DNA of 64,000 bases from Tetradesmus obliquus (taxonomy: Eukaryota; Chlorophyta; Chlorophyceae; Sphaeropleales; Scenedesmaceae): contig CP126195.1 in the NCBI GenBank assembly GCA_030272155.1, positions 1,595,001 through 1,659,000 of the forward strand, in the 5' to 3' direction. The position numbers were made by a program, and so were the translations under genes. The notes under the pieces were generated by a model. The model did not search any database. It was not told where the DNA came from and saw only the letters and a list, made by a program, of their open reading frames with translations. Below are positions 1 to 64,000 of the stretch, one piece after another. Each line of letters begins with the position of its first letter. Positions within the stretch are counted from its first letter, which is position 1.

Positions 1-2907
1 AAGCCCATTGGCCTGTGCTGGCATTGCTTACCAAGCGCTCTGCCTTGACAGCGCTAGCGTGTGCTGACGTTTGTACATGTGTCGACTGACCTAGAGTGCC
101 TGCAGGTGAGACAGTGATATGAAGAGCCAAACAACATATGTATGGCCGGCTGCAGCTGGTACGGCGGCCACTGTAAGTTGCACGCTGTACTCACGTGTGC
201 TCTTGCTGCAGCAGCTGGCTTCTGCTCAGCTTTAGTGCAAGTGAAGACGTCATCCAGGCTGGGCTCAAGCGCTCAATCGCTTGGATATTGCATTTGAAAG
301 GGGGTGGTGTGACGGAAATCGCAGTGCAACGGCAGATCAGCGCCCGACGTCGCAAACTGTCAGCGCGCGTACTTTTCTTGAACTTAACGGGCGCATCCCG
401 GTGACTGGAAAAACGTAAAATGTGCTTCTATGTAAGGTGTTACGACAATTTATTGTTTGACACTGGTTGAAATAGCAGCAGCGCGTCATTGTCAGCGACG
501 GCAGGTGGGTGGGACCCAGCCCTGACTGCCCTTCAAAACAACTCTCAGGGCATCAGAGCCACCGTTGCTTGGCGTGAGTAGCACCACCCGCACCATATCA
601 GTCACGTGAAGGGATGCTTGCGGCAGATCATGCTCTGCACCGGTACGGCTGGCTGCTAGCTCAACAGCCAGCTGCTCAATGTACTGCAACGGCGTAGCAG
701 TGCTACGCCGTGTGTGGCATACATGTGTGCATCAACATGGATCTGCGAATGCACCTTGGTGGCCTATCCCACTGGGTTGCTGCAAGGTGGGCTGCATATA
801 TGATAGCAATTCAACACTGCACTCATTGCTGTGTCTGGTGGTCTGATCAAATGCGTGTTGTGTGTCCCTCGCAGCCCGCGCTCATCACAGCGGCGACACC
901 GACAGCCACTTCAAAAGCAAGTTGCATTATGAATGCACAGATGGCAGCACACAAGCTGCAGCAGCAGCTGTGGTGGCAGCGGGGTAAGAACAGCTGCTCG
1001 CAGCATGCCATGATTTTGCAGCCGGAAAAGGCCGTTGCAAAGAAGCGCAACAGTGCAGGCAGCGGCAAGCATGGCACTCCGTCATGTGTTGTTGCTGCTG
1101 CAATTCTTGCGAGCTGGAGGCTGAGGAGAGTGAAGCAGAAGACACAAGCACGCGCTGAAGCCGCAGCAACAGTGTAGCACACCACTGTGGAATTAGCAGT
1201 GGCAGTACCTTGGTCTTGGCGGGAACGACAAATCTTGGCGGGGCCGACGGTTTGTAGTGACCGGCGCCCGTTCATCATCAGCCGACCGTTTGTTAAGGAT
1301 TAACAAGGATCACGGTAAGAATACCAGTTGGCTAAGGAATCCACAGGAGGCCTGCCCGGAAGGAATGTGGGTGGCTACTTAAGGCGAGTCCTGAGAGTAG
1401 CCGGCCATCCAATCAATTACCCAATTGATGTCTCAGATGTTTCTAATAGTGCTTATTTCCATCATGCTCTCTGTACCTCTCTACTTCGGCCTCCAGAGCT
1501 TCTCTAAGAGGTACAGTCGTTAGGTTTTTCCTGTAAGGGGATTGGCGGACTGTCATAGTGGTAGCTGAGAGCAACAGGGCGGCAACAGCATCTGTGTGTG
1601 CTGTTGCAGTGGGCGTACTGCCAAAGCACACCGTTGTATTCCTGTTTGGTGCAGCCGCGGCTGCGGTGCAGCCCAACCTGGCAACGGCAGCCCACGCAGC
1701 TCAAAGGCTGCAGCGCATCCTGCAGCAGCAGTGACGTCAGCAGGCGCGGCAATCAAGACCCTGACAAAGACGAGCCTCGTCTGTCCGGGACAGAGCGCTG
1801 TCACGAATGACGTTCAGCATGTGGCATGGGGAAAGCGCGGCGCACACTGCACGCGAGTGTCTGCCAAGGTTTTTTCGGTCTGCCATCATTGATCTTTCGC
1901 TGAGCATGGTGGACAGCTGCTGCACTGTGCGTTCTAGATAGGCACCAACTGCGAAGCGGACAGCTGAGAGCTGTTACAGTACATGCAGTGCTGCCACCAG
2001 CTGCTGACGAGGCAGTACGAACTTGTTGAACAGGCCACAGGGTGTCGGCTTGCATGAGCATACAGCAACAGTTGCAGCTTAAAGATGATAGCAACACACG
2101 GCTGGTGCTGCGGTGCAAGCAGCATGTGCTGTGGCCACAGCTCTCCTGAGGGAAAGGGCTGCCGCGATTGCAAACTGCTGCACCGGGTGCCGCATACCTG
2201 GGCACAACACCTTGGTGTGCTGCACTGCCCTATGGTGCAAGTGAGGCAAGCACACGCATCATTCACTAGAGCAGCCTGGGTGTCAAAATCAGCGAGTTGT
2301 GGTGAAGCATCATGGTCGGCCTGAATGAGGCAATGTTGCAAGTTGCAGAACATGGCTTTAACATTCCTTTCTGGCGCATTAACTGAATGCGAAGCAAAGT
2401 CGCTGGGTGACCACATAGCAGATAAAATGCGAAACTTATACGGCTCCTAGATGTATGGATGGGCACAGAAAAATGCGCAGCACATCAGCAGTCCCACCCA
2501 CCAAGCGGCAGACAAATCACTCCACAAACAACCGGGCAGGTAGGAAGCAAAGCAAAGGTACCTTACTGCAGTTTGCCAGAAGCCCATACCATGCTGTGCC
2601 GTTTTCGCTGTCAAAACCCTCACCAAATACATGGCTTTAATATGTAAATGTACACAGCAGCGGCAATCCATGCAACACATACACCGACGAGACCTGCAAA
2701 CATATGCAGCGCAATGAGAAAGGGGGCGAACAGACAAAGAAGATACGCTATACAGCATGCGCAAGCAAGAGGCAACAAACAAATAAGGTACTGGCGGGAG
2801 CAACTGTGCTGCCCAAACACACTAATCGCCTCAGGCGCATGGCGGCTTGACAGCTCAAAACCATAACCACAAGAAAGAGGCTCACAAACAGCCAGAGCTC
2901 AAACCAG
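1..2907. other. Gene-poor left end
   Basis: No convincing multi-exon gene was found here apart from the candidate terminal exon at 492-683. Open frames on both strands are short, rich in Cys, Ala and Gln, and read like translated CAG/CTG-rich non-coding DNA. A small perfect palindrome with 10-bp arms (690-699 and 701-710) lies just upstream of the candidate exon. A CTGCAG/GTGAGA motif near 102-111 looks like a splice donor, but every frame leading to it from the left edge contains stops, so I do not call an exon. The stretch 2450-2907 is the likely 3' flank of the RS-domain gene. Confidence 0.4.
492..683 (-). CDS. Candidate terminal exon of an unidentified protein
   Basis: A 63-codon open segment on the minus strand starts right after a good acceptor (TTGCAG) and ends in a stop at 492-494. 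The peptide begins YIEQLAVELAASRTG and contains HVTDMVRVVLLTP. Its composition is balanced, unlike the Ala/Cys/Gln-rich shadow frames around it, which is why I suspect it is real. No upstream exons of the same gene could be joined to it with confidence between 700 and 2900. I do not recognise the family. It could equally be a chance open frame. Confidence 0.3.
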   Translation of the reverse strand, partial: YIEQLAVELAASRTGAEHDLPQASLHVTDMVRVVLLTPSNGGSDALRVVLKGSQGWVPPTCRR

Positions 2908-3406
2908 CTATTCCTTATGCCGCTTCCTCTTGTGCTTCTTCTTGTGCTTGCTGCGCTTCCCATTCTTCCTCTTCTCCTTTTTGTGCTTGCTGCTTCTATG
3001 CCGCCCGCCACCTTCGCTGCTGCTGCTGCTGGCATCGCTGCTGGAGCTGCTGCTACGCCGCCGCCGCTTCTGCTTTCGCCGCTGCTTCTCATCCTTCCTG
3101 CTGCCCTGCTTCTCCTCAGCTGCCCCCGCAACACCCTGCGCCATCAAAACCCCACGCAAAAACCCAGCATCAGGCGCCAGCCTTGCACCTGGCTGCTGCT
3201 GCGGCAGCCACGCCGGCCTCACCGGCCCTTTCGCTACACCCTGCTGCAGCTGCTGCAGCTGCTGCGGGTCATCTGGTGCTTGCAGGAAAGGGCCAGGCAT
3301 GTCTGCCCGAGGGCCTATGCTGCCCCTGCCTTTGACTGCCCGGCTAGATGCCAGCCACTGCACAAGCTGCTTATCCTTCTCTGCATCTGAAGCATCATCA
3401 TCGTCC

Positions 3407-3462
<56 letters not shown>

Positions 3463-4128
3463 TGCGGTTCTTGCATGGCCAGGTTCTGCATCATTCCCGT
3501 CATCACTGCTGCTGTGACGACTACTGGTTGCACCCCCACTGCTGCGGCTGCCAGAACCGCCGGTGCGTCCAGCAGCAACAACAGCAGCCGCAGGGCTGCC
3601 ATGGTCAGCTGGCTCATCCTGCGATACTTCGCTCCAGCTTCTGCTGCTGCTGCGGCCTCTGCTGTGATCGCGCTGTCCCTTGCTCCTTTCCCTGCTGCTG
3701 CCACGCCCCCTGGGCTTACTGCTTGGCACATCGGGACTCCTGCTGCGTCCATTTGCACGCCTGCTGCCTCTACCCCTGTCCCTGCTGCTGCTCCTGCTTC
3801 TGCTGCGACTTCTGCTTCTGCCATGCCGGCTTCTGCCCCTGCTATCCTCTCTGTGCCGCCACCGCCGCTGCTGCTGCTGCTGCTGCTGCTGTGCCTGCCA
3901 CGCCGCCCACATCTCCTGCTCGTCCTTGCGCCGGTTCGCGCTCGCCAGGTTTCGAATCGTGCTCTGCAGGAAGCGCTCGTTGGGCCGCTCCCGCTGCGCT
4001 GCGCGCCCCACAAACGCTGTCACTCCATGGTCTTGTGCTCGCTCCTGCAGCTGCTCTGCATCCGCAACGATGAGCGCTGCAAGCCGGCGGGCAGTGGCTG
4101 GGCTCATGGCGCGCTGCTGCGCAGCCAT
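2908..4128 (-). CDS. RS-domain nuclear protein with Lys-rich tail (unnamed family)
   Basis: An intronless 406-residue open frame. Residues 1-70 form a compact domain with the motif RPNERFLQSTIRNLASANRR followed by an EMW signature. This looks conserved in RS-type nuclear proteins of plants, but I cannot name the family. Residues 85-150 are an Arg/Ser-rich domain with many RS dipeptides. A run of about 18 Ala and an acidic patch GDDDD follow. The C-terminus is a poly-basic tail of alternating Lys, His and Arg (residues 335-406). This layout (short folded N-terminus, RS domain, K/R tail) is typical of spliceosome-associated or nuclear-speckle proteins, so a role in pre-mRNA processing is inferred. 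The start at 4128 is the first Met; a second Met at residue 8 is possible. The gene lies tail-to-head with the REV7-like gene upstream, 157 bp away. Confidence 0.75.
3408..3461. repeat. (CAG)18 microsatellite
   Basis: An uninterrupted CAG run inside the RS-domain gene. On the coding (minus) strand it is read as a poly-Ala stretch between the Ser-rich segment and the acidic GDDDD patch. Such pure runs are expected to vary in length between strains. Confidence 0.9.
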
Positions 4129-4285
4129 GCTGGGAGCTTGCGCGAAGGGCTAGGCACCTGCAGCACTGTGCTGCTTGTAAACACGGACACAGGCTGCTGG
4201 GTGGTGCAGCTGACTTCTTGTCAAGGCTGCACAGTAGAAAAAGAAGGTACTGCCACACTCCTGCTGTTGCTGCTGGATGTGGTGG

Positions 4286-4451
4286 TCAGTCGTCTTCCAG
4301 TTCCTGCGATTGACTCAGCAGCTGCCCTGAGCCCGGAAGCCGTAGCTGCAGCTGCGGCAGCCCCTCCTCCCCCTGCCCTGCTTGAGACGCTGCCGCTCCT
4401 GCACTCGTCCCAGTAGCAGCTGCTGCTGCCGCCGCTTCAGAGCCTGTCTGC

Positions 4452-4486
<35 letters not shown>

Positions 4487-5780
4487 GCCTTCCTCCAGCA
4501 CCACTTGCATGCTGAGCACGCCTGGCAGGCTGCAGGAGTTGAGGGGCAGGCCGGTTGCTGGCTGCTGCAGCAGCAACACCTGTGTGCTGGGCTCCTCTAA
4601 AAACACCTGCGGGTTCACGCCAGCCCTGCTGGTGGCGACTGCCAGCAGCTCAAAAGTGCTGCCTGCAGGGGCAGCAGCAGCGACACAGCAGGCAGCCACA
4701 GCGGTTGGAGGCTGCACAGACAGGAACTGCTAGAGCATCGCTACCAGCGCAGTCCTGCATGTACATGCTCTGCCACAGCACTGCTGAGTTGCTGCTCCAG
4801 CTGCTGCTGCTGCTTGTACTGCTGCATGCACGTAGCAACAGCAGCGGACAGCACTTGGCTGCTGCTGCTGCTGCTGTATGCGTACCTTCAGGCAGTGGGC
4901 GTAGCAGGTTGTCGCTGAAGTGCAGCCGCAGCAGCGCAGAGCGGAAGGCGGGCTCCAGGCCTGACCAGTCAGGAGGCGCAGCAGCAGCGTTGAAGCCCTG
5001 CAGGAGTAATTGCAGTAGTGTTGGGTTGTGCCGGCTATGCAGCGGAAAGGCATGCTGCCGCAGCAGCTGCTGGCAGCAGCAACAAAGAGGAAAGGTGTGT
5101 AGGGCAGGGCAAGGCCTGCGAGCATCTGCAGGGGTTGTGGTTTTGTGGCTTGTGTAATGCATCAGACATGACGCTGATGTGGCATTTGTCTATATACGTC
5201 TGAAACACATGCGCTGTGGCTGGTTAGCGGCGCATGGGCAAGCAGTGGATGTTGATTGAACAGTTTCTGGGGTTGCTGCTGCAGCTGGTGCTGACACTGC
5301 CCCTGGCGCTGTGTTTACTACACACCTGTATTATGAATGACACCTTAGATACTAGCTGACCCAGGTTATCGTAGAAAGCTACCACCAGCTCCTGCAGTGT
5401 ATCATTTGCGAGCAGCGGCTGCACAGCAGCAGCAGAAGGAAGCAGGGCGACTGCAATGGGTGACAGGCAGTAGTGTGTGCGCATAGCAGCTGCCAACGTG
5501 GCATTATAATGTCATTCTGTGGTTGCTTGCACAGCTAGAGGTGTTCAGGCGCTGAGCCTGTTGATCTGCTGCTCACTTTGAGGTTGCCCAGCACAGTGCC
5601 CACGTACAGGCAGACGTCCGGGTGCCTGCACTGGCTCACGCTGATGCCGTAAAGCCGCCTGTTCTCGAACAACTCGGGACTGTAGGTGCTTCTGGCTTTC
5701 AGCACGGTGTGCACAGCAGCAGACAGGAACTCCAGCACGGCATCGCAGAGAGCGCTCTTTACAGCGTCATCCCGCTGCAT
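4286..5780 (-). CDS. REV7: REV7/MAD2L2-like HORMA-domain protein
   Basis: HORMA-family adaptor, known in other eukaryotes as a subunit of translesion polymerase zeta and of shieldin-type complexes. Four exons join in frame with GT-AG ends: 5577-5780, 5326-5418, 4886-4997 and 4286-4662, giving about 261 residues. Exon 1 carries the most diagnostic segment, ending ENRRLYGISVSQCRHPDVC, which parallels the human REV7 region around its KRKKYNVPVQMSCHPE stretch. Exon 2 gives PLLANDTLQELVVAFYDN, exon 3 the helix FRSALLRLHFSDNLL, and exon 4 TFELLAVATSRAG, matching the human CTFTVLVHTREA strand. The length to that point fits the family (about 210 residues). The final 65 residues are an extra Ala/Gly/Gln-rich tail ending in acidic ELEDD. 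The start at 5780 is the only Met before the first helix. Assignment is by alignment from memory; MAD2 itself is the main alternative but fits less well. Confidence 0.85.
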
Positions 5781-6289
5781 AGGGTCGTCTACATATGTTC
5801 AATAATGTTGTTGTGCCGTAGAACCGGCTTTTTGCACCAAGACAGTGAACATTCCGTCAAACCAAAAACCCTGGCTGGCCAGTCCTGCAAAGGAGCACCA
5901 TGCCACGTTCAACTTCAATGAAGAGCTGGTGCACAGGTACACCTGATCTGCGATGCACTACCAACAAACATCAGGCATCTGCAAAACTACATGCAATTGG
6001 GGCAAGCAAATAGAATGCACAGCCTGCATCAGCCTGCCAGGCTCACATTTCCAGGCAGGAAGGTCAACCGCTACCGGCGGTAACTACCTCCAGTTCTGGC
6101 TGCGTACTACAATTGGTGTTAGCTCAACTGTAGCATCTGCCAAGAACTGGCTATTGAACCACATGTGCATATGTGTACATGGTTGAGTTGTGCTGCGCAA
6201 CACATGCCAGGCAATCAAGTTGCTGCACATGGCCGCCATGACAGCTGTGGCACAGCTGTTGCAGCTGCAGGGCAGCTGCCTGTCACTCA
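5781..6289. other. Intergenic: REV7 upstream region / GTPase 3' flank
   Basis: 510 bp between two minus-strand genes. It must hold the REV7 promoter and the GTPase 3' untranslated region. I see no coding segment, clear TATA box or hairpin here. Confidence 0.5.
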
Positions 6290-9200
6290 TTACTCCAGCA
6301 GCGTGCACAGCAGCCTCCAGATGCCGCCGACAGTGACATGCAGCTCCCTCGTGTGCTCAAAAGACTTGCGCTCCTTGCGCTTGCGCCACACGCTGCCCTC
6401 ACTCATCACATCAGCCTCCTGCAGCTGCCTGCCTTGTGCTGCTGCGCGTACACATGCATTCCATGCCTCTCTGCCCAGCACTCCAGGCTTGGTGAAGAGC
6501 TCACCCTGGAAAGCGACCCAGGCTGCAAGCATACAAACAGACAGGCAGCGCAAGCAGAACATGCAGGTGTGACACACAGTTGGCAGCAGAACTGAATGAA
6601 AACCTCGAAAGAAGTGATGGAGTGACTGCATGGGCCCGACCTCACTCTGGAAAGTGACTAAGGCTGCAAGTGCGCAAATCGGCAGCCACCGCAAGAAGAG
6701 CACACAGCACGCGGCACGCAGCAGGGGCTTAGCGGCAGCACTGATTGCATGTATGCAGGCAGCAACTGCCTGCACGTGCTTCAAGTACAAGGCTGGGGGA
6801 TGCCAATCACCCTGTCTCAGGCCATCACTACTGCACACCACAAAGTCGCAATTCAACACACTCTTGTGAGCAGCGAAATCTTTAGAAGCTTGTGGTTCCT
6901 ACCATGGTTTGCTCTGCCAAGGCATTCTGGTTGGCATGCAGTGCGCGGTCCTCTGCTGATCAGGCCAGTACTGACAATACATGAGTATCACTCACCTAGC
7001 TTCTCGCTGTCGTTGCAGTGCACCTCCACCTCAACATCTGCCCCAACCCCGGGACCCCCAAGCCTCCAGCGCTGCTTGCCAGGCTGCAGCTTGCGTGGCT
7101 GCTGCGGGCCATCAGTGCTCAGGTAGGTTGCATACAGCTTTGCTGCTTCCCTTCTGCTGCGATCTGAGAATGACGCAGGGACAGGATCCTGCACCGTGTC
7201 GGTGGGCATGATCGCTGCTGCTGCCGCTCCTGCTGCTGCTACTACTGCTGGTGATGATGGTGGCCGTGCTTCATCCATCTCTGCATCCGGTACCTCTGTT
7301 GACGGCGCTGCTCTTGTTCCTGCTGCTGCCCCTGATGTTGCTGCTGCTGCTGCTGCTGGCAGCGCTGCTGCGTTTTGAGTAGCAGCGCCAATAGAAGTTG
7401 CCTGTAGAAGCAAATTACGGCACAAGGACATGTCATAAACATGGGTAGGTACTGCAGCAGATGCAAGGTTGTGCAGACACTGCAGCAAGATGGAGAGGTA
7501 AAAGGTTGCCTAGGAGCATGCCACCACATTTGAAGGCAGGACCCAGAAGTCACGCAACAACCCGCCGCAATAATGTTGCTGCAAGTGACGTCACATGCAT
7601 GCCATGTCCATGAATAGTCCGTAATCCAACCATTTGCTCTGACGCAGCACAGGTGTGCGGTGTGTGCATTGTGCAGAAACACACACAGCATGGCAGCCTG
7701 TTAAAAATGGGTGCCTGTGGCAGCTAGTATGCAAGCACAGCACAACAGCAACATGATGAGTGGATATCTGTACCCCTGCAAATCTGAAAGCAGAACACCC
7801 TACTTCAATCACAGCTGGCTTACCCGTGCTGTGGGGTGCGTATCTTGCGGTTGCCAGTCCATTGCAGCCGCGAGGTTGCGCGCCAAGCCGCTGGCACCCC
7901 TTGGCACATTGGAGGCTGGTGGGGCCAGAGGAGACACCTGTGCTGCAGCAGCTGCTGCTGCTGCTGCCGCTGCCGCTGCTGCTGCACTGGTAGGGGAAGG
8001 AGCTTGTACTGACCCTGTGCTGGCTGGAGTTGCTGCTGCTGCTGCTGCTGCTGCTGCTTCATCTTCTACGCGCCTGCGCTGCACTGGCCTGTTTTCAGCA
8101 GCATCATCATCACCATCAGCTGCTGCTGCTCCTGCAGCTGCTGCTGCTGCTGCTGAGGCTGCTGCTGAAGCTGTCACCTGCCGGGTGCGAGAACGTGCTG
8201 CGTTGTGTTTCTCGACCTGCGCATACATTGCACACGCATATCATCACAGGTTGAGGTCTCAGGAGCTGCTGCAAGTTTCACACATGCATTATTGGTGGCG
8301 GTTCCCTGCATGTGCAGTCCTGGAGCCTGTGCTGCCTGATGTGCCACCACAGTGTTGTTTGACATGCAATGCTGGCTGAAGCAGTGACTCAATCTTCAGC
8401 CCATGATCACTGTCAATCACCATGCACAGCACTGCTGAACCATCCAGAATCAACACTGGGTGTAACCCCTCACCCTGCGCAGTAGAGAGCGCTTCTGTGC
8501 ATTTGACAGCAGTTTCAAGCTGCTGGGATCTGGCGGCTGCCTGTCGGCTGCTTTTGCATCGCTGGCGCTTCTTGCGTATGCCAGGAAGCCTGTCTCAGAG
8601 AAGGGGATGCCGCAGGCAGCACCGGCAGGCGTGTACACAAAGATGCGCTCCTGCACACAGCAGCCATTACACGCGGTTTTGCAGCACTTGCAGAGGGCGT
8701 ACTTGCACACCTGCCCGCCAGCGGGACGCACACTTCTCAAAGCTTTGGCCACTGGCAAGGCAATCCTGCAGAGGCACCACGCAGGGCTGCTTGCTGCCTT
8801 ACAGTACACTCTAGCTGCGCTGCTCAGCCCACAGAGAGGCCAATTCATATTCTGCTACTGTGCGCTGCACCCTCAACCTGGCTTCTACATTAGGTGTCAT
8901 CCAGTCTCCTGTAAGCAGCATCAAAGATTTGCCCACCTGCCCCATGCCGCATGTCCTGGCCACGACGTGCATCTGCCAGCCCGGCCCCAGCACATCACCC
9001 CCGTACACACGCTGCAGCAGCGGGCGCGTGTCATCCAGCGGCAGCTCCAGCCACTGCAGCTCATGGCAGAATGCCCGCAGAGCAGCCTCAATGGCGGAGA
9101 GGGGCTGCACTGTGAGCAGCTTCTGCAGCTGCCGGGGGTTCAGGAAGCAGCGGCTGGCGGTCGTGCATACTCCAGGGATCTGAGCTAGCAGCACCTATGG

Positions 9201-12200
9201 GCATACATGGCAGGCAGGCAGGCAGACAGAGAGGCAGACAGGCAGGCAGCCACGGAGACGCCACATCATCCTAAGGGCATTGTGTATGCTGAAGCTGCGT
9301 GACAGCTGACCAGCACACAATCAGAAAGGTGGTCTTGGTGGCATGGCACAATTCCAGCATAGCAGGAAACCTGCAGAGCTATCAGCCCGCCATGCACCAA
9401 CCTGCCAGAGCGCGAAACATGCACACTGCAACAGTCCGCGTATGCACCGTGCAGCCTACAACAATCACTGCCTGATCAATGATCGCTGCAAGGTCAGAGC
9501 ATTGCAGGCCCACACAGCACATCTTGCACCCGCCGCCCACCTTCTCCTTGCTCAGCTTCAGTGTGCCCAGTGGCACCAAGCTGCCTCGCTCAAAGGCTGT
9601 GCCATACTCCACAAGCCACTCAGGACCTTGCTCATTGACCACGCGCGCATACACCCTGCTGCTGCTGCTGGTGCTGCTGCTGCCGGCTGCACTGCTTGCC
9701 TGGCTTGCGGCATGTGCTGTGGCGGCGGCTGCCGGTGCGATGTCACTGCCTGTCAGCACCAGCCACTGTCCTGGCTTTACTGGCTTGGGTTGTGTTTTGA
9801 AAGCTGGCCCAGGCAGGCCAGCAGCCACCTGCCAGAGGTAGCTGTAGCGCTGGTCAAACATGGTCAACCTTTGACTGCTGATGTCAGCAAAGCTGCTGTC
9901 ACCGCTGGCAAACACACACAGCAGGTCCAAATGCAGCCCGCTCAGTTGCAGCGGCTGCAATGGCTGCGTGTCGGCAGCAGCGCTGCTGTTTGCTGCTCGC
10001 CTTTGGGTGGCTGCTGCTAGCTGCTGCTGGAGAGCCACTAGGCTGCTTGCCTCGCTCCCTTGCCCTGCTGCTGCTGCTGCTGTTGCACTGGAGCTGCTAG
10101 GTGCGCAGAGAGCGTTCCAGGCAAGCAGGTTGATGACTGCTACATGCCTGCCGGCCACCTCTGCTCCCAAACCTAGCTGCTGCTGCTGCTGCTGCTGCTG
10201 CTGGTTGGCTTCTGGCTTGTCTGCTGCCAGTGCCAGCATCCGGGCTGGAAGCTGAATGCTAGGGCACCTGCCCCTGTCCTGCCAAGCCTCCCAGCCCTCC
10301 TGAATGACAGCATCTGTGATGGTGATGCCTCTGCTGCTGTGAATGGAGTGCAGGTAATGTTGAAAAGATCCCACAACATCTGCAGGCAGCTGCAGCCTGC
10401 TGATCAGCTGCGGCAGCAGTGCCAGGTCGTAGGTGGGGCGGGGTGCGGCGCCATGCGTGCCCCCTAGCTGTGCGCCTGGCCCAGCTGTTGTGTTGGACAG
10501 GCTTGTGGCGGTGCTCTGCACAGGAAGCAGCAACAAACAGGGTGAGGTTGAGCAAGATGTCTTGCATGTCTGCTTGTTTGTTGACAGTGAAGTTTTGCCT
10601 GCGGCACCTGAAGATAGCACTCCTGCATGACCGGCTGACAGGCCAGCTGCCGCAACCTCACTGTGCAGACCTTTGAAAACACTGTGCCTCAGCATGTGAA
10701 CACAACATTGCAGCAGCAGCTACACAGACAAAGATGCGTTGTGGCAACGCAGCAACCGGGGCATCAGGCACCCAGCACCAGGCAACTCACCTCAAACGCC
10801 CTGTCAAACTTACACACCAGCTGGTTGCTGCAGAGCTGCTTAAACGCCCTTGCAGCTGCAGGAAAGCAGCCGCTCTCAGCTGCAGCACGCATGGCAGGCA
10901 GCTGTGCTGCCACCACAGCAGCAGTGTGCATGACAGCGTCCAGCAGGTGTGGCGCAAGCAGTGGCGAGGCAGCCTGAGTCAACAACTCAGCAGCACTTTG
11001 CCCTGAGCCCTGATGGAACAGCTCCACCCTCTCCTGCAGCTGCCGTGTGTTGACAAAGCCAAGCTGCCAGCTGGCCAGCACATCTGCACACACGGCAGCA
11101 GCAGCACTCGGAGCTGCTGCTGCTGCTGCTGCTGTTGATGTGGTTGATGCTGATGCTGCTGCTGGTGCTGCTGCTGCTGATGCCACGCCTGAGGCAGTAG
11201 GAGCTTGCGGTGCAAGCAGCTGCTGCAGTGCTGCATCCAGGCGCTTTGCAGTGTTGAAGCCTCGGCTGCGTTCCAGCTTGGAGCACACCTCACTCTTTAC
11301 CAGCTGCTCTAATCTTGCCTCCAGCTCTCCCTGTGCACTGGCTTGTAGCTTGCTGAGTGCAGAGACTGGCTGCAGCTGCTGCTGCAGCACTGCCAGCAGC
11401 GCCTGCTGCAGCGCCGCAACCATCTTGTTCACACAGAGTGCCTGAAGCTCTGAGAGGCCTGCCAGATCACTGCTGCTCACTGCCAAGCTGTCGGCAAGCT
11501 GCACACCTAGCTCTACAAAGGGAGGCAGCTCAGCAGTCCTGCAGAGCCTCTCTGCAGCAGCCTTGCATGTGAGGTTGTTGCTTTTGCTGCTGCTGCTGCT
11601 GCTGCTGCTGTCCTGCAAGGCTGCCCTCACTAGCTGCAGCTGGCTGTCCACATTCAGGCCGGGTGAGTCGCTCCATGCTTCAGACAGCAGGGCAGCAAAT
11701 ACGCAGGAGTGCAGCGTCACGGGCTGCTGGCTCATATCCTGCACGCAGCAGCAGCAGCAACAGCAGCATGGATCTTTGTGTCACTTGCCAAAAGCGAGTG
11801 ACGTGCTGCTGCTGTTGTTGTTTATTGTGGCAGAATATCTGCAGCTTGCTCACAACCTGCAAGCAGCAGCAGCAGGCAGGGCGATTGAAAGGTTTGTTTG
11901 ACACCTGCAGCAGTCTGGAACCAACGACACAACGCTAGGAACTGGCAATGAAGCTCGGTACTCACTTGCTCAGGCGGGCGGCTAGTGCCTTGGATCATCA
12001 GCTCCCTCAGCCTCTTGATCAGTAAGCAACAGTGACGTGGCAGTGCAAGGCAGCGCATGGCTGCAAGCACAGCAACACACCAGTACGTCGGCAAACCAAT
12101 GCAAAGCATTTGACAACACAGAGCACACAGCAGCGATGCCACCTGCGGCAGTCTTACGATAGGCAAACCACAGCAAATCAGCAAATATCAACAAAAGGTG

Positions 12201-15200
12201 TTGCTCACTTGCCCAGGCGGGCGGCTGATGCCTTGGATCAGCAGCTCCCTCAGCTCCTTGGTCAGTAAGTCACAGTAAAGTGACAAGTGCAAGGCAGCGC
12301 ATGGCTGCAAGCACAGCAATGCCGCAGTGCGTCGGCAAAGCATATAACAGCACACAGCACACCACAGCGACGCAACCTGCCGCAGACTAGAACCAACAGC
12401 GCAACGATAGGCAAAACCACAGCACACCAGCTACTGTCAATCAAGCGTGATACTCACTTGCCCAGGCGGGCGGCTGATGCCTTGGATGAGCAACTCCCTC
12501 AGCTCCTTGATCAAGCCCTTGCGCCCGCCAGACCTCACAAGTACCATTGCAGCAGCAGGATGGTCCAGCAAGCCAAGCAAGCCCTTGGCCCGCAAAGCAG
12601 CAGCCACATCCGGCTGCTGTGCTAGCTCCGGTGCAAACGCCAGCACCGTAGCAGCCACCGCGCCTTCTGGCGTGCAGCGCTGCAGCTGCGGCTGCAGCTG
12701 CTGTAACAGCTCGCCCTGCAGCAGGCGATGGCAGTGGCCGCCAGGAGCTATGGCATTTGACAGCTGCTCAATGCTTGCCACCCAACGCGGCTGTAGCTGC
12801 GTCTGCAACAGCTGCAGCAGCTGCTCTGGATCACCAGCCGCACCCCCTGCTGCTGCTGATGCACTTGCCGCCATGCTGCACAGCTCTGGCACTCTTCTGA
12901 AGACAGCTGTCGCTGCCGCTGCCAGATCCTGCAGCTGCTGCAGCTGCTGAAGCTCTGCAGCTTGTCCCTGCACACTATCTGCCACCTGCTGCAGGAAATC
13001 CTGCAAGCTGGTGTAGCCGCCCTGCTGCTCATCCAGTTTCGGAAAGCCTGGGTGGCTGCCTGATACACAGCGAGGGTACAGCGTGATAACTTGCACGCAG
13101 CTCTCGATGCATGCCTCAATAGCTGCCTCAGTAGCACCCATGCACTGTGGCTGCCAGCGCAGCCGCTGCACTAGCTGACCCAGCAAGTTGCGCTCACCCC
13201 GCTGCTGCCTGTCTTGCAGGACGCGGCATGCCTGCTGCAGGGCAAAGCAAGCAGCACTGAAGTCTGGTGCAGCCGCTGCAGGTATGTCGGGGCTTTCACC
13301 GCGGCTGCAGCGCAGCAGCTGCCGCTCTGCATCATCCTGAGTGATGAGCTGCCCCAGGCAAGCAGCTGCAGCCGCCGTGCGCGCTGCGTCGTATGCTCTG
13401 CGCACTGCTGACAAGGCATCAGCAAACACCTTATCACCAAGCAGCACCAGCGCAATTGGCAGCTGGGCGCTGCTGGCTGCTGCAGGCACCGCCGCACTAG
13501 CAGCAGCAGCAGCAGCGGCGGCAGCAGCTGCAGGTCTGCTGATCTGCCCAACTGTTGCACCTGCAGCACCAGCTGCTGCAGGCACAGGCGCACTAGGGGC
13601 AGCATCAGCTGCAGCAGCAGCAGCAGGTCTGCTGGCTAGGCTTCTAAGCACTGGCGCCAGCAGCATGCTCTTAGCCAGCTGATGCATGTCACCAGCCGAG
13701 GCCTCCCCCTCAGGCGAAGACGCCACCAGAAACAGCGCTGCACTCACAGGCATGAGCCCCTGGGCCTCCAAGTGGCGCAGCTGTGCTGCTGATGTGGTAG
13801 AAGTGCCGCGAGTGTCCATGAGTGACCACTGCATGCCACACTGCTCAGGACTGCCCAGGCTAACTCGGCAGCCCTGCAGTGCTGCACACAGCGGGTTGTA
13901 GGCTGGCTGCAGGAATGATAGGGATAGGCACTTGGCTAGGACGCGCCAGAGCTGCGGGGGCATGGGAGCGGCCTGTTGTGCTGGCCTGTGTGGGGTGGAG
14001 GGAGTGGCGAGTGCACAGGAGAAATGCAGCAGCAGGAGCAGCGCGTATGTGTAAGGGGGACTGATTTGTGCTGGGTACTTGGTGCTGAAGCAAGCGTGGT
14101 AGTTTCACAATATGGATGGGGTGAGTGCACGACAAATTGTGGTTCCCGATAGGCGCCTGGCCCTAGCAATCCTCCAGCTGGAGGCAGATGAGTGACTCAG
14201 CGGTGGAGAGCTGCTGCTGGCACCTTGCTGCAGGATTACTAGGGCCAGGCGCTTGGCGATGACACGCCAGAGCTGTGGGGGCATGGGGGCGGCCTGTTGT
14301 GCTAGCCTGCCGTGCACAGCAGACATGTGCAGTAGCAGGGCAGCGTACATGTGGAAGGGTGATCACTTTATGTTTGGTGTGATGCAAGAACAGGGGTGTA
14401 TGCGCAGTCGGGATAATGAATGTGCACAGCAGGTTTTGTTTGTTGTGCGCCAGAGCTGCGGGGGCATGGGAGCGGCTTGCTGTGCGGGCCTGTGTGGGGT
14501 GATGGGAGTTGCGAGTGCACAGGAGACAAGCAGCAGCAGGAGCAGCGCAGATGTTTGAGAAAGACTGACTTGTGCTTGGTGCTTGGTGCCGAAGCAAGCA
14601 TGGGGTTTGCACAGTATGGAAGGTACAGGTGCACAGCAGCATGTGGTGCGTGATGGACTTGCAAGACACATGAGAGGGACAGCAGTGGCTACTGCTGCTG
14701 CTGCCTTGCCTGCTGAATACAGAGTGCAAGAGCAGGTGCAAGCGCACATGCAGAGCGCGTACACCACACACCCACGCACGCAGCGCCTGAGGTAGCCGCC
14801 GTCCCTTGCAGCCGTATACCCATTGCAGCTCTGCTGCAGAATGCACATGTGCACCCATCCAGCTTCTACACACCAACAGTGCAAGCACACAGCATACCAT
14901 GCATGGTGCATGCTCAACACACAGCATACCATGCCAACAGTACCTTCCCCAGCAGCTGTGGCCCACACCTGTTGGTGTATGTGCAGCCCATCACATCCCG
15001 CAGGCGGCTTGGGAAGTTGACAGGGCCGGGCGACTGCATCATATCTGTGAAGGCCCGCAGCTGCTCTGCAGGCTGAAAGTGCCCCAGAAGCCGCAGTACC
15101 AAGCGCACTGGCTCCTTATGCAGGCTTGGTGCCATCAAATACAGTGTGCAAGTGCAATCATACACGCAAAGTGCATCACACACACAATATCGGTAGCACA

Positions 15201-17926
15201 GAGTCAAAAGCTGGAGCGCACCTGTACGTGTACGTGCAGCCCATCACATCCCGCAGGGCACTTGGAAAAGTTACAGGGCCAGGCAACTGCATCATATGTG
15301 TAAAAGCCCTCAGCTGCTCTGCAGGTTGAAAGTGACCCAGAAGCCGAAGCGCCAAGCGCACAGGCTCCTTGTGAAGGCAGTTTGTTGCATCTGCCATGCT
15401 GACTTGGTCTTCGTCATCGCTGCTGTCGCCTTCGGCAGCAGCAGCAGCAGCAGCCGCGTCCTGCTGCTGGCTGATGCGTCTGCAGATGTCCCGGGCTTTT
15501 GATGCCGCGTCTTGCAGGGCTTGGTATGCACGCATCACAGCCGCAGGGGAGATGTGCGGTAGTGTGACGCTCTCCTCTGGGCCTGAAAATGCGGGGATGA
15601 AAGCATGCGGCAGCAAGTGTACACATACACAACACAGCAGGTGAGGTGGCGTTATGCTCTCCTCTGGGGCTGTGCGACAGGCGCACACACAGGCAGTAAG
15701 ATATGCGCCAGCGGTGAACAACTTGTTCTTGCTTGAAGCAGGACAAAGTGGCAGTGTTAACATGCGGGTAAGAGGCGACGACTGTGCTGTTGGGTTGTTG
15801 GTGTCAGCTGTCCCTGATGAGACACACAGCACAAGCATGCAGCCAGAAATGCACACATCAAGATGGTGCCAGGACCCACATGTAACCCCCCATCTCTCTT
15901 TTGCAGCCCATCTCACCAGGTCCGTACGCCGCTGAGGTGATGGATGTGTGGCCTTCGTTGCCAGTAGCAGCCAGGTAGTCAGCCTTGAGAGGATCAAAGT
16001 CAAGCCTGGCAAGGCCCAGGTGGCGGGGGCCCTCAAGGCCTGCCTGTGCATCCCACTGCGCAACCTGCGCTGTGTCTTGTTGTGCAAAGCCCAGCAGCTC
16101 CGCACCACCAGCAGCTGCTGCTGCATCATCGCTCCATTGCACCACACGGTTGCACTCATCCTACAGGCAGTGACAGGAGAAAGGAACATACTTGCTCTGC
16201 CATTGGAACCCACATGAATGCACATGCTGAGTAATGCTGCACTTCTGGCTAACTGGGTAGCACTGCGGCAGTGCTGTGTGAAGACAACTTTACACAGTCA
16301 AGGCAAGGCTGCGCACCTTCAAGCAAAGCTGGACCAACGAAGCAGATGTCATGGATCATCCCCGGCTCTATTCCGGCAGCTCACCAGTGCCTGCTTGCTG
16401 CAGTCTGGGTCAGCATCCCTGTAGGCCCTGTCACACTGCAGCAGCTGCAGCCAGTTGATGCCGGATGACTCCAGCTGGGCCAGCTGCAGCAGCAGCAGCA
16501 GCAGCAGCAGCCGCAGCAGCAGCAGCCGCAGCAGCAGCAGCAGCAGCAGCAGCCGCAGCAGCAGCAGCAATTGAGGGGATAAGGGATGGCACCTGGGTAT
16601 AAAGCGTGCGCAGCAAGGCTGTGAGCTGCACGATTACCTTGGACAACAGATCCGGGTTGCGCAAGCACTCCTTGCTGCCTGCCTCATAGCAGGTGTTGGA
16701 TTGTGCACTGCTGTACGTAGCACGATCTCGTGCATGCGCTGCAAACAAACCATGCCTGCGCTCATCACACACAGCAATGGCTGGAGCAACTCCGTAATGT
16801 TTTACCTCTTGCTCCATGTAGGCATCTTCATTGTTGCCCCGGGCTGTGTGGTTCCAGTGGCGTATCAGCGCATTGATGGTGGATGACTTGCCTGGCAGGC
16901 GGTGCAGGTGCAGTCGGGGCGCATTGCGCAGTGCAGCGGCAGCTCATTCGTTCAGCAAAGCACATTGTGGTCCTGTGATTTGTCGCATCCCCCCCAGCAC
17001 ACATGCGCAAAATGCAGTATATGTACTACTAGTAGCTCTCCTGTATGCAGCCTGGCAGGGAATTGTTGTGCCTGGGGCCTGGGTGCAAGCTGTGCTGCAT
17101 ACAATGCAGCGCATGTGTGCAAGCGGCTGCATGCATGCCCATTGCCCACAGGGCTTGTCGCATGCAGCTCTGTTGCATGTGGCATGACACGCTACCAGCC
17201 TGTGCATCACAGCCGCATGTGCAAGCAGTCCTGACACGGCATGTGGCACGGCTGTGTGTCATACTGCACCCTCCCACAGTTCGCAGCAACTATGCAAGGC
17301 ACACAGTGCAGAGGCCATGCCAGCTAGCGTAATGTGTGGAGAAGCAATACACCGTGTGCAAGGGCTCCTTGCTCTCCCCTGAGCAGCATGTTGTGAAAAG
17401 GTCACTCACCGCTGCCCTGAAAGCCTATGACCGCTACGCCTGGCAGCGCTGCAGTCCTGTGGGACGTGCTGCTGATACCAGTGCCAGCCACCTGCAACAC
17501 ACAGCAGGCATAACACTTGAAAAACAGCAATGAAGGATGTTATGTGACGGTTTTGGGCATTCACGCACGTGCTGAAGCAATGCCAGTGCTGCTGTTGGCA
17601 CACGATGCCTGTGCCTGCAGTGCTGTACAGGCCTGTACCACCAATGGCAGCCTGCGTAGTTCAACAGTCAGCTGCAGTAGCACATGTGCCTGTACAGCAC
17701 ATGTGCTACTGCAGCTGACTGTTGAACTACGCAGGCTGCCATTTCAGTGCAGGATCTGCCGCCAGCGGCCTTGTCTGAAGTGAGGTGGGTCTGAAAAAGC
17801 AACATAAGCGAAGCAACGGCGAATGCTCACGCTGTGCGCGTTGCGACGAAGGGCTTCAACAGCTTGGCCTCCGTTGCTGGTCCCGTAGCTCCGCATCCAC
17901 CGATGCTTACAAGCAAGCTGTTTCAA
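6290..17926 (-). CDS. Giant dynamin-superfamily (SLIP-GC-like) GTPase
   Basis: Large P-loop GTPase of about 2,100 residues. Main exons, 5' to 3': 17831-17926 (Met 17926 or 17896), 17410-17491, 16806-16891, 16638-16682, 16385-16483, 15917-16160, 15222-15582, optional 14969-15124, 12458-13985, optional 12209-12256 and 11966-12013, 10791-11738, 9541-10515, 8833-9194, 8474-8765, 7824-8216, 6996-7401, 6290-6522. Phases agree at every main junction. The G1 motif GFQGSGKSSTIN is created across a phase-1 intron. A G2-like segment LAATGNEGHTSIT and a G3 motif LMDTRG (usually DxPG) follow; no canonical TKxD G4 is visible. The C-terminal half has a Tudor-like stretch (RVYARVVNEQGPEWLVEY), a Cys cluster (CKYALCKCCKTACNGCC), basic nuclear-localisation-like patches and a novel C-terminus. 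Closest known family is nuclear GTPase SLIP-GC/dynamin-like; a nuclear role is inferred. One long gene is favoured because all phases match, but a split into two genes near 10.7 kb cannot be excluded. Confidence 0.7.
11966..12505 (-). repeat. Triplicated 16-codon exon end plus intron in the GTPase gene
   Basis: The end of the large G3 exon (12458-12505, ELRELLIQGISRPPGQ followed by donor GTGAGT) is repeated downstream at 12209-12256 and 11966-12013, at spacings of 249 and 243 bp. Each copy is exactly 48 nt, has an AAG acceptor-like end before it and a GTGAGY donor after it, and is phase 0 on both sides. The intervening intron sequence is also recognisably repeated (shared GTGCAAGGCAGCGCATGGCT-type core). 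One, two or three copies could be spliced in without breaking the frame. Confidence 0.8.
13930..14489 (-). repeat. Three copies of an acceptor/exon start (MPPQLW) in the GTPase gene
   Basis: The start of the G3-containing exon (acceptor at 13985; PAQQAAPMPPQLWRV) recurs at 14306 (LAQQAAPMPPQLWRV) and 14489 (PAQQAAPMPPQLWRT). The polypyrimidine/acceptor region is included in each unit. Only the 13985 copy leads into the GTPase G3 strand. The others diverge after 15-30 codons and would shift frame if used, so they look like decoy or decaying exons. Confidence 0.7.
14969..15377 (-). repeat. Duplicated 52-codon exon end in the GTPase gene
   Basis: The stretch LHKEPVRLALRLLGHFQPAE to DVMGCTYTYR at the end of exon 15222-15582 is repeated at 14969-15124 with several substitutions (LRLVLR, DMMQSPGPVNF, CTYTNR). 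Both copies end with AG/GTG donors in phase 2. Using an AAG acceptor at 15125, the second copy adds 156 nt in frame. Confidence 0.75.
15555..15669 (-). repeat. Duplicated acceptor (PEES) in the GTPase gene
   Basis: The beginning of exon 15222-15582 (CAG/GCCCAGAGGAGAGC) has a near copy 87 bp upstream with its own CACAG acceptor at 15669 (CCCCAGAGGAGAGC). The duplicated coding part is only about ten codons (PEESVTLPH versus PEESITPPH) and runs into a CACCTG/donor-like sequence. Confidence 0.55.
16486..16572. repeat. Imperfect CAG/CCG tract before a GTPase acceptor
   Basis: About 87 bp of CAG with CCG interruptions. On the minus strand it becomes (CTG)n directly ahead of the CAG acceptor of exon 16385-16483. 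It therefore occupies the position of the polypyrimidine tract and is probably intronic rather than coding. Confidence 0.7.
17643..17743. repeat. Perfect 47-bp inverted repeat with 7-nt loop
   Basis: Arms 17643-17689 and 17697-17743 are exact reverse complements, separated by the 7-nt loop CTGTACA (17690-17696). The structure lies inside the first intron (17492-17830) of the GTPase gene. The arms are not CAG repeats; they are complex sequence (AATGGCAGCCTGCGTAGTTC at the left end). Transcribed from either strand it would fold into a near-ideal dsRNA stem. Confidence 0.95.
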
Positions 17927-19267
17927 TTATTAAAGCTTAATCCAAGGTGTATGCGCGCCTTGGCTGACCAGAAAGCCAGCAGCAGCGAAGACGCGAACAA
18001 TTAGCCTCAGCTGCTGCCTAAGGTGGGCTACCCGGCGTCGTCATGATGCCTGGAAACAGACAAATTGCACAGAAGTTGCAGAAAACGTGGTGTGCACCAG
18101 CTACTGTTGTCCACCTCAGTTAGCCTGCTGCTCCCCGTAAATGATCCAAGGTAACATGCGTGCAGTGTTGTCAGTCTGCAGCTCGGTGACTTGAAGAGCG
18201 TCGCAGAGAACTATTTTACCCATCCAGCGGCATTGGAGACTATCAGCAGCTTGCACCGCTGCAGCCACCCCATGGCAACTGGCAGACACTTCGATGGACC
18301 CGGAGCGGCTGCAGCTGGCTCCTGACGGGGGATCACACTCCTGTGTTGAGTGGAGCATTTGGTCTTTCGGTTATTGATCTGTTGTGTATGAGCAATCACA
18401 TGCTGTCTGCGCCCGTTGCTTGCCGTAGAACCACTGCAGTGAAGCTGCAGTGAAGTTGCAGCTGCAAACCAGCAGTAGAGTCTATTTATGCGTCAATTCC
18501 TGGGCACAATGAGAAATACTGCTTAAATATGTACACATACTCTTAACCAAGTAGTTAATGCGCCATCAGCGCAGACAAATTCGAATTTGTTTTGACCCAG
18601 AAGACTCATTTCACAGTGACAATCTACCTGAAGTCAGCCGCTTGTACATGCTGGCACTTTTGCAAATTTGACAGGAATACCAGACCTGCAGCAGCACGCG
18701 CATGCTGCATGCGCTTAAATTTCAATCAATACCACATAAGATATAACTTTTATGAGGTGTGAAGAGCAAGGCATCTCACCATGCCCCAAAATTGCGCTTC
18801 GTCATCTAATGTTGGTGGTAACGACAGATGCTGTGGCAACGCTCAGGCCCCGTGCTCTTTGCACCTGGCTTGCAACAGCAGCAAAACCAGCAAGAGGAAC
18901 AACTTGAAAAACTAAAGGAACAAGACGCATCAGAAGTGGCTGGTACCGGCCTCTGGCTGCCAGTTGCCTTGTTGCTAGTGGTTCAGTGAGTTGTCAGGTG
19001 TTCTAGTACTGGTACTGCTGCTGCTGCGCTGCAGTGCAGCCTCATATGCCAGGTGCTATCGAGCGTGTTTTCTACTGGATGAGCCTTCTCACCTATCTCG
19101 AGATAGGAACGTGTGCCCTTTCGACTCTGCAGCAACTGCGCTTTCATCAGTGGATGGACTTGGTCCGCAAAATCATATCAATTCGCAAATAACTTGCTTT
19201 ACTCTTTGCTGCGTTTAAATTCAACCTATACAGCACTCCACGGGACACTTGTCCACGCGCACTCACG
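17927..19267. promoter_or_regulatory. Divergent intergenic region between GTPase and SET genes
   Basis: 1.3 kb between two head-to-head genes, so it should contain both promoters. It is AT-richer than its surroundings (18480-18780 especially) and has few CAG runs. I see no open frame with coding character and no unambiguous TATA box. Assignment as promoter is from position only. Confidence 0.5.
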
Positions 19268-20044
19268 ATGCAACTGGACGCCGATGATGGCTTGTATGAG
19301 GTCAAACGTTTGTTAATGCAACAGCTTGGGATAGCCACGCCCGCTAGATGGGAGTCCTTGGGCTTGCAAGCTTGTGCAGCAGGGGCCCGAGTGCTGTGCT
19401 TGCGCCAGGTAAGCATCCACAGCATCATAACATGCACATTGTGTTGATATGGAAGGAAAGTGCTGCTTGAAGCGAATGCGACGATTTGGGTGCAGCCACA
19501 CCAGCATCGGTGCTGCTTCCCTGCTGTGAAGCTGCCTGCTGCTGCTGCTGCTGCCTGCTGCTGCTGCTGCCTCTGTGGACAGCCCGCAACACCACAGACA
19601 CTCGCAGCATGATTTCAAAACATGTTATCACCATGTACAAATTGTTGTGTGCACGTTTCCTGCAGGCTGAGCTGAAGCAGCTGCGCAGTGCAGCAGACCT
19701 GCAGCGCTGCATCAACCCCCGCAACGAGGCCGCAGCACTGGCGCTGCTCGTGTCAAACCACCAAGGTCTGCGGCTGATACAATGAAAAAACCTGCTTCGC
19801 ATTGCACTCAAAAGTTGCAGCTGTGTTTGGCATGATGGATTGGTGTGATTCAGCCTGTTGCCTGGTTGGCCGCGCACCTGCACCTGCACGTGTACTGTCT
19901 GCAGCAGTACATCACCAGCTGCATAAAATACTATGCTTGAAGCTGATCAGCCGTGTTTGTTGCTGCTTCCTGCAGGCGTGTGTGGCAACTCAGCCGAGCG
20001 GCAGCAGCACCTGCAGCAGCTGCTGTCAACTTACCCTGAGGCAC

Positions 20045-20090
<46 letters not shown>

Positions 20091-20113
20091 CAGGGGCGCA
20101 GCGCAGCAAGCAG

Positions 20114-20144
<31 letters not shown>

Positions 20145-22352
20145 TGCAATGGGCTATGGTGAGGAGTCACCAGAGCAGCAGCTGTATCAGTGAGTGCGGC
20201 AATGCATTGGCAAGCAGTAGGTTGGACACCATGCAATGCTGACAGCCCGCTAATGCAATGCACGTGTGCAATCAAGTGCCACCTGTTGTTCTAAACAAGC
20301 ATGCTGAGCGCCTGCGATGAGCTGTCAGAGATGCAAGGCATTTGCTGCGCCAGCAAATGGCAACCAAGCCACTGAAGCAGTTCAGCTTGGCGTACTCTGC
20401 AACTGCTGCTCCAACGCTGCTTGCCCCATTGCCATTGCCATGGCCATTTCCCTGCAGGTGGGTTCTGTCCCAAGGAGCAGCAACACAGCTCGCGCCAGCC
20501 ATGTTCAACGTCAGTGGAGGCCTGCGAGGCTGTGCAGCAGTAGCAGACTTGCCAGCTGGCAGCACAGCTGTCTCCCTGCCTTCAAACCTGCTCATGACCT
20601 ACAAAACCGCAGCCGAGTCCGATTTCGGCGCCGTGCTAAACCGCATGGGTTTGGACCCTGAAACCCTGGCGGTGGTTTGGACCATGGTGGACCGCTGGGA
20701 TGCTGACTCACCCGCTAAACCCCTCTGGCAGGCCTTGCCGCAGCGGTTTAGCACGGGGCTCAGTGTGCCTCAGCAGCTGTTAGACCTCATGAGTGGCTTG
20801 CAGGAGCAGCGGAAGTTCTCGGAGGCCAGGCAGCATGTGCGGGGGCAGTTCCAGCAGCTGCAGCAGGCCTTTACGTGAGTGCGTTGAAAGGTCGATGATT
20901 GGACCAATCGGTTCTCACTGCTTGCAATACAGTTCAGATCACTTGCTTGCTGTGAAAGTACCTTTACACATCAGCAGCTGCAACAGGCCTTCACTTGAGT
21001 GCTGCAGCTCTGCTACTGCCGCAAGTGCCGCGATGTTCACAACATTTTGCCTTTCACAACATGGAGCAAGCACCATTTGGGCAATCAGGCTCAGCTGCAG
21101 CGGAGTTGTTGGGTTTGGTTGTCCTATGCGTTCATGGCAGCTGCAACCCGCTTTTGAACTGCACTATGAGCTACAGCAACAGCAGCAACAGCAGCAGCAG
21201 CAGCTGTGTTTTCTCGCCTTACTCAGCCTCCTGTTGCCATCAACCCTTCTCAATTAGCTGTGCTTCCTGCTGTGCGCTGATGCTGTGCAGGGCGCTGCTG
21301 ACCGCGTATGCTGCACAGCTGCAGCCGCAGTGGTTCACTGAGGCAGCTTACCTGTGGGCTGTGGAGCTGTGGTATGCATATGCCATACAGGTGAGCAGCT
21401 GCTCTGCATCTTGAACTGTTATATTATGTGTTATGTTATTTGTTATCTGCCTCATGTTACCTGTGAGGCTGCTTACCTGTGGGCTGTGGAGCTGTGGTAT
21501 GCATATGCCATACAGGTGAGCAGCTGCTCTGCATGCCTGAACCGTTATGTGCTGCCTGATCTGTTATGTGTTGAGGCTGTGGGCTGTGGAGCTGTGGTAT
21601 GCATACGCCATACATGTGAGCTGCTGCTGTGCATGCCTTACGTGTATATAAGCAAACGCTTTGGCACGTTGCTTGCGAGCTGACGTGTCTACATTGTTTT
21701 CTCTAGCGAGGATGTCTGTGCTGTGCCTGCACTCAGCATGCTAGTCTATTAGGAAGTCAACCCACAAAAACCCTATCATCTGCCAACACCCACACAAACC
21801 TCAGTGTCCCTGCCCCGCCTATCAAAAACTGATGATCTCTTGAAACTTTGTATGCTTGCACGCAGGTCAAGTTCCCTGACAGCTCCATCCAGCCAGCACT
21901 GGCTCCCTTTGTGAGCCTCATCAACCACAGCCCCTGGCCACACATCGTGCACTTCAGCACGGTAAACCCTACAACCCAAACCCTGGACCTCACAACCTTC
22001 AGGCCACTGCAGCAAGGCCAGCAAGCATTCCTGTCATACGGGCCGCTGCCAAATGCGCAGCTGCTGCTGTTTTACGGGTTTGCAGTCGAGGGGAATCCCT
22101 TTGAGGAGGCTGAGCTTGCTGTGCCCTGGCCCAACGAGCAGCAGGAGCTGCAGCAGCAGCAGCAGCAGCAGCAGCAAAATTGTATGATGTTCAAGATACA
22201 AGCAGTGGCGCTGCTGAAGCAGCTGGGGCTATGGTCGCAGCAGCAGCAGCGCTTCACGCTAACTGTGCAGCAGCCCCTGCCGCCAGGCCTACTGCCCTAC
22301 CTGAGAGTAACATGTGCCTCATCTGAGCAGCTGCTAGAACTACAGATGTCCT

Positions 22353-22397
<45 letters not shown>

Positions 22398-22673
22398 GGG
22401 CGGCTCCGGCGGCTGCCGGCAACGTTGAAGGCGAGATCAGTACCGCTGCGCAGCTGCAAGCAGCATGGGCAGCTGCTGCTGCGTGGCAGGAACTGCTCGG
22501 GCAGCCTGTGAGTGACATAAATGAGGCAGCAGCGCAGCAGCGGCTGCAGGGGCTGCTGATTGCAGCGAAGCAGCCGTATGAATCGTGTCTGGCGAAGTGC
22601 AGCTTGCTCAGGCAGCTGCAGGAGCTGCGGCAGCAGCAGCAGCAGCAGCAGCAGGGTGATGGTGACGCAGCAG

Positions 22674-22705
<32 letters not shown>

Positions 22706-22837
22706 TCTGCAGATGACAGCAGCTTCCTGTGTGGCCTAGAGACGCTGTGCAGGGGAATGCTGGCGCTGTACAATGCATGCGGTGCTGCTGCTGCTGCTGC
22801 TGCTGCTGCTGCAGCGGCTGCTGGTGGCCAGGCGTAG
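19268..22837 (+). CDS. SET-domain protein lysine methyltransferase (Rubisco LSMT/SETD3 type)
   Basis: Exons: 19268-19408, 19666-19765, 19976-20189, 20458-20874, 21291-21390 and 21866-22837, all in phase, about 650 residues. The split SET domain begins in exon 4 (WVLSQGAATQLAPAMF, then GLRGCAAVADLPAGSTAV and SLPSNLLMTYKTAAES), as in Rubisco large-subunit methyltransferase and SETD3/SETD4 relatives. Exon 6 carries the hallmark cofactor and catalytic segments LINHSPWPHIVHFS and LSYGPLPNAQLLLFYGF. These enzymes transfer methyl groups from S-adenosylmethionine to Lys or His of non-histone proteins; the substrate here is unknown. Exon 1 shows no clear transit peptide. The Rubisco-substrate-binding-like C-terminal region is interrupted by poly-Gln (22150s, 22360s, 22630s) and ends in poly-Ala. 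Exon 5 and the end of exon 4 have duplicated copies downstream. Confidence 0.85.
20845..21003 (+). repeat. Duplicated end of SET exon 4
   Basis: The exon-4 end (CAGCAGCTGCAGCAGGCCTT then ACGTGAGTGC, ending at 20874) is repeated about 121 bp downstream at 20971-21003. In the copy the donor GTGAGT has become TTGAGT, so it should not be usable as a splice donor. Confidence 0.65.
21340..21622 (+). repeat. Triplicated exon 5 end (AAYLWAVELWYAYAIQ) in the SET gene
   Basis: The last 48 nt of exon 5 (ending 21390) are copied at 21468-21515 with an AG before and GTGAGC after, phase 0, same 16 residues. A third copy (about 21573-21620) has lost a few bases and its donor reads CAT/GTGAGC. The spacing is about 125 bp then 105 bp. 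Retention of the second copy would insert 16 residues in frame within the SET domain. Confidence 0.8.
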
Positions 22838-25345
22838 CTTCTGCCGCTGCCGCTGGTCAGGTGTAGCTGCTCGTGATGCAGGCGCAAGGTTGCATGCTGG
22901 CAATGGCGGGGCTGCTATACTGGCGGGTGTATGGATCTGAGTGTTTGCATTCAGTTGCATGCATGCAAGCAGGCGGGCGAGCAATCACCTCTGGTGGATA
23001 CCTGTGATTTGCATTATATGTGATGGGGCAATGCTGCCTACTACTTTGGCTGCGGTGCGATGGCTAGGTTGCAATATTGCATTGGCTAGGTTGCAATTTT
23101 GCATCTGCTTGATTGGTATTTCCACACAACTTGATGATGAAGAGTACCTTGCCACAGAGCAAGTTTACGGCATGCCGCTGGGCAAGTTCTGTTGGGCCAA
23201 TGCTGTGGCCACGAAAGTATTTGGGGCCGTAGCAGGGAACAACGTGCATCGCAGACCGGCCGTGGTACTGATGATGGCTACATAAGTTGCTGCTTAGCAC
23301 ATGTGCTACACTGTACAGTGTGCGCTGTTGCCGCCCGATTTGGTCCAGCTGTCGCTGTATAGGGCTGCTGAGGCTAATGATTTTGTCGGCAGATTCGCTT
23401 GACCAGATGAACTGTGTTTGGCTGCACTTGTGAGTGGGCCTCTGTCCACCTACCTGCTGTTGGCAGAGGATGCAGCTGATCACAGTCACAGGGACACTGA
23501 GCTGGTGCTGGTGATGGCTGCAGAAGTTGCTTCTGAGCACAGTGTGCGCTGTTGGCGCGTGGAATCTGGTGCAGATTCTGCGGTACAAAAGACAGCTGGG
23601 TTGAGTGCTGGTGCTGATGATGGCTACAGAGCATGCTGCTCAGCACAGTGTGCAGTATCGGCACTCGATGTGGCCCAGGTTTTGCTTGATTATGGAAGCT
23701 TGATTACGGACAGCTGGATGATGGTTAGTCGCCAGATTTGCTTGGCCAGATAAACGGTGTTTGGGTGCATTTGTGAGTGGGCCTCTGTCCACCTATCTGC
23801 TGTTGGTAGAGGATGTACTTGGCACCGTCACAGCGGCACTGAGTGCTGATGCTAGCACCAGCGCTGATGCTGGCTACAGAAACTGCAGCCCAGCACAGCG
23901 TGTACTATTGGCGCCTGATTTTCATGCAGATTCTGCTGCATTGAGGACAGTTTCTGTCACCATCTGGGCCAGATAAACGGTGTTTGGGTGCATTTGTGAG
24001 TTGGCCTCTGTCCACCTATCTGCTGTTGGCACAGGACGCAACGTATTACTGTCACAGTAGCACTGAGTGCTGGTGCCACTGAAGTTACAGAGGATGCTGC
24101 TCAGCACTCCGTGCCAGTTTGCGCCTGATTTGGTCCAGACTTTGCTGTATCAAGGGCTGCAGATGTTGGTTGGTTTGTCGCCAGATTTGCTGCTGGACCA
24201 GATGAAATGGGTTTGGCTGCACTTGTGATTGGGTCTCTGTCCACCTACTTGCTGTTGGTGGAGGATGCAGTGCTTTGGCAGAGTCACAATTGCACGGAGG
24301 GCGGGTGATGGTGGTGGTTGCAGAGGATGCTGCTGAGCACGCCGTGCCAAAAAAGAAAGCACGCCGTGCCAATTTGCGCGTGATGTGGCCCAGGTTTTGC
24401 TTGATCATGGACGGCTGGTGGATGGTTTTGTCACAAGCTTTGCTTGACCAGATGAGCCTTGTTCGGCAGCACTTGTCAGTGGGCCTGTTGTCCAACTATT
24501 AGTTGTGTCTGCTGTTGGTAGAGTATGGAGCTTGGCCGCTCACTTCAGCAGTGAATGGTGCTGAAGGTTACAGAGGATGCTGCTCAGCACAGTGTGCGCG
24601 GCTGGCGCTCGATGCTGCCCGGATCCGCTTGAGTTGGCCCAAATTTGCTTGATTTGCCCAGATGTGCTTGATATGGCCTGCTGAGGTTGATGGCTGTGTC
24701 ACCAAGTGTGCTTCACCAGAATAAACATGTTTGGGCCACGCAGCACACTGTTGCAGGTGGCCTAATGTCCGGGGTGTGCCACTTGTTGAGACCGCTGCAG
24801 CTGCTGAGCTGCACACTTCCCTGGCGCTATCGGTGTGTATATTGCTTGATGGCATGCTGCCGGACTTCTGTGCTTGCATGGCAGCCCAATCAGAGCGTCA
24901 GGAGACGTTGGGCAGGGGTCTCCTGGTCCAGCGTGACGGCGCGCAGCCATGCATTTCCTGCATATGGACATTCTTATTCGTCCTTTGCCACTCTTGATTA
25001 CAGATGGGCTGCATTGGTTGCGTGCCGTTGGCGCTTCATGGCTTACATGATCTAGTCACTTGTGTGCCTTAGATCTTGATACTGAAGGAGCTTGCTGAAA
25101 GTTATTTCGCTCCGCTGATGTCATTCTGTCTGTTGTATGTTGCTGGACCCCATATAAAGAAAGTTGCCGATTGCATCCATTACAAGCATAAGCATGATGC
25201 AACATAATGCGTACTCACATGGCAAGAAGTGGTCCCCCGAACTTCCACCCCACGAGCCCCGACTGCCTAGGCACAGTGTACGCACAGGGCCTCGTTGTCG
25301 GTGGGCGATCCTTGTAAGTTACATGTGGTACCAAGGATGGCAGGT
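22838..25345. other. Gene-free tract between SET and aldo/keto reductase genes
   Basis: No gene is supported here. The middle is a degenerate tandem repeat listed separately. The right part (24650-25300) holds no coding signal I trust. A short plus-strand peptide at about 23153-23225 (EQVYGMPLGKFCWANAVATK) faintly recalls an aldo/keto reductase segment, but this is too weak to call a pseudogene. Confidence 0.45.
23250..24730. repeat. Degenerate tandem repeat, about 230-245 bp unit
   Basis: Five to six diverged copies. The landmark is GTGAGTGGGCCTCTGTCCAC followed by CTATCTGCTGTTGG, seen at about 23430, 23771, 23996, 24226 and (decayed) 24475. Each unit also contains a GCTGCTCAGCACAGTGTGCG-like core and a CCAGATAAACGGTGTTTGGG junction. 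No unit keeps an open frame. Function unknown; it may be a minisatellite or a decayed exon array like those in the neighbouring genes. Confidence 0.75.
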
Positions 25346-26200
25346 TTACCAGTTCTCGAACAGCGCGCCCAGCGGCGTCACTATCTCGTCAGCCGCCCTT
25401 TCAAGCTCCATGACTTCTCCCTCCTCCAGCCGCCAGCCCACACACCCAGCAATCTCGTCGAACCTGCTTCCTGTTCTTGGCCGCCGGCATGGGGTGTGGG
25501 TAGCTGGAAAGCCTCAAAACGCCCAGAGATGTTCAACTTGAACAGTGTTGCGGTTTACACGCCGTTCGGTACAGTATCGCCCTGCCAGCTCTCAGCTCTA
25601 CCAGTTCTCAAAAGGCGCGCCCAGCGGCGTTACAATCTTGTCGGCCGCCCTTTCAAGCTCCATGACCTCGCCCTCCTTGAGCCGCCAGCCCACAGCGCCC
25701 GCAACTTCGCCGACCTGCCTGCTTCTTGTATCTGGCCCTAGGAATGATATGTGGGGTAGCTGGAAAACCCCCCAAACACGCCAAATGGTTTCAGTTGTTC
25801 GGGTTACAAGGGGTATCAGCCCTACCATTTCCCCACTCTACCAGTTCTCAAACGGCGCGCCCAGCGGCGTTACAATCTTGTCAGCCGCCTTTTCAAGCTC
25901 CATGGCCTCGCCCTCCTCCAGCCGCCAGCCCACAGCATCCGCAATCTCGTCCACCTGCTTCTTGTTCTTGGCCCCGGGGGATCAGATGTGGGTAGCTAAA
26001 ATCTGCCCCAACACGCCCAAAAAGTTCAATTGCTGCATGTTACAAGTAGCATCAGCTGTGCCAGTTCCCAACGTCCCAACTCTACCAGTTCTCAAACGGC
26101 GCGCCCAGCGGCGTCACAATCTTGTCGGCCGCCCTTTCAAGCTCCGCAATCTCGCCCTCCTCCAGCCGCCAGCCCACAGCGCCCGCAATCTCGTCCACCT
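25346..26200 (-). repeat. Four tandem copies of the aldo/keto reductase terminal exon
   Basis: The real last exon ends with a stop at 26082-26084 ([18 protein letters not shown]). Three further copies end at 25838, 25598 and 25346, at spacings of 244, 240 and 252 bp, and each encodes the same C-terminal block with substitutions. A TTACA on the plus strand (TGTAA in the transcript) follows the main copy (26040-26044) and recurs after others (about 25804, 25554, 25318), so exon and poly(A) signal seem to have been copied together. Confidence 0.85.
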
Positions 26201-26268
26201 GCTTCTTGTTCTTGGCCCCTGGGATGGGCACAGCACCCTTGCAGATGATCCAGTTGAGCGCCACCTGC

Positions 26269-26305
<37 letters not shown>

Positions 26306-26572
26306 CACATGTGTAAGTGACCATGTGAGTGCTGCACGCCTTTGCAGATGACCCAGTTGATCAAAGTCTATTTCAGCCCGTGGCAATTATGCACTTTTAC
26401 AGAAATTTCATTGATAAATCAAGGCCAATTCAAAAGATCTAACAAACTGAAATATAAACCTTGCTTGGGGCGCAAACTGCAGCAGCAGCAGCAGCAGCAG
26501 CAGCAGCACACATGTGTAAGTGACCATGTGAGTGCTGCACGCCTTTGCAGATGATCCAGTTGAGCGCAAACT

Positions 26573-26638
<66 letters not shown>

Positions 26639-27646
26639 CACATGTGTAAGTGACCATGTGAGTGCTGCACGCCTTTGCAGATGACCCAGTTGAGCACTAT
26701 TGCGGCAGCAACAGCAGCAACAGCAGCAGCAGCAGGGGCACATGCTTTTAATTGAACAACTGAGCACAGCCGGTGTAGTAATATTGTCACTTCACTATGA
26801 ACAGCCATGTCCCACCTGCACCGGGCTCTTGCCCATGCTCTAGCCCCCGCGCACATCAACACATGTGGCACAACCCCTACTAAGAGTTATGCTATTGTCC
26901 CAACAGTGGCAGTCCGCACCTGTGCCGGGCTCTTGCCCCTGCTCTGCCCCACAGCGCGCATCGTCTCGATCAGCGGCTGGATCTCCCGGATCTTGTTTGC
27001 GTAGATGTTGCCGCGGGGGCCGGAGGGCTTGGGGCCATCAGGCGTGTACTTGCCTGCTCGCAGCAATTGAGCAATGCCCGAAATCACAATGTCGTCAACA
27101 GCGTGCAAACGCAACTGCCGACAGGATATGCACACCACTTTACATGAATCCTGCTGCTTGCGATATCATGTGCCATGTACAACAAACTCCAGACGCAAAC
27201 ATACACGCGTACAGCACGTGTGATAGCATGTTGTCAGAATTTGCACCTGTTAGCAGGCCATGGCACACAGGGCTGTATGCCACCAGGGTGACGCCCGCCT
27301 CCCTGCAGGCCTCAATACAGACCGCTCACATTTTGTCACCATGTTAATACACAATTTGATACCAAGTTGTCATAACGCACCTGTCAGCAGGCCCTGGCAC
27401 AGTGGGCTGTAGGCCACCAGGGTGACGCCAGCCTCCCTGCAGGCCTCAACACAGACAGCTCACGTTTTGTCATTATGTTATAACACCATGTTATAACAAG
27501 CTGTCATAACGTACCTGTCAGCAGGCCCTGGCACAGTGGGCTGTAGGCCACCAGGGTGACGCCAGCCTCCCTGCATGCCTCCAGCACGCCGTTCTGCTCA
27601 GGTCGGCGGTACAGCAAGCTGTACTGCACCTGTGGTTTGAGTTGAC

Positions 27647-27684
<38 letters not shown>

Positions 27685-30396
27685 TTATGCACACCGCCAA
27701 ACAGCAAACAGACATTACTTCGCAAGCTGCACCATGTCTGCAACTGTAAACACTTCCTCAGTCACTCCATCAGCAGCATACCACAACACTCTGCTCAGAA
27801 GACTTGCTAGCACTGAAAGCAGCATCACATGCCAGATCAAGCCTGAGGCAAGCTGCAATGCACAACACATGATTTGGGTGAACTAGGAGTCATGCAAGCT
27901 GAGACATGTGCCTGCATACCTGGTTGCTGGACAGGCATGTGCCACGCCTGGTGAGCGCCTGCGCTGCATTCCTCACGCGCTTCGCATTGAAGTTGCTCAC
28001 GCCAACAGCCTGCGGCAGCCACAACAATGCACATCACATGTCAGACTGGCATCACAAAAAAGTAAAAGAGAATGGGTCAAGGCAACACAGATCAAACAGC
28101 ATGCAAGTACAACCTTGCTAGTCCCCTTGTTGCATGTTACAAGCTGCCAGCATGTGCCGGAAACATGCTGAGTGGAAGCAGCAATGCAGCAGCTTAGCAG
28201 CCAGGGCTGCAAGCATCATGCCCCTGTCCGCAATAACATAGGTACGTGTGCACAGTGTCTCACCTGCGTCAGCCCCTGCTCCACGCAGTCTGCCAGCCCC
28301 TCAAGGTAGGCGCCCCTGACAGTTAAGCTCACCAGTTCAATCTGCACTAAATAAAGGCTTAATTCACCCACTGGTCTTTTTTAACTCACCTGTGTCAGCC
28401 CCTGCTCCACGCAGTCCGCCAGCCCCTCCAGGTAGGCGTCATTGCTGAAGGCGTTGAACGCAAACCCGGGCCTGTGGTGGCAGCAACAGCAGGGCATGGG
28501 CAAGATCTTCAAGATCTAGTTTGAGTACCAAGCGGGTAGGCGCCAGTGTTTACAGTCGTTAGATATAAAAACGGGCCAGGCGCTGCAACAGCAGCATGAG
28601 ACAGCATGCATGTGCAAGCTCCATTGGTTCAAGTTTCTTCGGTGGGGGATGTAGAACCTCCACAGCAGCTGCGTATGTACACCAACAGCCACTGAAGCAG
28701 CAGCAGCTGCAGCCTTACCAGTGCTGGGTGTACAGCCCCATCTGCTGCAGCTGCAGCCGTGCCAGGCTCTCCCCCACACACATGAAACATCATGCATCAG
28801 CGCATGCCACACAACTCACTGCACAATCAAATGCCCTGCCTGCCCCCCTGCCTGCGCTCACCAGTGCTGGATGTACAGCCCCATCTGCTGCATCTGCAGC
28901 CTGCCCAGGCTCTCCTTGCAGGCCACGCTGACGCTGCTGCTGGTCAGCCGCCACGGCAGCGGCGCAAACTTTGTGGCTATGATGGGCTGCGCGGGTGACA
29001 GCCCTGCCTTCATGAATTCACCCAGGAACTCCTCACTCTTGCCATAGCCATACACCTGTTGATGCAACAGCAATCAGAAACAGCAATCAGATCCAGAATA
29101 TCAAGAATGCAAGCGAGCAGGCGGATAGAGGCACCTCTGACAGGCCAGCCTTCATGAACTCCCCTAGGAACTCCTCACTCTTGCCATAGCCATACACCTG
29201 TTGAAGACACAGTGGAGGGCGAGCACCGCAAGATTGTGCTACAGCACATAAGGAGGATGCAGTACAAGCTGCTAACTGAAGCAATGATGATCGCCATTGC
29301 CAAAGCCATCCGCCTGGTGTAGCACCTCTCAACGCTGCACTGCAACAACCCCATTGTCCGCCTACCACTGCCCTGCTGCTAGCATGGAAAACTAGAGATT
29401 CAGCAAAACACTCTGCGCAGTGCCGTGCAGTGGCTGCTGCTGCTGCTGCTGCTGCTGCTGCATGATGTGCGGGACCAGCAGCAGCAAATGTGCTGTTGGG
29501 TGCATGAACACGCCGCACCTCTGCTGTGTCGATGAAAGTGAGGCCTGAGTCCATCAGAGCAGCGTATGCCTCACTGCTGGCATCCTTTCCGTATTCCTTG
29601 CCTGCAGGACAGTCAGCAGCAGCAATGGTTAAACCTGGTCAAACATGTGGTGAAACATAGCGACGACAGCAAGGAACTGCAAGCTGGACAGTGTGTGCAT
29701 GTACCTGAAAGATGCGGGGCCAGGCAGGAGTTTGTGCCAACTTGCGGCTGCAACTGCGCACGCAATCTGTTGCGCAAGCACTGCTTTGACAATGCAGCAC
29801 ATATTGCCTCATTACGATGGTGTTGGCAACACAATTTGATATTCGTCATACTTGTTTAACGCTGCTGAGGGCATCAGGCATGGTCAAGGCAGCAGGCTCG
29901 CCACCCACCGTAGCCCCAGTAGCCTGACCTGTCACCCCACGACCAGGCCCCAATGCCCAGCACAGGCACCTGCAGGCCTGCAAACAGGAAGAAAATTTGC
30001 GCATGATTTGATACAGCTTGTTGCAACCGAGACATGTGTGGGACGCAGCAGCTGCTGCTGCTCCTGCACAGCTGTGTGATGTGGTGCTTGCAGGTACTAC
30101 TACTACAGTGAAGCCGAGTGCCTGATAGCGACTTGGTCGTCCTCGTATACGGCTAAGACACAAAGCCATATACCAGCACGTTTTCCACTCTGCCAAGCGT
30201 GGATCACTGCTGTGGATGCATGCGTTGGTCGGTTGACGCTGCTGCAGAACTCACCCGACTTTCCCAGCTCGATCGTGTCCACTGCGGGCTTTGTTGTTGC
30301 TCCTGCGTCACATCTCACAACAATCGACCTACGTGGGGCACGGGTCGCCCTGGCCTGCACAGCAGTGCCAGGAGCTCTGGAGCCACACAGCTGCAT
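26082..30396 (-). CDS. Plastid aldo/keto reductase (At1g06690-like)
   Basis: NADPH-dependent aldo/keto reductase, closest to the plastoglobule/thylakoid-associated Arabidopsis At1g06690 family. Main exons: 30255-30396, 29909-29977, 29519-29601, 28862-29055 (first copy 29135-29197), 28390-28471, 27920-28009, 27515-27629, 26920-27053, 26082-26264; about 363 residues, phases consistent. Exon 1 is a transit peptide rich in Ala, Arg and Thr with no acidic residue before the first strand. Then come [101 protein letters not shown] and [20 protein letters not shown]. The family tetrad is present: Asp in DTAE, Tyr in EVYG, Lys in ATKF, His in QHW. TGTAA lies about 40 nt after the stop. Substrate is not predictable; carbonyls or pyridoxal-like compounds are possible. 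Six of nine exons have tandem partial copies next to them. Confidence 0.9.
26230..26700 (-). repeat. Four copies of the acceptor and start of the last AKR exon
   Basis: The exon start (LNWIICKG, acceptor at 26265) is preceded in the transcript by three extra copies, near 26358, 26572 and 26690. Each continues into [11 protein letters not shown] and then a (CTG)n tract that serves as the pyrimidine stretch of the next acceptor. The unit therefore consists of CTG tract, acceptor and about 10 codons. Confidence 0.75.
26569..26638. repeat. Longest CAG run in the window (about 22 units)
   Basis: About 66 bp of uninterrupted CAG, intronic in the aldo/keto reductase gene. On the transcribed strand it is (CTG)n directly upstream of one of the duplicated acceptors. 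Confidence 0.85.
27249..27575 (-). repeat. Three copies of the exon end [15 protein letters not shown] in the AKR gene
   Basis: The end of exon 27515-27629 recurs with donor-like ends at 27381 and about 27249. The first two copies are nearly identical ([11 protein letters not shown]); the third reads [11 protein letters not shown]. Donors are GTACGT, GTGCGT and GTGCAA. Flanking intron sequence (CATGTTATAACA-type) is copied too. Confidence 0.8.
28264..28440 (-). repeat. Two copies of exon end [16 protein letters not shown] in the AKR gene
   Basis: The end of exon 28390-28471 (donor GTGAGT at 28389) is repeated at 28264-28314 with donor GTGAGA. The second copy keeps the coding sequence nearly intact ([17 protein letters not shown]). 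Confidence 0.75.
28719..28925 (-). repeat. Two copies of exon end [13 protein letters not shown] in the AKR gene
   Basis: The end of exon 28862-29055, including the catalytic His, recurs 143 bp downstream at 28719 as [17 protein letters not shown] with donor GTAAGG, also ending in phase 2. Either copy could supply the active-site His. Confidence 0.75.
28990..29197 (-). repeat. Two copies of exon start [20 protein letters not shown] in the AKR gene
   Basis: Copy A (29135-29197) is a clean 63-nt exon with CAACAG-like acceptor and GTGCCT donor. Copy B is the start of the full exon (to 29055). Both begin in phase 0, and A is 21 codons, so including A before B would duplicate the block containing the active-site Tyr without a frameshift. 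Confidence 0.8.
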
Positions 30397-30867
30397 GTTT
30401 GTTCTGCTCGGTTTCCTTTGTTCTACTGCGTTGCAAGTGAAGTAGAACAAACCACAATGTCTTGAAAGTGAAGTTTGTGCGTCTATGCCTGCGCATCCAC
30501 ACATGGAGTGTGCTTCAGGCCCGCTGTGCACCACACAGGGTGTCATGACGTCAACCCATGACTAACCCAACTGTGCCTCTTCCCAACTTCACCCAGACAC
30601 ACAGCAGGCTGCGGAGAAAATGTAACTGTTGGTTTTACAGTCTCGTGATAGTGCACCACAAGGTATGCTGGGCTGTGCAGGTTGTACTGTTCACACGCAT
30701 ACGCCAGACCAAGAGGCCAGCGCCAAACACCAACGTCTGCTGAGGCCGCAGCAAACATAGCATAATCCGAGCCAGTAGCGTTGCCAGCTGCAGCTCCAGC
30801 CGACAAAACTCAGCAGCAGCAACACAACTTTGTATGCCTCTCAGCTGAATGTAACAGGTTGTCAGCG
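30397..30867. other. Intergenic: AKR upstream region / NRDE2 3' flank
   Basis: 470 bp between two minus-strand genes. A TGTAA in the NRDE2 transcript direction (TTACA at about 30634) is a candidate poly(A) signal 230 nt after the NRDE2 stop. No coding signal is seen. Confidence 0.5.
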
Positions 30868-30910
<43 letters not shown>

Positions 30911-33900
30911 GCCATGTCAGCCAGTAGCACCTCATACACATCAGCTCTCAGCAGCACCTCCCTCTCCTGCATGGCACTCATCAGCCCACTCGCCTCGCGA
31001 GGGTTTAACCCCTCAGCCAAAGCCCTAAACCCTGCCAGCCACAGCGCCTTGAACCCTGGACACTCGTGCAGCGCCCGCAGGAACAGCCGCCGCGCAGCCT
31101 CCTGCCGGCCCAGGCTCAATTCAAACTGAATGTAACACATCCAGATCTGCCCGCAGCTGCCCCAGCCTCTGTAGCCATCCTGCAAGGGCAGCTGCAGCTG
31201 TGCTGCTGCTTCACTCGCAGCACTCGCTGCCGCCAGCAGCCGCCGCCGCTGCTGCTCCTCCATACTTTCTTCTTCCTGCTGCTGCTGCTGTTGTAGCAGC
31301 GGGAGCTCTGCGAATGCTGCCGCCAGTGCGCGCTGCTGCTGCTGCCGCTGCAGCCGCTGCTGCTGGTGCCACGTCAGCGGCGCAGGTGCTGCCAGCGCCC
31401 TTTCAAAAAGGGCCCGCAGCCGCACCCTGCCACCAGGCCTTGCGCCCTCAGCTTGTAACACTATACCCCACAGCCCTGGGCTGGGGTTTAGGTCTGTGAG
31501 GGCCGCCAGCTGGCGCCTAAGCCCTGCTAGGGTGTGGCAGCTGCTGTCTAGCCAGACCTGCAGGTTTAGCAGAGGCTGGCTGTGCGGGTATAGCTGTAAT
31601 GCTGCTGCAAGTGCTGCCCGTGCACGCGCCCGAGTTACTGCAGCAACTAGGCTTGCTGCTGTTGCTGCTGCCGCTGCTGCTGCTGCTGCACTGCTGTTGG
31701 TGCTGGCCTTCTTGCTGCCGCCTGCTGCAGCAGCTGCTGCTGCTGCTGGGGGTGGCACCAGCTGATCTACTGCGCCTACTGCTGCTGCCACCAACATATG
31801 GCAATGCAGCACCTGCAGCCTTTCATGCTGCTGCGAAGCTGCCCTAAGGCTTTCAGGCACTGCTGACAGCACCTGCTTATACACTGCTGCTGCTGCATCC
31901 AACCCCTTGCTGACTCTGCCATTCAGCAGCCCCACTATGAGCTCGAACAGTGCTGCTGCTGCCACAGTAGCAGCAGCAGCAGGGGTCAGGCTGCCACCCG
32001 CTGATGCCAGCAGCTGTGAAATGCGGTCTTGAAAGCCCCGCCGCGCTTTAGTCAAAGCTATGTCTGCCAGCAAACCCTGCTGCTGCTGCTGACCTGGCAC
32101 CTGATACTGCTGCGCAGCAAGGCATGCATGCAGGGCAGCATGTGCCCGCTCTGCTGCTCCTCTGCTGCTGCTCAAGCTGCTTAACTCCAGCTGTGCCAAG
32201 TGCAATGCAAGCACCGGCGCCGCTGCTGCAGCTGCAGCGGCATCAGTATGCGAAGCAACAGCAGCAACACTGCTACCAGCAGCTGCAGCTGTGGCCAGTG
32301 TGAGAGCTGACTCTAGTACCTTCCGAGCCGTTTTCGTTTGGCCCATTGCTGCTTCGCAGCAGCCATATGCATCATACAGCCAGAAGTTGTCCTGCTGCTC
32401 ACTTAACAACCGCTTGGCAGCAGCACGCGCTGCCGCCAGCTGCTGCTGCGACGGCCAGACACTACTGCTGCTGCTGCTGCCTGCAACTTCACCCACTGCT
32501 GCTTCCTCTGCTGCTCCATCTAGTGTGAGAAGCATAAGAGTTGCAAGTGCTGGATCGCCAAGGTCTCTCTCTGCACCTGCTGTAGTGCTGCTGCTGGCAG
32601 CAGCGTCTGACGGCTTGCAGCTGTGCAGCAGCAGCAGAGCACTGCACAGCTCTGGCCAGCTATTGCAGGGCCCTCCTGCCAGGCGCTCCATCAAAGACAC
32701 CAGCAGCTGCCAGCGCTCGTCACTACCTTGGTACCATGCCAGCACCTGCTGCTGCTGCTGCTGCTGCTGCTGGCCTGATTCAGGTGCCTTGCTGGCAACC
32801 GCTGCTGCTGCTGCTGCTGCTGCAGGAGCAACGCCATCTCCAAACTCACCTGCTGACGCATCTGCCCATTGCTGCTTTGCTGCCGCATTGCCTGCTGCAG
32901 CACCTACTGCACTGCATCCAGCCACCCCTGCTACTGGCCACGGTGACAGCTGCTGCAGCGGAGTGGGACAGTTGCTGCTGCACCAGCTGCCTACTGGTGC
33001 CCCCAAAAGCTCCACACATCCCAATACCAGCCGCCGCAACGCTGCCATGCTTCGGATTGGAAACAGGCAGGGCTCAACTGCATCAAACCCTATGATGCGT
33101 GCAGGGTCTGAATCAGCAGCAGCAGCAGGGTCCGCTGCTGCTGCTGGCTGTGCACTGCCGCTGCTGCTGCTGCTGGTGGCGTGTAGTGGCTGCCACTGGC
33201 TGCTGCTGCGAAAGGCCTCCTCTGCAACCCACCTACAGCAGCAAGCAGCAAATGGCAAGTTGAGCACAGCACATAAGCATGCGTCGACACAACAGCTGGC
33301 CCGCTGAGTGAGAGGCCAGTCTGAGACATTCGTGCTCACGCTTGTGTCGTCAAGTCGGCAGATACTCAGCAGTTGTTTTGGCACAACCAGCACATACGCT
33401 GCACAACTGACATACATTTTGCCAAAAACAAGAGGTTCTGCAGTCGCTGAACAGCTCACAATGTGCAGTACTGCGCTCACCTCTTCACTATGTGCGGTGG
33501 CAGGCCCCGCTGCTCTACTGCCTGCAACTGCTCCTCCATTCATAACACAGGATTCACACAGCAGCTGCCCTGCTGTTCAGCCAGGCCAGTGTTCAGAGTG
33601 GCTGCTCGTGACGTGTCCACTGACAATACATTTGTCCTTGGCACCTTGTCTGCACAGCCAGAAGCACCGCCACATCACAGATACTGCACGGCAATGCTTG
33701 CAGTCGTTACGTACAGCACATGGTGGGCAGTACTGCGCTCACCTCTTCAATATGTGTGGCGGCAGGCCCTGCTGCTCTACTGCTTGCAACTGCTCCTCCA
33801 TCTGCACCCCCAGCTGCAGCATGAGCTCAACTTCATCCAGCTCTTCCTCCTCCTGCACATCTTCATCCTGAACTTCCTGGTCTTCCTCTGAAACTGCACC

Positions 33901-36900
33901 CTCTTCTTTATTGTCACCAGAAGAATCGCCGCTGTCAGCCGCACTGCCGGAGTCTTGCCGGCGCTTCTTGTGCTGCTGCTGCTGCTGCTGCTGCTCCTGC
34001 TGTCCTTGTTCCTGCGGTTGCTGCTGCTGCTGCTGTTGGGGCACCTCAAACCAGCCACCCCAGCCTGAAGGCTCCTGCAGGCAAACAGTGCAGAGCAGCA
34101 AACAGCCAAGAAAAACAAATTGCAAAGCTGTGCCTACACTGTTGCTGCAGCCGTTGATGAGAAAGCCAAAGCACCAGCAACCACGCACAGCACGAACTCT
34201 ATACTGGCTTCCACTGTCGCTGCTGCTGCTGTTGTTCTCATAACTGCCAGCAACAAGCTGCACCCACACAGGAACAACATGCTCAACAGGAACAACATGC
34301 TCAACAATCCCTGGTCCCTACCTGCTGCTGCACCTCTTCCTGCTGCTCCTCCTGCTGCTCCTCTTGCTGCTTCGGTGGCGCCAGGCCCATGGCGTGCCAG
34401 CAGCACCAGTAGGCCCAACCCCTGGCGCCAGTCTCGCCAATGCGGGCGCTGGATGAGCCCCAGAAGGCAGCACACAGCCGCAGCAGCGCAGCAGCGCCGC
34501 CTGGAGGGGTGGGCGGCTGGAACAGGTGGTACTCCAGCAGCGCCTGGTCAAACGGTCAAACGGTCAAACAGATGGGCAGTAAACGGAAGAGTGGTCAAAC
34601 AAAGGAAGAGCCACCTGGCGCGGCGGGCGGCTGGACCAGTGGTACTCCAGCAATGCCTGGTCAAACGCTCAAAATGGTCAAGCAGATGGGCAGGAAGATG
34701 ATGGAAGAGCGGTCACAGATGGGATGGGCGGTCAAGTAATGTGCGGGCGGCTGGAGCATATGGTATTCCAGCAGCGCCTGGTCAAACGGTCAAACATATG
34801 GGTGGTAAAACAACGAAAGACCACCAAACAGTGTGTGGGCGGCTGAATCAGGTGGCACCTGGTCGAACACACAAACCAGAGGTTCAAACCATTGCACAGG
34901 CGGTCAAAAATTGTGTCGCATTTGCGACCAATTTGAAGACGTGAGTAGTGTGTGAATAGTTGCAGAGGCCAAGGATTATGGGTGTTGAGCACCTAACCAA
35001 ACATTCTAATGCACGCTTCACACACCTGAGTCTTGGCAATCGCCTGCTCGTTGTGCCCCGCTTGCAGCTCGCTGTGCAGCAGCCCCAGCAGCAGCTGCAC
35101 CATCTGCAGCTCAAGCGCTTGCTCCCCTGCCGCCAATGGCACAGCAGCAGCTGCCGCAGCTGCAGCAGTGCCGCTGCCGCCTCCCTCTGCTGCTGCAGCA
35201 GCTGCCGGCGACAGCTGCTGCAGCTGCTGCGGGGTTATCTCCTGTGCTGCGTAGCGCTGCTGCTGTTTGTGTGCTGCTGCTGCTTTCCTGCGAGTGAGCA
35301 GTAGCTCCATGTAGAGTGCATGCAGGGCCTGGTGGTAGGCCTGCTGCACCGCGCTGATGCTGTAACTGGCAAAGCTGGCTTGCCTGCAGGGGCAGTCAGG
35401 GCAGCAAGCCGTTGTGAGCAGTTGTTACCATCAGCATGCAGGAGGAAATTGCAAAGCCTTTGCATAGCAATGTAGTACATGGGGCAGCATCCGCTCAACA
35501 GGTTGCCCTCCCACACTAACCTGACTTCCATGCAAACAACAGAATAAAATCCAAGAATCTGACAACTCCACTCCAGCTGCCGCCCTGCCGCCAACTCAAC
35601 ATGTTATTATGATATTTGCAAAACAGATTGATATTCAAGAATCTGACAACTCACTGTTGGGCCAAAAACTCCCGCCACAGTAGCCAGCTGCCACCCTGCC
35701 TCGCCAGCACGCCCCGCCACTTCTCAGCAAGAGCCGCAGCATCAGGCGCCACAGCAGCATACGCCCGCAGCAGCGCCAGCAGCAGCGCTGGAGAAGAGGG
35801 GCAGTGGCTGAGGCCGCGTGTGAGCAGCGAGATCTGCTTCTCTGCTGTTGCGGCGTCTGCGGCATCAGACCTGCATGAGTGCAGCACAGCAAGCAGAGCA
35901 GCATGCAGTACATGAAAGTAATCAATGTGGTTCCCACCCCAGCTGCTGCACTGCTGCAGCACCAGCTGTGCTGCCACACACAAAGAGGCAGAACGTAACT
36001 TGAAACACAACACATGCTTGCAAACTCGCCTGCCACGCTGCTGCTGCAGCAGCTTTGCTGCCGCATGCTGGAAGGCACATGCTTATCACACGTGAATCCA
36101 TCTCACCTGCCGCGCTGCTGCTGCAGCAATTTCGCTGCCGCGTGCTGGAATGCAGCAAAGTCTAGCCACGCCACACAAGCTCTGTCCATCTCACCTGCCA
36201 CGCTGCTGCTGCAGCAGCTTTACTGCTGCATGCTGGAAGGCAGCAAAGTTCAACACACCACACACCTAAGTCAAGCTCACCTGCCGCGCTGCTGCTGCAG
36301 CAGCTTTGCTGCCGCGTGCTGGAAGGCAGCAAAGTCCAGCCACAGCTGCTCATCTTGAGGGCGCTCCCGCACAGCAACATTCCAGGCGCGTGTTGCTTGC
36401 AGGACAAGCTCATCCGCTGACAGGCCCGCCTGCAGGGCAGCAGTGTTACAAATAGTGTTATATTACATGTGAACATGTGAACATGTGAACATGTGGGATT
36501 GAGATGACTGCATTAGTGCAGCCTGTGCGTATCGGGTGCAGCCACAAAGCATGATAGAGAGCGTGGCAGCAGCTGTAGCTGCAAAAGCAACACCCAACAC
36601 CGCCTACCTGTTCCACAAGGACCTCCGGCTCAAGCTTCTTTGCTGCTGCTGAACCGCCAAACCCTGAGCCAGGACCAAACCCTAGCCCGGCCCCTCCTGC
36701 TGCTGCTGCTGCTGCATCTCCCTCAGCCGCCTCTGCTGCTGCTTTTGCCAGTTGCTCTGGCAGCTCTAGGGGGATGAAGGCAGGCGCAGGGATCACCAGC
36801 TTCTTGCCAGCAGCTGCTGCTGAAGGCGCTGCCCCACCAAACTGCTGCTGCTGCTGTTGCTGTGGGGTGCTGCTGCTGGGCATGAGCAGGCTTGCGCCTG

Positions 36901-37744
36901 AGCCAATTTGCTGCTGCAGCTGTGTTGCTGTGTGTGGTTTAGGTCTCAGGTCTGCCAGGTGGATGCGCTTCGCCTGCCTGCTGCGCTCCTGCAAGACGTG
37001 GCGGCCCTTGAAGAACCTGCACAGTAGCAAGGAGTAGCAAGGGACACCGTCTGGTTACAAAAAGTTGCAGGCAGTGTGTGTTTGTGCTTGCCGCAGGCAA
37101 TGCAGCTGACCATGCATCAAGGCGTTGCCATGAACAGTAGGCGATGTTGGTGCGGGATGCGCCAGTCGCAGCAGCTGCTGCTGCAGGCGCTCCATGTCAC
37201 AAACCAACAGATAGAGAGACCAACTAAAACCAGGCTCCTACCTGTCTGTCCTGCTGTTGCCTGCGTCAGTGTCTGGCAGCTGCAGCTGCGCTTGCCACGT
37301 CAGTCGTGCCCTGCTGCTGACGATGTTCAGTGGGTCCAGCCTGCTGTACCTTGGCACAGAGCCTGCATGCAAGCTCTCAAACATGGTGTTGTTGGCATCA
37401 CCCACTGTGTCCAAAACAGCAGCATCGCCTGCTCCTGCTGCTGTGGCTGCAGATAAGCCAGCAAGGCTTGCAGGAAGGCGAGGCAGCATGCCGCCGGCAC
37501 CCATTGCTGCTGCTCTTCGTTCGAACTCCTGAATTTTCTCATGCTCGCTGCGCTTGTGGCTGCGTTTGTGCTTCTTGTGGTGCTTCTGCTTGCTGCTGCT
37601 GTGCTTGGCTTTCTTCTCCTTCTTGTGGCGCTTAGCTGATGGCGATCGACTTCGTTTACGGTCTGAGATGTTTCCACTGTCGCTTTCTGACGACGAGAAG
37701 GCCTCAGCGGCCCGCAGCAGGGCCTCACGATTGATGTTGGACAT
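30868..37744 (-). CDS. NRDE2: NRDE2 homologue (nuclear RNAi/RNA surveillance factor)
   Basis: Eight exons: 37242-37744, 36608-37016, 36281-36429, 35655-35870, 35026-35383, 34322-34543, 33743-34074, 30868-33232; about 1,515 residues. The N-terminus has the family Lys/His/Arg-rich tract (KQKHHKKHKRSHKR) followed by YSRLDPLNIVSSRARLTW. The NRDE2 core is clear: ERPQDEQLWLDFAAFQH, LTRGLSHCPSSPALLLALLR, SFASYSISAVQQAYHQALHA, ARIGETGARGWAYW and DPARIIGFDAVEPCLFPI. The last exon carries TPR/HAT-like helical repeats that run to the stop. NRDE2 is known to bind the MTR4 RNA helicase in humans and act in nuclear RNAi and heterochromatin in worms and fission yeast. Length exceeds human NRDE2 (about 1,160) mainly through poly-Ala and poly-Gln inserts. 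An acidic EEEELDEVE stretch sits in exon 7. The start at 37744 opens MSNINREALLRAAEAF. Confidence 0.85.
33481..33810 (-). repeat. Two copies of exon end MEEQLQAVEQQGLPPH in NRDE2
   Basis: The end of exon 33743-34074 (MEEQLQAVEQQGLPPHILKR then GTGAGC) recurs 262 bp downstream, ending at 33481, as MEEQLQAVEQRGLPPHIVKR with the same donor. Both end in phase 2. Confidence 0.8.
34490..34875 (-). repeat. Four copies of acceptor TTTGACCAG/LLEYH in NRDE2
   Basis: The true start of exon 34322-34543 (CAG/GCGCTGCTGGAGTACCAC, ALLEYHLFQPP) is preceded in the transcript by copies near 34670 (ALLEYHWSSRPP), 34785 (ALLEYHMLQPP) and 34862 (decayed). They share the upstream GGTCAAACG motif on the plus strand, itself repeated many times between 34548 and 34930. 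Confidence 0.7.
36029..36360 (-). repeat. Four copies of exon end FAAFQHAAAKLLQQQRGR in NRDE2
   Basis: The end of exon 36281-36429 recurs with ends at 36195, 36107 and 36029, periods 86, 88 and 78 bp. The first three have GTGAG donors; the last has GCGAGT. The repeat unit (coding block plus about 30 nt of intron) is one of the shortest in the window. Confidence 0.8.
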
Positions 37745-38284
37745 GCGTGTCTGCTGTACTGCCTGTTGCTTGCAGCTCAGACATCCCAAGAACCTCACGT
37801 CAAGCTATACAGTGGGTTCCACATCATACTAGGTGGTAACCAAGGCAGCAGCTCGATCTGTACGGCAAGGTTACACCACGCAGTGCTTGTGTTTTGCAAC
37901 CTGCGCTACCCGTGGAGCGATGTATAAGAACTTTTCGCATGTCACAGCTCAAATTCACCTGGCAAGACTGTCGTGTCAGCCTGCAAGCGCTGAGGACGTG
38001 CATGTCAGATGACAACCCTGGACGAGGGTTTGGCTTGAACACAACACAGCAGGAGGAGCGGCACAAAGCCGACAGTACGAGAATCAACCTTCGTCAGTGA
38101 CAAAAAAACTGTATGGTCCTTCACGCCATCTTGCCAGACCAATGCACAGCATAAGGCAGCGCAGGGCGCTGCTTGATCCCATCAAGCAGAAGCCGTGTGT
38201 ACCAGCAGTGCAGCCACCTCACTGCTAGCACTGCTAGCAATAACACTTCACCACCACCAATCAAAATATCATGACACCTGCTGT
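37745..38284. other. Intergenic: NRDE2 upstream region / TDP2 3' flank
   Basis: 540 bp between two minus-strand genes. No coding segment was recognised; it must hold the NRDE2 promoter. Confidence 0.45.
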
Positions 38285-39101
38285 CTACACCGGCTCCAGC
38301 TTCAGCAGCAGCCCGAAGTGGTCGCTGGGCAGCACCGGCAACTCCTTGCTGCCGCCATTCCTGAACCTGTGGCTGTACGTGACGCCAGGCAGCGGCTGGT
38401 TGCCCACCAGCTCAATGCTGCCCAGCCGCCAGTCACGCAGCTTGCACATGATCCTGCAAGCAGCGTTGCAAAGCGAAACATGGGAGTAGTGCGAGAATTG
38501 CCGAAACGACGCTGACAATTTGCGCAGCATAATCAGGCGCTTTGTTGCTGCTGCAAGCCCAGCGACCCTATGCTGCCCTGCCTCCAGCCAGCCTTCCTTG
38601 TTTCAGCGAAGCCGGCCCGGCACATTAATCAGTTCAATCGCCAAACACCACAGATAGCACGCAGCAAGCATGCAGCAGCAAGAACGCAGCAGCAAGAACG
38701 CAGCAGCACACACTTTTCTTCTCTAGCCATGCATGCTCTTGAAGTCCACTGCCGCCCTCGCCTGTTCGGGCGCACATGCTGACCACCTCGCAATACCACA
38801 AGCGTGCACGCAGCCAGCTTACTCAAGCAAGCAACATGAAGCAGCCGTGTGCTGCTGCCTCCTCCCACCTGTCCAGGCACAGCGGCGGCGTGCCCACGCT
38901 TTATCACCGCACAACACTACAAGCGCGCAAGCAGCCAGCCTAGTCAAGCAAGCAACATAAACGAGCCTCGTGCCGCTGCCCCCATCACCTGTCCAAGCGC
39001 AGTGCTGGTGTGCCCTTGAAGGGCAGCATGGGGTTGCTCTTAGCGTCATACGTCGCGCCAGGCTTGCCAGGCTGTAGCGTGGCCCACGCATCCACCCAGC
39101 T

Positions 39102-39146
<45 letters not shown>

Positions 39147-40238
39147 CACCATGCTGGTTGGTGAGCGCAGTTGATGTGCCAGAAGAGCGTAAGCAGAGCA
39201 GGCATGCACACTAGGCGCCAGCTGGGAGTTCATGTAGAGACTTGCAGGTAACACTGCTAGCTACGACTCTCCTCAGGCTTTGCTTGCTAATCCGACATCA
39301 CCGGCGTGGTTGTTGGGTTATGCTACGCTGCAGCACCACACTCACAGCTGCAACAACAATGACAATGAGCACGTGGCAGGCAGCTGCGCAAACACAGGCC
39401 TGCCGTAGCATACCCTTTTCAGCTTCATCTTGGTGCCAACAACATGCACAGGCAAGCCCATACACGCAGGGGCTCCAGGCGCTACGGCACGCACATTGTC
39501 ACACATTCTCGGGACGTGCCATGCACAGACAGGTCCGTACATGCAGGGGCTGCATGTGACAAGGCGAAAAAAGCTCACACCCTCATATGCATCGCGTGCC
39601 AGGCTCAGCCGCACCTGTTTGGCAGTGGCGGCGCTCCATCCCGCTTGTCGTCCCAGTTCATGTCGCCTGCAGGGAACAGCAGCAGCAATTGTGGAAGGCA
39701 CTTTGCTGACACAAATATGCACACAGGCACAAACGAAAGGTGTCGGCGGTGATCACCAACACCCAACAGCACCCAGCCTTGCCCAGTGCCGCCCAACTCG
39801 GCAGTCCACCTGGCTCACAAAGACCATGTACTGCTCCTTGCCATTGTTGTTATTAACTAATCTCTTTCAAACATAAGCATGTCTAAACCGCATCCGCCCT
39901 GTCCTCCACTGGCAGCAATGCCATAATATATAGGGCCCCACCTGCAAACAGCACGTTGCCTGCAGCAGCCTCATCCAGCGACCGCAGCGCCTCAGCCATC
40001 TGCTGCTGCCGCTCCTTGCTGTACCACGCCTGCAGGAAAGTACAGTAACACGTTATAACAACGTTAAAAAAATGGAAACTACAAAGCAACCAGCACAGTT
40101 CTGGTAAACCACCTGAGATGGTTGGAGCAACCTCAGGAAAAAAGCAGCGGCCCAACTGCAACATATACTGCGCTGCATTCACGCACAAACGCAACAGCAG
40201 AACCTCGCCGTCACACACATGGCTTCAAAGCAGCATCC

Positions 40239-40273
<35 letters not shown>

Positions 40274-43136
40274 TGTTGCAGCCCACCTGTGGCGGGATGG
40301 GGCTCTCCAGGTGTGATGTGGCCACCAGCACCTGCTGCCCTCCGATGCTTGCGCTGACACTGCGCATGCCACGCCCTGCGAAGCCAGACAGTGCAGGACC
40401 AGCAGATAGCAACACAACATTGTTGCAAGAGCGGCAATCTGCTCCCTGGCCAGATGGCCCAGAGCCAGCTAGAGCGGCTGTGTAGCGCAACTGCTTGCTG
40501 CAAAGCACAGAGGCAGCTGGGTGGCTGTAAACATCAGCTGGGTGCGTACACTCCGCAATCGCACACCAACTCGTCATCAGAAAGTGCCACACAGATCCCA
40601 CGTAGACATGAGACAGATGCTGAAAATAGTTCGCAACACTTTCTGAGCACGCTGGGCGGCTCCACACCACTGCTGGTTGCATAAGCACATCACCACTAAC
40701 AGCACACTCGCATTTCAATCCATTCCGCATGTGCTAGCAGCGCAGCACGCATGTATGAAGGTTGTGCCCACCCACCCATGACAAAGTTGTCAAATTCACG
40801 ATGTGAAAACGCCGCCTGGCCCAGGCTGGGATCTGCGCTGCGCTTGACCAGCAGCATAACACATGCAAAACTACTACTTAAACAAATTAAAAGAAAGTGC
40901 TGCCAGTGCCCAGTAAGAGCCCACGCACCCATGACAGAGTTGCCGAATTCACGGTGTGAAAACGCCGCCTGGCCCAGGCTGGGGTCTGCGCTGCGCTTGA
41001 CCAGCAGCAGTGTAAAGTAGGCCATGTCTCGGGGGTGGGGGCTGGGGACGTACTGCTGCCACCACTCCATGTTGCACAGTATTTCTAGGATCAGCGGCGT
41101 CACCTCCTGCACACAAAGACAGCATAGGGCAGTGCAGATGAAGTGAGCTATGCAACCGCAGCAGAGGACAGCAGGAATGCAGTAAGGTAGGTGGCGGAGG
41201 TGGGGGCTGGGGACATACTGCTGCCACCACTCCAGTAGCACATGATCTGTAGGATCAGCGGCGTCACCTCCTGCATGTACAGCAGAGTTCAGCACTTTCA
41301 AATAGCAGTTTGTTACAGGACAGCACAAGTACAATAGGTCACGCTGCGGGGGTGGGGGCTGGGGACGTAGTGCTGCCACCACTCCATGTTACAGAGGATC
41401 TCAAGAATAAGTGGCGTAATCTCCTGCACAAGCAACACGAGACAGCACGTTCAATTCGAAAGTTGAAAAGCAGTTGAAAAAGAAAGCAGTCATATCTCGG
41501 CACAAATGAAGTAAGCCACGTCGCGGGGGTGGGGCCTAGGGACACACTGCTGCCACCACTCCATGTTACAGAGTATCTGTAGGATGAGCGGCGTCACCTC
41601 CTGCAGGTACAGCAGAGTTCAGCACTTTCAAATAGCAGTTCGTTCCGGGACAGCACAAGTACAATAGGTCATGCTGCGGGGGTGGGGGCTGGGGACGCAC
41701 TGCTGCACCACTCCATGTTGCAGAGGAGTGCTGGAAGCACTGGCGGTACCTCCTGGTCAAACTGACTCAACATAGAGCGGCGACTGCCGACCATAAACAT
41801 TCCTCCAGGCACATGCCTTGCGTTGCTGCAGCCGCATACCAGCACTGCCATGTTCCGAGTACTGAAGCAAAGGAGGCGAAAAAGCGGCAACTGCCACCTG
41901 CAGGCAGATCAAGGTGGGCGAGCCAGCCCTGCGCACAATGTCACCATGATTTTCTGATTGCGGAAAGTGACAACACGAATTGATTCACCAACAAACAGCT
42001 CACCTGTAGGCAGATGAAGGTGGGCAGGCCAGCCCTGCGGATGATGTCCCCGAGCCCTGTCATGCGCTCCAGCACCGCCACCTCCTCCTTAAACCTGAGC
42101 AGCAGGCAGACAAGCAACCAGGATTTAGGCAGATGAGGCAGAATGCTAGCCGACACTCAGGCAGGCCAGCAGCCAGCCCTGTCATGCGCTCCAGCACAGC
42201 CACCTCCTCCTTGAACCTGAGCAGCAGGCAGGGTATAGGCAGGCAGCCAGGGCTTGGGCAGATGCGGTAAGACTACAGGCCAGGGATTTGGCAGGCAAGC
42301 ATGAGAAAGCAGCTTGCTCCAGCAGAACCAGCTGTTCCTGCATGCACGCAGACGGGGGCTGCTGAGCATAAGCCCTACTGCTGTTGCTGGATCATTGCAC
42401 AGTACACTGCAGATTCTGCCGGAAGTTGGATGCCAGCAGTAACAGCTTGTCCCATACCATCTATGGCTGTTCTGCTCGTGATGCATGCACAGCAGCACCC
42501 CAACGCACCATACATTGTAGGTGAGCAAGCTGATGCTGATGCTGCTGCTGCCAGCGCCAGCAGATGCTGCAGCTGCGGAGCTGCCTGCTGCTGGCTTGGC
42601 AGCAGCGGGCCTTGCAGGGGGGCTGCGGGAACGCCGCCTGCGCGAGCTGCCTGCTGCTGCTGCTGCTGCTGCTGGTGTGGATGCAGGCTCGCTGCCTGTA
42701 GGCAGAACATGGTAGTGATTGAAGGAAGCAGGCACAAACATACGTGAAAGAAAACAGAGCTTGTGCAGAGCATCAGTAGACTTCTGAATGTTTGGCTTTG
42801 CGGCATCATCCGGCTTTGTGCTGGCAGGAGCAGATTGTTTTGTGGTGTATTGAAGGCAGAGGTCATGCAAAAGGGAACAAGAACCACAAGCAGCGCTTGA
42901 CGCGGCAAAGAGTCTGTGTCTGCAGTATTGACAACAAGCTTTTGCACCACCCCCAGGTACAGTCCAGCAGCAGATGGGCTCACCCCCTGCTGCATCCTCC
43001 TGCTGCTTGGCTCCTTCATCCGGCTGCTGCTGCTGCTGCTGCTGCTGTCTGCGCATGCGGGCCTCATGTAGTGCCCGCAGATCAGAGTTGTTGAAGCCAG
43101 TACCAGCAGCAGCAGCAGCAGCACTGCCACTCCCGC

Positions 43137-43185
<49 letters not shown>

Positions 43186-43560
43186 ATCTGCATCAGGCGC
43201 AGCCGTGTCTGGCGGGTTGAGCTTCATTCGCTTGACTGCCCCCCGCTCAGCAGCATCATCATCGTCGTCTTCATCTGTCATGTTCGTGCCTCCGCCAGTA
43301 GCTGCTGCTGCTGCTGCTGCTCTGGCTGCTGCAGAGCCAGCTGCCTTGCCCCGTGCAAAGTCCATGATGCGCCTGCGTGCTTGCTGCTCCTCTTCCTCTG
43401 CTGCTGCTGCTGCTGCTGCTTCTTGTGGTGATGCTGGTGCTGGTGCTGCTGCTGTAGCTGCATCCTGCTCCCTTGATGATGCCGCTGCTGGCATCCTCAG
43501 TTGCACGTGAGGGGCGTCATCGTCCGAGTCTGACAGCGTGAGATCCACCACATCACCCAT
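38285..43560 (-). CDS. TDP2: Tyrosyl-DNA phosphodiesterase 2
   Basis: Mg2+-dependent endonuclease/exonuclease/phosphatase-fold enzyme that, in the known family, removes topoisomerase II adducts from DNA 5' ends. Nine exons: 42984-43560, 42509-42695, 42004-42094, 40929-41106, 40287-40375, 39942-40029, 39615-39666, 38989-39099, 38285-38453; about 430 residues, phases consistent. The N-terminus MGDVVDLTLSDSDDD resembles a SUMO-interacting motif, then poly-Ala and an Arg-rich linker. Catalytic signatures in order: LLTYNVW, GLPTFICLQEVTP, MEWWQQYV, VMGRGMRS, VLVATSHLESP, YSKERQQQMAEAL, FAGDMNWDD, ATYDAKSNPML and LPSDHFGLLLKLEP. All active-site motifs of TDP2 (Asn of TYN, Glu of LQE, Asp of GDMNW, His of SDH) are present, so the enzyme should be active. 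Nuclear location is inferred from family and basic patches. The main start is 43560; an in-frame Met further upstream (43746) is less likely. Confidence 0.92.
38757..39040 (-). repeat. Three copies of exon end TPALRLDR in TDP2
   Basis: The end of exon 38989-39099 (GTPALRLDR, donor GTGATG) recurs at 38869 (GTPPLCLDR, donor GTGGGA) and in decayed form near 38757, about 120 and 112 bp apart. The intervening GCTTGCTTGA-rich intron is also copied. Confidence 0.7.
39103..39144. repeat. (CAG)n ahead of a TDP2 acceptor
   Basis: About 14 CAG units on the plus strand, read as (CTG)n on the transcribed strand, immediately upstream of the acceptor of exon 38989-39099. It supplies the pyrimidine-rich side of the 3' splice site. 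Confidence 0.75.
40776..41010 (-). repeat. Two copies of exon end AFSHREFGNSVMG in TDP2
   Basis: The end of exon 40929-41106 (LLVKRSADPSLGQAAFSHRE, then GTGCGT donor) recurs 153 bp downstream, ending at 40776 (REFDNFVMG, donor GTGGGT). Both end ATG G in phase 1, so either donor joins the next exon in frame. Confidence 0.8.
41020..41752 (-). repeat. Five copies of acceptor and exon start EVTPLILEILCNMEWW in TDP2
   Basis: Acceptors occur at 41106 (the copy leading to the full exon), 41270, 41423, 41600 and 41752. Each is followed by the same block as far as QQYVPSPHPR. The block includes the catalytic Glu codon. The most upstream copy has lost one base (CTGCACCACT for CTGCCACCACT), causing a frameshift after MEW. 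Spacings are 152-177 bp. Confidence 0.85.
41897..42222 (-). repeat. Three partial copies of TDP2 exon 3
   Basis: The intact exon is 42004-42094 (FKEEVAVLERMTGLGDIIRR, then AGLPTFICLQ). A copy of its first half with a CTCAG acceptor lies upstream near 42220, and a copy of its second half (DIVRRAGSPTLICLQ) lies downstream near 41897. The array thus carries the acceptor side once more and the donor side once more. Confidence 0.75.
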
Positions 43561-44108
43561 CGCTGCTGCGTGCCACTGCTGCTGTTTGTGTTTGGTGCTT
43601 TGTGGATCTCGCCAGACAGTACAGGCTCGAGGTGCTGCCGCTGCAAGAGGCTTAACAGTTGAGGAGATCTTACAGATACGTGTTAAGCGGTGCGCTTTGA
43701 GGCACGCCTTAGGCAGCAAGCGAGCAGTTGCGTTGAGCATGCACACACCACAGAGTAGCGGCAGTATACTAACTCAGCATCGCTTTCGCTTGGCAAATCA
43801 CGTGATGACAACCCTGAAACTTTCATTTCGCCGCTGAACTTGTAGGCAGCAGCTGCGATAGTAATCTGTCAAGAATTTGAACAGACTGGGGTTTGTCACC
43901 TCGGCCTCAACAAGCTAAGATTGCTTGGTTATTGCTATGCATAATTGTTTGCCTCAATCCTGTGCCTATGTACTCACCAGACCCGCTATGTGACCTTTGT
44001 GTGTTGCTGAGTCACTCTCTGCTTCCGGATGCTGAGCTCGACTATCACTGCCTCGATCCTACAGATGCACCGGCTTCAAGGTTAAATCCGCATGTCACTG
44101 ACCTGTAG
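43561..44108. promoter_or_regulatory. Divergent region between TDP2 and ATG18-like genes
   Basis: About 550 bp between head-to-head genes; it should contain both promoters and the unidentified first exon of the ATG18-like gene. Candidate ATGs for the latter lie at about 43968 and 44065, but none gave a phase-consistent join that I could defend. Confidence 0.45.
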
Positions 44109-47100
44109 CAGCAGTCACAAGCCTGGCCTGATCCATATTGCTTTCAACCAGGACAACAGCTGCATATGCATTGGAACCTCCGAGGGCATTAGGATCTACC
44201 ACATAGAAACGCACCAAATATGTTACCGAGAAGATATAGGAGCTGTAGGGTGAGATGGTAGCTGTGCATGGCAGCACAACAGCAGAACACCAGCACTATC
44301 CCGTCCGCCCGCCCATGCCTGCTCTGCTGCATCCTGCCAAACGTGTTGACATGACTGAGCATGTTGCTTGCAGCTGTGCGTATGCAGTAATGGGGTAAAG
44401 TATGCCTAGCCCACGCTGGTGTTACAAGATTGTAGCCAGCTGTTGTGGCAGCAACAGGGCCTTGACGCTTTCGTGCATGTATGCATGCACCATGCCGCTT
44501 GCCTCTTGCAGGATAGCAGAGATGCTGTTCTGCACCAGCTTGCTGGCGTATGTAGGAGCAGGTGGGTCCAATAAGCTATAACACAAACGCACTACTTTAC
44601 GTGCAAGCATGTGCCGAAGCGTTGAAAGCAGCTGCCACCAGCAGAATCCTATATTGTGCCTTGGGACTTTCGGGCTACACTGCAACATGCCTGCTGTGCT
44701 TGTTGGAGGGGCAGTTCATGCACAGTTTTCATCGGGCACCAGCGCAGCGTTCCTGCAAGAGCTGACGGTTACAATGATGGCAGGCCCTGCGGCTGCCAAC
44801 GTCCGTAGCAGCAACTGCAGCTGCTGGGCGGCAAGGCAAATTGCAACCTGACACTGCTGCTAGTGCTGCAGGTGACCAGCCTTCCCTGACGCCACGGCGG
44901 CTGTCGGTGATCAACACGAGCAGCAGCAGCGTCATACGGGACCTGTCATTCAGCAGCAGCGTGCTGGCAGTGCGGCTCAATAAGCAGCGGTGAGGCACGG
45001 TGGAATGCAGTGAGGCTTGTTGGATTGCAGCAGTATGTTGCGCATGCAATTGGACAGCGGCGGCATCATCAAAGGAGCAGGAGGCACTCTTTGAGTATTA
45101 CTGGTGCTGCTGTCATTTGGTGCTGGTTGGCTGCGTGCACGTGCTGCGCCACCATTGTCATGACGCCGTGAAATCATGCCGTATGTTTGACTGATGTTTG
45201 ACTCATCTTCAACTTACTACTGGTCTGCAGGCTAGTGGCGGTGCTGGATGGCCGCGTGCACGTGCACGCGCTGCAGACCCCGGCGCAGCAACACTGCTGA
45301 ACGGGCTTCAACTTGTGTTTGACTCATGTTTGACTTACGTTTGACTTTCTGCTGGCCTGCAGGCTAGTGGCGGTGCTGGATGGCCGCGTGCACGTGCACG
45401 CGCTGCAGACCCTCGCACAGCAACACTGCTGAACGGGCTTCAACTTGTGTTTGACTAGTTGCTTGACTTATGTTTGACTTTCTGCTGGTCTGCAGGCTTG
45501 TAGCGGTGCTGGATGGCCGCGTGCACGTGCATGCGCTGCAGACCACTGTCACAGTGACACCATGCCTTGGGCAATGTTTGATTCATGTTTGACTTTCTGC
45601 TTGACTGTCTGCTGGTCTGCAGGCTTGTGGCAGTGCTGGATGGCCCGTGCATGTGCATGCGCTGCAGACCACTGTCATAATGTCACCATGGCTTGGGCAG
45701 TGTTTGACTCATGTTTGACTTTCTGCTGGTCTGCAGGTTAGTGGCGGTGCTTGATGGCCGCGTGCACGTGCACGCGCTGCACACCACTGTCATAGCCACA
45801 CCATGCCTTGGGCAATGTTTGACTCATGTTTGACTTTCTGCTTGACTGTCTGCTGGTCTGCAGGCTTGTAGCAGTGCTGGATGGCCGCGTGCATGTGCAT
45901 GCGCTGCAAACCCTGGCGCAGCTACGCATCATAGAGACGCCGCCAAACCCCAAGGGCTTAGCAGCGCTGACACCTTGCAGCGAGCCCTGCTGCTACCTGG
46001 CGCTTCCTGCAAGTGCAGCTGCTGGTGTGCTGCGGGTGTATGACTTGCTGGTAGATGGCGGCCATGTGGTGTGTGAAGTGCAGGTGAGCAGTAGGAACAA
46101 CAATGGACAGCTGATTGAAATGCTTTGACAGCTGGTAGCGCTGGCGGCAGGACAGGTGGCATGGCGGTTATGTGTGTGAAGTGCAGGTGAGCAGTAGGAA
46201 CGACAACCGCAACTGCTTGATGTTCAGAGAGAGCTGTGGGTGTCTGACCTGCTGTAGGATGGCGGTCTTGTGGTGTGTGAAGTGCATGTGAGCTGAATGC
46301 CTGCACCACCACTTACAACTAAGGATGCATGCACCACCAGTTACATCATGTGCCTGCATCGCCAGTTATGACGAATCAGTGGCTGCCGCAGGGCAGGTGA
46401 CTGAGGTGCAGCATGCTGTGGACTGCTGTTCTGTCTGAAGTACGTTTCCTCCGCAGCTCTGCACCCTGCACATGTCCTCAACTGCAGATGCCACTGCTGA
46501 GGCTCACCTTGCCGCCCGCCTGATGATTGTTGAACTGTGCTCTCAACTCAACTGCACAGGCTCACAAGGCACCGCTAGCAGCCATGGCGTGGAGCCATGA
46601 TGGAGCCTTCCTAGCCACTGCCTCAAGCACAGGCACAGTCATACGGTGAGATGACAAACACGGCTGCTTCTATGTACTGATGCACACAGCTGTGGTTGTG
46701 CAATATGGCTGTTGTGTGTCAATATATGTGGCTGCTTTAGGCTGAACCCTTCCCAGCAACACTGCGGTTCATGTAATGAGAGAGGATAGTTACATGTGGG
46801 TCCTGGCACCATCTTCAATGTTCAATGGTGTTAGCCACAACAGGTTGAACACATGGTCTGAGACCAGAAAAAAAAGAGTGAGCACCGTAAAACACAATGC
46901 ACACCCTTGAACGTCGAGTTTCATGTTATATCCAGGGAGTCTCAATATTATTAATCTCCCTGCGGTTGCATGTAATGTGTTGTACTGAAAGCCCCTGTTG
47001 TGTACTGCCGGCCGCTGAGGTGTAGTATGCCTGTCTATGACTTGTGCTGTCTCCACCTGATATGTACTGCTGTCACTGCTTTGCACTGCCTGCAGGGTCT

Positions 47101-48487
47101 ACTCCATGCCACATGCCTCAAAAGCGTACAGCTTCAGGCGCGGCACCTACCCAGCAGCAGTACACTGCCTAGCCTTCAGCCCAGAAGGCTACCAGCCGCC
47201 GCTGCTGGCAGCAGCAAGCAGCCACGGCACAATCCACCTGTTCCGGCTGGAGCAGCCGCACCGGTCAGCAGCTGCGGCTGCTGCGAGTGCTGCCGCAGGG
47301 CTGCTCTCAGCGGTGATCAACTTTGCTGTCACAGACATGGTGAGAGGGAGACGCGGCAATATAAGCAGCAACTAACGCAGCATGTGATGCAGCGCGATCG
47401 CGAGGCACCTCTGCGCCGGTAGCATCCCACGTTGCGCTCATCGTTGATCTGCTGAGCAATATATCCTATTTGTGCAACCCCCCTTGAACATTTATTTATT
47501 GTTGTTGCGCTCCTAACAGCTGCGTGCACCAGACATCTCATCCAGTGTTGTCCATACCCTTTCACGCTTTTACCACCAAACTTTCCGAACCCACACTTCC
47601 GCAGGTTGAGCCGCAGCAAAGCATTGCCAACATCAGGCTGCCATGTGCGGGGTTGCCGGCCGGCAATCAAGCGTCGCTCATGTAACGAACCGCCAGCATC
47701 CATCATTGTTGTTATCTTTGGTTTGTCAAACAGCTTGGACAGTGCTTTGGTGTTTTCAAACGTCCCAAGCCACGCGCTTTTGACTTGCCGTCGACACTCA
47801 TGATGTGCTTTTCAAACCCTGCATCGCTGTGCTGCCCCAGGTTGAGCCGCAGCGCAGCATCGCCAACATCAGGCTGCCATGTGCAGGGCTGCCAGCCATC
47901 TGTGCGCTGCAGCACCCTACTGGCAGCAGCGGCAACGCCTTTGAGGGTGGAGGAGGCGCCTCCTCGCTGTCTGGCCAGAGTGATGTGGCAACACTGCCAG
48001 AGGATGCCGACGAGGTGCGAGCGTGCGTGGTTGCAGTTGAACCGCATCATCATTTGCTCTGCCGACTGCTGAATGATTGACCTTGCTCAAAGGGTTTTGT
48101 GCCTGAGCTGTTTGGCAGATGGTGTGAGGCGACGTGCTAGTTGTTGGTGTAGTTTGCACACACAAAGCAAGCTGTTGGTGGAGGAGGTGCGTCCTCGCTG
48201 TCTGGCCAGAGTGACGTGGCCACAATGTCGGAGGATATGACGAGGTGTGTTCGCAATGCATCGAGAAAGCAGCACGTGCTGTTGAGTCAAACATACTACA
48301 TCTTGATGGAGAGACAACGTGGTAATGTGTTTGCTTGCGCCTGCTCGGCGCGACCGCACCAGCCATGCAGGCTGTCAGTGCTGTAGAATTTGGCGACATT
48401 CAAGCCAGCCGCTGACTGTGGCACAACATGATCTCTTGTGGCTGTTAGCTTACCAGGCACTTGGCCAAACCTTTGCGCCTGGCTGCC

Positions 48488-48528
<41 letters not shown>

Positions 48529-48673
48529 ACAGGTGACTCTTGTGGTGGCCACTGCTGGCGGGCTGCTGTACGAGTATGCAGTGGAGCAGCTGAGCAGTGC
48601 TGCGGGGCCCAAGGCTAGCCTGGGTGGGGAGTGGACGCTGCTGGGCAGTACTGGCCTGGCCGCGGGGGCATGA
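44109..48673 (+). CDS. ATG18: ATG18/WIPI-type PROPPIN (autophagy WD-repeat protein), N-terminal exon missing
   Basis: Seven-bladed beta-propeller that binds PI3P on autophagic membranes. Supported exons: 44109-44249, 44512-44561, 44872-44989, 45864-46083, 46560-46645, 47096-47339, 47841-48014, 48533-48673; about 390 residues without the unresolved first exon. Diagnostic segments: FNQDNSCICIGTSEGIRIYH, GIAEMLFCTSLLAYVG, VIRDLSFSSSVLAVRLNKQ, RIIETPPNPKGLAAL and AHKAPLAAMAWSHDGAFLAT. The PI3P-binding signature FRRG is present in exon 47096-47339 (KAYSFRRGTYPAAVHCLAFS), followed by LLAAASSHGTIHLFRL. All junctions keep phase. The propeller closes in the last exon (VTLVVATAGGLLYEYAVE). The gene is divergent from TDP2. 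Four of its exons sit in tandem duplication arrays, and the terminal exon exists in five copies, the other four lying downstream of the stop used here. Confidence 0.88.
45220..45920 (+). repeat. Six tandem acceptors/exon starts (LVAVLDGRVHVHALQT) in ATG18
   Basis: The unit TCTGCAGGCTTGTGGCGGTG, then the codons for LDGRVHVHALQT, occurs six times, with acceptors at about 45232, 45363, 45497, 45624, 45738 and 45864, roughly 115-135 bp apart. Only the last copy continues into LAQLRIIETPPNPKG. The others run into stops or lose frame soon after. Introns between copies carry repeated TGTTTGACTCATGTTTGACT motifs. Confidence 0.9.
46060..46290 (+). repeat. Three copies of exon end VVCEVQ in ATG18
   Basis: The donor region of exon 45864-46083 (GTGTGTGAAGTGCAG/GTGAGC) recurs near 46186 and 46287 (GAAGTGCATGTGAGC), each preceded by a GATGGCGG-like stretch. 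The third copy has CAT instead of CAG before GT. Confidence 0.7.
47600..48250 (+). repeat. Duplicated start and end of one ATG18 exon
   Basis: Exon 47841-48014 has a copy of its acceptor and start (GTTGAGCCGCAGCAAAGCAT, at 47606) 237 bp upstream, and a copy of its end (GGTGCGTCCTCGCTGTCTGG to GACGAG/GTG, ending near 48244) about 230 bp downstream. Both copies keep consensus splice ends. Confidence 0.75.
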
Positions 48674-49276
48674 TGACGCACGACATCTCCTGACTTGGCT
48701 TGCAGTAATCGCGCTGTCCCATATGGAGCAGCTGAGCAGTGTTGCGGGGCCCAAAGCTAGCCTGGGCGGGGATCGGACGCTGCTGGGCAGCACTGGGCTG
48801 GCTGCAGGGGCATGATAACACACGGCATCACACTTGGTTTGCATGCAAATGTGCAGCAAATGCGCCAGTTCACATCGAGCAGCTGAGCAGCGCTGCTGGC
48901 CCCAAGGCCAGCCTGGGCGGAGAGTGGACGCTGCTGGGCAGTACTGGGCTGGCTGCAGGGGCGTGATGCAGCTTGCTACTGTTTTGCTGTGCCCTGCTAG
49001 CAGTTGCTCTGGCCACTGCTGGCGGGCTGCTGTACGAGTATGTGGTTGCGCAGCTTGCAGTGCTGGGGGGGCCCAAGGCTAGCCTGGGCGGGGAGTTGAC
49101 GCTGCTGGGCAGTGCTGGCCTGGCTGCTGGAGCATGATGAGACACGGCATCACGATTGGCTTGCAGCAAATGCGCCAGCCCGTGTCAAGCAGCTGAGGAG
49201 TGCTGGGGGTCCTAAAGCTAGCCTGGACGGGGAGTGGACGCTGCTGGGCAGTACTGGCCTGGCTGCAGGGGCATGA
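48533..49276 (+). repeat. Five tandem copies of the ATG18 terminal exon
   Basis: The block EQLSSAAGPKASLGGEWTLL, then GSTGLAAGA and a TGA stop, occurs with stops at 48671, 48814, 48964, 49134 and 49274, 140-170 bp apart. The first and fourth copies retain the longer exon start (ATAGGLLYEY or its equivalent); the fourth reads LLYEYVVAQLAVLGGPKASL. The first TGTAA on the plus strand appears only at about 49393, beyond the whole array, so a transcript may contain all copies. Confidence 0.85.
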
Positions 49277-49721
49277 TTGTGGTGAAGCGTGTGGCTTGCA
49301 GAAAACAAGCGTGTGGCTTGCACGTGGGTGGCTGCTTTAAAAACATGTCAAGCGTTTCAGGCAAGGCTTGTGCGTAACCAACAGAATGGCATTGTAACAT
49401 GACAAATGTAGGATGCTTCTACAAGGTGTACAGGTAGCTGAAGCAGTGCTGCAGAATAGGCTGCTCGGGACAGCATATGCTGCATTGTGATAATGCAAGG
49501 TGTGTTACCTGCAATTCTTTATACAGACTTCCAGCAGCACCCTCACCCTGGACCCTGTCAGGTGACTAGTCAGCAGTGACACTGAAGTGACACCCAATGG
49601 GTCACCAGCACGGTACACACCCTCGGTGACACTGCCAGCAGCGAACGCAGATGCGCGATCATCCTGACTTCAAAAACAACTTGAATAATCAAGCTGCATT
49701 GTTTTAAGATCGCTGTCAGCA
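49277..49721. other. Intergenic: ATG18 3' flank / bZIP-like gene promoter
   Basis: About 445 bp with a TGTAA at 49393, the probable poly(A) signal of the ATG18-like gene. The proximal upstream sequence of the bZIP-like gene is not shared with its paralogue at 63709 onwards. No coding segment is seen. Confidence 0.5.
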
Positions 49722-49900
49722 ATGGACACAGCTCAGGACGATGAGTTCGCGGCTTTCCTGCAGGAAGCTTTCCAATGGACGGACGACGAAACGCCGCACA
49801 ACGCAAACGTTCTGTTCCCGAGCTTACACCCTTCTCCTACGCACCAACCATTGAGCTCGCCTTTTGGGGGCGCCCTCTTCTGTGCACTAACGCAACAACC

Positions 49901-49936
<36 letters not shown>

Positions 49937-50774
49937 GCAGCCTCACCCATGGCATAATGCAGCAGCAGCTGCTGGGCAGCTCCTGCTGCCATGTCTGGTG
50001 CCAGATGCTGAGCACTCGGCAGCACTGTCTGCCCAAATCCTGCAGCTGCAGGCCCAGCACCAGCAGCTGCTGCAGCAGCAGCAGCTCACAGCTGCACCAT
50101 GTCTGCAGGCCGCACAGCATACACCATACGGCGGCTTGACACAGCAGCAGCAGCACCAGCATGATCAGCATATCGCGCAGCAGCAGGCGCGGCAGGAACA
50201 GCCACAGCAGCAGCAGCAGCAGCAGCAGGAGGCCCAAGGGGGTGGCAACCCCCCAAAGCAGCCCAGGCAACTGTCTCAAGGCCACAGGGCAAAGCTGGGC
50301 ACAAAGGAGAGGAGGAAAGCAGAGGTGCGCTCAGCAGGTGGCGTGCTGCTGAGCTCTTTTATACGCTGCAAAGCTCCAAGGCAGGTGTATATACTCAGCA
50401 ACAGCAGCAGCATTAGCAGCCGCGCCAGCAGCGCACTTGCAATTGAGAACCACAATAGACTGCTTCAGACCATCACATGTTTGTTGCACTGCCTTCAACG
50501 CCCTGTGCCAACACCCTCTGGCAATCACATCTATGCATGAACTCTGTTGCTGCTGCTGCTGCTGCTGCTGCTCCTGATACAACTGCAGGCGGAGGCACTG
50601 CAGCTGCAGTTGGCAGCAAAGCAGCAGCTGCTGCAGCAGCTGCGGACAGAGAACACCGCACTGCACAGCAAGCTAGCCATGCTTGAGAATGCAGTAGGGA
50701 CCCATGAGACAATGCTAGCACAACTGGCGACTCTCAACCTGTCTGTTGGACCTGTGGACGCTCCATCACCTGGC

Positions 50775-50816
<42 letters not shown>

Positions 50817-51384
50817 GCAGGTGACGCGGATGCTGCTGGCCCCGGCGGTTCATCCAGCAAGAACAATGCACATGCCAGCAGCTACAGCAGCAGCAGCAGC
50901 GGCAGCAGTACGGGATCCAATGACGTGGCAAGAAGCAGCAGGGAGCACGCCCAACTGATGAGGACACGCCAGCTGCTGCAACAGCATGTACAGGTATGCT
51001 GTTCACACCTGGCTATGTCGCATGTCTCTTTGTGTACATCTGGGACTGCTGTTATCTACTGGGCAGTGGGTGGGCAATTAGCAGACACAAGATGGTCCAA
51101 CATTTATGCAGCTGTCCCACCAACTGAAGTTGCTCCTGCTGCTGCTGCTGCTGCTGCAGGATGTGCCAGCACTGTACACCAAGTACAGGCTGTATGCCCA
51201 GCAGTGTGCAGCACACATCATCAAGGCCAGCTCAGCACAGCCCGCTGCTGCTGCTGCTGCTGCTGCTGCTGACTCAGCAGACCACTCGCCAGGCTCACAG
51301 CAGCAGCAGCAGGACGCAAGGCAGCGCCTGGTTGCAGCAGCAATCGAGGTGCTGGCATCCGCTGGCTCCATTCCTGCAGACCAG

Positions 51385-51426
<42 letters not shown>

Positions 51427-51970
51427 GTACCGGGCATCCCCATGGCGTCAGAAGATGAAACAGGCTTCCCGCCTTTCCCGCTAAACCTCCTGGAGATCCT
51501 AGCCTTCTATAAGCTCAGCAGAGCAGTAGGCACGGATGTAGACCAGCAGCAGCAGCAGCAGCAGCAAGGCAGTGCAGCAGCAGGTGGCGGCGGCAGCAGC
51601 AGTGCAGCCACATCAACGCTGCACATGCGCACCATCAACCTTGTCACACTGCAGCACGACGTGGTGCGGTCAGAGTTGTGGGCTGAGATTGCAGGCTGCA
51701 TACAGTTGAAGCCGCAGCAGCGGCAGCAGCTAGAGGCTGGCTGGGCGCTGTATGCACGGGCAGTGCAGAAGCTGAACGCACACAGGCAGCAGCTGCGCCA
51801 GCAGCTGCAGCGCGCGATTGATAGCCCTGCAGCAGCAACAGCAGCAGCAGCAGCAGCAGCAGCTGCCGGGGCGCCGTCGCAACAGAAGCAGAAGGCAGGT
51901 GCCGGTGTGCACACCAGCACCCGCATTGCAAAGTTTGCGGGTGTGGGTGGGCTGGGGTCCACCCCAATGC

Positions 51971-52016
<46 letters not shown>

Positions 52017-52505
52017 GTGCCTAGGCCTCTCACACGTCGCTCAACCCTACAGCGACAGCAGCCACGCTGGCGTTCCAAAGTTTGAGGGGGTAGGCGGGCT
52101 GGGGCTCAGCTTGCCTGCCTGCAGCAATCCTGCATTGGGCCTTACACAGCCCACTCGCCTAAATGGCAGCAGCAGCAGCAGCAATAACCACCTCAGCAGC
52201 AGCGCTAGCCACATGGCAGCTGGCATGGCATCCGCAGTGCTGAGGTGCGGCGGTAACGTGCCCGGCTGCTTTGCAGTGCAGCGGCTGTGCAGCAGCTCCG
52301 TCAGCTGTGTGCAGCAGGAGCTTGAGGCGCTGGCAGATGCAGTGGAGCGCAGCCTGATGCAGGGCCGCGCTGTTATAACGGCATTCGGTTGGAGCCAGAT
52401 GATGGCGCTGGACAATGCGCAGATGGCGGCGATGATTGTGGCGGGCTTCCCGTACCTGCCGCTGATCAGGGGGGTGGTGGGGCACCTGCTGGGCAAGGAG
52501 GAGAT

Positions 52506-52540
<35 letters not shown>

Positions 52541-52548
52541 CAGTGTGA
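49722..52548 (+). CDS. bZIP-like transcription factor, copy 1
   Basis: Three phase-0 exons: 49722-50324, 50589-50993, 51160-52548; about 798 residues. The N-terminus MDTAQDDEFAAFLQEAFQWT is acidic and could be an activation segment. Poly-Gln regions follow. Exon 1 ends with a basic stretch (HRAKLGTKERRKAE) that runs directly into a leucine-zipper-like coiled coil in exon 2 (LQQLRTENTALHSKLAMLEN, Leu every seven residues with the typical EN pair). The basic region lacks the invariant Asn of classic bZIPs, so DNA binding is uncertain. Exon 3 carries a conserved algal-looking domain, DVPALYTKYRLYAQQCAAHI to LHMRTINLVTLQHDVVRSEL, and a C-terminal helix block (VERSLMQGRAVITAFGWSQM). I do not recognise that domain. 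A paralogue lies in inverted orientation at 60913-63708. Exon 3 is preceded by a (CTG)n tract at its acceptor. Confidence 0.75.
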
Positions 52549-52911
52549 ACTTTGACTTGGTTTCATTATTGGACTTGAGTATGGTGCTGGGAGGGCGCAT
52601 GCAAGCTTGAAAAGCAAAGAAGCCATGCCTGCAGAAGCTGCCGCATAGGTTGGTGCGTTGAGTTGAATAAACTGAAGCACATACTCATTCATGGCAGACA
52701 ATGCGAATGTGTACATGTCAAGTGCGCGAGTGTCATACTGTCAGCATGATTTCATCACTTACAAGAGTGTGCATTGTGAGATCAACACATGCAAATCACG
52801 ATGTTTCATCAGGATTGTTATGCTCCTTGATCGCTAGCAGCCTGCTGATGTTTATCCCTTGAATCAGGCAATCCGTACCTTGCTGCTAAAGCATTAAATA
52901 CTGCACACTGA

Positions 52912-53595
52912 TTGAGCCAACTGCGCAGAATCACGTTGTTTACTGCGTATGCTTATGCGTTGGACACCCAAAGGGCAGGGCGTGCAAGTTGCTGCAAGAG
53001 TCACATTTCAGGGCAGATCAAGAAGTTGCATGCAGATAGGATAATGTGTGAATCGCTGGAGCATTCCACTTTGTTGAGTTACATCACGCATGTGCACCCT
53101 AAACATGCTGATGTTATGACGTTCAAGCGGGCCAGGCCTTTTTTGCGGTCTGGGGCGCCTACACGTGGTGTCGAGTTGATGATGCGTGTGCGTTTGGGTT
53201 GCTTGGCTGTACATGAACGCACCAGTCGTTATGGTGGCAGGCGAGCTAATGGTAATACAGCATGTCCGGCGTGTGGTGCTGGTGTGGAGTCATTGTCACA
53301 TTTGTTGTTTGATTGTGCTGCGACGTCTGTGCAAAAAGATGAGATGTTTAATGAGATTAGGGCTTTGTCTGGTTGCGCTGCAAAATTGCGTAACTTGTTG
53401 TCTATTACAGATGCTGAGGTGAAGGTGAAGCGGTTTGTGTCGGATGATGCTTGGGGTTCTGTTAGGTTACTGGTGTCTAGGTTCATTGCTGATTTTTTTG
53501 AAAAGGCTTGGGGTGTGCGTAATGCTTGCAAACACGAGGGTGTAGTTGCCGCTTCATTGGGGCGCGGGGCCGATGGCGTTGATGCTATGGCTTGA
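52912..53595 (+). mobile_element. LINE reverse transcriptase C-terminal fragment 1
   Basis: A 227-residue frame with the layout of the region after the reverse transcriptase domain of non-LTR retrotransposons: a basic segment (MMRVRLGCLAVHERTSRYGG) followed by a zinc-binding zf-RVT-like motif, CPACGAGVESLSHLLFDC (C-x2-C, then H-x4-C), and a helical tail. The catalytic YADD region and endonuclease are absent, so it is a 5'-truncated copy, the usual fate of LINE insertions. Codon usage is less CAG-biased than in the host genes. Confidence 0.7.
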
Positions 53596-53916
53596 TGAGT
53601 AACATGATGATGACCCAAAGGGTTGTGATTGCACCTCCTCAAGCCTTGCATGTTGGTGGGGTGTGGCCTGCCGGCGCTTGATCGGGAATGGCAATGTTGA
53701 TTTGCTGTGGCTCTGTTTCGCTTTGGGTGAGGATGATGATTTACATGCATGCTGGCCTTTGCAGATTACAATCTGCAAATGCCAACCAACTGTGCAGGAC
53801 CTGGCTCATGCCAGCCTCTTGTGTTGTGCTCATCAGCCAACATACAGAAAAAGGCTCATGTGGCTGCTGTTTAAGGTTTAGGCTCTAACGTCAATGCCGT
53901 TGTTGCAGGATTCCTG

Positions 53917-53977
53917 CTAGGCTAGGCTAGGCTAGGCTAGGCTAGGCTAGGCTAGGCTAGGCTAGGCTAGGCTAGGC
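53917..53977. repeat. Pentanucleotide satellite (CTAGG)n
   Basis: About 12 perfect copies of the 5-bp unit CTAGG/GCTAG. It follows LINE fragment 1 by about 320 bp and could mark the tail of a retroelement, since many LINEs end in short tandem repeats. Confidence 0.9.
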
Positions 53978-54765
53978 AGAACCTAGAGCGGGAATATCAA
54001 TGCAGTGTCCGGCTGATATGGCATTCGTAAATGTCCCCTGATCAGGGGAAAGCTTTGTTGCTGGCCTGGCATGTTGCCGCGGCAATGGCCTGCTGTTGCT
54101 TGCCCTAATGGTGATGCAAGCTGCCCAGCATTTGACACACATTCTGTGTCACTCTTCCTGTGTATGACTTGTGTTGACATGACCAATCAGGTCTTTGTTT
54201 ATTCAGCGTCAGTCTGTTTGCTGAGCACTGCTGTGCTCAGCTGCCTGTTCTTGTGGCAGGTTTGACCAGTCGATTAGGGTTGACTGAGGGAAGGATACGT
54301 CAAGCTTTGTACCATGGGAAGTGCATTTGCTGAAATTTTATTAATGCGTCGATGCTTGTTTGCTGACTGGCAGCAAACAACTTTGCTTGCAGCGTGTTGG
54401 AGCAACCCAGCTTATTGAGAACACAAACCATCTAGAGTCAGCGACCCTAGCACCGTCACGGGTATGGCAGCTCTGTCACGTCACTGGTGTAGTTGGGCTG
54501 AGCTGTGGCCTGGCCCACAGTCTCATGTTTGCCCCTGCCTTGAGCTGTGTGACTGTTCATATGCAGCGGGATTTGTCTTGCAGCAGCGCGTACACAATGC
54601 ACAACAGCTCGACTTTGCTTTGCCATCATGGCATGGCATGGAGGGTGCGCATGGCTGCGCGCATTGCAAGGCATCTTCTGTTTGCACCTAGGTATGGTCG
54701 TGATGCAATGCATGTTGTGGTTGCACGTAGGTACGGTCATGCCAAAGGCTTTTATGCTGTATAAT

Positions 54766-54848
54766 AATAATAGTCTTCTTGTAAGCCATACCTTGTCATC
54801 GGCATCGGCAACCGCGCCCCGTACGGAGCGGAAACTACGACTATTATT
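54766..54848. repeat. Short inverted repeat with 10-bp ends
   Basis: AATAATAGTC at 54766-54775 and its exact reverse complement GACTATTATT at 54839-54848 enclose 63 bp that are GC-richer (CGCGCCCCGTACGGAGCGG). It abuts the SINE-like segment. It could be a tiny MITE-like element or simply a local fold. Confidence 0.5.
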
Positions 54849-54854
54849 GCCTCT

Positions 54855-55125
54855 CTATTGGTGAGGGGTAGACCACCCAGACCCCCTCACCGCCTTCACC
54901 AGGCCGCAGGTGGGGGTTACCCATACGGTGGGCTGCGTGGCTGGTATGTATGTAGCCAGCAATCGACGGAATCCTGCGGAGAGCCGCGAGGACATAGCAG
55001 TATCCTTCCTTCGGTTTTCACCGACCGTTTCCCTGAATCCAGGGAAATACTGCTTTGGCTCAGAATCGAACCTGCAACCTTTCGGCTTTATGCTGTATGC
55101 ATGATGTACCCTCCAATTCACTGAT
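54855..55125 (-). mobile_element. tRNA-related SINE-like segment
   Basis: On the minus strand the sequence reads AAGCCGAAAGGTTGCAGG followed by TTCGATTCTGAGCC. This matches the RNA polymerase III B-box (GGTTCGANTCC type) and the neighbouring anticodon-arm-like AAAGCCGAAAGG of many tRNA-derived SINEs. A recognisable A-box and full cloverleaf are missing. The remaining 200 bp to 54855 would be the SINE body, with repeated stem-like GC-rich motifs. Boundaries are approximate. Confidence 0.45.
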
Positions 55126-55205
55126 TATGCTGCAGTTCAGCCCAGACATTACGAGACCCTCCATGCACATACCCTATCTTCTTCTTCTTCCATGCACCAG
55201 CAGCA

Positions 55206-55976
55206 GTGATCGATGGCTTGAAGTGGGTGGCAGCTAACCAGAGCATGCTTTGGAAGATGCGCTGGGATAATAATTTCAAAGAGTTGTACTGGCGGCTTAT
55301 TATGGATGGCCTGCCGACATCGCGGCGTATGCACAAGTCGGGTGACACTTGCATGTGTGGCGCTGCATGTCCTGGTTGGGTTCATCATTTTTGGGAGTGC
55401 CCTGTTGCGGTAGCAGTGATTGACAGTGTGCTGTCTGAATTGCCTGCTGCATGGTGCACGCGGGCTGCAGGCCGCCCGCCGCTTGCTATGCGGCATGTCT
55501 GGTTGATGCAGCCGCCGGCTGGCCCTACCAAGCTCCACAGGGGCATTTGGAAGGTTGTCTGTCTAGCTGCTCTGAATGCCATGGATGTTGGCAGACGACA
55601 TGCTAATAAGTTGAGCATCCCGCCGCCCGCCCTGGCCGTGCAGCAGCCACCGCCGCTGCCGGCGGGCCAGGCGCTTATCACTGATACACTACAACCTGCA
55701 GCTCTCACTGCTGCGCAGCAACAGCATAATCAGCTGGTAGAGCAGCGCCGGCAGCAGCAGCAGCTGCATCAACAACAACAGCGACAACAGCTAGTAGCGC
55801 AGATGTTACAGGAGGCTAAGCAGCAAGCGGTGTTAAGGTTTTGGGAGTTGCTTGCTGATTTTGTGGCAACAGAGGCAGCGCCCGCTACTTGGCGGGTTGC
55901 GGTGCCTGGCAATCACCCGTTTCTGTGCTCTGATCCAGCGCAGCTGCGCATTGTACTGGCGCCCCGCTCTGGTTGA
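55206..55976 (+). mobile_element. LINE reverse transcriptase C-terminal fragment 2
   Basis: A 256-residue frame: KELYWRLIMDGLPTSRRMHK, then a Cys/His motif (CMCGAACPGWVHHFWECP), as in the zf-RVT region that follows reverse transcriptase in plant and algal LINEs. A Gln-rich linker (RQQQQLHQQQQRQQLVAQML) and a closing WELLADFVATEAAPATWR follow. No catalytic motifs are included. It differs in sequence from fragment 1, so it comes from another element family. Confidence 0.6.
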
Positions 55977-56591
55977 CCTTCCTGCCTCTGCATGTTGTGC
56001 TGTCAGCAGTTGTCGATTTTCCAGTTTCTGTCAAGGGCATGTTGCATGTGGTGGGTGTCGCAGCGCTGGTTTCTCAGCCCTTTCCTCCGTGCTGCATGTT
56101 TCTGTCCTTGTCAACAGTAAGGATTGCAGAAGCAGCAGAGCCCTAGTTTGCCTTAGTTTGCCTTAGTTTGCTTTGATTGCCTGTCAATCGTGCATGCTCC
56201 TGCTTGCTGCAGTCTGGTGAGTACAGCAGTGCCTTGATGCAATCATGCCAGACATTTATGGTGAGCAGCACCTTTGTGCACCCCGCTTACTGTTTGGACC
56301 ATGCTTGTCCTTCCCTGTGCGCTTTTTGCCTGGTGCGTGGAGCACATGCTGCTTTTCGTGCTGCATTTTCGCACTTGCTGCCCTGCATGTACATGTTCGT
56401 TTATGGGGAGATAGGGGCTGCGAGACGCCTCTGGAGTTTTCTTTGGTGGCGTCTTGTGGCTTGCTATCGAGTTCATACGATATGTGAGCTGAAAGTAGGG
56501 CGAGTGACTCACTCTCGGGTGATAGCTTGCCTTCTCCTGTAACAAGCCTCTTCTCCATGCACATATGCGTGCATAACCATTCATTCTTTTG

Positions 56592-56788
56592 GCATCAACA
56601 CTGCGTGTGCTGTGACTGACGGCTTTGCCTGCAAGGCCATATGTCAAGTTACACACACAGAGAGACTTTCTGGGGTGAGTCTCCTTGCGTGACAGCCTGT
56701 TTTGCTGAGTCGTCTGCGACGTTCCAGATTTTCGGGTGTTCGTTGCAACGTAGTTGCCTGTGCACACCGTGTAACCCCCTCTTCTTCT
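56592..56788. repeat. Direct repeat T, copy 1 (197 bp)
   Basis: Matches 59151-59347 with about two mismatches seen (for example GCGTGTG/GTGTGTG). Begins GCATCAACACTG and ends CCCCCTCTTCTTCT. The junctions on both sides differ, so it is a dispersed repeat. Confidence 0.85.
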
Positions 56789-57181
56789 ATGCTTTTGGCC
56801 GCCAAGTGGATATAGCTGAGTTGCACAACAGCCTTTTATTGCCTGGCATACTGTGTTGCGTGGCAATGGTTTGTGTGTGGTGCGGCGGTGATGGCCTTCT
56901 TCTCACTGTGTGTGCGTGCTTTCTCTGTGAGCTTCTGACATGCCAGAGCTAGCCGTCTTGCTTTGCAGGAGCTGTGCGTTGCCGTATCGCTGCTGCAACA
57001 TGTAGTTGTGCGGCCCTTGCAGCAGCTGGCTTGTTCTCTGCTCTCTCTCCCCAGTTTGTCGCCTCAGACCACCGCCTGCCAGGCTGTGTTGCTGGTGGTG
57101 GGTGTTGTTTCTGTGGGTTCAGCCCGCCCGCTGCACTGCATAAAGTGCAGCTTGCTGTCACTGACACTGTTTACACTAGTC

Positions 57182-57639
57182 CTGTCGTGCCCGATTAGGG
57201 TCTTGACCGATTGTATCTGGTGTGTGCATCTCATTGTTGTGGCTATCACTGCAGTCCTGGCACATGCCCCATCTGCACGTGTTTCAGGGTCTGATATGAC
57301 GTGTACTGCTGAGCTGGACAATCGATCCAAGCCGGGTACATAGTCGAGAGCGGCATCGAGTGCGATGTCTTCAGTTTCGCCCACGTTGTGCATTGAGCAT
57401 ATCTGCACATCGGGTAACAAGCCGAGCATCAGCCGAGCAGGCTCACTGTTGCGATCATGTAGACCAGGCTGCATGGTTGGGCGCAGATCTGCGACCACCG
57501 TAATTTCCAGTGATGCAGATAGTCAGCGAGTAGCTGCCAGCATGCGGCATCATGAAGATGTCGAGTATGCAGCGAACTCTACCTTTCCACTGTCGGGCAG
57601 CCATTAGGCGCAGCAAGCCGTAGCGCCGCAGCCGACTCA
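57182..57639. repeat. Direct repeat S, copy 1 (458 bp)
   Basis: Appears identical, wherever compared, to 58565-59022. Starts CTGTCGTGCCCGATTAGGGT and ends CGCAGCCGACTCA. It has no terminal inverted repeats and no long open frame beyond short ones shared by both copies. Confidence 0.9.
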
Positions 57640-58450
57640 CTAAACTGAAGACCATGCTGGTTCAGATCTGAGGGACCAAAGGAGCTTTCATGGCGTCTCG
57701 GCAGCAGTAGGCTCATCCAAGGTGACAGCACCACTCTGGAGGGAACAGCCAAGCATCGGCAACCCCAGCAGGGCATATCAGCGCCCTGGGCAACGTTTGT
57801 AGGCTTATTATAGTCCAAACGTGTGTCGTGGAGCTGCAGAAGTATGCCGTTTCGCCACCCTCAGATGCACCTGGATGCAGTGAACATGCAGTGTGCAGCC
57901 AGTCAGCAGCAGGGCTGTTGAGCGCAGCAGTGGAAAGTAGTAGTTGGCTTTTGCATCTGGAGTTTTGAGAGCAACTTCAGAGCAAAAACTCTCTGATGGC
58001 CTGGTACTCCATCATCAAGTTTGTTTGTGTGGCTTTTGGGCTGAGTGCACAGCATCGAGGCATAGCTGGCTGGCAGTGACTGGTTGAGCAGTTGCAGTGG
58101 CATCCTACTTATTGTACACGAGATGAGTGCGGCCACTCAGGCAGCAGGCATAGCGGCCCCTGACAGAGTGACAGCAGCCCCAAGCAAGCGGGCATAGCGC
58201 GGCTCTATAGCGAGGTGTCAGCAGCCACCTGAGTTTTGGTGACAGCAGTCCGTTGCGATTTGTGGATGGTTAGTCTGCATAACCAACCTGCACATTGTTG
58301 CAGCAGGTGAAACCGCTTTGTTGGCATGAGGTTCAGTTGCCAGCATGAGCATTCTAGCACAATCCACGGCTGCAGCACACCACATACACTTGCCTGGCAG
58401 TTGTCGCAGGCTAGTGTATGGGGGGGGTCTAGTGTGCCTTGACAGAGCTG

Positions 58451-59135
58451 ATTAATTTGAGCTCTTGTGTGCGAGCAGCACACATTGCAGTGAATTGCAG
58501 CCAATAGTATTGCATGGCTTGCACCACCGATCTTATACGACGGCGATCTCATATGTTGCGTCAGCTGTCGTGCCCGATTAGGGTCTTGACCGATTGTATC
58601 TGGTGTGTGCATCTCATTGTTGTGGCTATCACTGCAGTCCTGGCACATGCCCCATCTGCACGTGTTTCAGGGTCTGATATGACGTGTACTGCTGAGCTGG
58701 ACAATCGATCCAAGCCGGGTACATAGTCGAGAGCGGCATCGAGTGCGATGTCTTCAGTTTCGCCCACGTTGTGCATTGAGCATATCTGCACATCGGGTAA
58801 CAAGCCGAGCATCAGCCGAGCAGGCTCACTGTTGCGATCATGTAGACCAGGCTGCATGGTTGGGCGCAGATCTGCGACCACCGTAATTTCCAGTGATGCA
58901 GATAGTCAGCGAGTAGCTGCCAGCATGCGGCATCATGAAGATGTCGAGTATGCAGCGAACTCTACCTTTCCACTGTCGGGCAGCCATTAGGCGCAGCAAG
59001 CCGTAGCGCCGCAGCCGACTCATTAATTTGAGCTCTTGTGTGCGAGCAGCACACATTGCAGTGAATTGCAGCCAATAGTATTGCATGGCTTGCACCACCG
59101 ATCTTATACGACGGCGATCTCATATGTTGCGTCAG
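58451..59135. repeat. R-S-R mosaic: S copy 2 flanked by 114-bp direct repeats
   Basis: R (ATTAATTTGAGCTCTTGTGT to CATATGTTGCGTCAG) occurs at 58451-58564 and again at 59022-59135, identical by eye. Exactly between them lies S copy 2 (58565-59022). Copy 1 of S at 57182 has no R beside it. The block looks like an insertion of S with a very long target duplication, or a product of repeat-mediated rearrangement. Confidence 0.85.
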
Positions 59136-59150
59136 TCCTGCCTTTGTTTA

Positions 59151-59347
59151 GCATCAACACTGTGTGTGCTGTGACTGACGGCTTTGCCTGCAAGGCCATA
59201 TGTCAAGTTACACACACAGAGAGACTTTCTGGGGTGAGTCTCCTTGAGTGACAGCCTGTTTTGCTGAGTCGTCTGCGACGTTCCAGATTTTCGGGTGTTC
59301 GTTGCAACGTAGTTGCCTGTGCACACCGTGTAACCCCCTCTTCTTCT
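59151..59347. repeat. Direct repeat T, copy 2
   Basis: Partner of 56592-56788, offset 2,559 bp. It begins 15 bp after R copy 2, so the order T1-S1 on the left becomes S2-R-T2 here. Confidence 0.85.
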
Positions 59348-59817
59348 CAGCTGAGTTGCTGCAAGAACAGGGTTATACCACCAAGTTATCAGCAATAGCA
59401 CAATGCTTGGCACACACACCAGCAGCCATGCAAGCATTACAGACCCTTGCTGGCCAGACCGTGCATCAGGCATCACCCGCATGCATGCACTGCACAAATC
59501 ACTGCAGACGCAAATACGCTAGTGCACAAGAAGTGACATCGCTCGACATTGAACAGATGACATGTCGCAAGATCAACGCCGCAGTGGTGCGTAATCTGCA
59601 CAAACCGCAGTTGATCTCGACATGCACACAAGATCCGGAGCTTGCATCCATTGTCTGCAAGCACCAACTGCACTGCATTGCAGGTTTTGCTGATACGGCA
59701 CTGACCGCAACATGCAACAGTGGTGGCAGCTGCGACACTCGTGCGACAGTGCCTCAACAATGCTACCACGTGCGACGCAACACATGTGTGCTGCCTTCCA
59801 TTCCAGTACATGCATAG
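59248..59817 (+). CDS. Cys-rich open frame in repeat spacer, unknown
   Basis: A 189-codon frame; the first third overlaps repeat T. The unique part has many Cys and His (SPACMHCTNHCRRKYASAQE, CKHQLHCIAG, CNSGGSCDTR). No family is recognised. Its location in repeat debris suggests a mobile-element fragment rather than a host gene. Confidence 0.25.
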   Translation: MTACFAESSATFQIFGCSLQRSCLCTPCNPLFFSAELLQEQGYTTKLSAIAQCLAHTPAAMQALQTLAGQTVHQASPACMHCTNHCRRKYASAQEVTSLDIEQMTCRKINAAVVRNLHKPQLISTCTQDPELASIVCKHQLHCIAGFADTALTATCNSGGSCDTRATVPQQCYHVRRNTCVLPSIPVHA

Positions 59818-60791
59818 TAAGCCTCACAAACTCGTCATGTGCATGCAGGGTGGATACCTAAACGAAGAGCCGGGCAGCTATACCTGATGCAATAAAAAGT
59901 GATGCAACATAATATGCCGTTTCCTTATCGCACCGCAGTACAACGCCAGGGCAGCAATCAGAGCTCGTTCATGGATACGACCCTGACCATACATTGTATG
60001 TGCTGTCCCAGATTAAAAGTCTTTTTCTGCCTCTCAGAAATGCTGCTACAGCCTGCGTGGTTAGTTGAGGCAGGGCAAACAACAGCAAACCCAGCATGTC
60101 AACTCAGATGTGCATGTGCACTGATGGGCACTTCTCAACAGGGCTGCCACCAAGCTGGGCGCAGCATGCAGATCTGGATCTAGATGCATGCACACAATCT
60201 GGTGCCAGCTACATCGAGATCCATGCACACAACTGGATGCCAATCACCTGCGCGTGCTCGAATTCACAATGTATCAAATGCAGCGATGCTCATTCAAGGG
60301 CATCAATGCAGCTTCCAAACAAGTGCACGCCTCCATTCATGCAGCCAGCCACACACCCCAGTGGAGCCCCAGGCAAAGCCACATCACCGAAACGCATGCC
60401 ATGCAGGTGTGGCACCTCGCTAAATAGGATTACTCCATTGCGTTCAATAAATGCGGCAGAAGCGTGGTTTGTCAACCGCCCGATACAGGGAGGGATGTCA
60501 CATATCGCATGTGTTGGTGCCACATGGCACACAATGCTCCATGTCTGGTTCAGCACAGGTGATAAATACTGTCAAGCTTGCACACAACACAACATTTTCA
60601 AGATAACACTATGCTGTGTTGAATTTAGTTGCGGCAACTACGATGCATGAACTGCACCGCCAGCATACAGTTCAAATGTTCAAATGCACCACCCAGAGCA
60701 CAAGCAGGACAATCCTTCTGCTGTGCATGCTGGCATGCGCTAACCCAGAACTGCATGCACGCCAAAGCACGATTGCAAGCTACAATCACCC

Positions 60792-60795
<4 letters not shown>

Positions 60796-60828
<33 letters not shown>

Positions 60829-60837
60829 TGCTGCTGC
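60796..60837. repeat. CTG run next to the 3' end of bZIP copy 2
   Basis: About 14 CTG/TTG units lying just outside the duplicated arm. No coding role is evident. Confidence 0.6.
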
Positions 60838-60912
60838 ATCTCCACCCTTCCCCAGCTTGCATGCGCCCTCCCAGCACCAGACACGAGTCATATAATCAAA
60901 CCAAGTCAAAGT

Positions 60913-62486
60913 TCACACTGACTGCTGCTGCTGCTGCTGCTGCATCTCCTCCTTGCCCAGCAGGTGCCCCACCACCCCCCTGATCAGCGGCAGGTACGGA
61001 AAGCCCGTCACAATCATCACCGCCATCTGCTCGTTGTCCAGCGCCATCATCTGGCTCCAACCGAATGCCGTTATAACAGCGCGGCCCTGCATCAGGCTGC
61101 GCTCCACTGCATCTGCCAGCGCCTCAAGCTCCTGCTGCACACAGCTGACGGAGCTGCTGCACAGCCGCTGCACTGCAAAGCAGCCGGGAACGTTGCCGCT
61201 GCACCTCAGCACTGCAGCTGCCATGCCAGCTGCCATGCGGCTAGCGCTGCTGCTGAGGCTTGTGTGGCTGCTGCTGCTGCTGCTGCTGCTGCCATTGAGG
61301 CGAGTGAGCTGTGTAAGGCCCAATGCAGCATTGCTGCTATCAGGCAAGCTGAGCCCCAGCCCGCCCACCCCCTGGAACTTTGGAACGCCAGCAATGCGCA
61401 TACCAGTGTCCGTCTGCTGCGGCTGCTGCTTCTTCACAGCAGCAGCAGCCGACGCTGCTGCTGCTGCTGCTGCTGCTGCCGCAGGGCTGTTGATCGCGCG
61501 CTGCAGCTGCTGCCGGAGCTGCTGCCTGTGTGCATTCAGCTTCTGCATGGCTTTCACATACAGCGCCCAGCCAGCCTCTAGCTGCTGCCGCTGCTGCGGC
61601 CTCAGAGTGATGTGTCCTGCCAGCTCTGCCCACAACTCCGGACGCACCACGTCGTGCTTGAGTGTGACAAGGTTGATGGTGCGCATGTGCAGCGTTGATG
61701 CGGCTGCGCTGCTGCCGCCGTCGTTTGCTGCTGCTGCATCTGCTTGCTGCTGCTGCTGCAGCTGCTGGTCTACGTCGGTGCCCACTGCCCTGCTAAGTTT
61801 TGAGAAGGCAAGGATCTCTAACAAGTTCAACGGCAGGGGCGGATAGCCTGTGTCATCTGCTGAAGCCATTGGCACGCCTGGTAGTACTTCTGGTGCTGCT
61901 GCTGCTGCTTTGTGGTCTGCAGGAATGGAGCCAGCAGATGCCAGCACCTCGATTGCTGCTGCGACCACACGCTGCCTTGCTTCCTGCTGCTGCTGCTGCT
62001 GTTGCTGTGAATCTGACTGGTGCTGCCCTGGACCAGCAGCAGCAGCAGCAGCAGGCTGTGCTGAGCTGGCCTTGATGATGTGTGCTGCACACTGCTGGGC
62101 ATACAGCCTGTACTTGGTGTACAGTGCTGGCACATCCTGCAGCAGCAACAGCAGCAGCAGCAGCAGCGGCAGCACAAGGGCAGACTGTGTTTGCACTGGG
62201 TTATGTTGATACTGCACAAGCAGTGCAGCAGCGGCAGCAGCAGAAAAAGACCATGCCCTGCTGTGTATGTACACAGAGTAAAGTACAGAGCGAAGTACAG
62301 ATCCAGCCGCTACCATACCTGCACATACTGCTGCAGCATCTGCCGCTTCTTCATCTGCTGCTCCTGCTCCCTGCTGCTTCTTGATGCGTCATTCGAGCCC
62401 GAGCTGCTGCTGCTGCTGCTGTAACCGCTACTGGTGTGTGCATTGTTTTGGCCTGCAGAGCCACCTACGACTGCAGGGGACGCAGC

Positions 62487-62524
<38 letters not shown>

Positions 62525-62922
62525 CTGATGGCACATCAACAGGTCCCACAGACAGGTTGAGAGCAGCCAGCTGAGCAAGCATGGCCTCATGGGTCCCTAC
62601 TGCATTCTCCAGCATGGCTAGCTTACTGTGCAGTGCGGTGTTCTCTGCCTGCAGCTGCTGCAGCAGCTGCTGCTGTGCTGCCACCTGCAGCTCCATCTGC
62701 TCCACCTGCAGGTGTGCAGCAAGCAGCAGCAGCAGCAGCAGCAGCAGGAACGCTTGCAATTTGGTTTGAAGTATCTTGTGACCAGCACACTGTATGACAA
62801 CAGGATGCTGCTGTACTGTAGTGCATTGCGCGGCTGAAAGATGACGCAGGTAGCATTGCCTATCAGGTGACTGTGAGCTTTCCCATGGGTTCAAGGGCCG
62901 CTGTTTCTGATGCTGGTGTCCA

Positions 62923-62972
<50 letters not shown>

Positions 62973-63119
62973 AGAAAGACATGTTTTGGCTGCCAGTGAT
63001 GCATGCTAGCAAGCCAGTTCGCCGCACCTCCGCTTTCTTCCTTTGCCTTGCGCGCAGCGTGGCCCCATAGCCTGGGGTCAGCTGCCCAGGCTGCTTAGGT
63101 GGCCTGCCACGTCGTGTTG

Positions 63120-63167
<48 letters not shown>

Positions 63168-63708
63168 CCTGCTCGACCTGCTGTTGGTTCTGCTGCTTGT
63201 CAGTTTGCGGATCCTGTTGGTGCTGCTGCTTTTGTTGCAGCGGCTGCTTCTCCAACTGTTGCTGCTGCTGGGGTTGCTGCTGTGCTGCACTGTGGTACGC
63301 TGCATGCTGTGTAACCTGCACATGAGGTGTAGCTGTATGCTGCTGCTGCTGCAGCAGCAGCTGCTGGTGCTGTGCCTGCAGCTGCAGGATTTGCGCAGAC
63401 AGCGCTGCCGACTGCTCAGCATCTGGCACCAGACATGGCAGCACCGGTTGGCCTGCACCTGCTGCTGCTGCATGCCATGTGTGCCAAGGATGAGGCTGTT
63501 GCTGCTGCTGCTGCTGCTGTTGCTGAGGTTGTTGCTGTGTTAGTGCACTGAACAGCGGGCCCCCAAAAGGCGAGCTCCGCTGCTGCTGCTGAGGCGAGGG
63601 ATGTAAGCTCGGGAACAGAACGTTTGCGTTGTGCGGCGTTTCGTCGTCCGTCCATTGGAAAGCCTCCTGAAGGAAAGCCGCGAACTCATCGTCCTGAGCA
63701 GCATCCAT
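60913..63708 (-). CDS. bZIP-like transcription factor, copy 2 (with AT-hook)
   Basis: Paralogue of the gene at 49722-52548, in inverted orientation. Three phase-0 exons: 63028-63708, 62319-62705, 60913-62136; about 763 residues. N-terminus MDAAQDDEFAAFLQEAFQWT, poly-Gln blocks, then an AT-hook core (RRGRPPKQPG) that copy 1 lacks (GGNPPKQPR there). The basic end of exon 1 (RARQRKKAE) joins the zipper LLQQLQAENTALHSKLAMLE. Exon 3 repeats the unknown domain DVPALYTKYRLYAQQCAAHI and ends as in copy 1. The RPG-type hook suggests minor-groove binding to AT-rich DNA, which copy 1 may have lost. Both copies have intact frames, so neither is an obvious pseudogene. Copy 2 lacks the extra Ser/poly-Ser block seen near 51980 in copy 1. 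Confidence 0.75.
62929..62971. repeat. CTG run downstream of bZIP copy 2 exon 1 donor
   Basis: About 14 CTG units in intron 1 of copy 2. Copy 1 has only a short CAG tract near 50399, so the run expanded after duplication. Confidence 0.7.
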
Positions 63709-64000
63709 TATGCATCAAAACTTACACGTAATACGCTTGCATTTGTGATGATAGCTTTGTTTGGTACACCAACACGAGGGCCTAGTAAATGACCCCGCTG
63801 CTGGCGGTGTAACCGGTGTGCGTAAACTCCCTGGTGGTGACACATCCCGTCAGGGTGCAGGGCTTGGCCGAAGGGGTTTTGGGGACATGGAGCAAACTGG
63901 TGAGAGAAACTTGACAAAACTTAAGACATTGGTTCGTGATGAAGATGCAGGGGCTTTGCTTTTTGTGCCTGCAGAGGAGGGCAGCCAGCCTGGCTGGACG
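63709..64000 (+). CDS. Possible gene start running off the right edge
   Basis: From an ATG at 63887 the plus strand stays open to the window end (MEQTGERNLTKLKTLVRDED then AGALLFVPAEEGSQPGWT). The frame is also open upstream for some distance. The peptide looks coding in composition but is too short to identify. If real, it is divergent from bZIP copy 2. It may also be part of a mobile element. Confidence 0.25.

Follow-up and report, generated by a model that had tools for sequence, protein, structure and literature searches.

We have analyzed a 64,000-nucleotide stretch of the Tetradesmus obliquus genome (contig CP126195.1, positions 1,595,001 to 1,659,000), referred to here as the window, in which the ends of many exons appear in several tandem copies together with their splice sites. 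Two questions follow: whether such arrays are a real and general feature of this genome, and whether the additional copies are used, maintained or simply decaying.

The arrays are confirmed as real. Self-BLAST of the window identified 26 clusters of tandem arrays with imperfect copies, lying between positions 11,923 and 49,277 (Table 1), which bears out the figure of about 24 given in an earlier note on this DNA. That note placed the start of the range at 6,290. Its interval holds for 11.9-49.3 kb, and neither self-BLAST nor Tandem Repeats Finder detected an array of the junction-copy kind between 6,290 and 11,922. Tandem Repeats Finder, which demands more alike copies than self-BLAST, recovered 7 of the 26 places. 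Pairs of copies in the window clusters share 67-99% identity, mostly 75-95%, and contain indels, so the same note was right to say that they are not exact assembly stutter. Nearly identical arrays are rare (at least 97% identity in 4 of 67 genic arrays). The periods of the genic arrays in the window and the sample described below range from 58 to 270 bp, with 32 of the 67 falling between 100 and 140 bp; the genic counts exclude arrays longer than 1600 bp or with a period above 350. The process was thought to be local, a view that has to be given up: 20 stretches of 10 kb sampled from the same genome (200 kb; genome 104.7 Mb) contained 62 arrays, and 15 of the 20 were positive. Four of the stretches (L010, L014, L016 and L027), which appeared to consist mainly of transposons or satellites, were excluded from exon-level and genic counts.

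Exons were taken as codon-usage segments and not from cDNA, and some are probably wrong. Ab initio gene models were set aside: unsupervised training gave tiny exons or followed CAG tracts, and a codon-score run gave many doubtful small exons, for which reason the segments were preferred. By the strict rule an exon-edge copy is present in 18 of the 26 window clusters, and by the lenient rule an exon edge is spanned by 21 of the 24 genic window arrays. Two further arrays (46,029-46,293 and 26,236-26,742) were added to the strict junction set by reading the DNA. A fifth of the coding segments examined (44 of 215) have an edge copy, and in the sample some 20% of gene-body DNA outside exons consists of arrays, with unrecognised exons and flanks counted in. 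Among the six gene names first proposed for the window, aldo/keto reductase, SET (of the Rubisco-LSMT type) and ATG18 were recovered, NRDE2 weakly so; a Pfam search of 20 stop-to-stop frames matched neither GTPase nor TDP2. The ORF immediately 3' of the array at 21339..21638 contains the SET/Rubisco-LSMT domain (PF09273).

Table 1. Tandem arrays in the window. N and S, non-synonymous and synonymous differences.
Position	Strand	Gene or region	Feature	Details
11923..12513	-		Donor-side array	End of coding segment 12467-13495 and donor GCAAGTGAGT; 2 extra copies, period 243
13476..13634	-		2-copy array	Upstream edge of segment 12467-13495; period 96; no edge copy by strict rule
13903..14623	.		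Array without recognised exon part	Lags 183/321/504
14966..15378	-		2 copies of 138-bp coding segment	Period 253; S 15, N 6
21339..21638	+		Donor-side array	Exon end ...YAYAIQ and GTGAGCAG; period 125
23332..24632	.		Long degenerate array	Lags 106-1045, 67-85% identity; no recognised exon part
25341..26228	-	Aldo/keto reductase	Terminal-exon array	4 copies of last exon's 3' part, stop codon and 3' flank; period ~250
26236..26742	-	Aldo/keto reductase	Copies of terminal-exon start (LNW.ICKG) and CTG tracts	Lags 130-436; junction by reading, not strict rule
27219..27581	-	Aldo/keto reductase	Donor array	3 copies (first = exon); period 136
28259..28438	-	Aldo/keto reductase	Donor-side array	Period 126; N 0, S 3
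28714..28915	-	Aldo/keto reductase	Donor-side array	Period 143; N 3, S 2
28996..29212	-	Aldo/keto reductase	Acceptor-side array	Period 142; N 0, S 5
33439..33801	-		Donor-side array	Period 260
34493..34795	-		Acceptor-side array	2 extra copies, period 114
35934..36343	-	NRDE2-like gene	Donor array	3 extra copies, lags from 77; N 2, S 10 over three
38784..39015	-		2-copy array	Adjoins coding segment 39012-39095; period 121; no edge copy by strict rule
40766..41009	-		Donor-side array	Period 153
41012..41755	-		Acceptor-side array, exon shared with 40766..41009	VQEVTPLILEIL...; 4 extra copies, lags 165/317 and more
41895..42051	-		Array at downstream edge of exon 42013-42105	Period 106; no edge copy by strict rule
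42053..42267	-		Acceptor-side array of exon 42013-42105	LLLRFKEEVAVLERMTGL; period 122
43138..43464	.		57-bp repeat overlapping coding segment, CTG tracts	Lag 270; N 9, S 0, hence probably low-complexity sequence
45119..45925	+	ATG18	Acceptor array	Copies of CTGCAG and exon start RLVAVLDGRVHVHALQT; last copy enters WIPI2-matching exon
46029..46293	+	ATG18	Donor array	Exon end GTGTGTGAAGTGCAG and GTGAGCAGTAGGA repeated; lags 106/204; junction by reading, not strict rule
47596..47897	+	ATG18 (by position only)	Acceptor-side array	Period 236; N 1, S 7
47946..48247	+	ATG18 (by position only)	Donor-side array	Period 231; N 2, S 5
48546..49277	+	ATG18 3' end (by position)	5 copies of coding stretch and stop codon (EQLSSAAGPKASLGGEWTLLGSTGLAAGA*)	Period ~142; coding stretch without Pfam match

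Placement of the copies relative to splice junctions

Exon flanks yielded 167 matches and shuffled flanks none. The copies have a clear polarity: 34 of the 45 that lie upstream of their exon carry its 5' end (7.4 expected) and 56 of the 66 downstream carry its 3' end (11.1 expected). Only 3 of the 111 matches are copies of a whole exon. The 18 copies that lie off the matching exon edge were excluded from the edge-copy omega, splice-site and identified-gene analyses.

Under the strict rule, 44 of the 67 genic arrays span a junction (17.2 expected), a single one is confined to an exon (14.9 expected) and 22 have no exon copy (34.9 expected). A harsher null, in which whole arrays were shifted rigidly and the lenient rule applied, reduces the junction excess to a modest one: 53 arrays where 43.6 are expected (P 0.009), with 1 exon-only array against 5.1 (P 0.027) and 13 non-exon arrays against 18.2 (P 0.09). 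The preference for exon-intron boundaries noticed at the outset is thus supported in comparison with exon interiors and, in most of the counts, with the inside of introns; it is weaker under the rigid shift.

Constraint on the extra copies

The most unusual property of the extra copies, missed in the earlier reading, is that they look like sequence under coding constraint. The splice dinucleotide is retained in 76 of the 80 scorable copies among the 93 edge copies (AG in 31 of 32, GT in 45 of 48). The mismatch rate is 0.026 at the dinucleotide, 0.114 at offsets 2-5 and 0.16-0.22 deeper in the intron, and indel columns number 0.97 per 100 in exon parts against 8.30 elsewhere. For 57 arrays (63 copies), after removal of two by hand (L010 7107 and L025 3505), omega is 0.33 with a bootstrap range of 0.25-0.41; the counts are N 167, S 216 and 1 stop, against 268.8, 114.2 and 10.2 in base-matched shuffles. 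Dead copies should reach about 0.5 or more; with the retained dinucleotides, the few indels and the mostly synonymous differences, the extra copies do not look as if they were simply dying.

The nearest copies at 19 exon ends of identified genes (15 segments) gave N 55, S 73 and an omega of 0.32, with binomial P 0.0014 against an omega of 0.55 and 0.007 against 0.5, in tests that treat differences within one array as independent. These 15 coding segments were chosen by hand; several are included only by their position in aldo/keto reductase or beside ATG18 exons, and three have weak Pfam support (window 36283-36435, L022 1320-1469, L012 8747-8959). Constraint holds on average without being complete: the 93 edge copies taken together have an omega of 0.42, they contain 9 stops where 25.3 are expected, and 55 of their 59 gaps are frameshifts. 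The level of about 0.5 or more expected of dead duplicates is reached in the most diverged class (0.63) and in none of these larger sets. Copies with the least diverged intron side also score high (0.62-0.98); a split made afterwards separated 0.80 in non-identified exons from 0.10 in identified ones (4 copies). Within identified genes omega climbs with intron divergence, from 0.10 to 0.26 to 0.33 (4, 9 and 9 copies). A frame-free test gave a mean non-synonymous fraction in the best frame of 0.494, a diluted signal that was still below all 200 shuffles, and adjacent mismatches dominate the spacing of mismatches between copies. CpG mutability was rejected as the cause of the low omega, having little effect (0.42 to 0.44).

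Use of the copies and possible exchange between them

One gene, that of D1 protease, has a protein known from experiment (PDB 1fc7), and the translation of its exons agrees with it at 354 of 356 residues. Residues of 1fc7 fit the downstream acceptor copy (VNVARMLVD) and not the upstream one; only the last copy is used, the extra copy lies within the intron and the protein is unchanged. Read from the alignment, the spare copy differs from the used one by 4 non-synonymous and 3 synonymous changes and looks nearly unconstrained. The last copy of the ATG18 acceptor array likewise continues into an exon that aligns to WIPI2 chains. By eye, the differences common to copies in the first codons of this array are synonymous, and the exon part of this one unit contains no AGGT.

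The suggestion that the arrays are raw material for cassette exons is not supported. At the far joints of the extra copies a second splice site is not enriched relative to random exon positions: the best acceptor score exceeds 4 at 28% of joints against 45%, and the best donor score at 6% against 15%. With whole copies at 3 of 111, complete exon copies bearing both splice sites are not what was found, and cassette-exon use was set aside. In-frame extension of the exon was also rejected, since read-through from extra copy to exon is open in 11 of 51 cases (15.6 expected), no commoner than chance; the lags show no bias towards multiples of three (18, 13, 20). The terminal-exon copies of aldo/keto reductase and of the 48.5-49.3 kb array retain their reading frame and stop codon, and in the former (25341..26228) the exon part is visibly more conserved than the flank. 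Between the first two copies of the donor array at 27219..27581, a single one of 67 exon columns is changed, and 13 of 65 intron columns are.

Three curated arrays contain site pairs that fit no single tree: 20 of 36 pairs in the ATG18 array (2 of 10 within safely exonic columns), and 1 of 1 and 5 of 6 pairs in the other two, where sites are few and repeated mutation can mimic the pattern. Such conflicts hint that spare and working copies may exchange sequence. Homeologous or dispersed copies were rejected as a source for two genic window queries, which found in the genome only themselves and local copies, apart from one 52-bp match on C13; dispersal of the Introner type across many genes was likewise not seen with these two queries. 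A search of other collections for a relative gave one poor bacterial match (L035), which was left unused, and none in viral contigs.

Explanations and comparison with known systems

The best explanation, to which we give a probability of about 0.45, combines recurrent junction duplication, use of a single copy and an exchange of sequence that links the spares to the copy in use. Units of mostly 100-270 bp spanning an exon-intron junction would be duplicated in tandem again and again throughout genes. The copy joined to the exon body, that is the last acceptor or the first donor, would stay in use, and the extra copies would sit in the intron, leave with it at splicing and make it longer. Duplications within the exon alone would be nearly absent, presumably because they change the protein. 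Spare copies would keep exchanging sequence with the working copy by gene conversion or unequal crossing-over, so that a badly mutated spare would be a hazard, liable to be brought into use by exchange or array contraction, and alleles working in other lineages could be captured into the array. The analysis shows the arrays themselves, their spread through the genome, their polarity, the use of one copy in D1 protease and an average constraint of the coding type; how the duplications arise, the exchange and the hazard are inferred. A further step, possible but doubtful, is that the genome holds a stock of spare exon ends, thousands of intronic junction copies kept coding- and splice-competent through exchange, with purifying selection acting on DNA that is normally outside the mRNA.

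A purely neutral origin, in which duplications arise anywhere, selection removes the exonic ones and those at junctions or in introns persist as dead DNA in longer introns, would explain, with no special mechanism, why the copies are polar and why arrays confined to exons are so rare. It agrees with the frameshifts and occasional stops, the modest excess under the rigid shift and the nearly neutral look of the D1 protease spare. We hold it to be somewhat unlikely: comparison of a dead with a constrained copy should give an omega of about 0.5 or more and not 0.33 (0.25-0.41), or 0.32 in identified genes; the splice dinucleotides are almost always retained (76/80); and 44 of the 66 arrays that are not exon-only span a junction where about one third is expected (17.2 to 34.9), although better detectability of exon parts may contribute to this. 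The climb of omega in identified genes (0.10, 0.26, 0.33) would instead suit unequal crossing-over between diverged haplotypes, which would set an allele functional elsewhere beside the resident copy, so that copies are born different, mostly synonymously, and then decay; the scarcity of nearly identical arrays (4/67) and the synonymous first-codon differences in ATG18 point the same way. Such capture of alleles is unlikely in that it requires, by our estimate, a silent diversity of some 10% or more, and the only strain comparison, D1 protease with 1fc7 (2 of 356 residues different), suggests a few per cent.

Retained AG and GT, coding constraint, and the frame and stop kept in both sets of terminal copies could also mean that some transcripts use extra copies as alternative acceptors, donors or terminal exons. 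This seems quite improbable given far joints that lack a second splice site (28% against 45%, 6% against 15%), read-through of 11/51 against 15.6, lags unbiased towards multiples of three and the single copy employed by D1 protease. An artefact of assembly or annotation is very improbable: some codon-usage exons are probably wrong, but most copies differ by 5-25% with indels, and the pattern recurs in exons verified by protein family or structure.

Our literature search, judged by titles and abstract openings and with most subscription papers outside its reach, found no description of such arrays. The nearest single case, as far as the part of the source consulted describes it, is a potato RdRp gene (PMC4974935), with a tandem duplication of intron-exon structure that includes a putative branch site, polypyrimidine tract and 3' splice site. 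Junction units are likewise duplicated here; however, the one duplication in potato created a new intron and inserted exon sequence, whereas here copies occur at many exon ends, often several per end, within existing introns. Introners are described in the consulted portion of PMC9860276 as intron-generating transposable elements, mainly of fast-evolving lineages such as green algae. They too are many intron-tied repeats across a genome, but the present copies occur locally and include sequence of the exon next to them.

Mutually exclusive exons that arise by tandem exon duplication are also tandem coding copies inside one gene; there whole exons with both splice sites are copied, whereas here the unit is one exon end with one splice site. 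Minisatellites and genic VNTRs are tandem and imperfect, with possible exchange between copies, as are our arrays; the units examined here differ in belonging to one exon end, straddling the splice site and carrying coding constraint on average.

Single cases of junction duplication have served arguments on the origin of introns and alternative splice sites; with a fifth of the coding segments examined affected, the process would become countable. If confirmed, constraint on the intronic copies would imply that coding selection can, through recombination, reach DNA lying outside the usual mRNA, and the gene-like spare copies raise the question of how they are made and kept. The arrays may also bear on intron length: T. 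obliquus has, in the comparison of five green algae given in the part of PMC5966456 consulted, the longest mean introns, 462 bp against 230-302 bp.

Tandem arrays in the window and across the genome

Self-BLAST of the window gave 26 clusters within the genes at 11.9-49.3 kb, tandem arrays in which a unit occurs 2 to about 6 times. The earlier note had placed such duplications across splice sites from 6.3 to 49.3 kb; arrays are present from 11.9 kb onwards, and between 6.3 and 11.9 kb self-BLAST gave none. Tandem Repeats Finder, which requires copies to be more alike than self-BLAST does, recovers 7 of the 26 cluster places. Self-BLAST of the last 15 kb gave near-identical repeats at 57-59 kb only. 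Trinucleotide tracts (CAG/CTG/GCA) are very numerous across the whole window and threw off ab initio gene finding. Other features are listed in the table.

The genome holding the window comprises 104.66 Mb in 17 contigs; an excerpt of PMC5966456 gives 108 Mb and 57% GC for the Tetradesmus obliquus UTEX393 genome. Twenty stretches of 10 kb were sampled at round-number positions, and all 17 contigs are represented. The earlier note proposed a local process, but the arrays are genome-wide: 62 were present in 15 of the 20 stretches (transposon-like and satellite arrays counted in), a density of 3.1 per 10 kb versus 4.2 in the window. Four stretches (L010, L014, L016 and L027) are transposon- or satellite-like, with long arrays. 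From the 67 genic arrays in the 264 kb of window and sample, we estimate by extrapolation that the whole genome holds of the order of 10,000 or more. The periods of these 67 seem to fall into two groups, with 32 at 100-140 bp and 12 at 223-270 bp but 1 at 184-222 bp, a distribution that asks for a cause.

Repeats and array-associated features in the window and in sampled stretch L027
Position	Strand	Feature	Reading
49721-52607 and 60854-63709		long inverted repeat pair, ~77-91% identity in pieces (self-BLAST)	one gene probably present as two diverged copies, face to face
56588-59347		direct repeats 98.5-99.8% alike, 117-462 bp long, spaced 571 bp to 2.6 kb	differ from junction arrays; look like a recently arisen repeat, intergenic or mobile
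53916-53977		GCTAG pentamer, 12.4 perfect repeats	
45184-45850, 34493-34795 (examples)		TTTGAC-like motif, common in introns of several arrays (by eye, uncounted), recurring within intron part of array units	possibly a branch-point sequence (a guess)
25352-26228	-	terminal copies retaining frame and stop codon	candidate alternative last exons
48542-49270	+	terminal copies retaining frame and stop codon	candidate alternative last exons
L027, 1-3959		long array with lags from 274 bp upwards; 95% identity in the best pair	

Position of the copies relative to exons

Exons were taken as segments by a codon-usage score, which was trained on homology-recognised exons and yields plausible proteins. 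These segments make up 76 kb of the 264 kb, and 70 of 89 arrays overlap one. A Smith-Waterman search of 1.5 kb either side of 235 segments, the four transposon-rich stretches being left out, gave 167 local matches versus 0 in shuffled flanks. After removal of 20 segments that are themselves copies, 56 of 215 have a local copy, and 44 of the 215 have one at the matching edge. The exon's 5' end is carried by 34 of 45 upstream copies and its 3' end by 56 of 66 downstream copies; only 3 of 111 are whole-exon copies.

Under a strict rule, with single units placed at random, junction arrays (those spanning an exon-intron boundary) number 44 of 67 (17.2 expected), exon-only arrays 1 (14.9 expected) and arrays without an exon copy 22 (34.9 expected). 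A lenient rule with rigid shift of whole arrays, which grants every array several chances of counting as junction, gives 53 junction arrays versus 43.6 expected (P 0.009), 1 exon-only versus 5.1 (P 0.027) and 13 non-exon versus 18.2 (P 0.09). The polarity of the copies and the dearth of exon-only arrays are firm. Arrays probably prefer junctions over intron interiors, a preference that easier detection may have aided, since exon parts are better conserved.

Coding constraint on spare copies

The spare copies in junction arrays are partly constrained. Compared with the working exon, 63 extra copies from 57 arrays carry 167 non-synonymous (N) and 216 synonymous (S) changes and 1 stop; 268.8, 114.2 and 10.2 are expected when the same substitutions are dealt randomly over the same bases. 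The resulting omega is 0.33 (bootstrap 0.25-0.41); by our reasoning, one dead and one fully constrained copy would give a value not much below 0.5. The nearest copies of 15 segments chosen by hand from identified genes (aldo/keto reductase, ATG18, NRDE2, ketoacyl synthase, helicase, flavin oxidoreductase and UBA protein) gave N 55, S 73 and omega 0.32 (P 0.0014 versus 0.55, P 0.007 versus 0.5), with N 38 and S 38 private to the extra copies. Of the splice dinucleotides, AG is retained in 31 of 32 extra copies and GT in 45 of 48, with a mismatch rate of 0.026 there versus 0.16-0.22 from offset 6 inwards. Indel columns per 100 are 0.97 in exon parts and 8.30 elsewhere. In the donor array of the aldo/keto reductase, copy 2 departs from copy 1 in 1 of the 67 exon columns and in 13 of the 65 intron columns.

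Other results pull the other way. All 93 edge copies, those at the matching exon edge, give omega 0.42, the most diverged class of these (n=22) gives 0.63, and 55 of the 59 gaps are frameshifts. In a larger set including unidentified exons, the changes private to extra copies (N 128, S 77) are closer to neutral. The spare copy of the D1-processing protease, with 4 non-synonymous and 3 synonymous differences, looks nearly neutral. Copies with little intron divergence seemed free of constraint (omega 0.62-0.98) before splitting by exon identity; after this post hoc split, omega with rising intron divergence is 0.10, 0.26 and 0.33 for identified exons (4, 9 and 9 copies) and 0.80, 0.38 and 0.41 for unidentified ones. 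In the lowest-divergence group of the latter, divergence is greater in the supposed exon than in the intron, which makes it probable that these exons are miscalled.

Known systems, use of the copies and possible exchange

The nearest published case that we met is the potato RdRp intron, which, according to an excerpt of PMC4974935, arose by one duplication of an intron-exon structure. There a single duplication gave an intron, whereas Tetradesmus has junction-spanning tandem duplication at genome scale. Introners are dispersed elements (excerpt of PMC9860276), whereas the two Tetradesmus arrays searched are local. Our literature search found no description of such arrays, and the words 'intron', 'exon' and 'duplication' are absent from the main text of the Scenedesmus obliquus genome paper (PMC7590803). 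Junction-spanning tandem duplication itself is already known; here it occurs at genome scale and with partly constrained spare copies.

Spliced, the D1 protease exons from the genome match PDB 1fc7, a structure from Scenedesmus obliquus, at 354 of 356 residues. The genome is probably from that species or one very closely related. A two-copy acceptor array lies upstream of one exon, and the known protein has the downstream, exon-proximal version. In ATG18, the last array copy continues into an exon aligning to WIPI2 chains as one stretch. Use of the last acceptor and the first donor is what a protein-preserving junction duplication must do.

The potential for cassette exons raised by the earlier note is not supported. 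Direct use of the extra copies is in general unlikely, because splice-like sites are scarcer at their joints than at random exon positions and read-through from them into the exon is not favoured. This leaves exchange of sequence between spare and working copies as the reading we prefer, with thin direct support. Such exchange could keep the spares coding in either of two ways: a bad spare copy would break the gene once converted in or after array contraction, or the array would take in alleles that worked in other lineages. In three curated arrays, 20 of 36, 1 of 1 and 5 of 6 site pairs are in conflict with a single tree; in the ATG18 array, limited to columns safely exon, 2 of 10 are.
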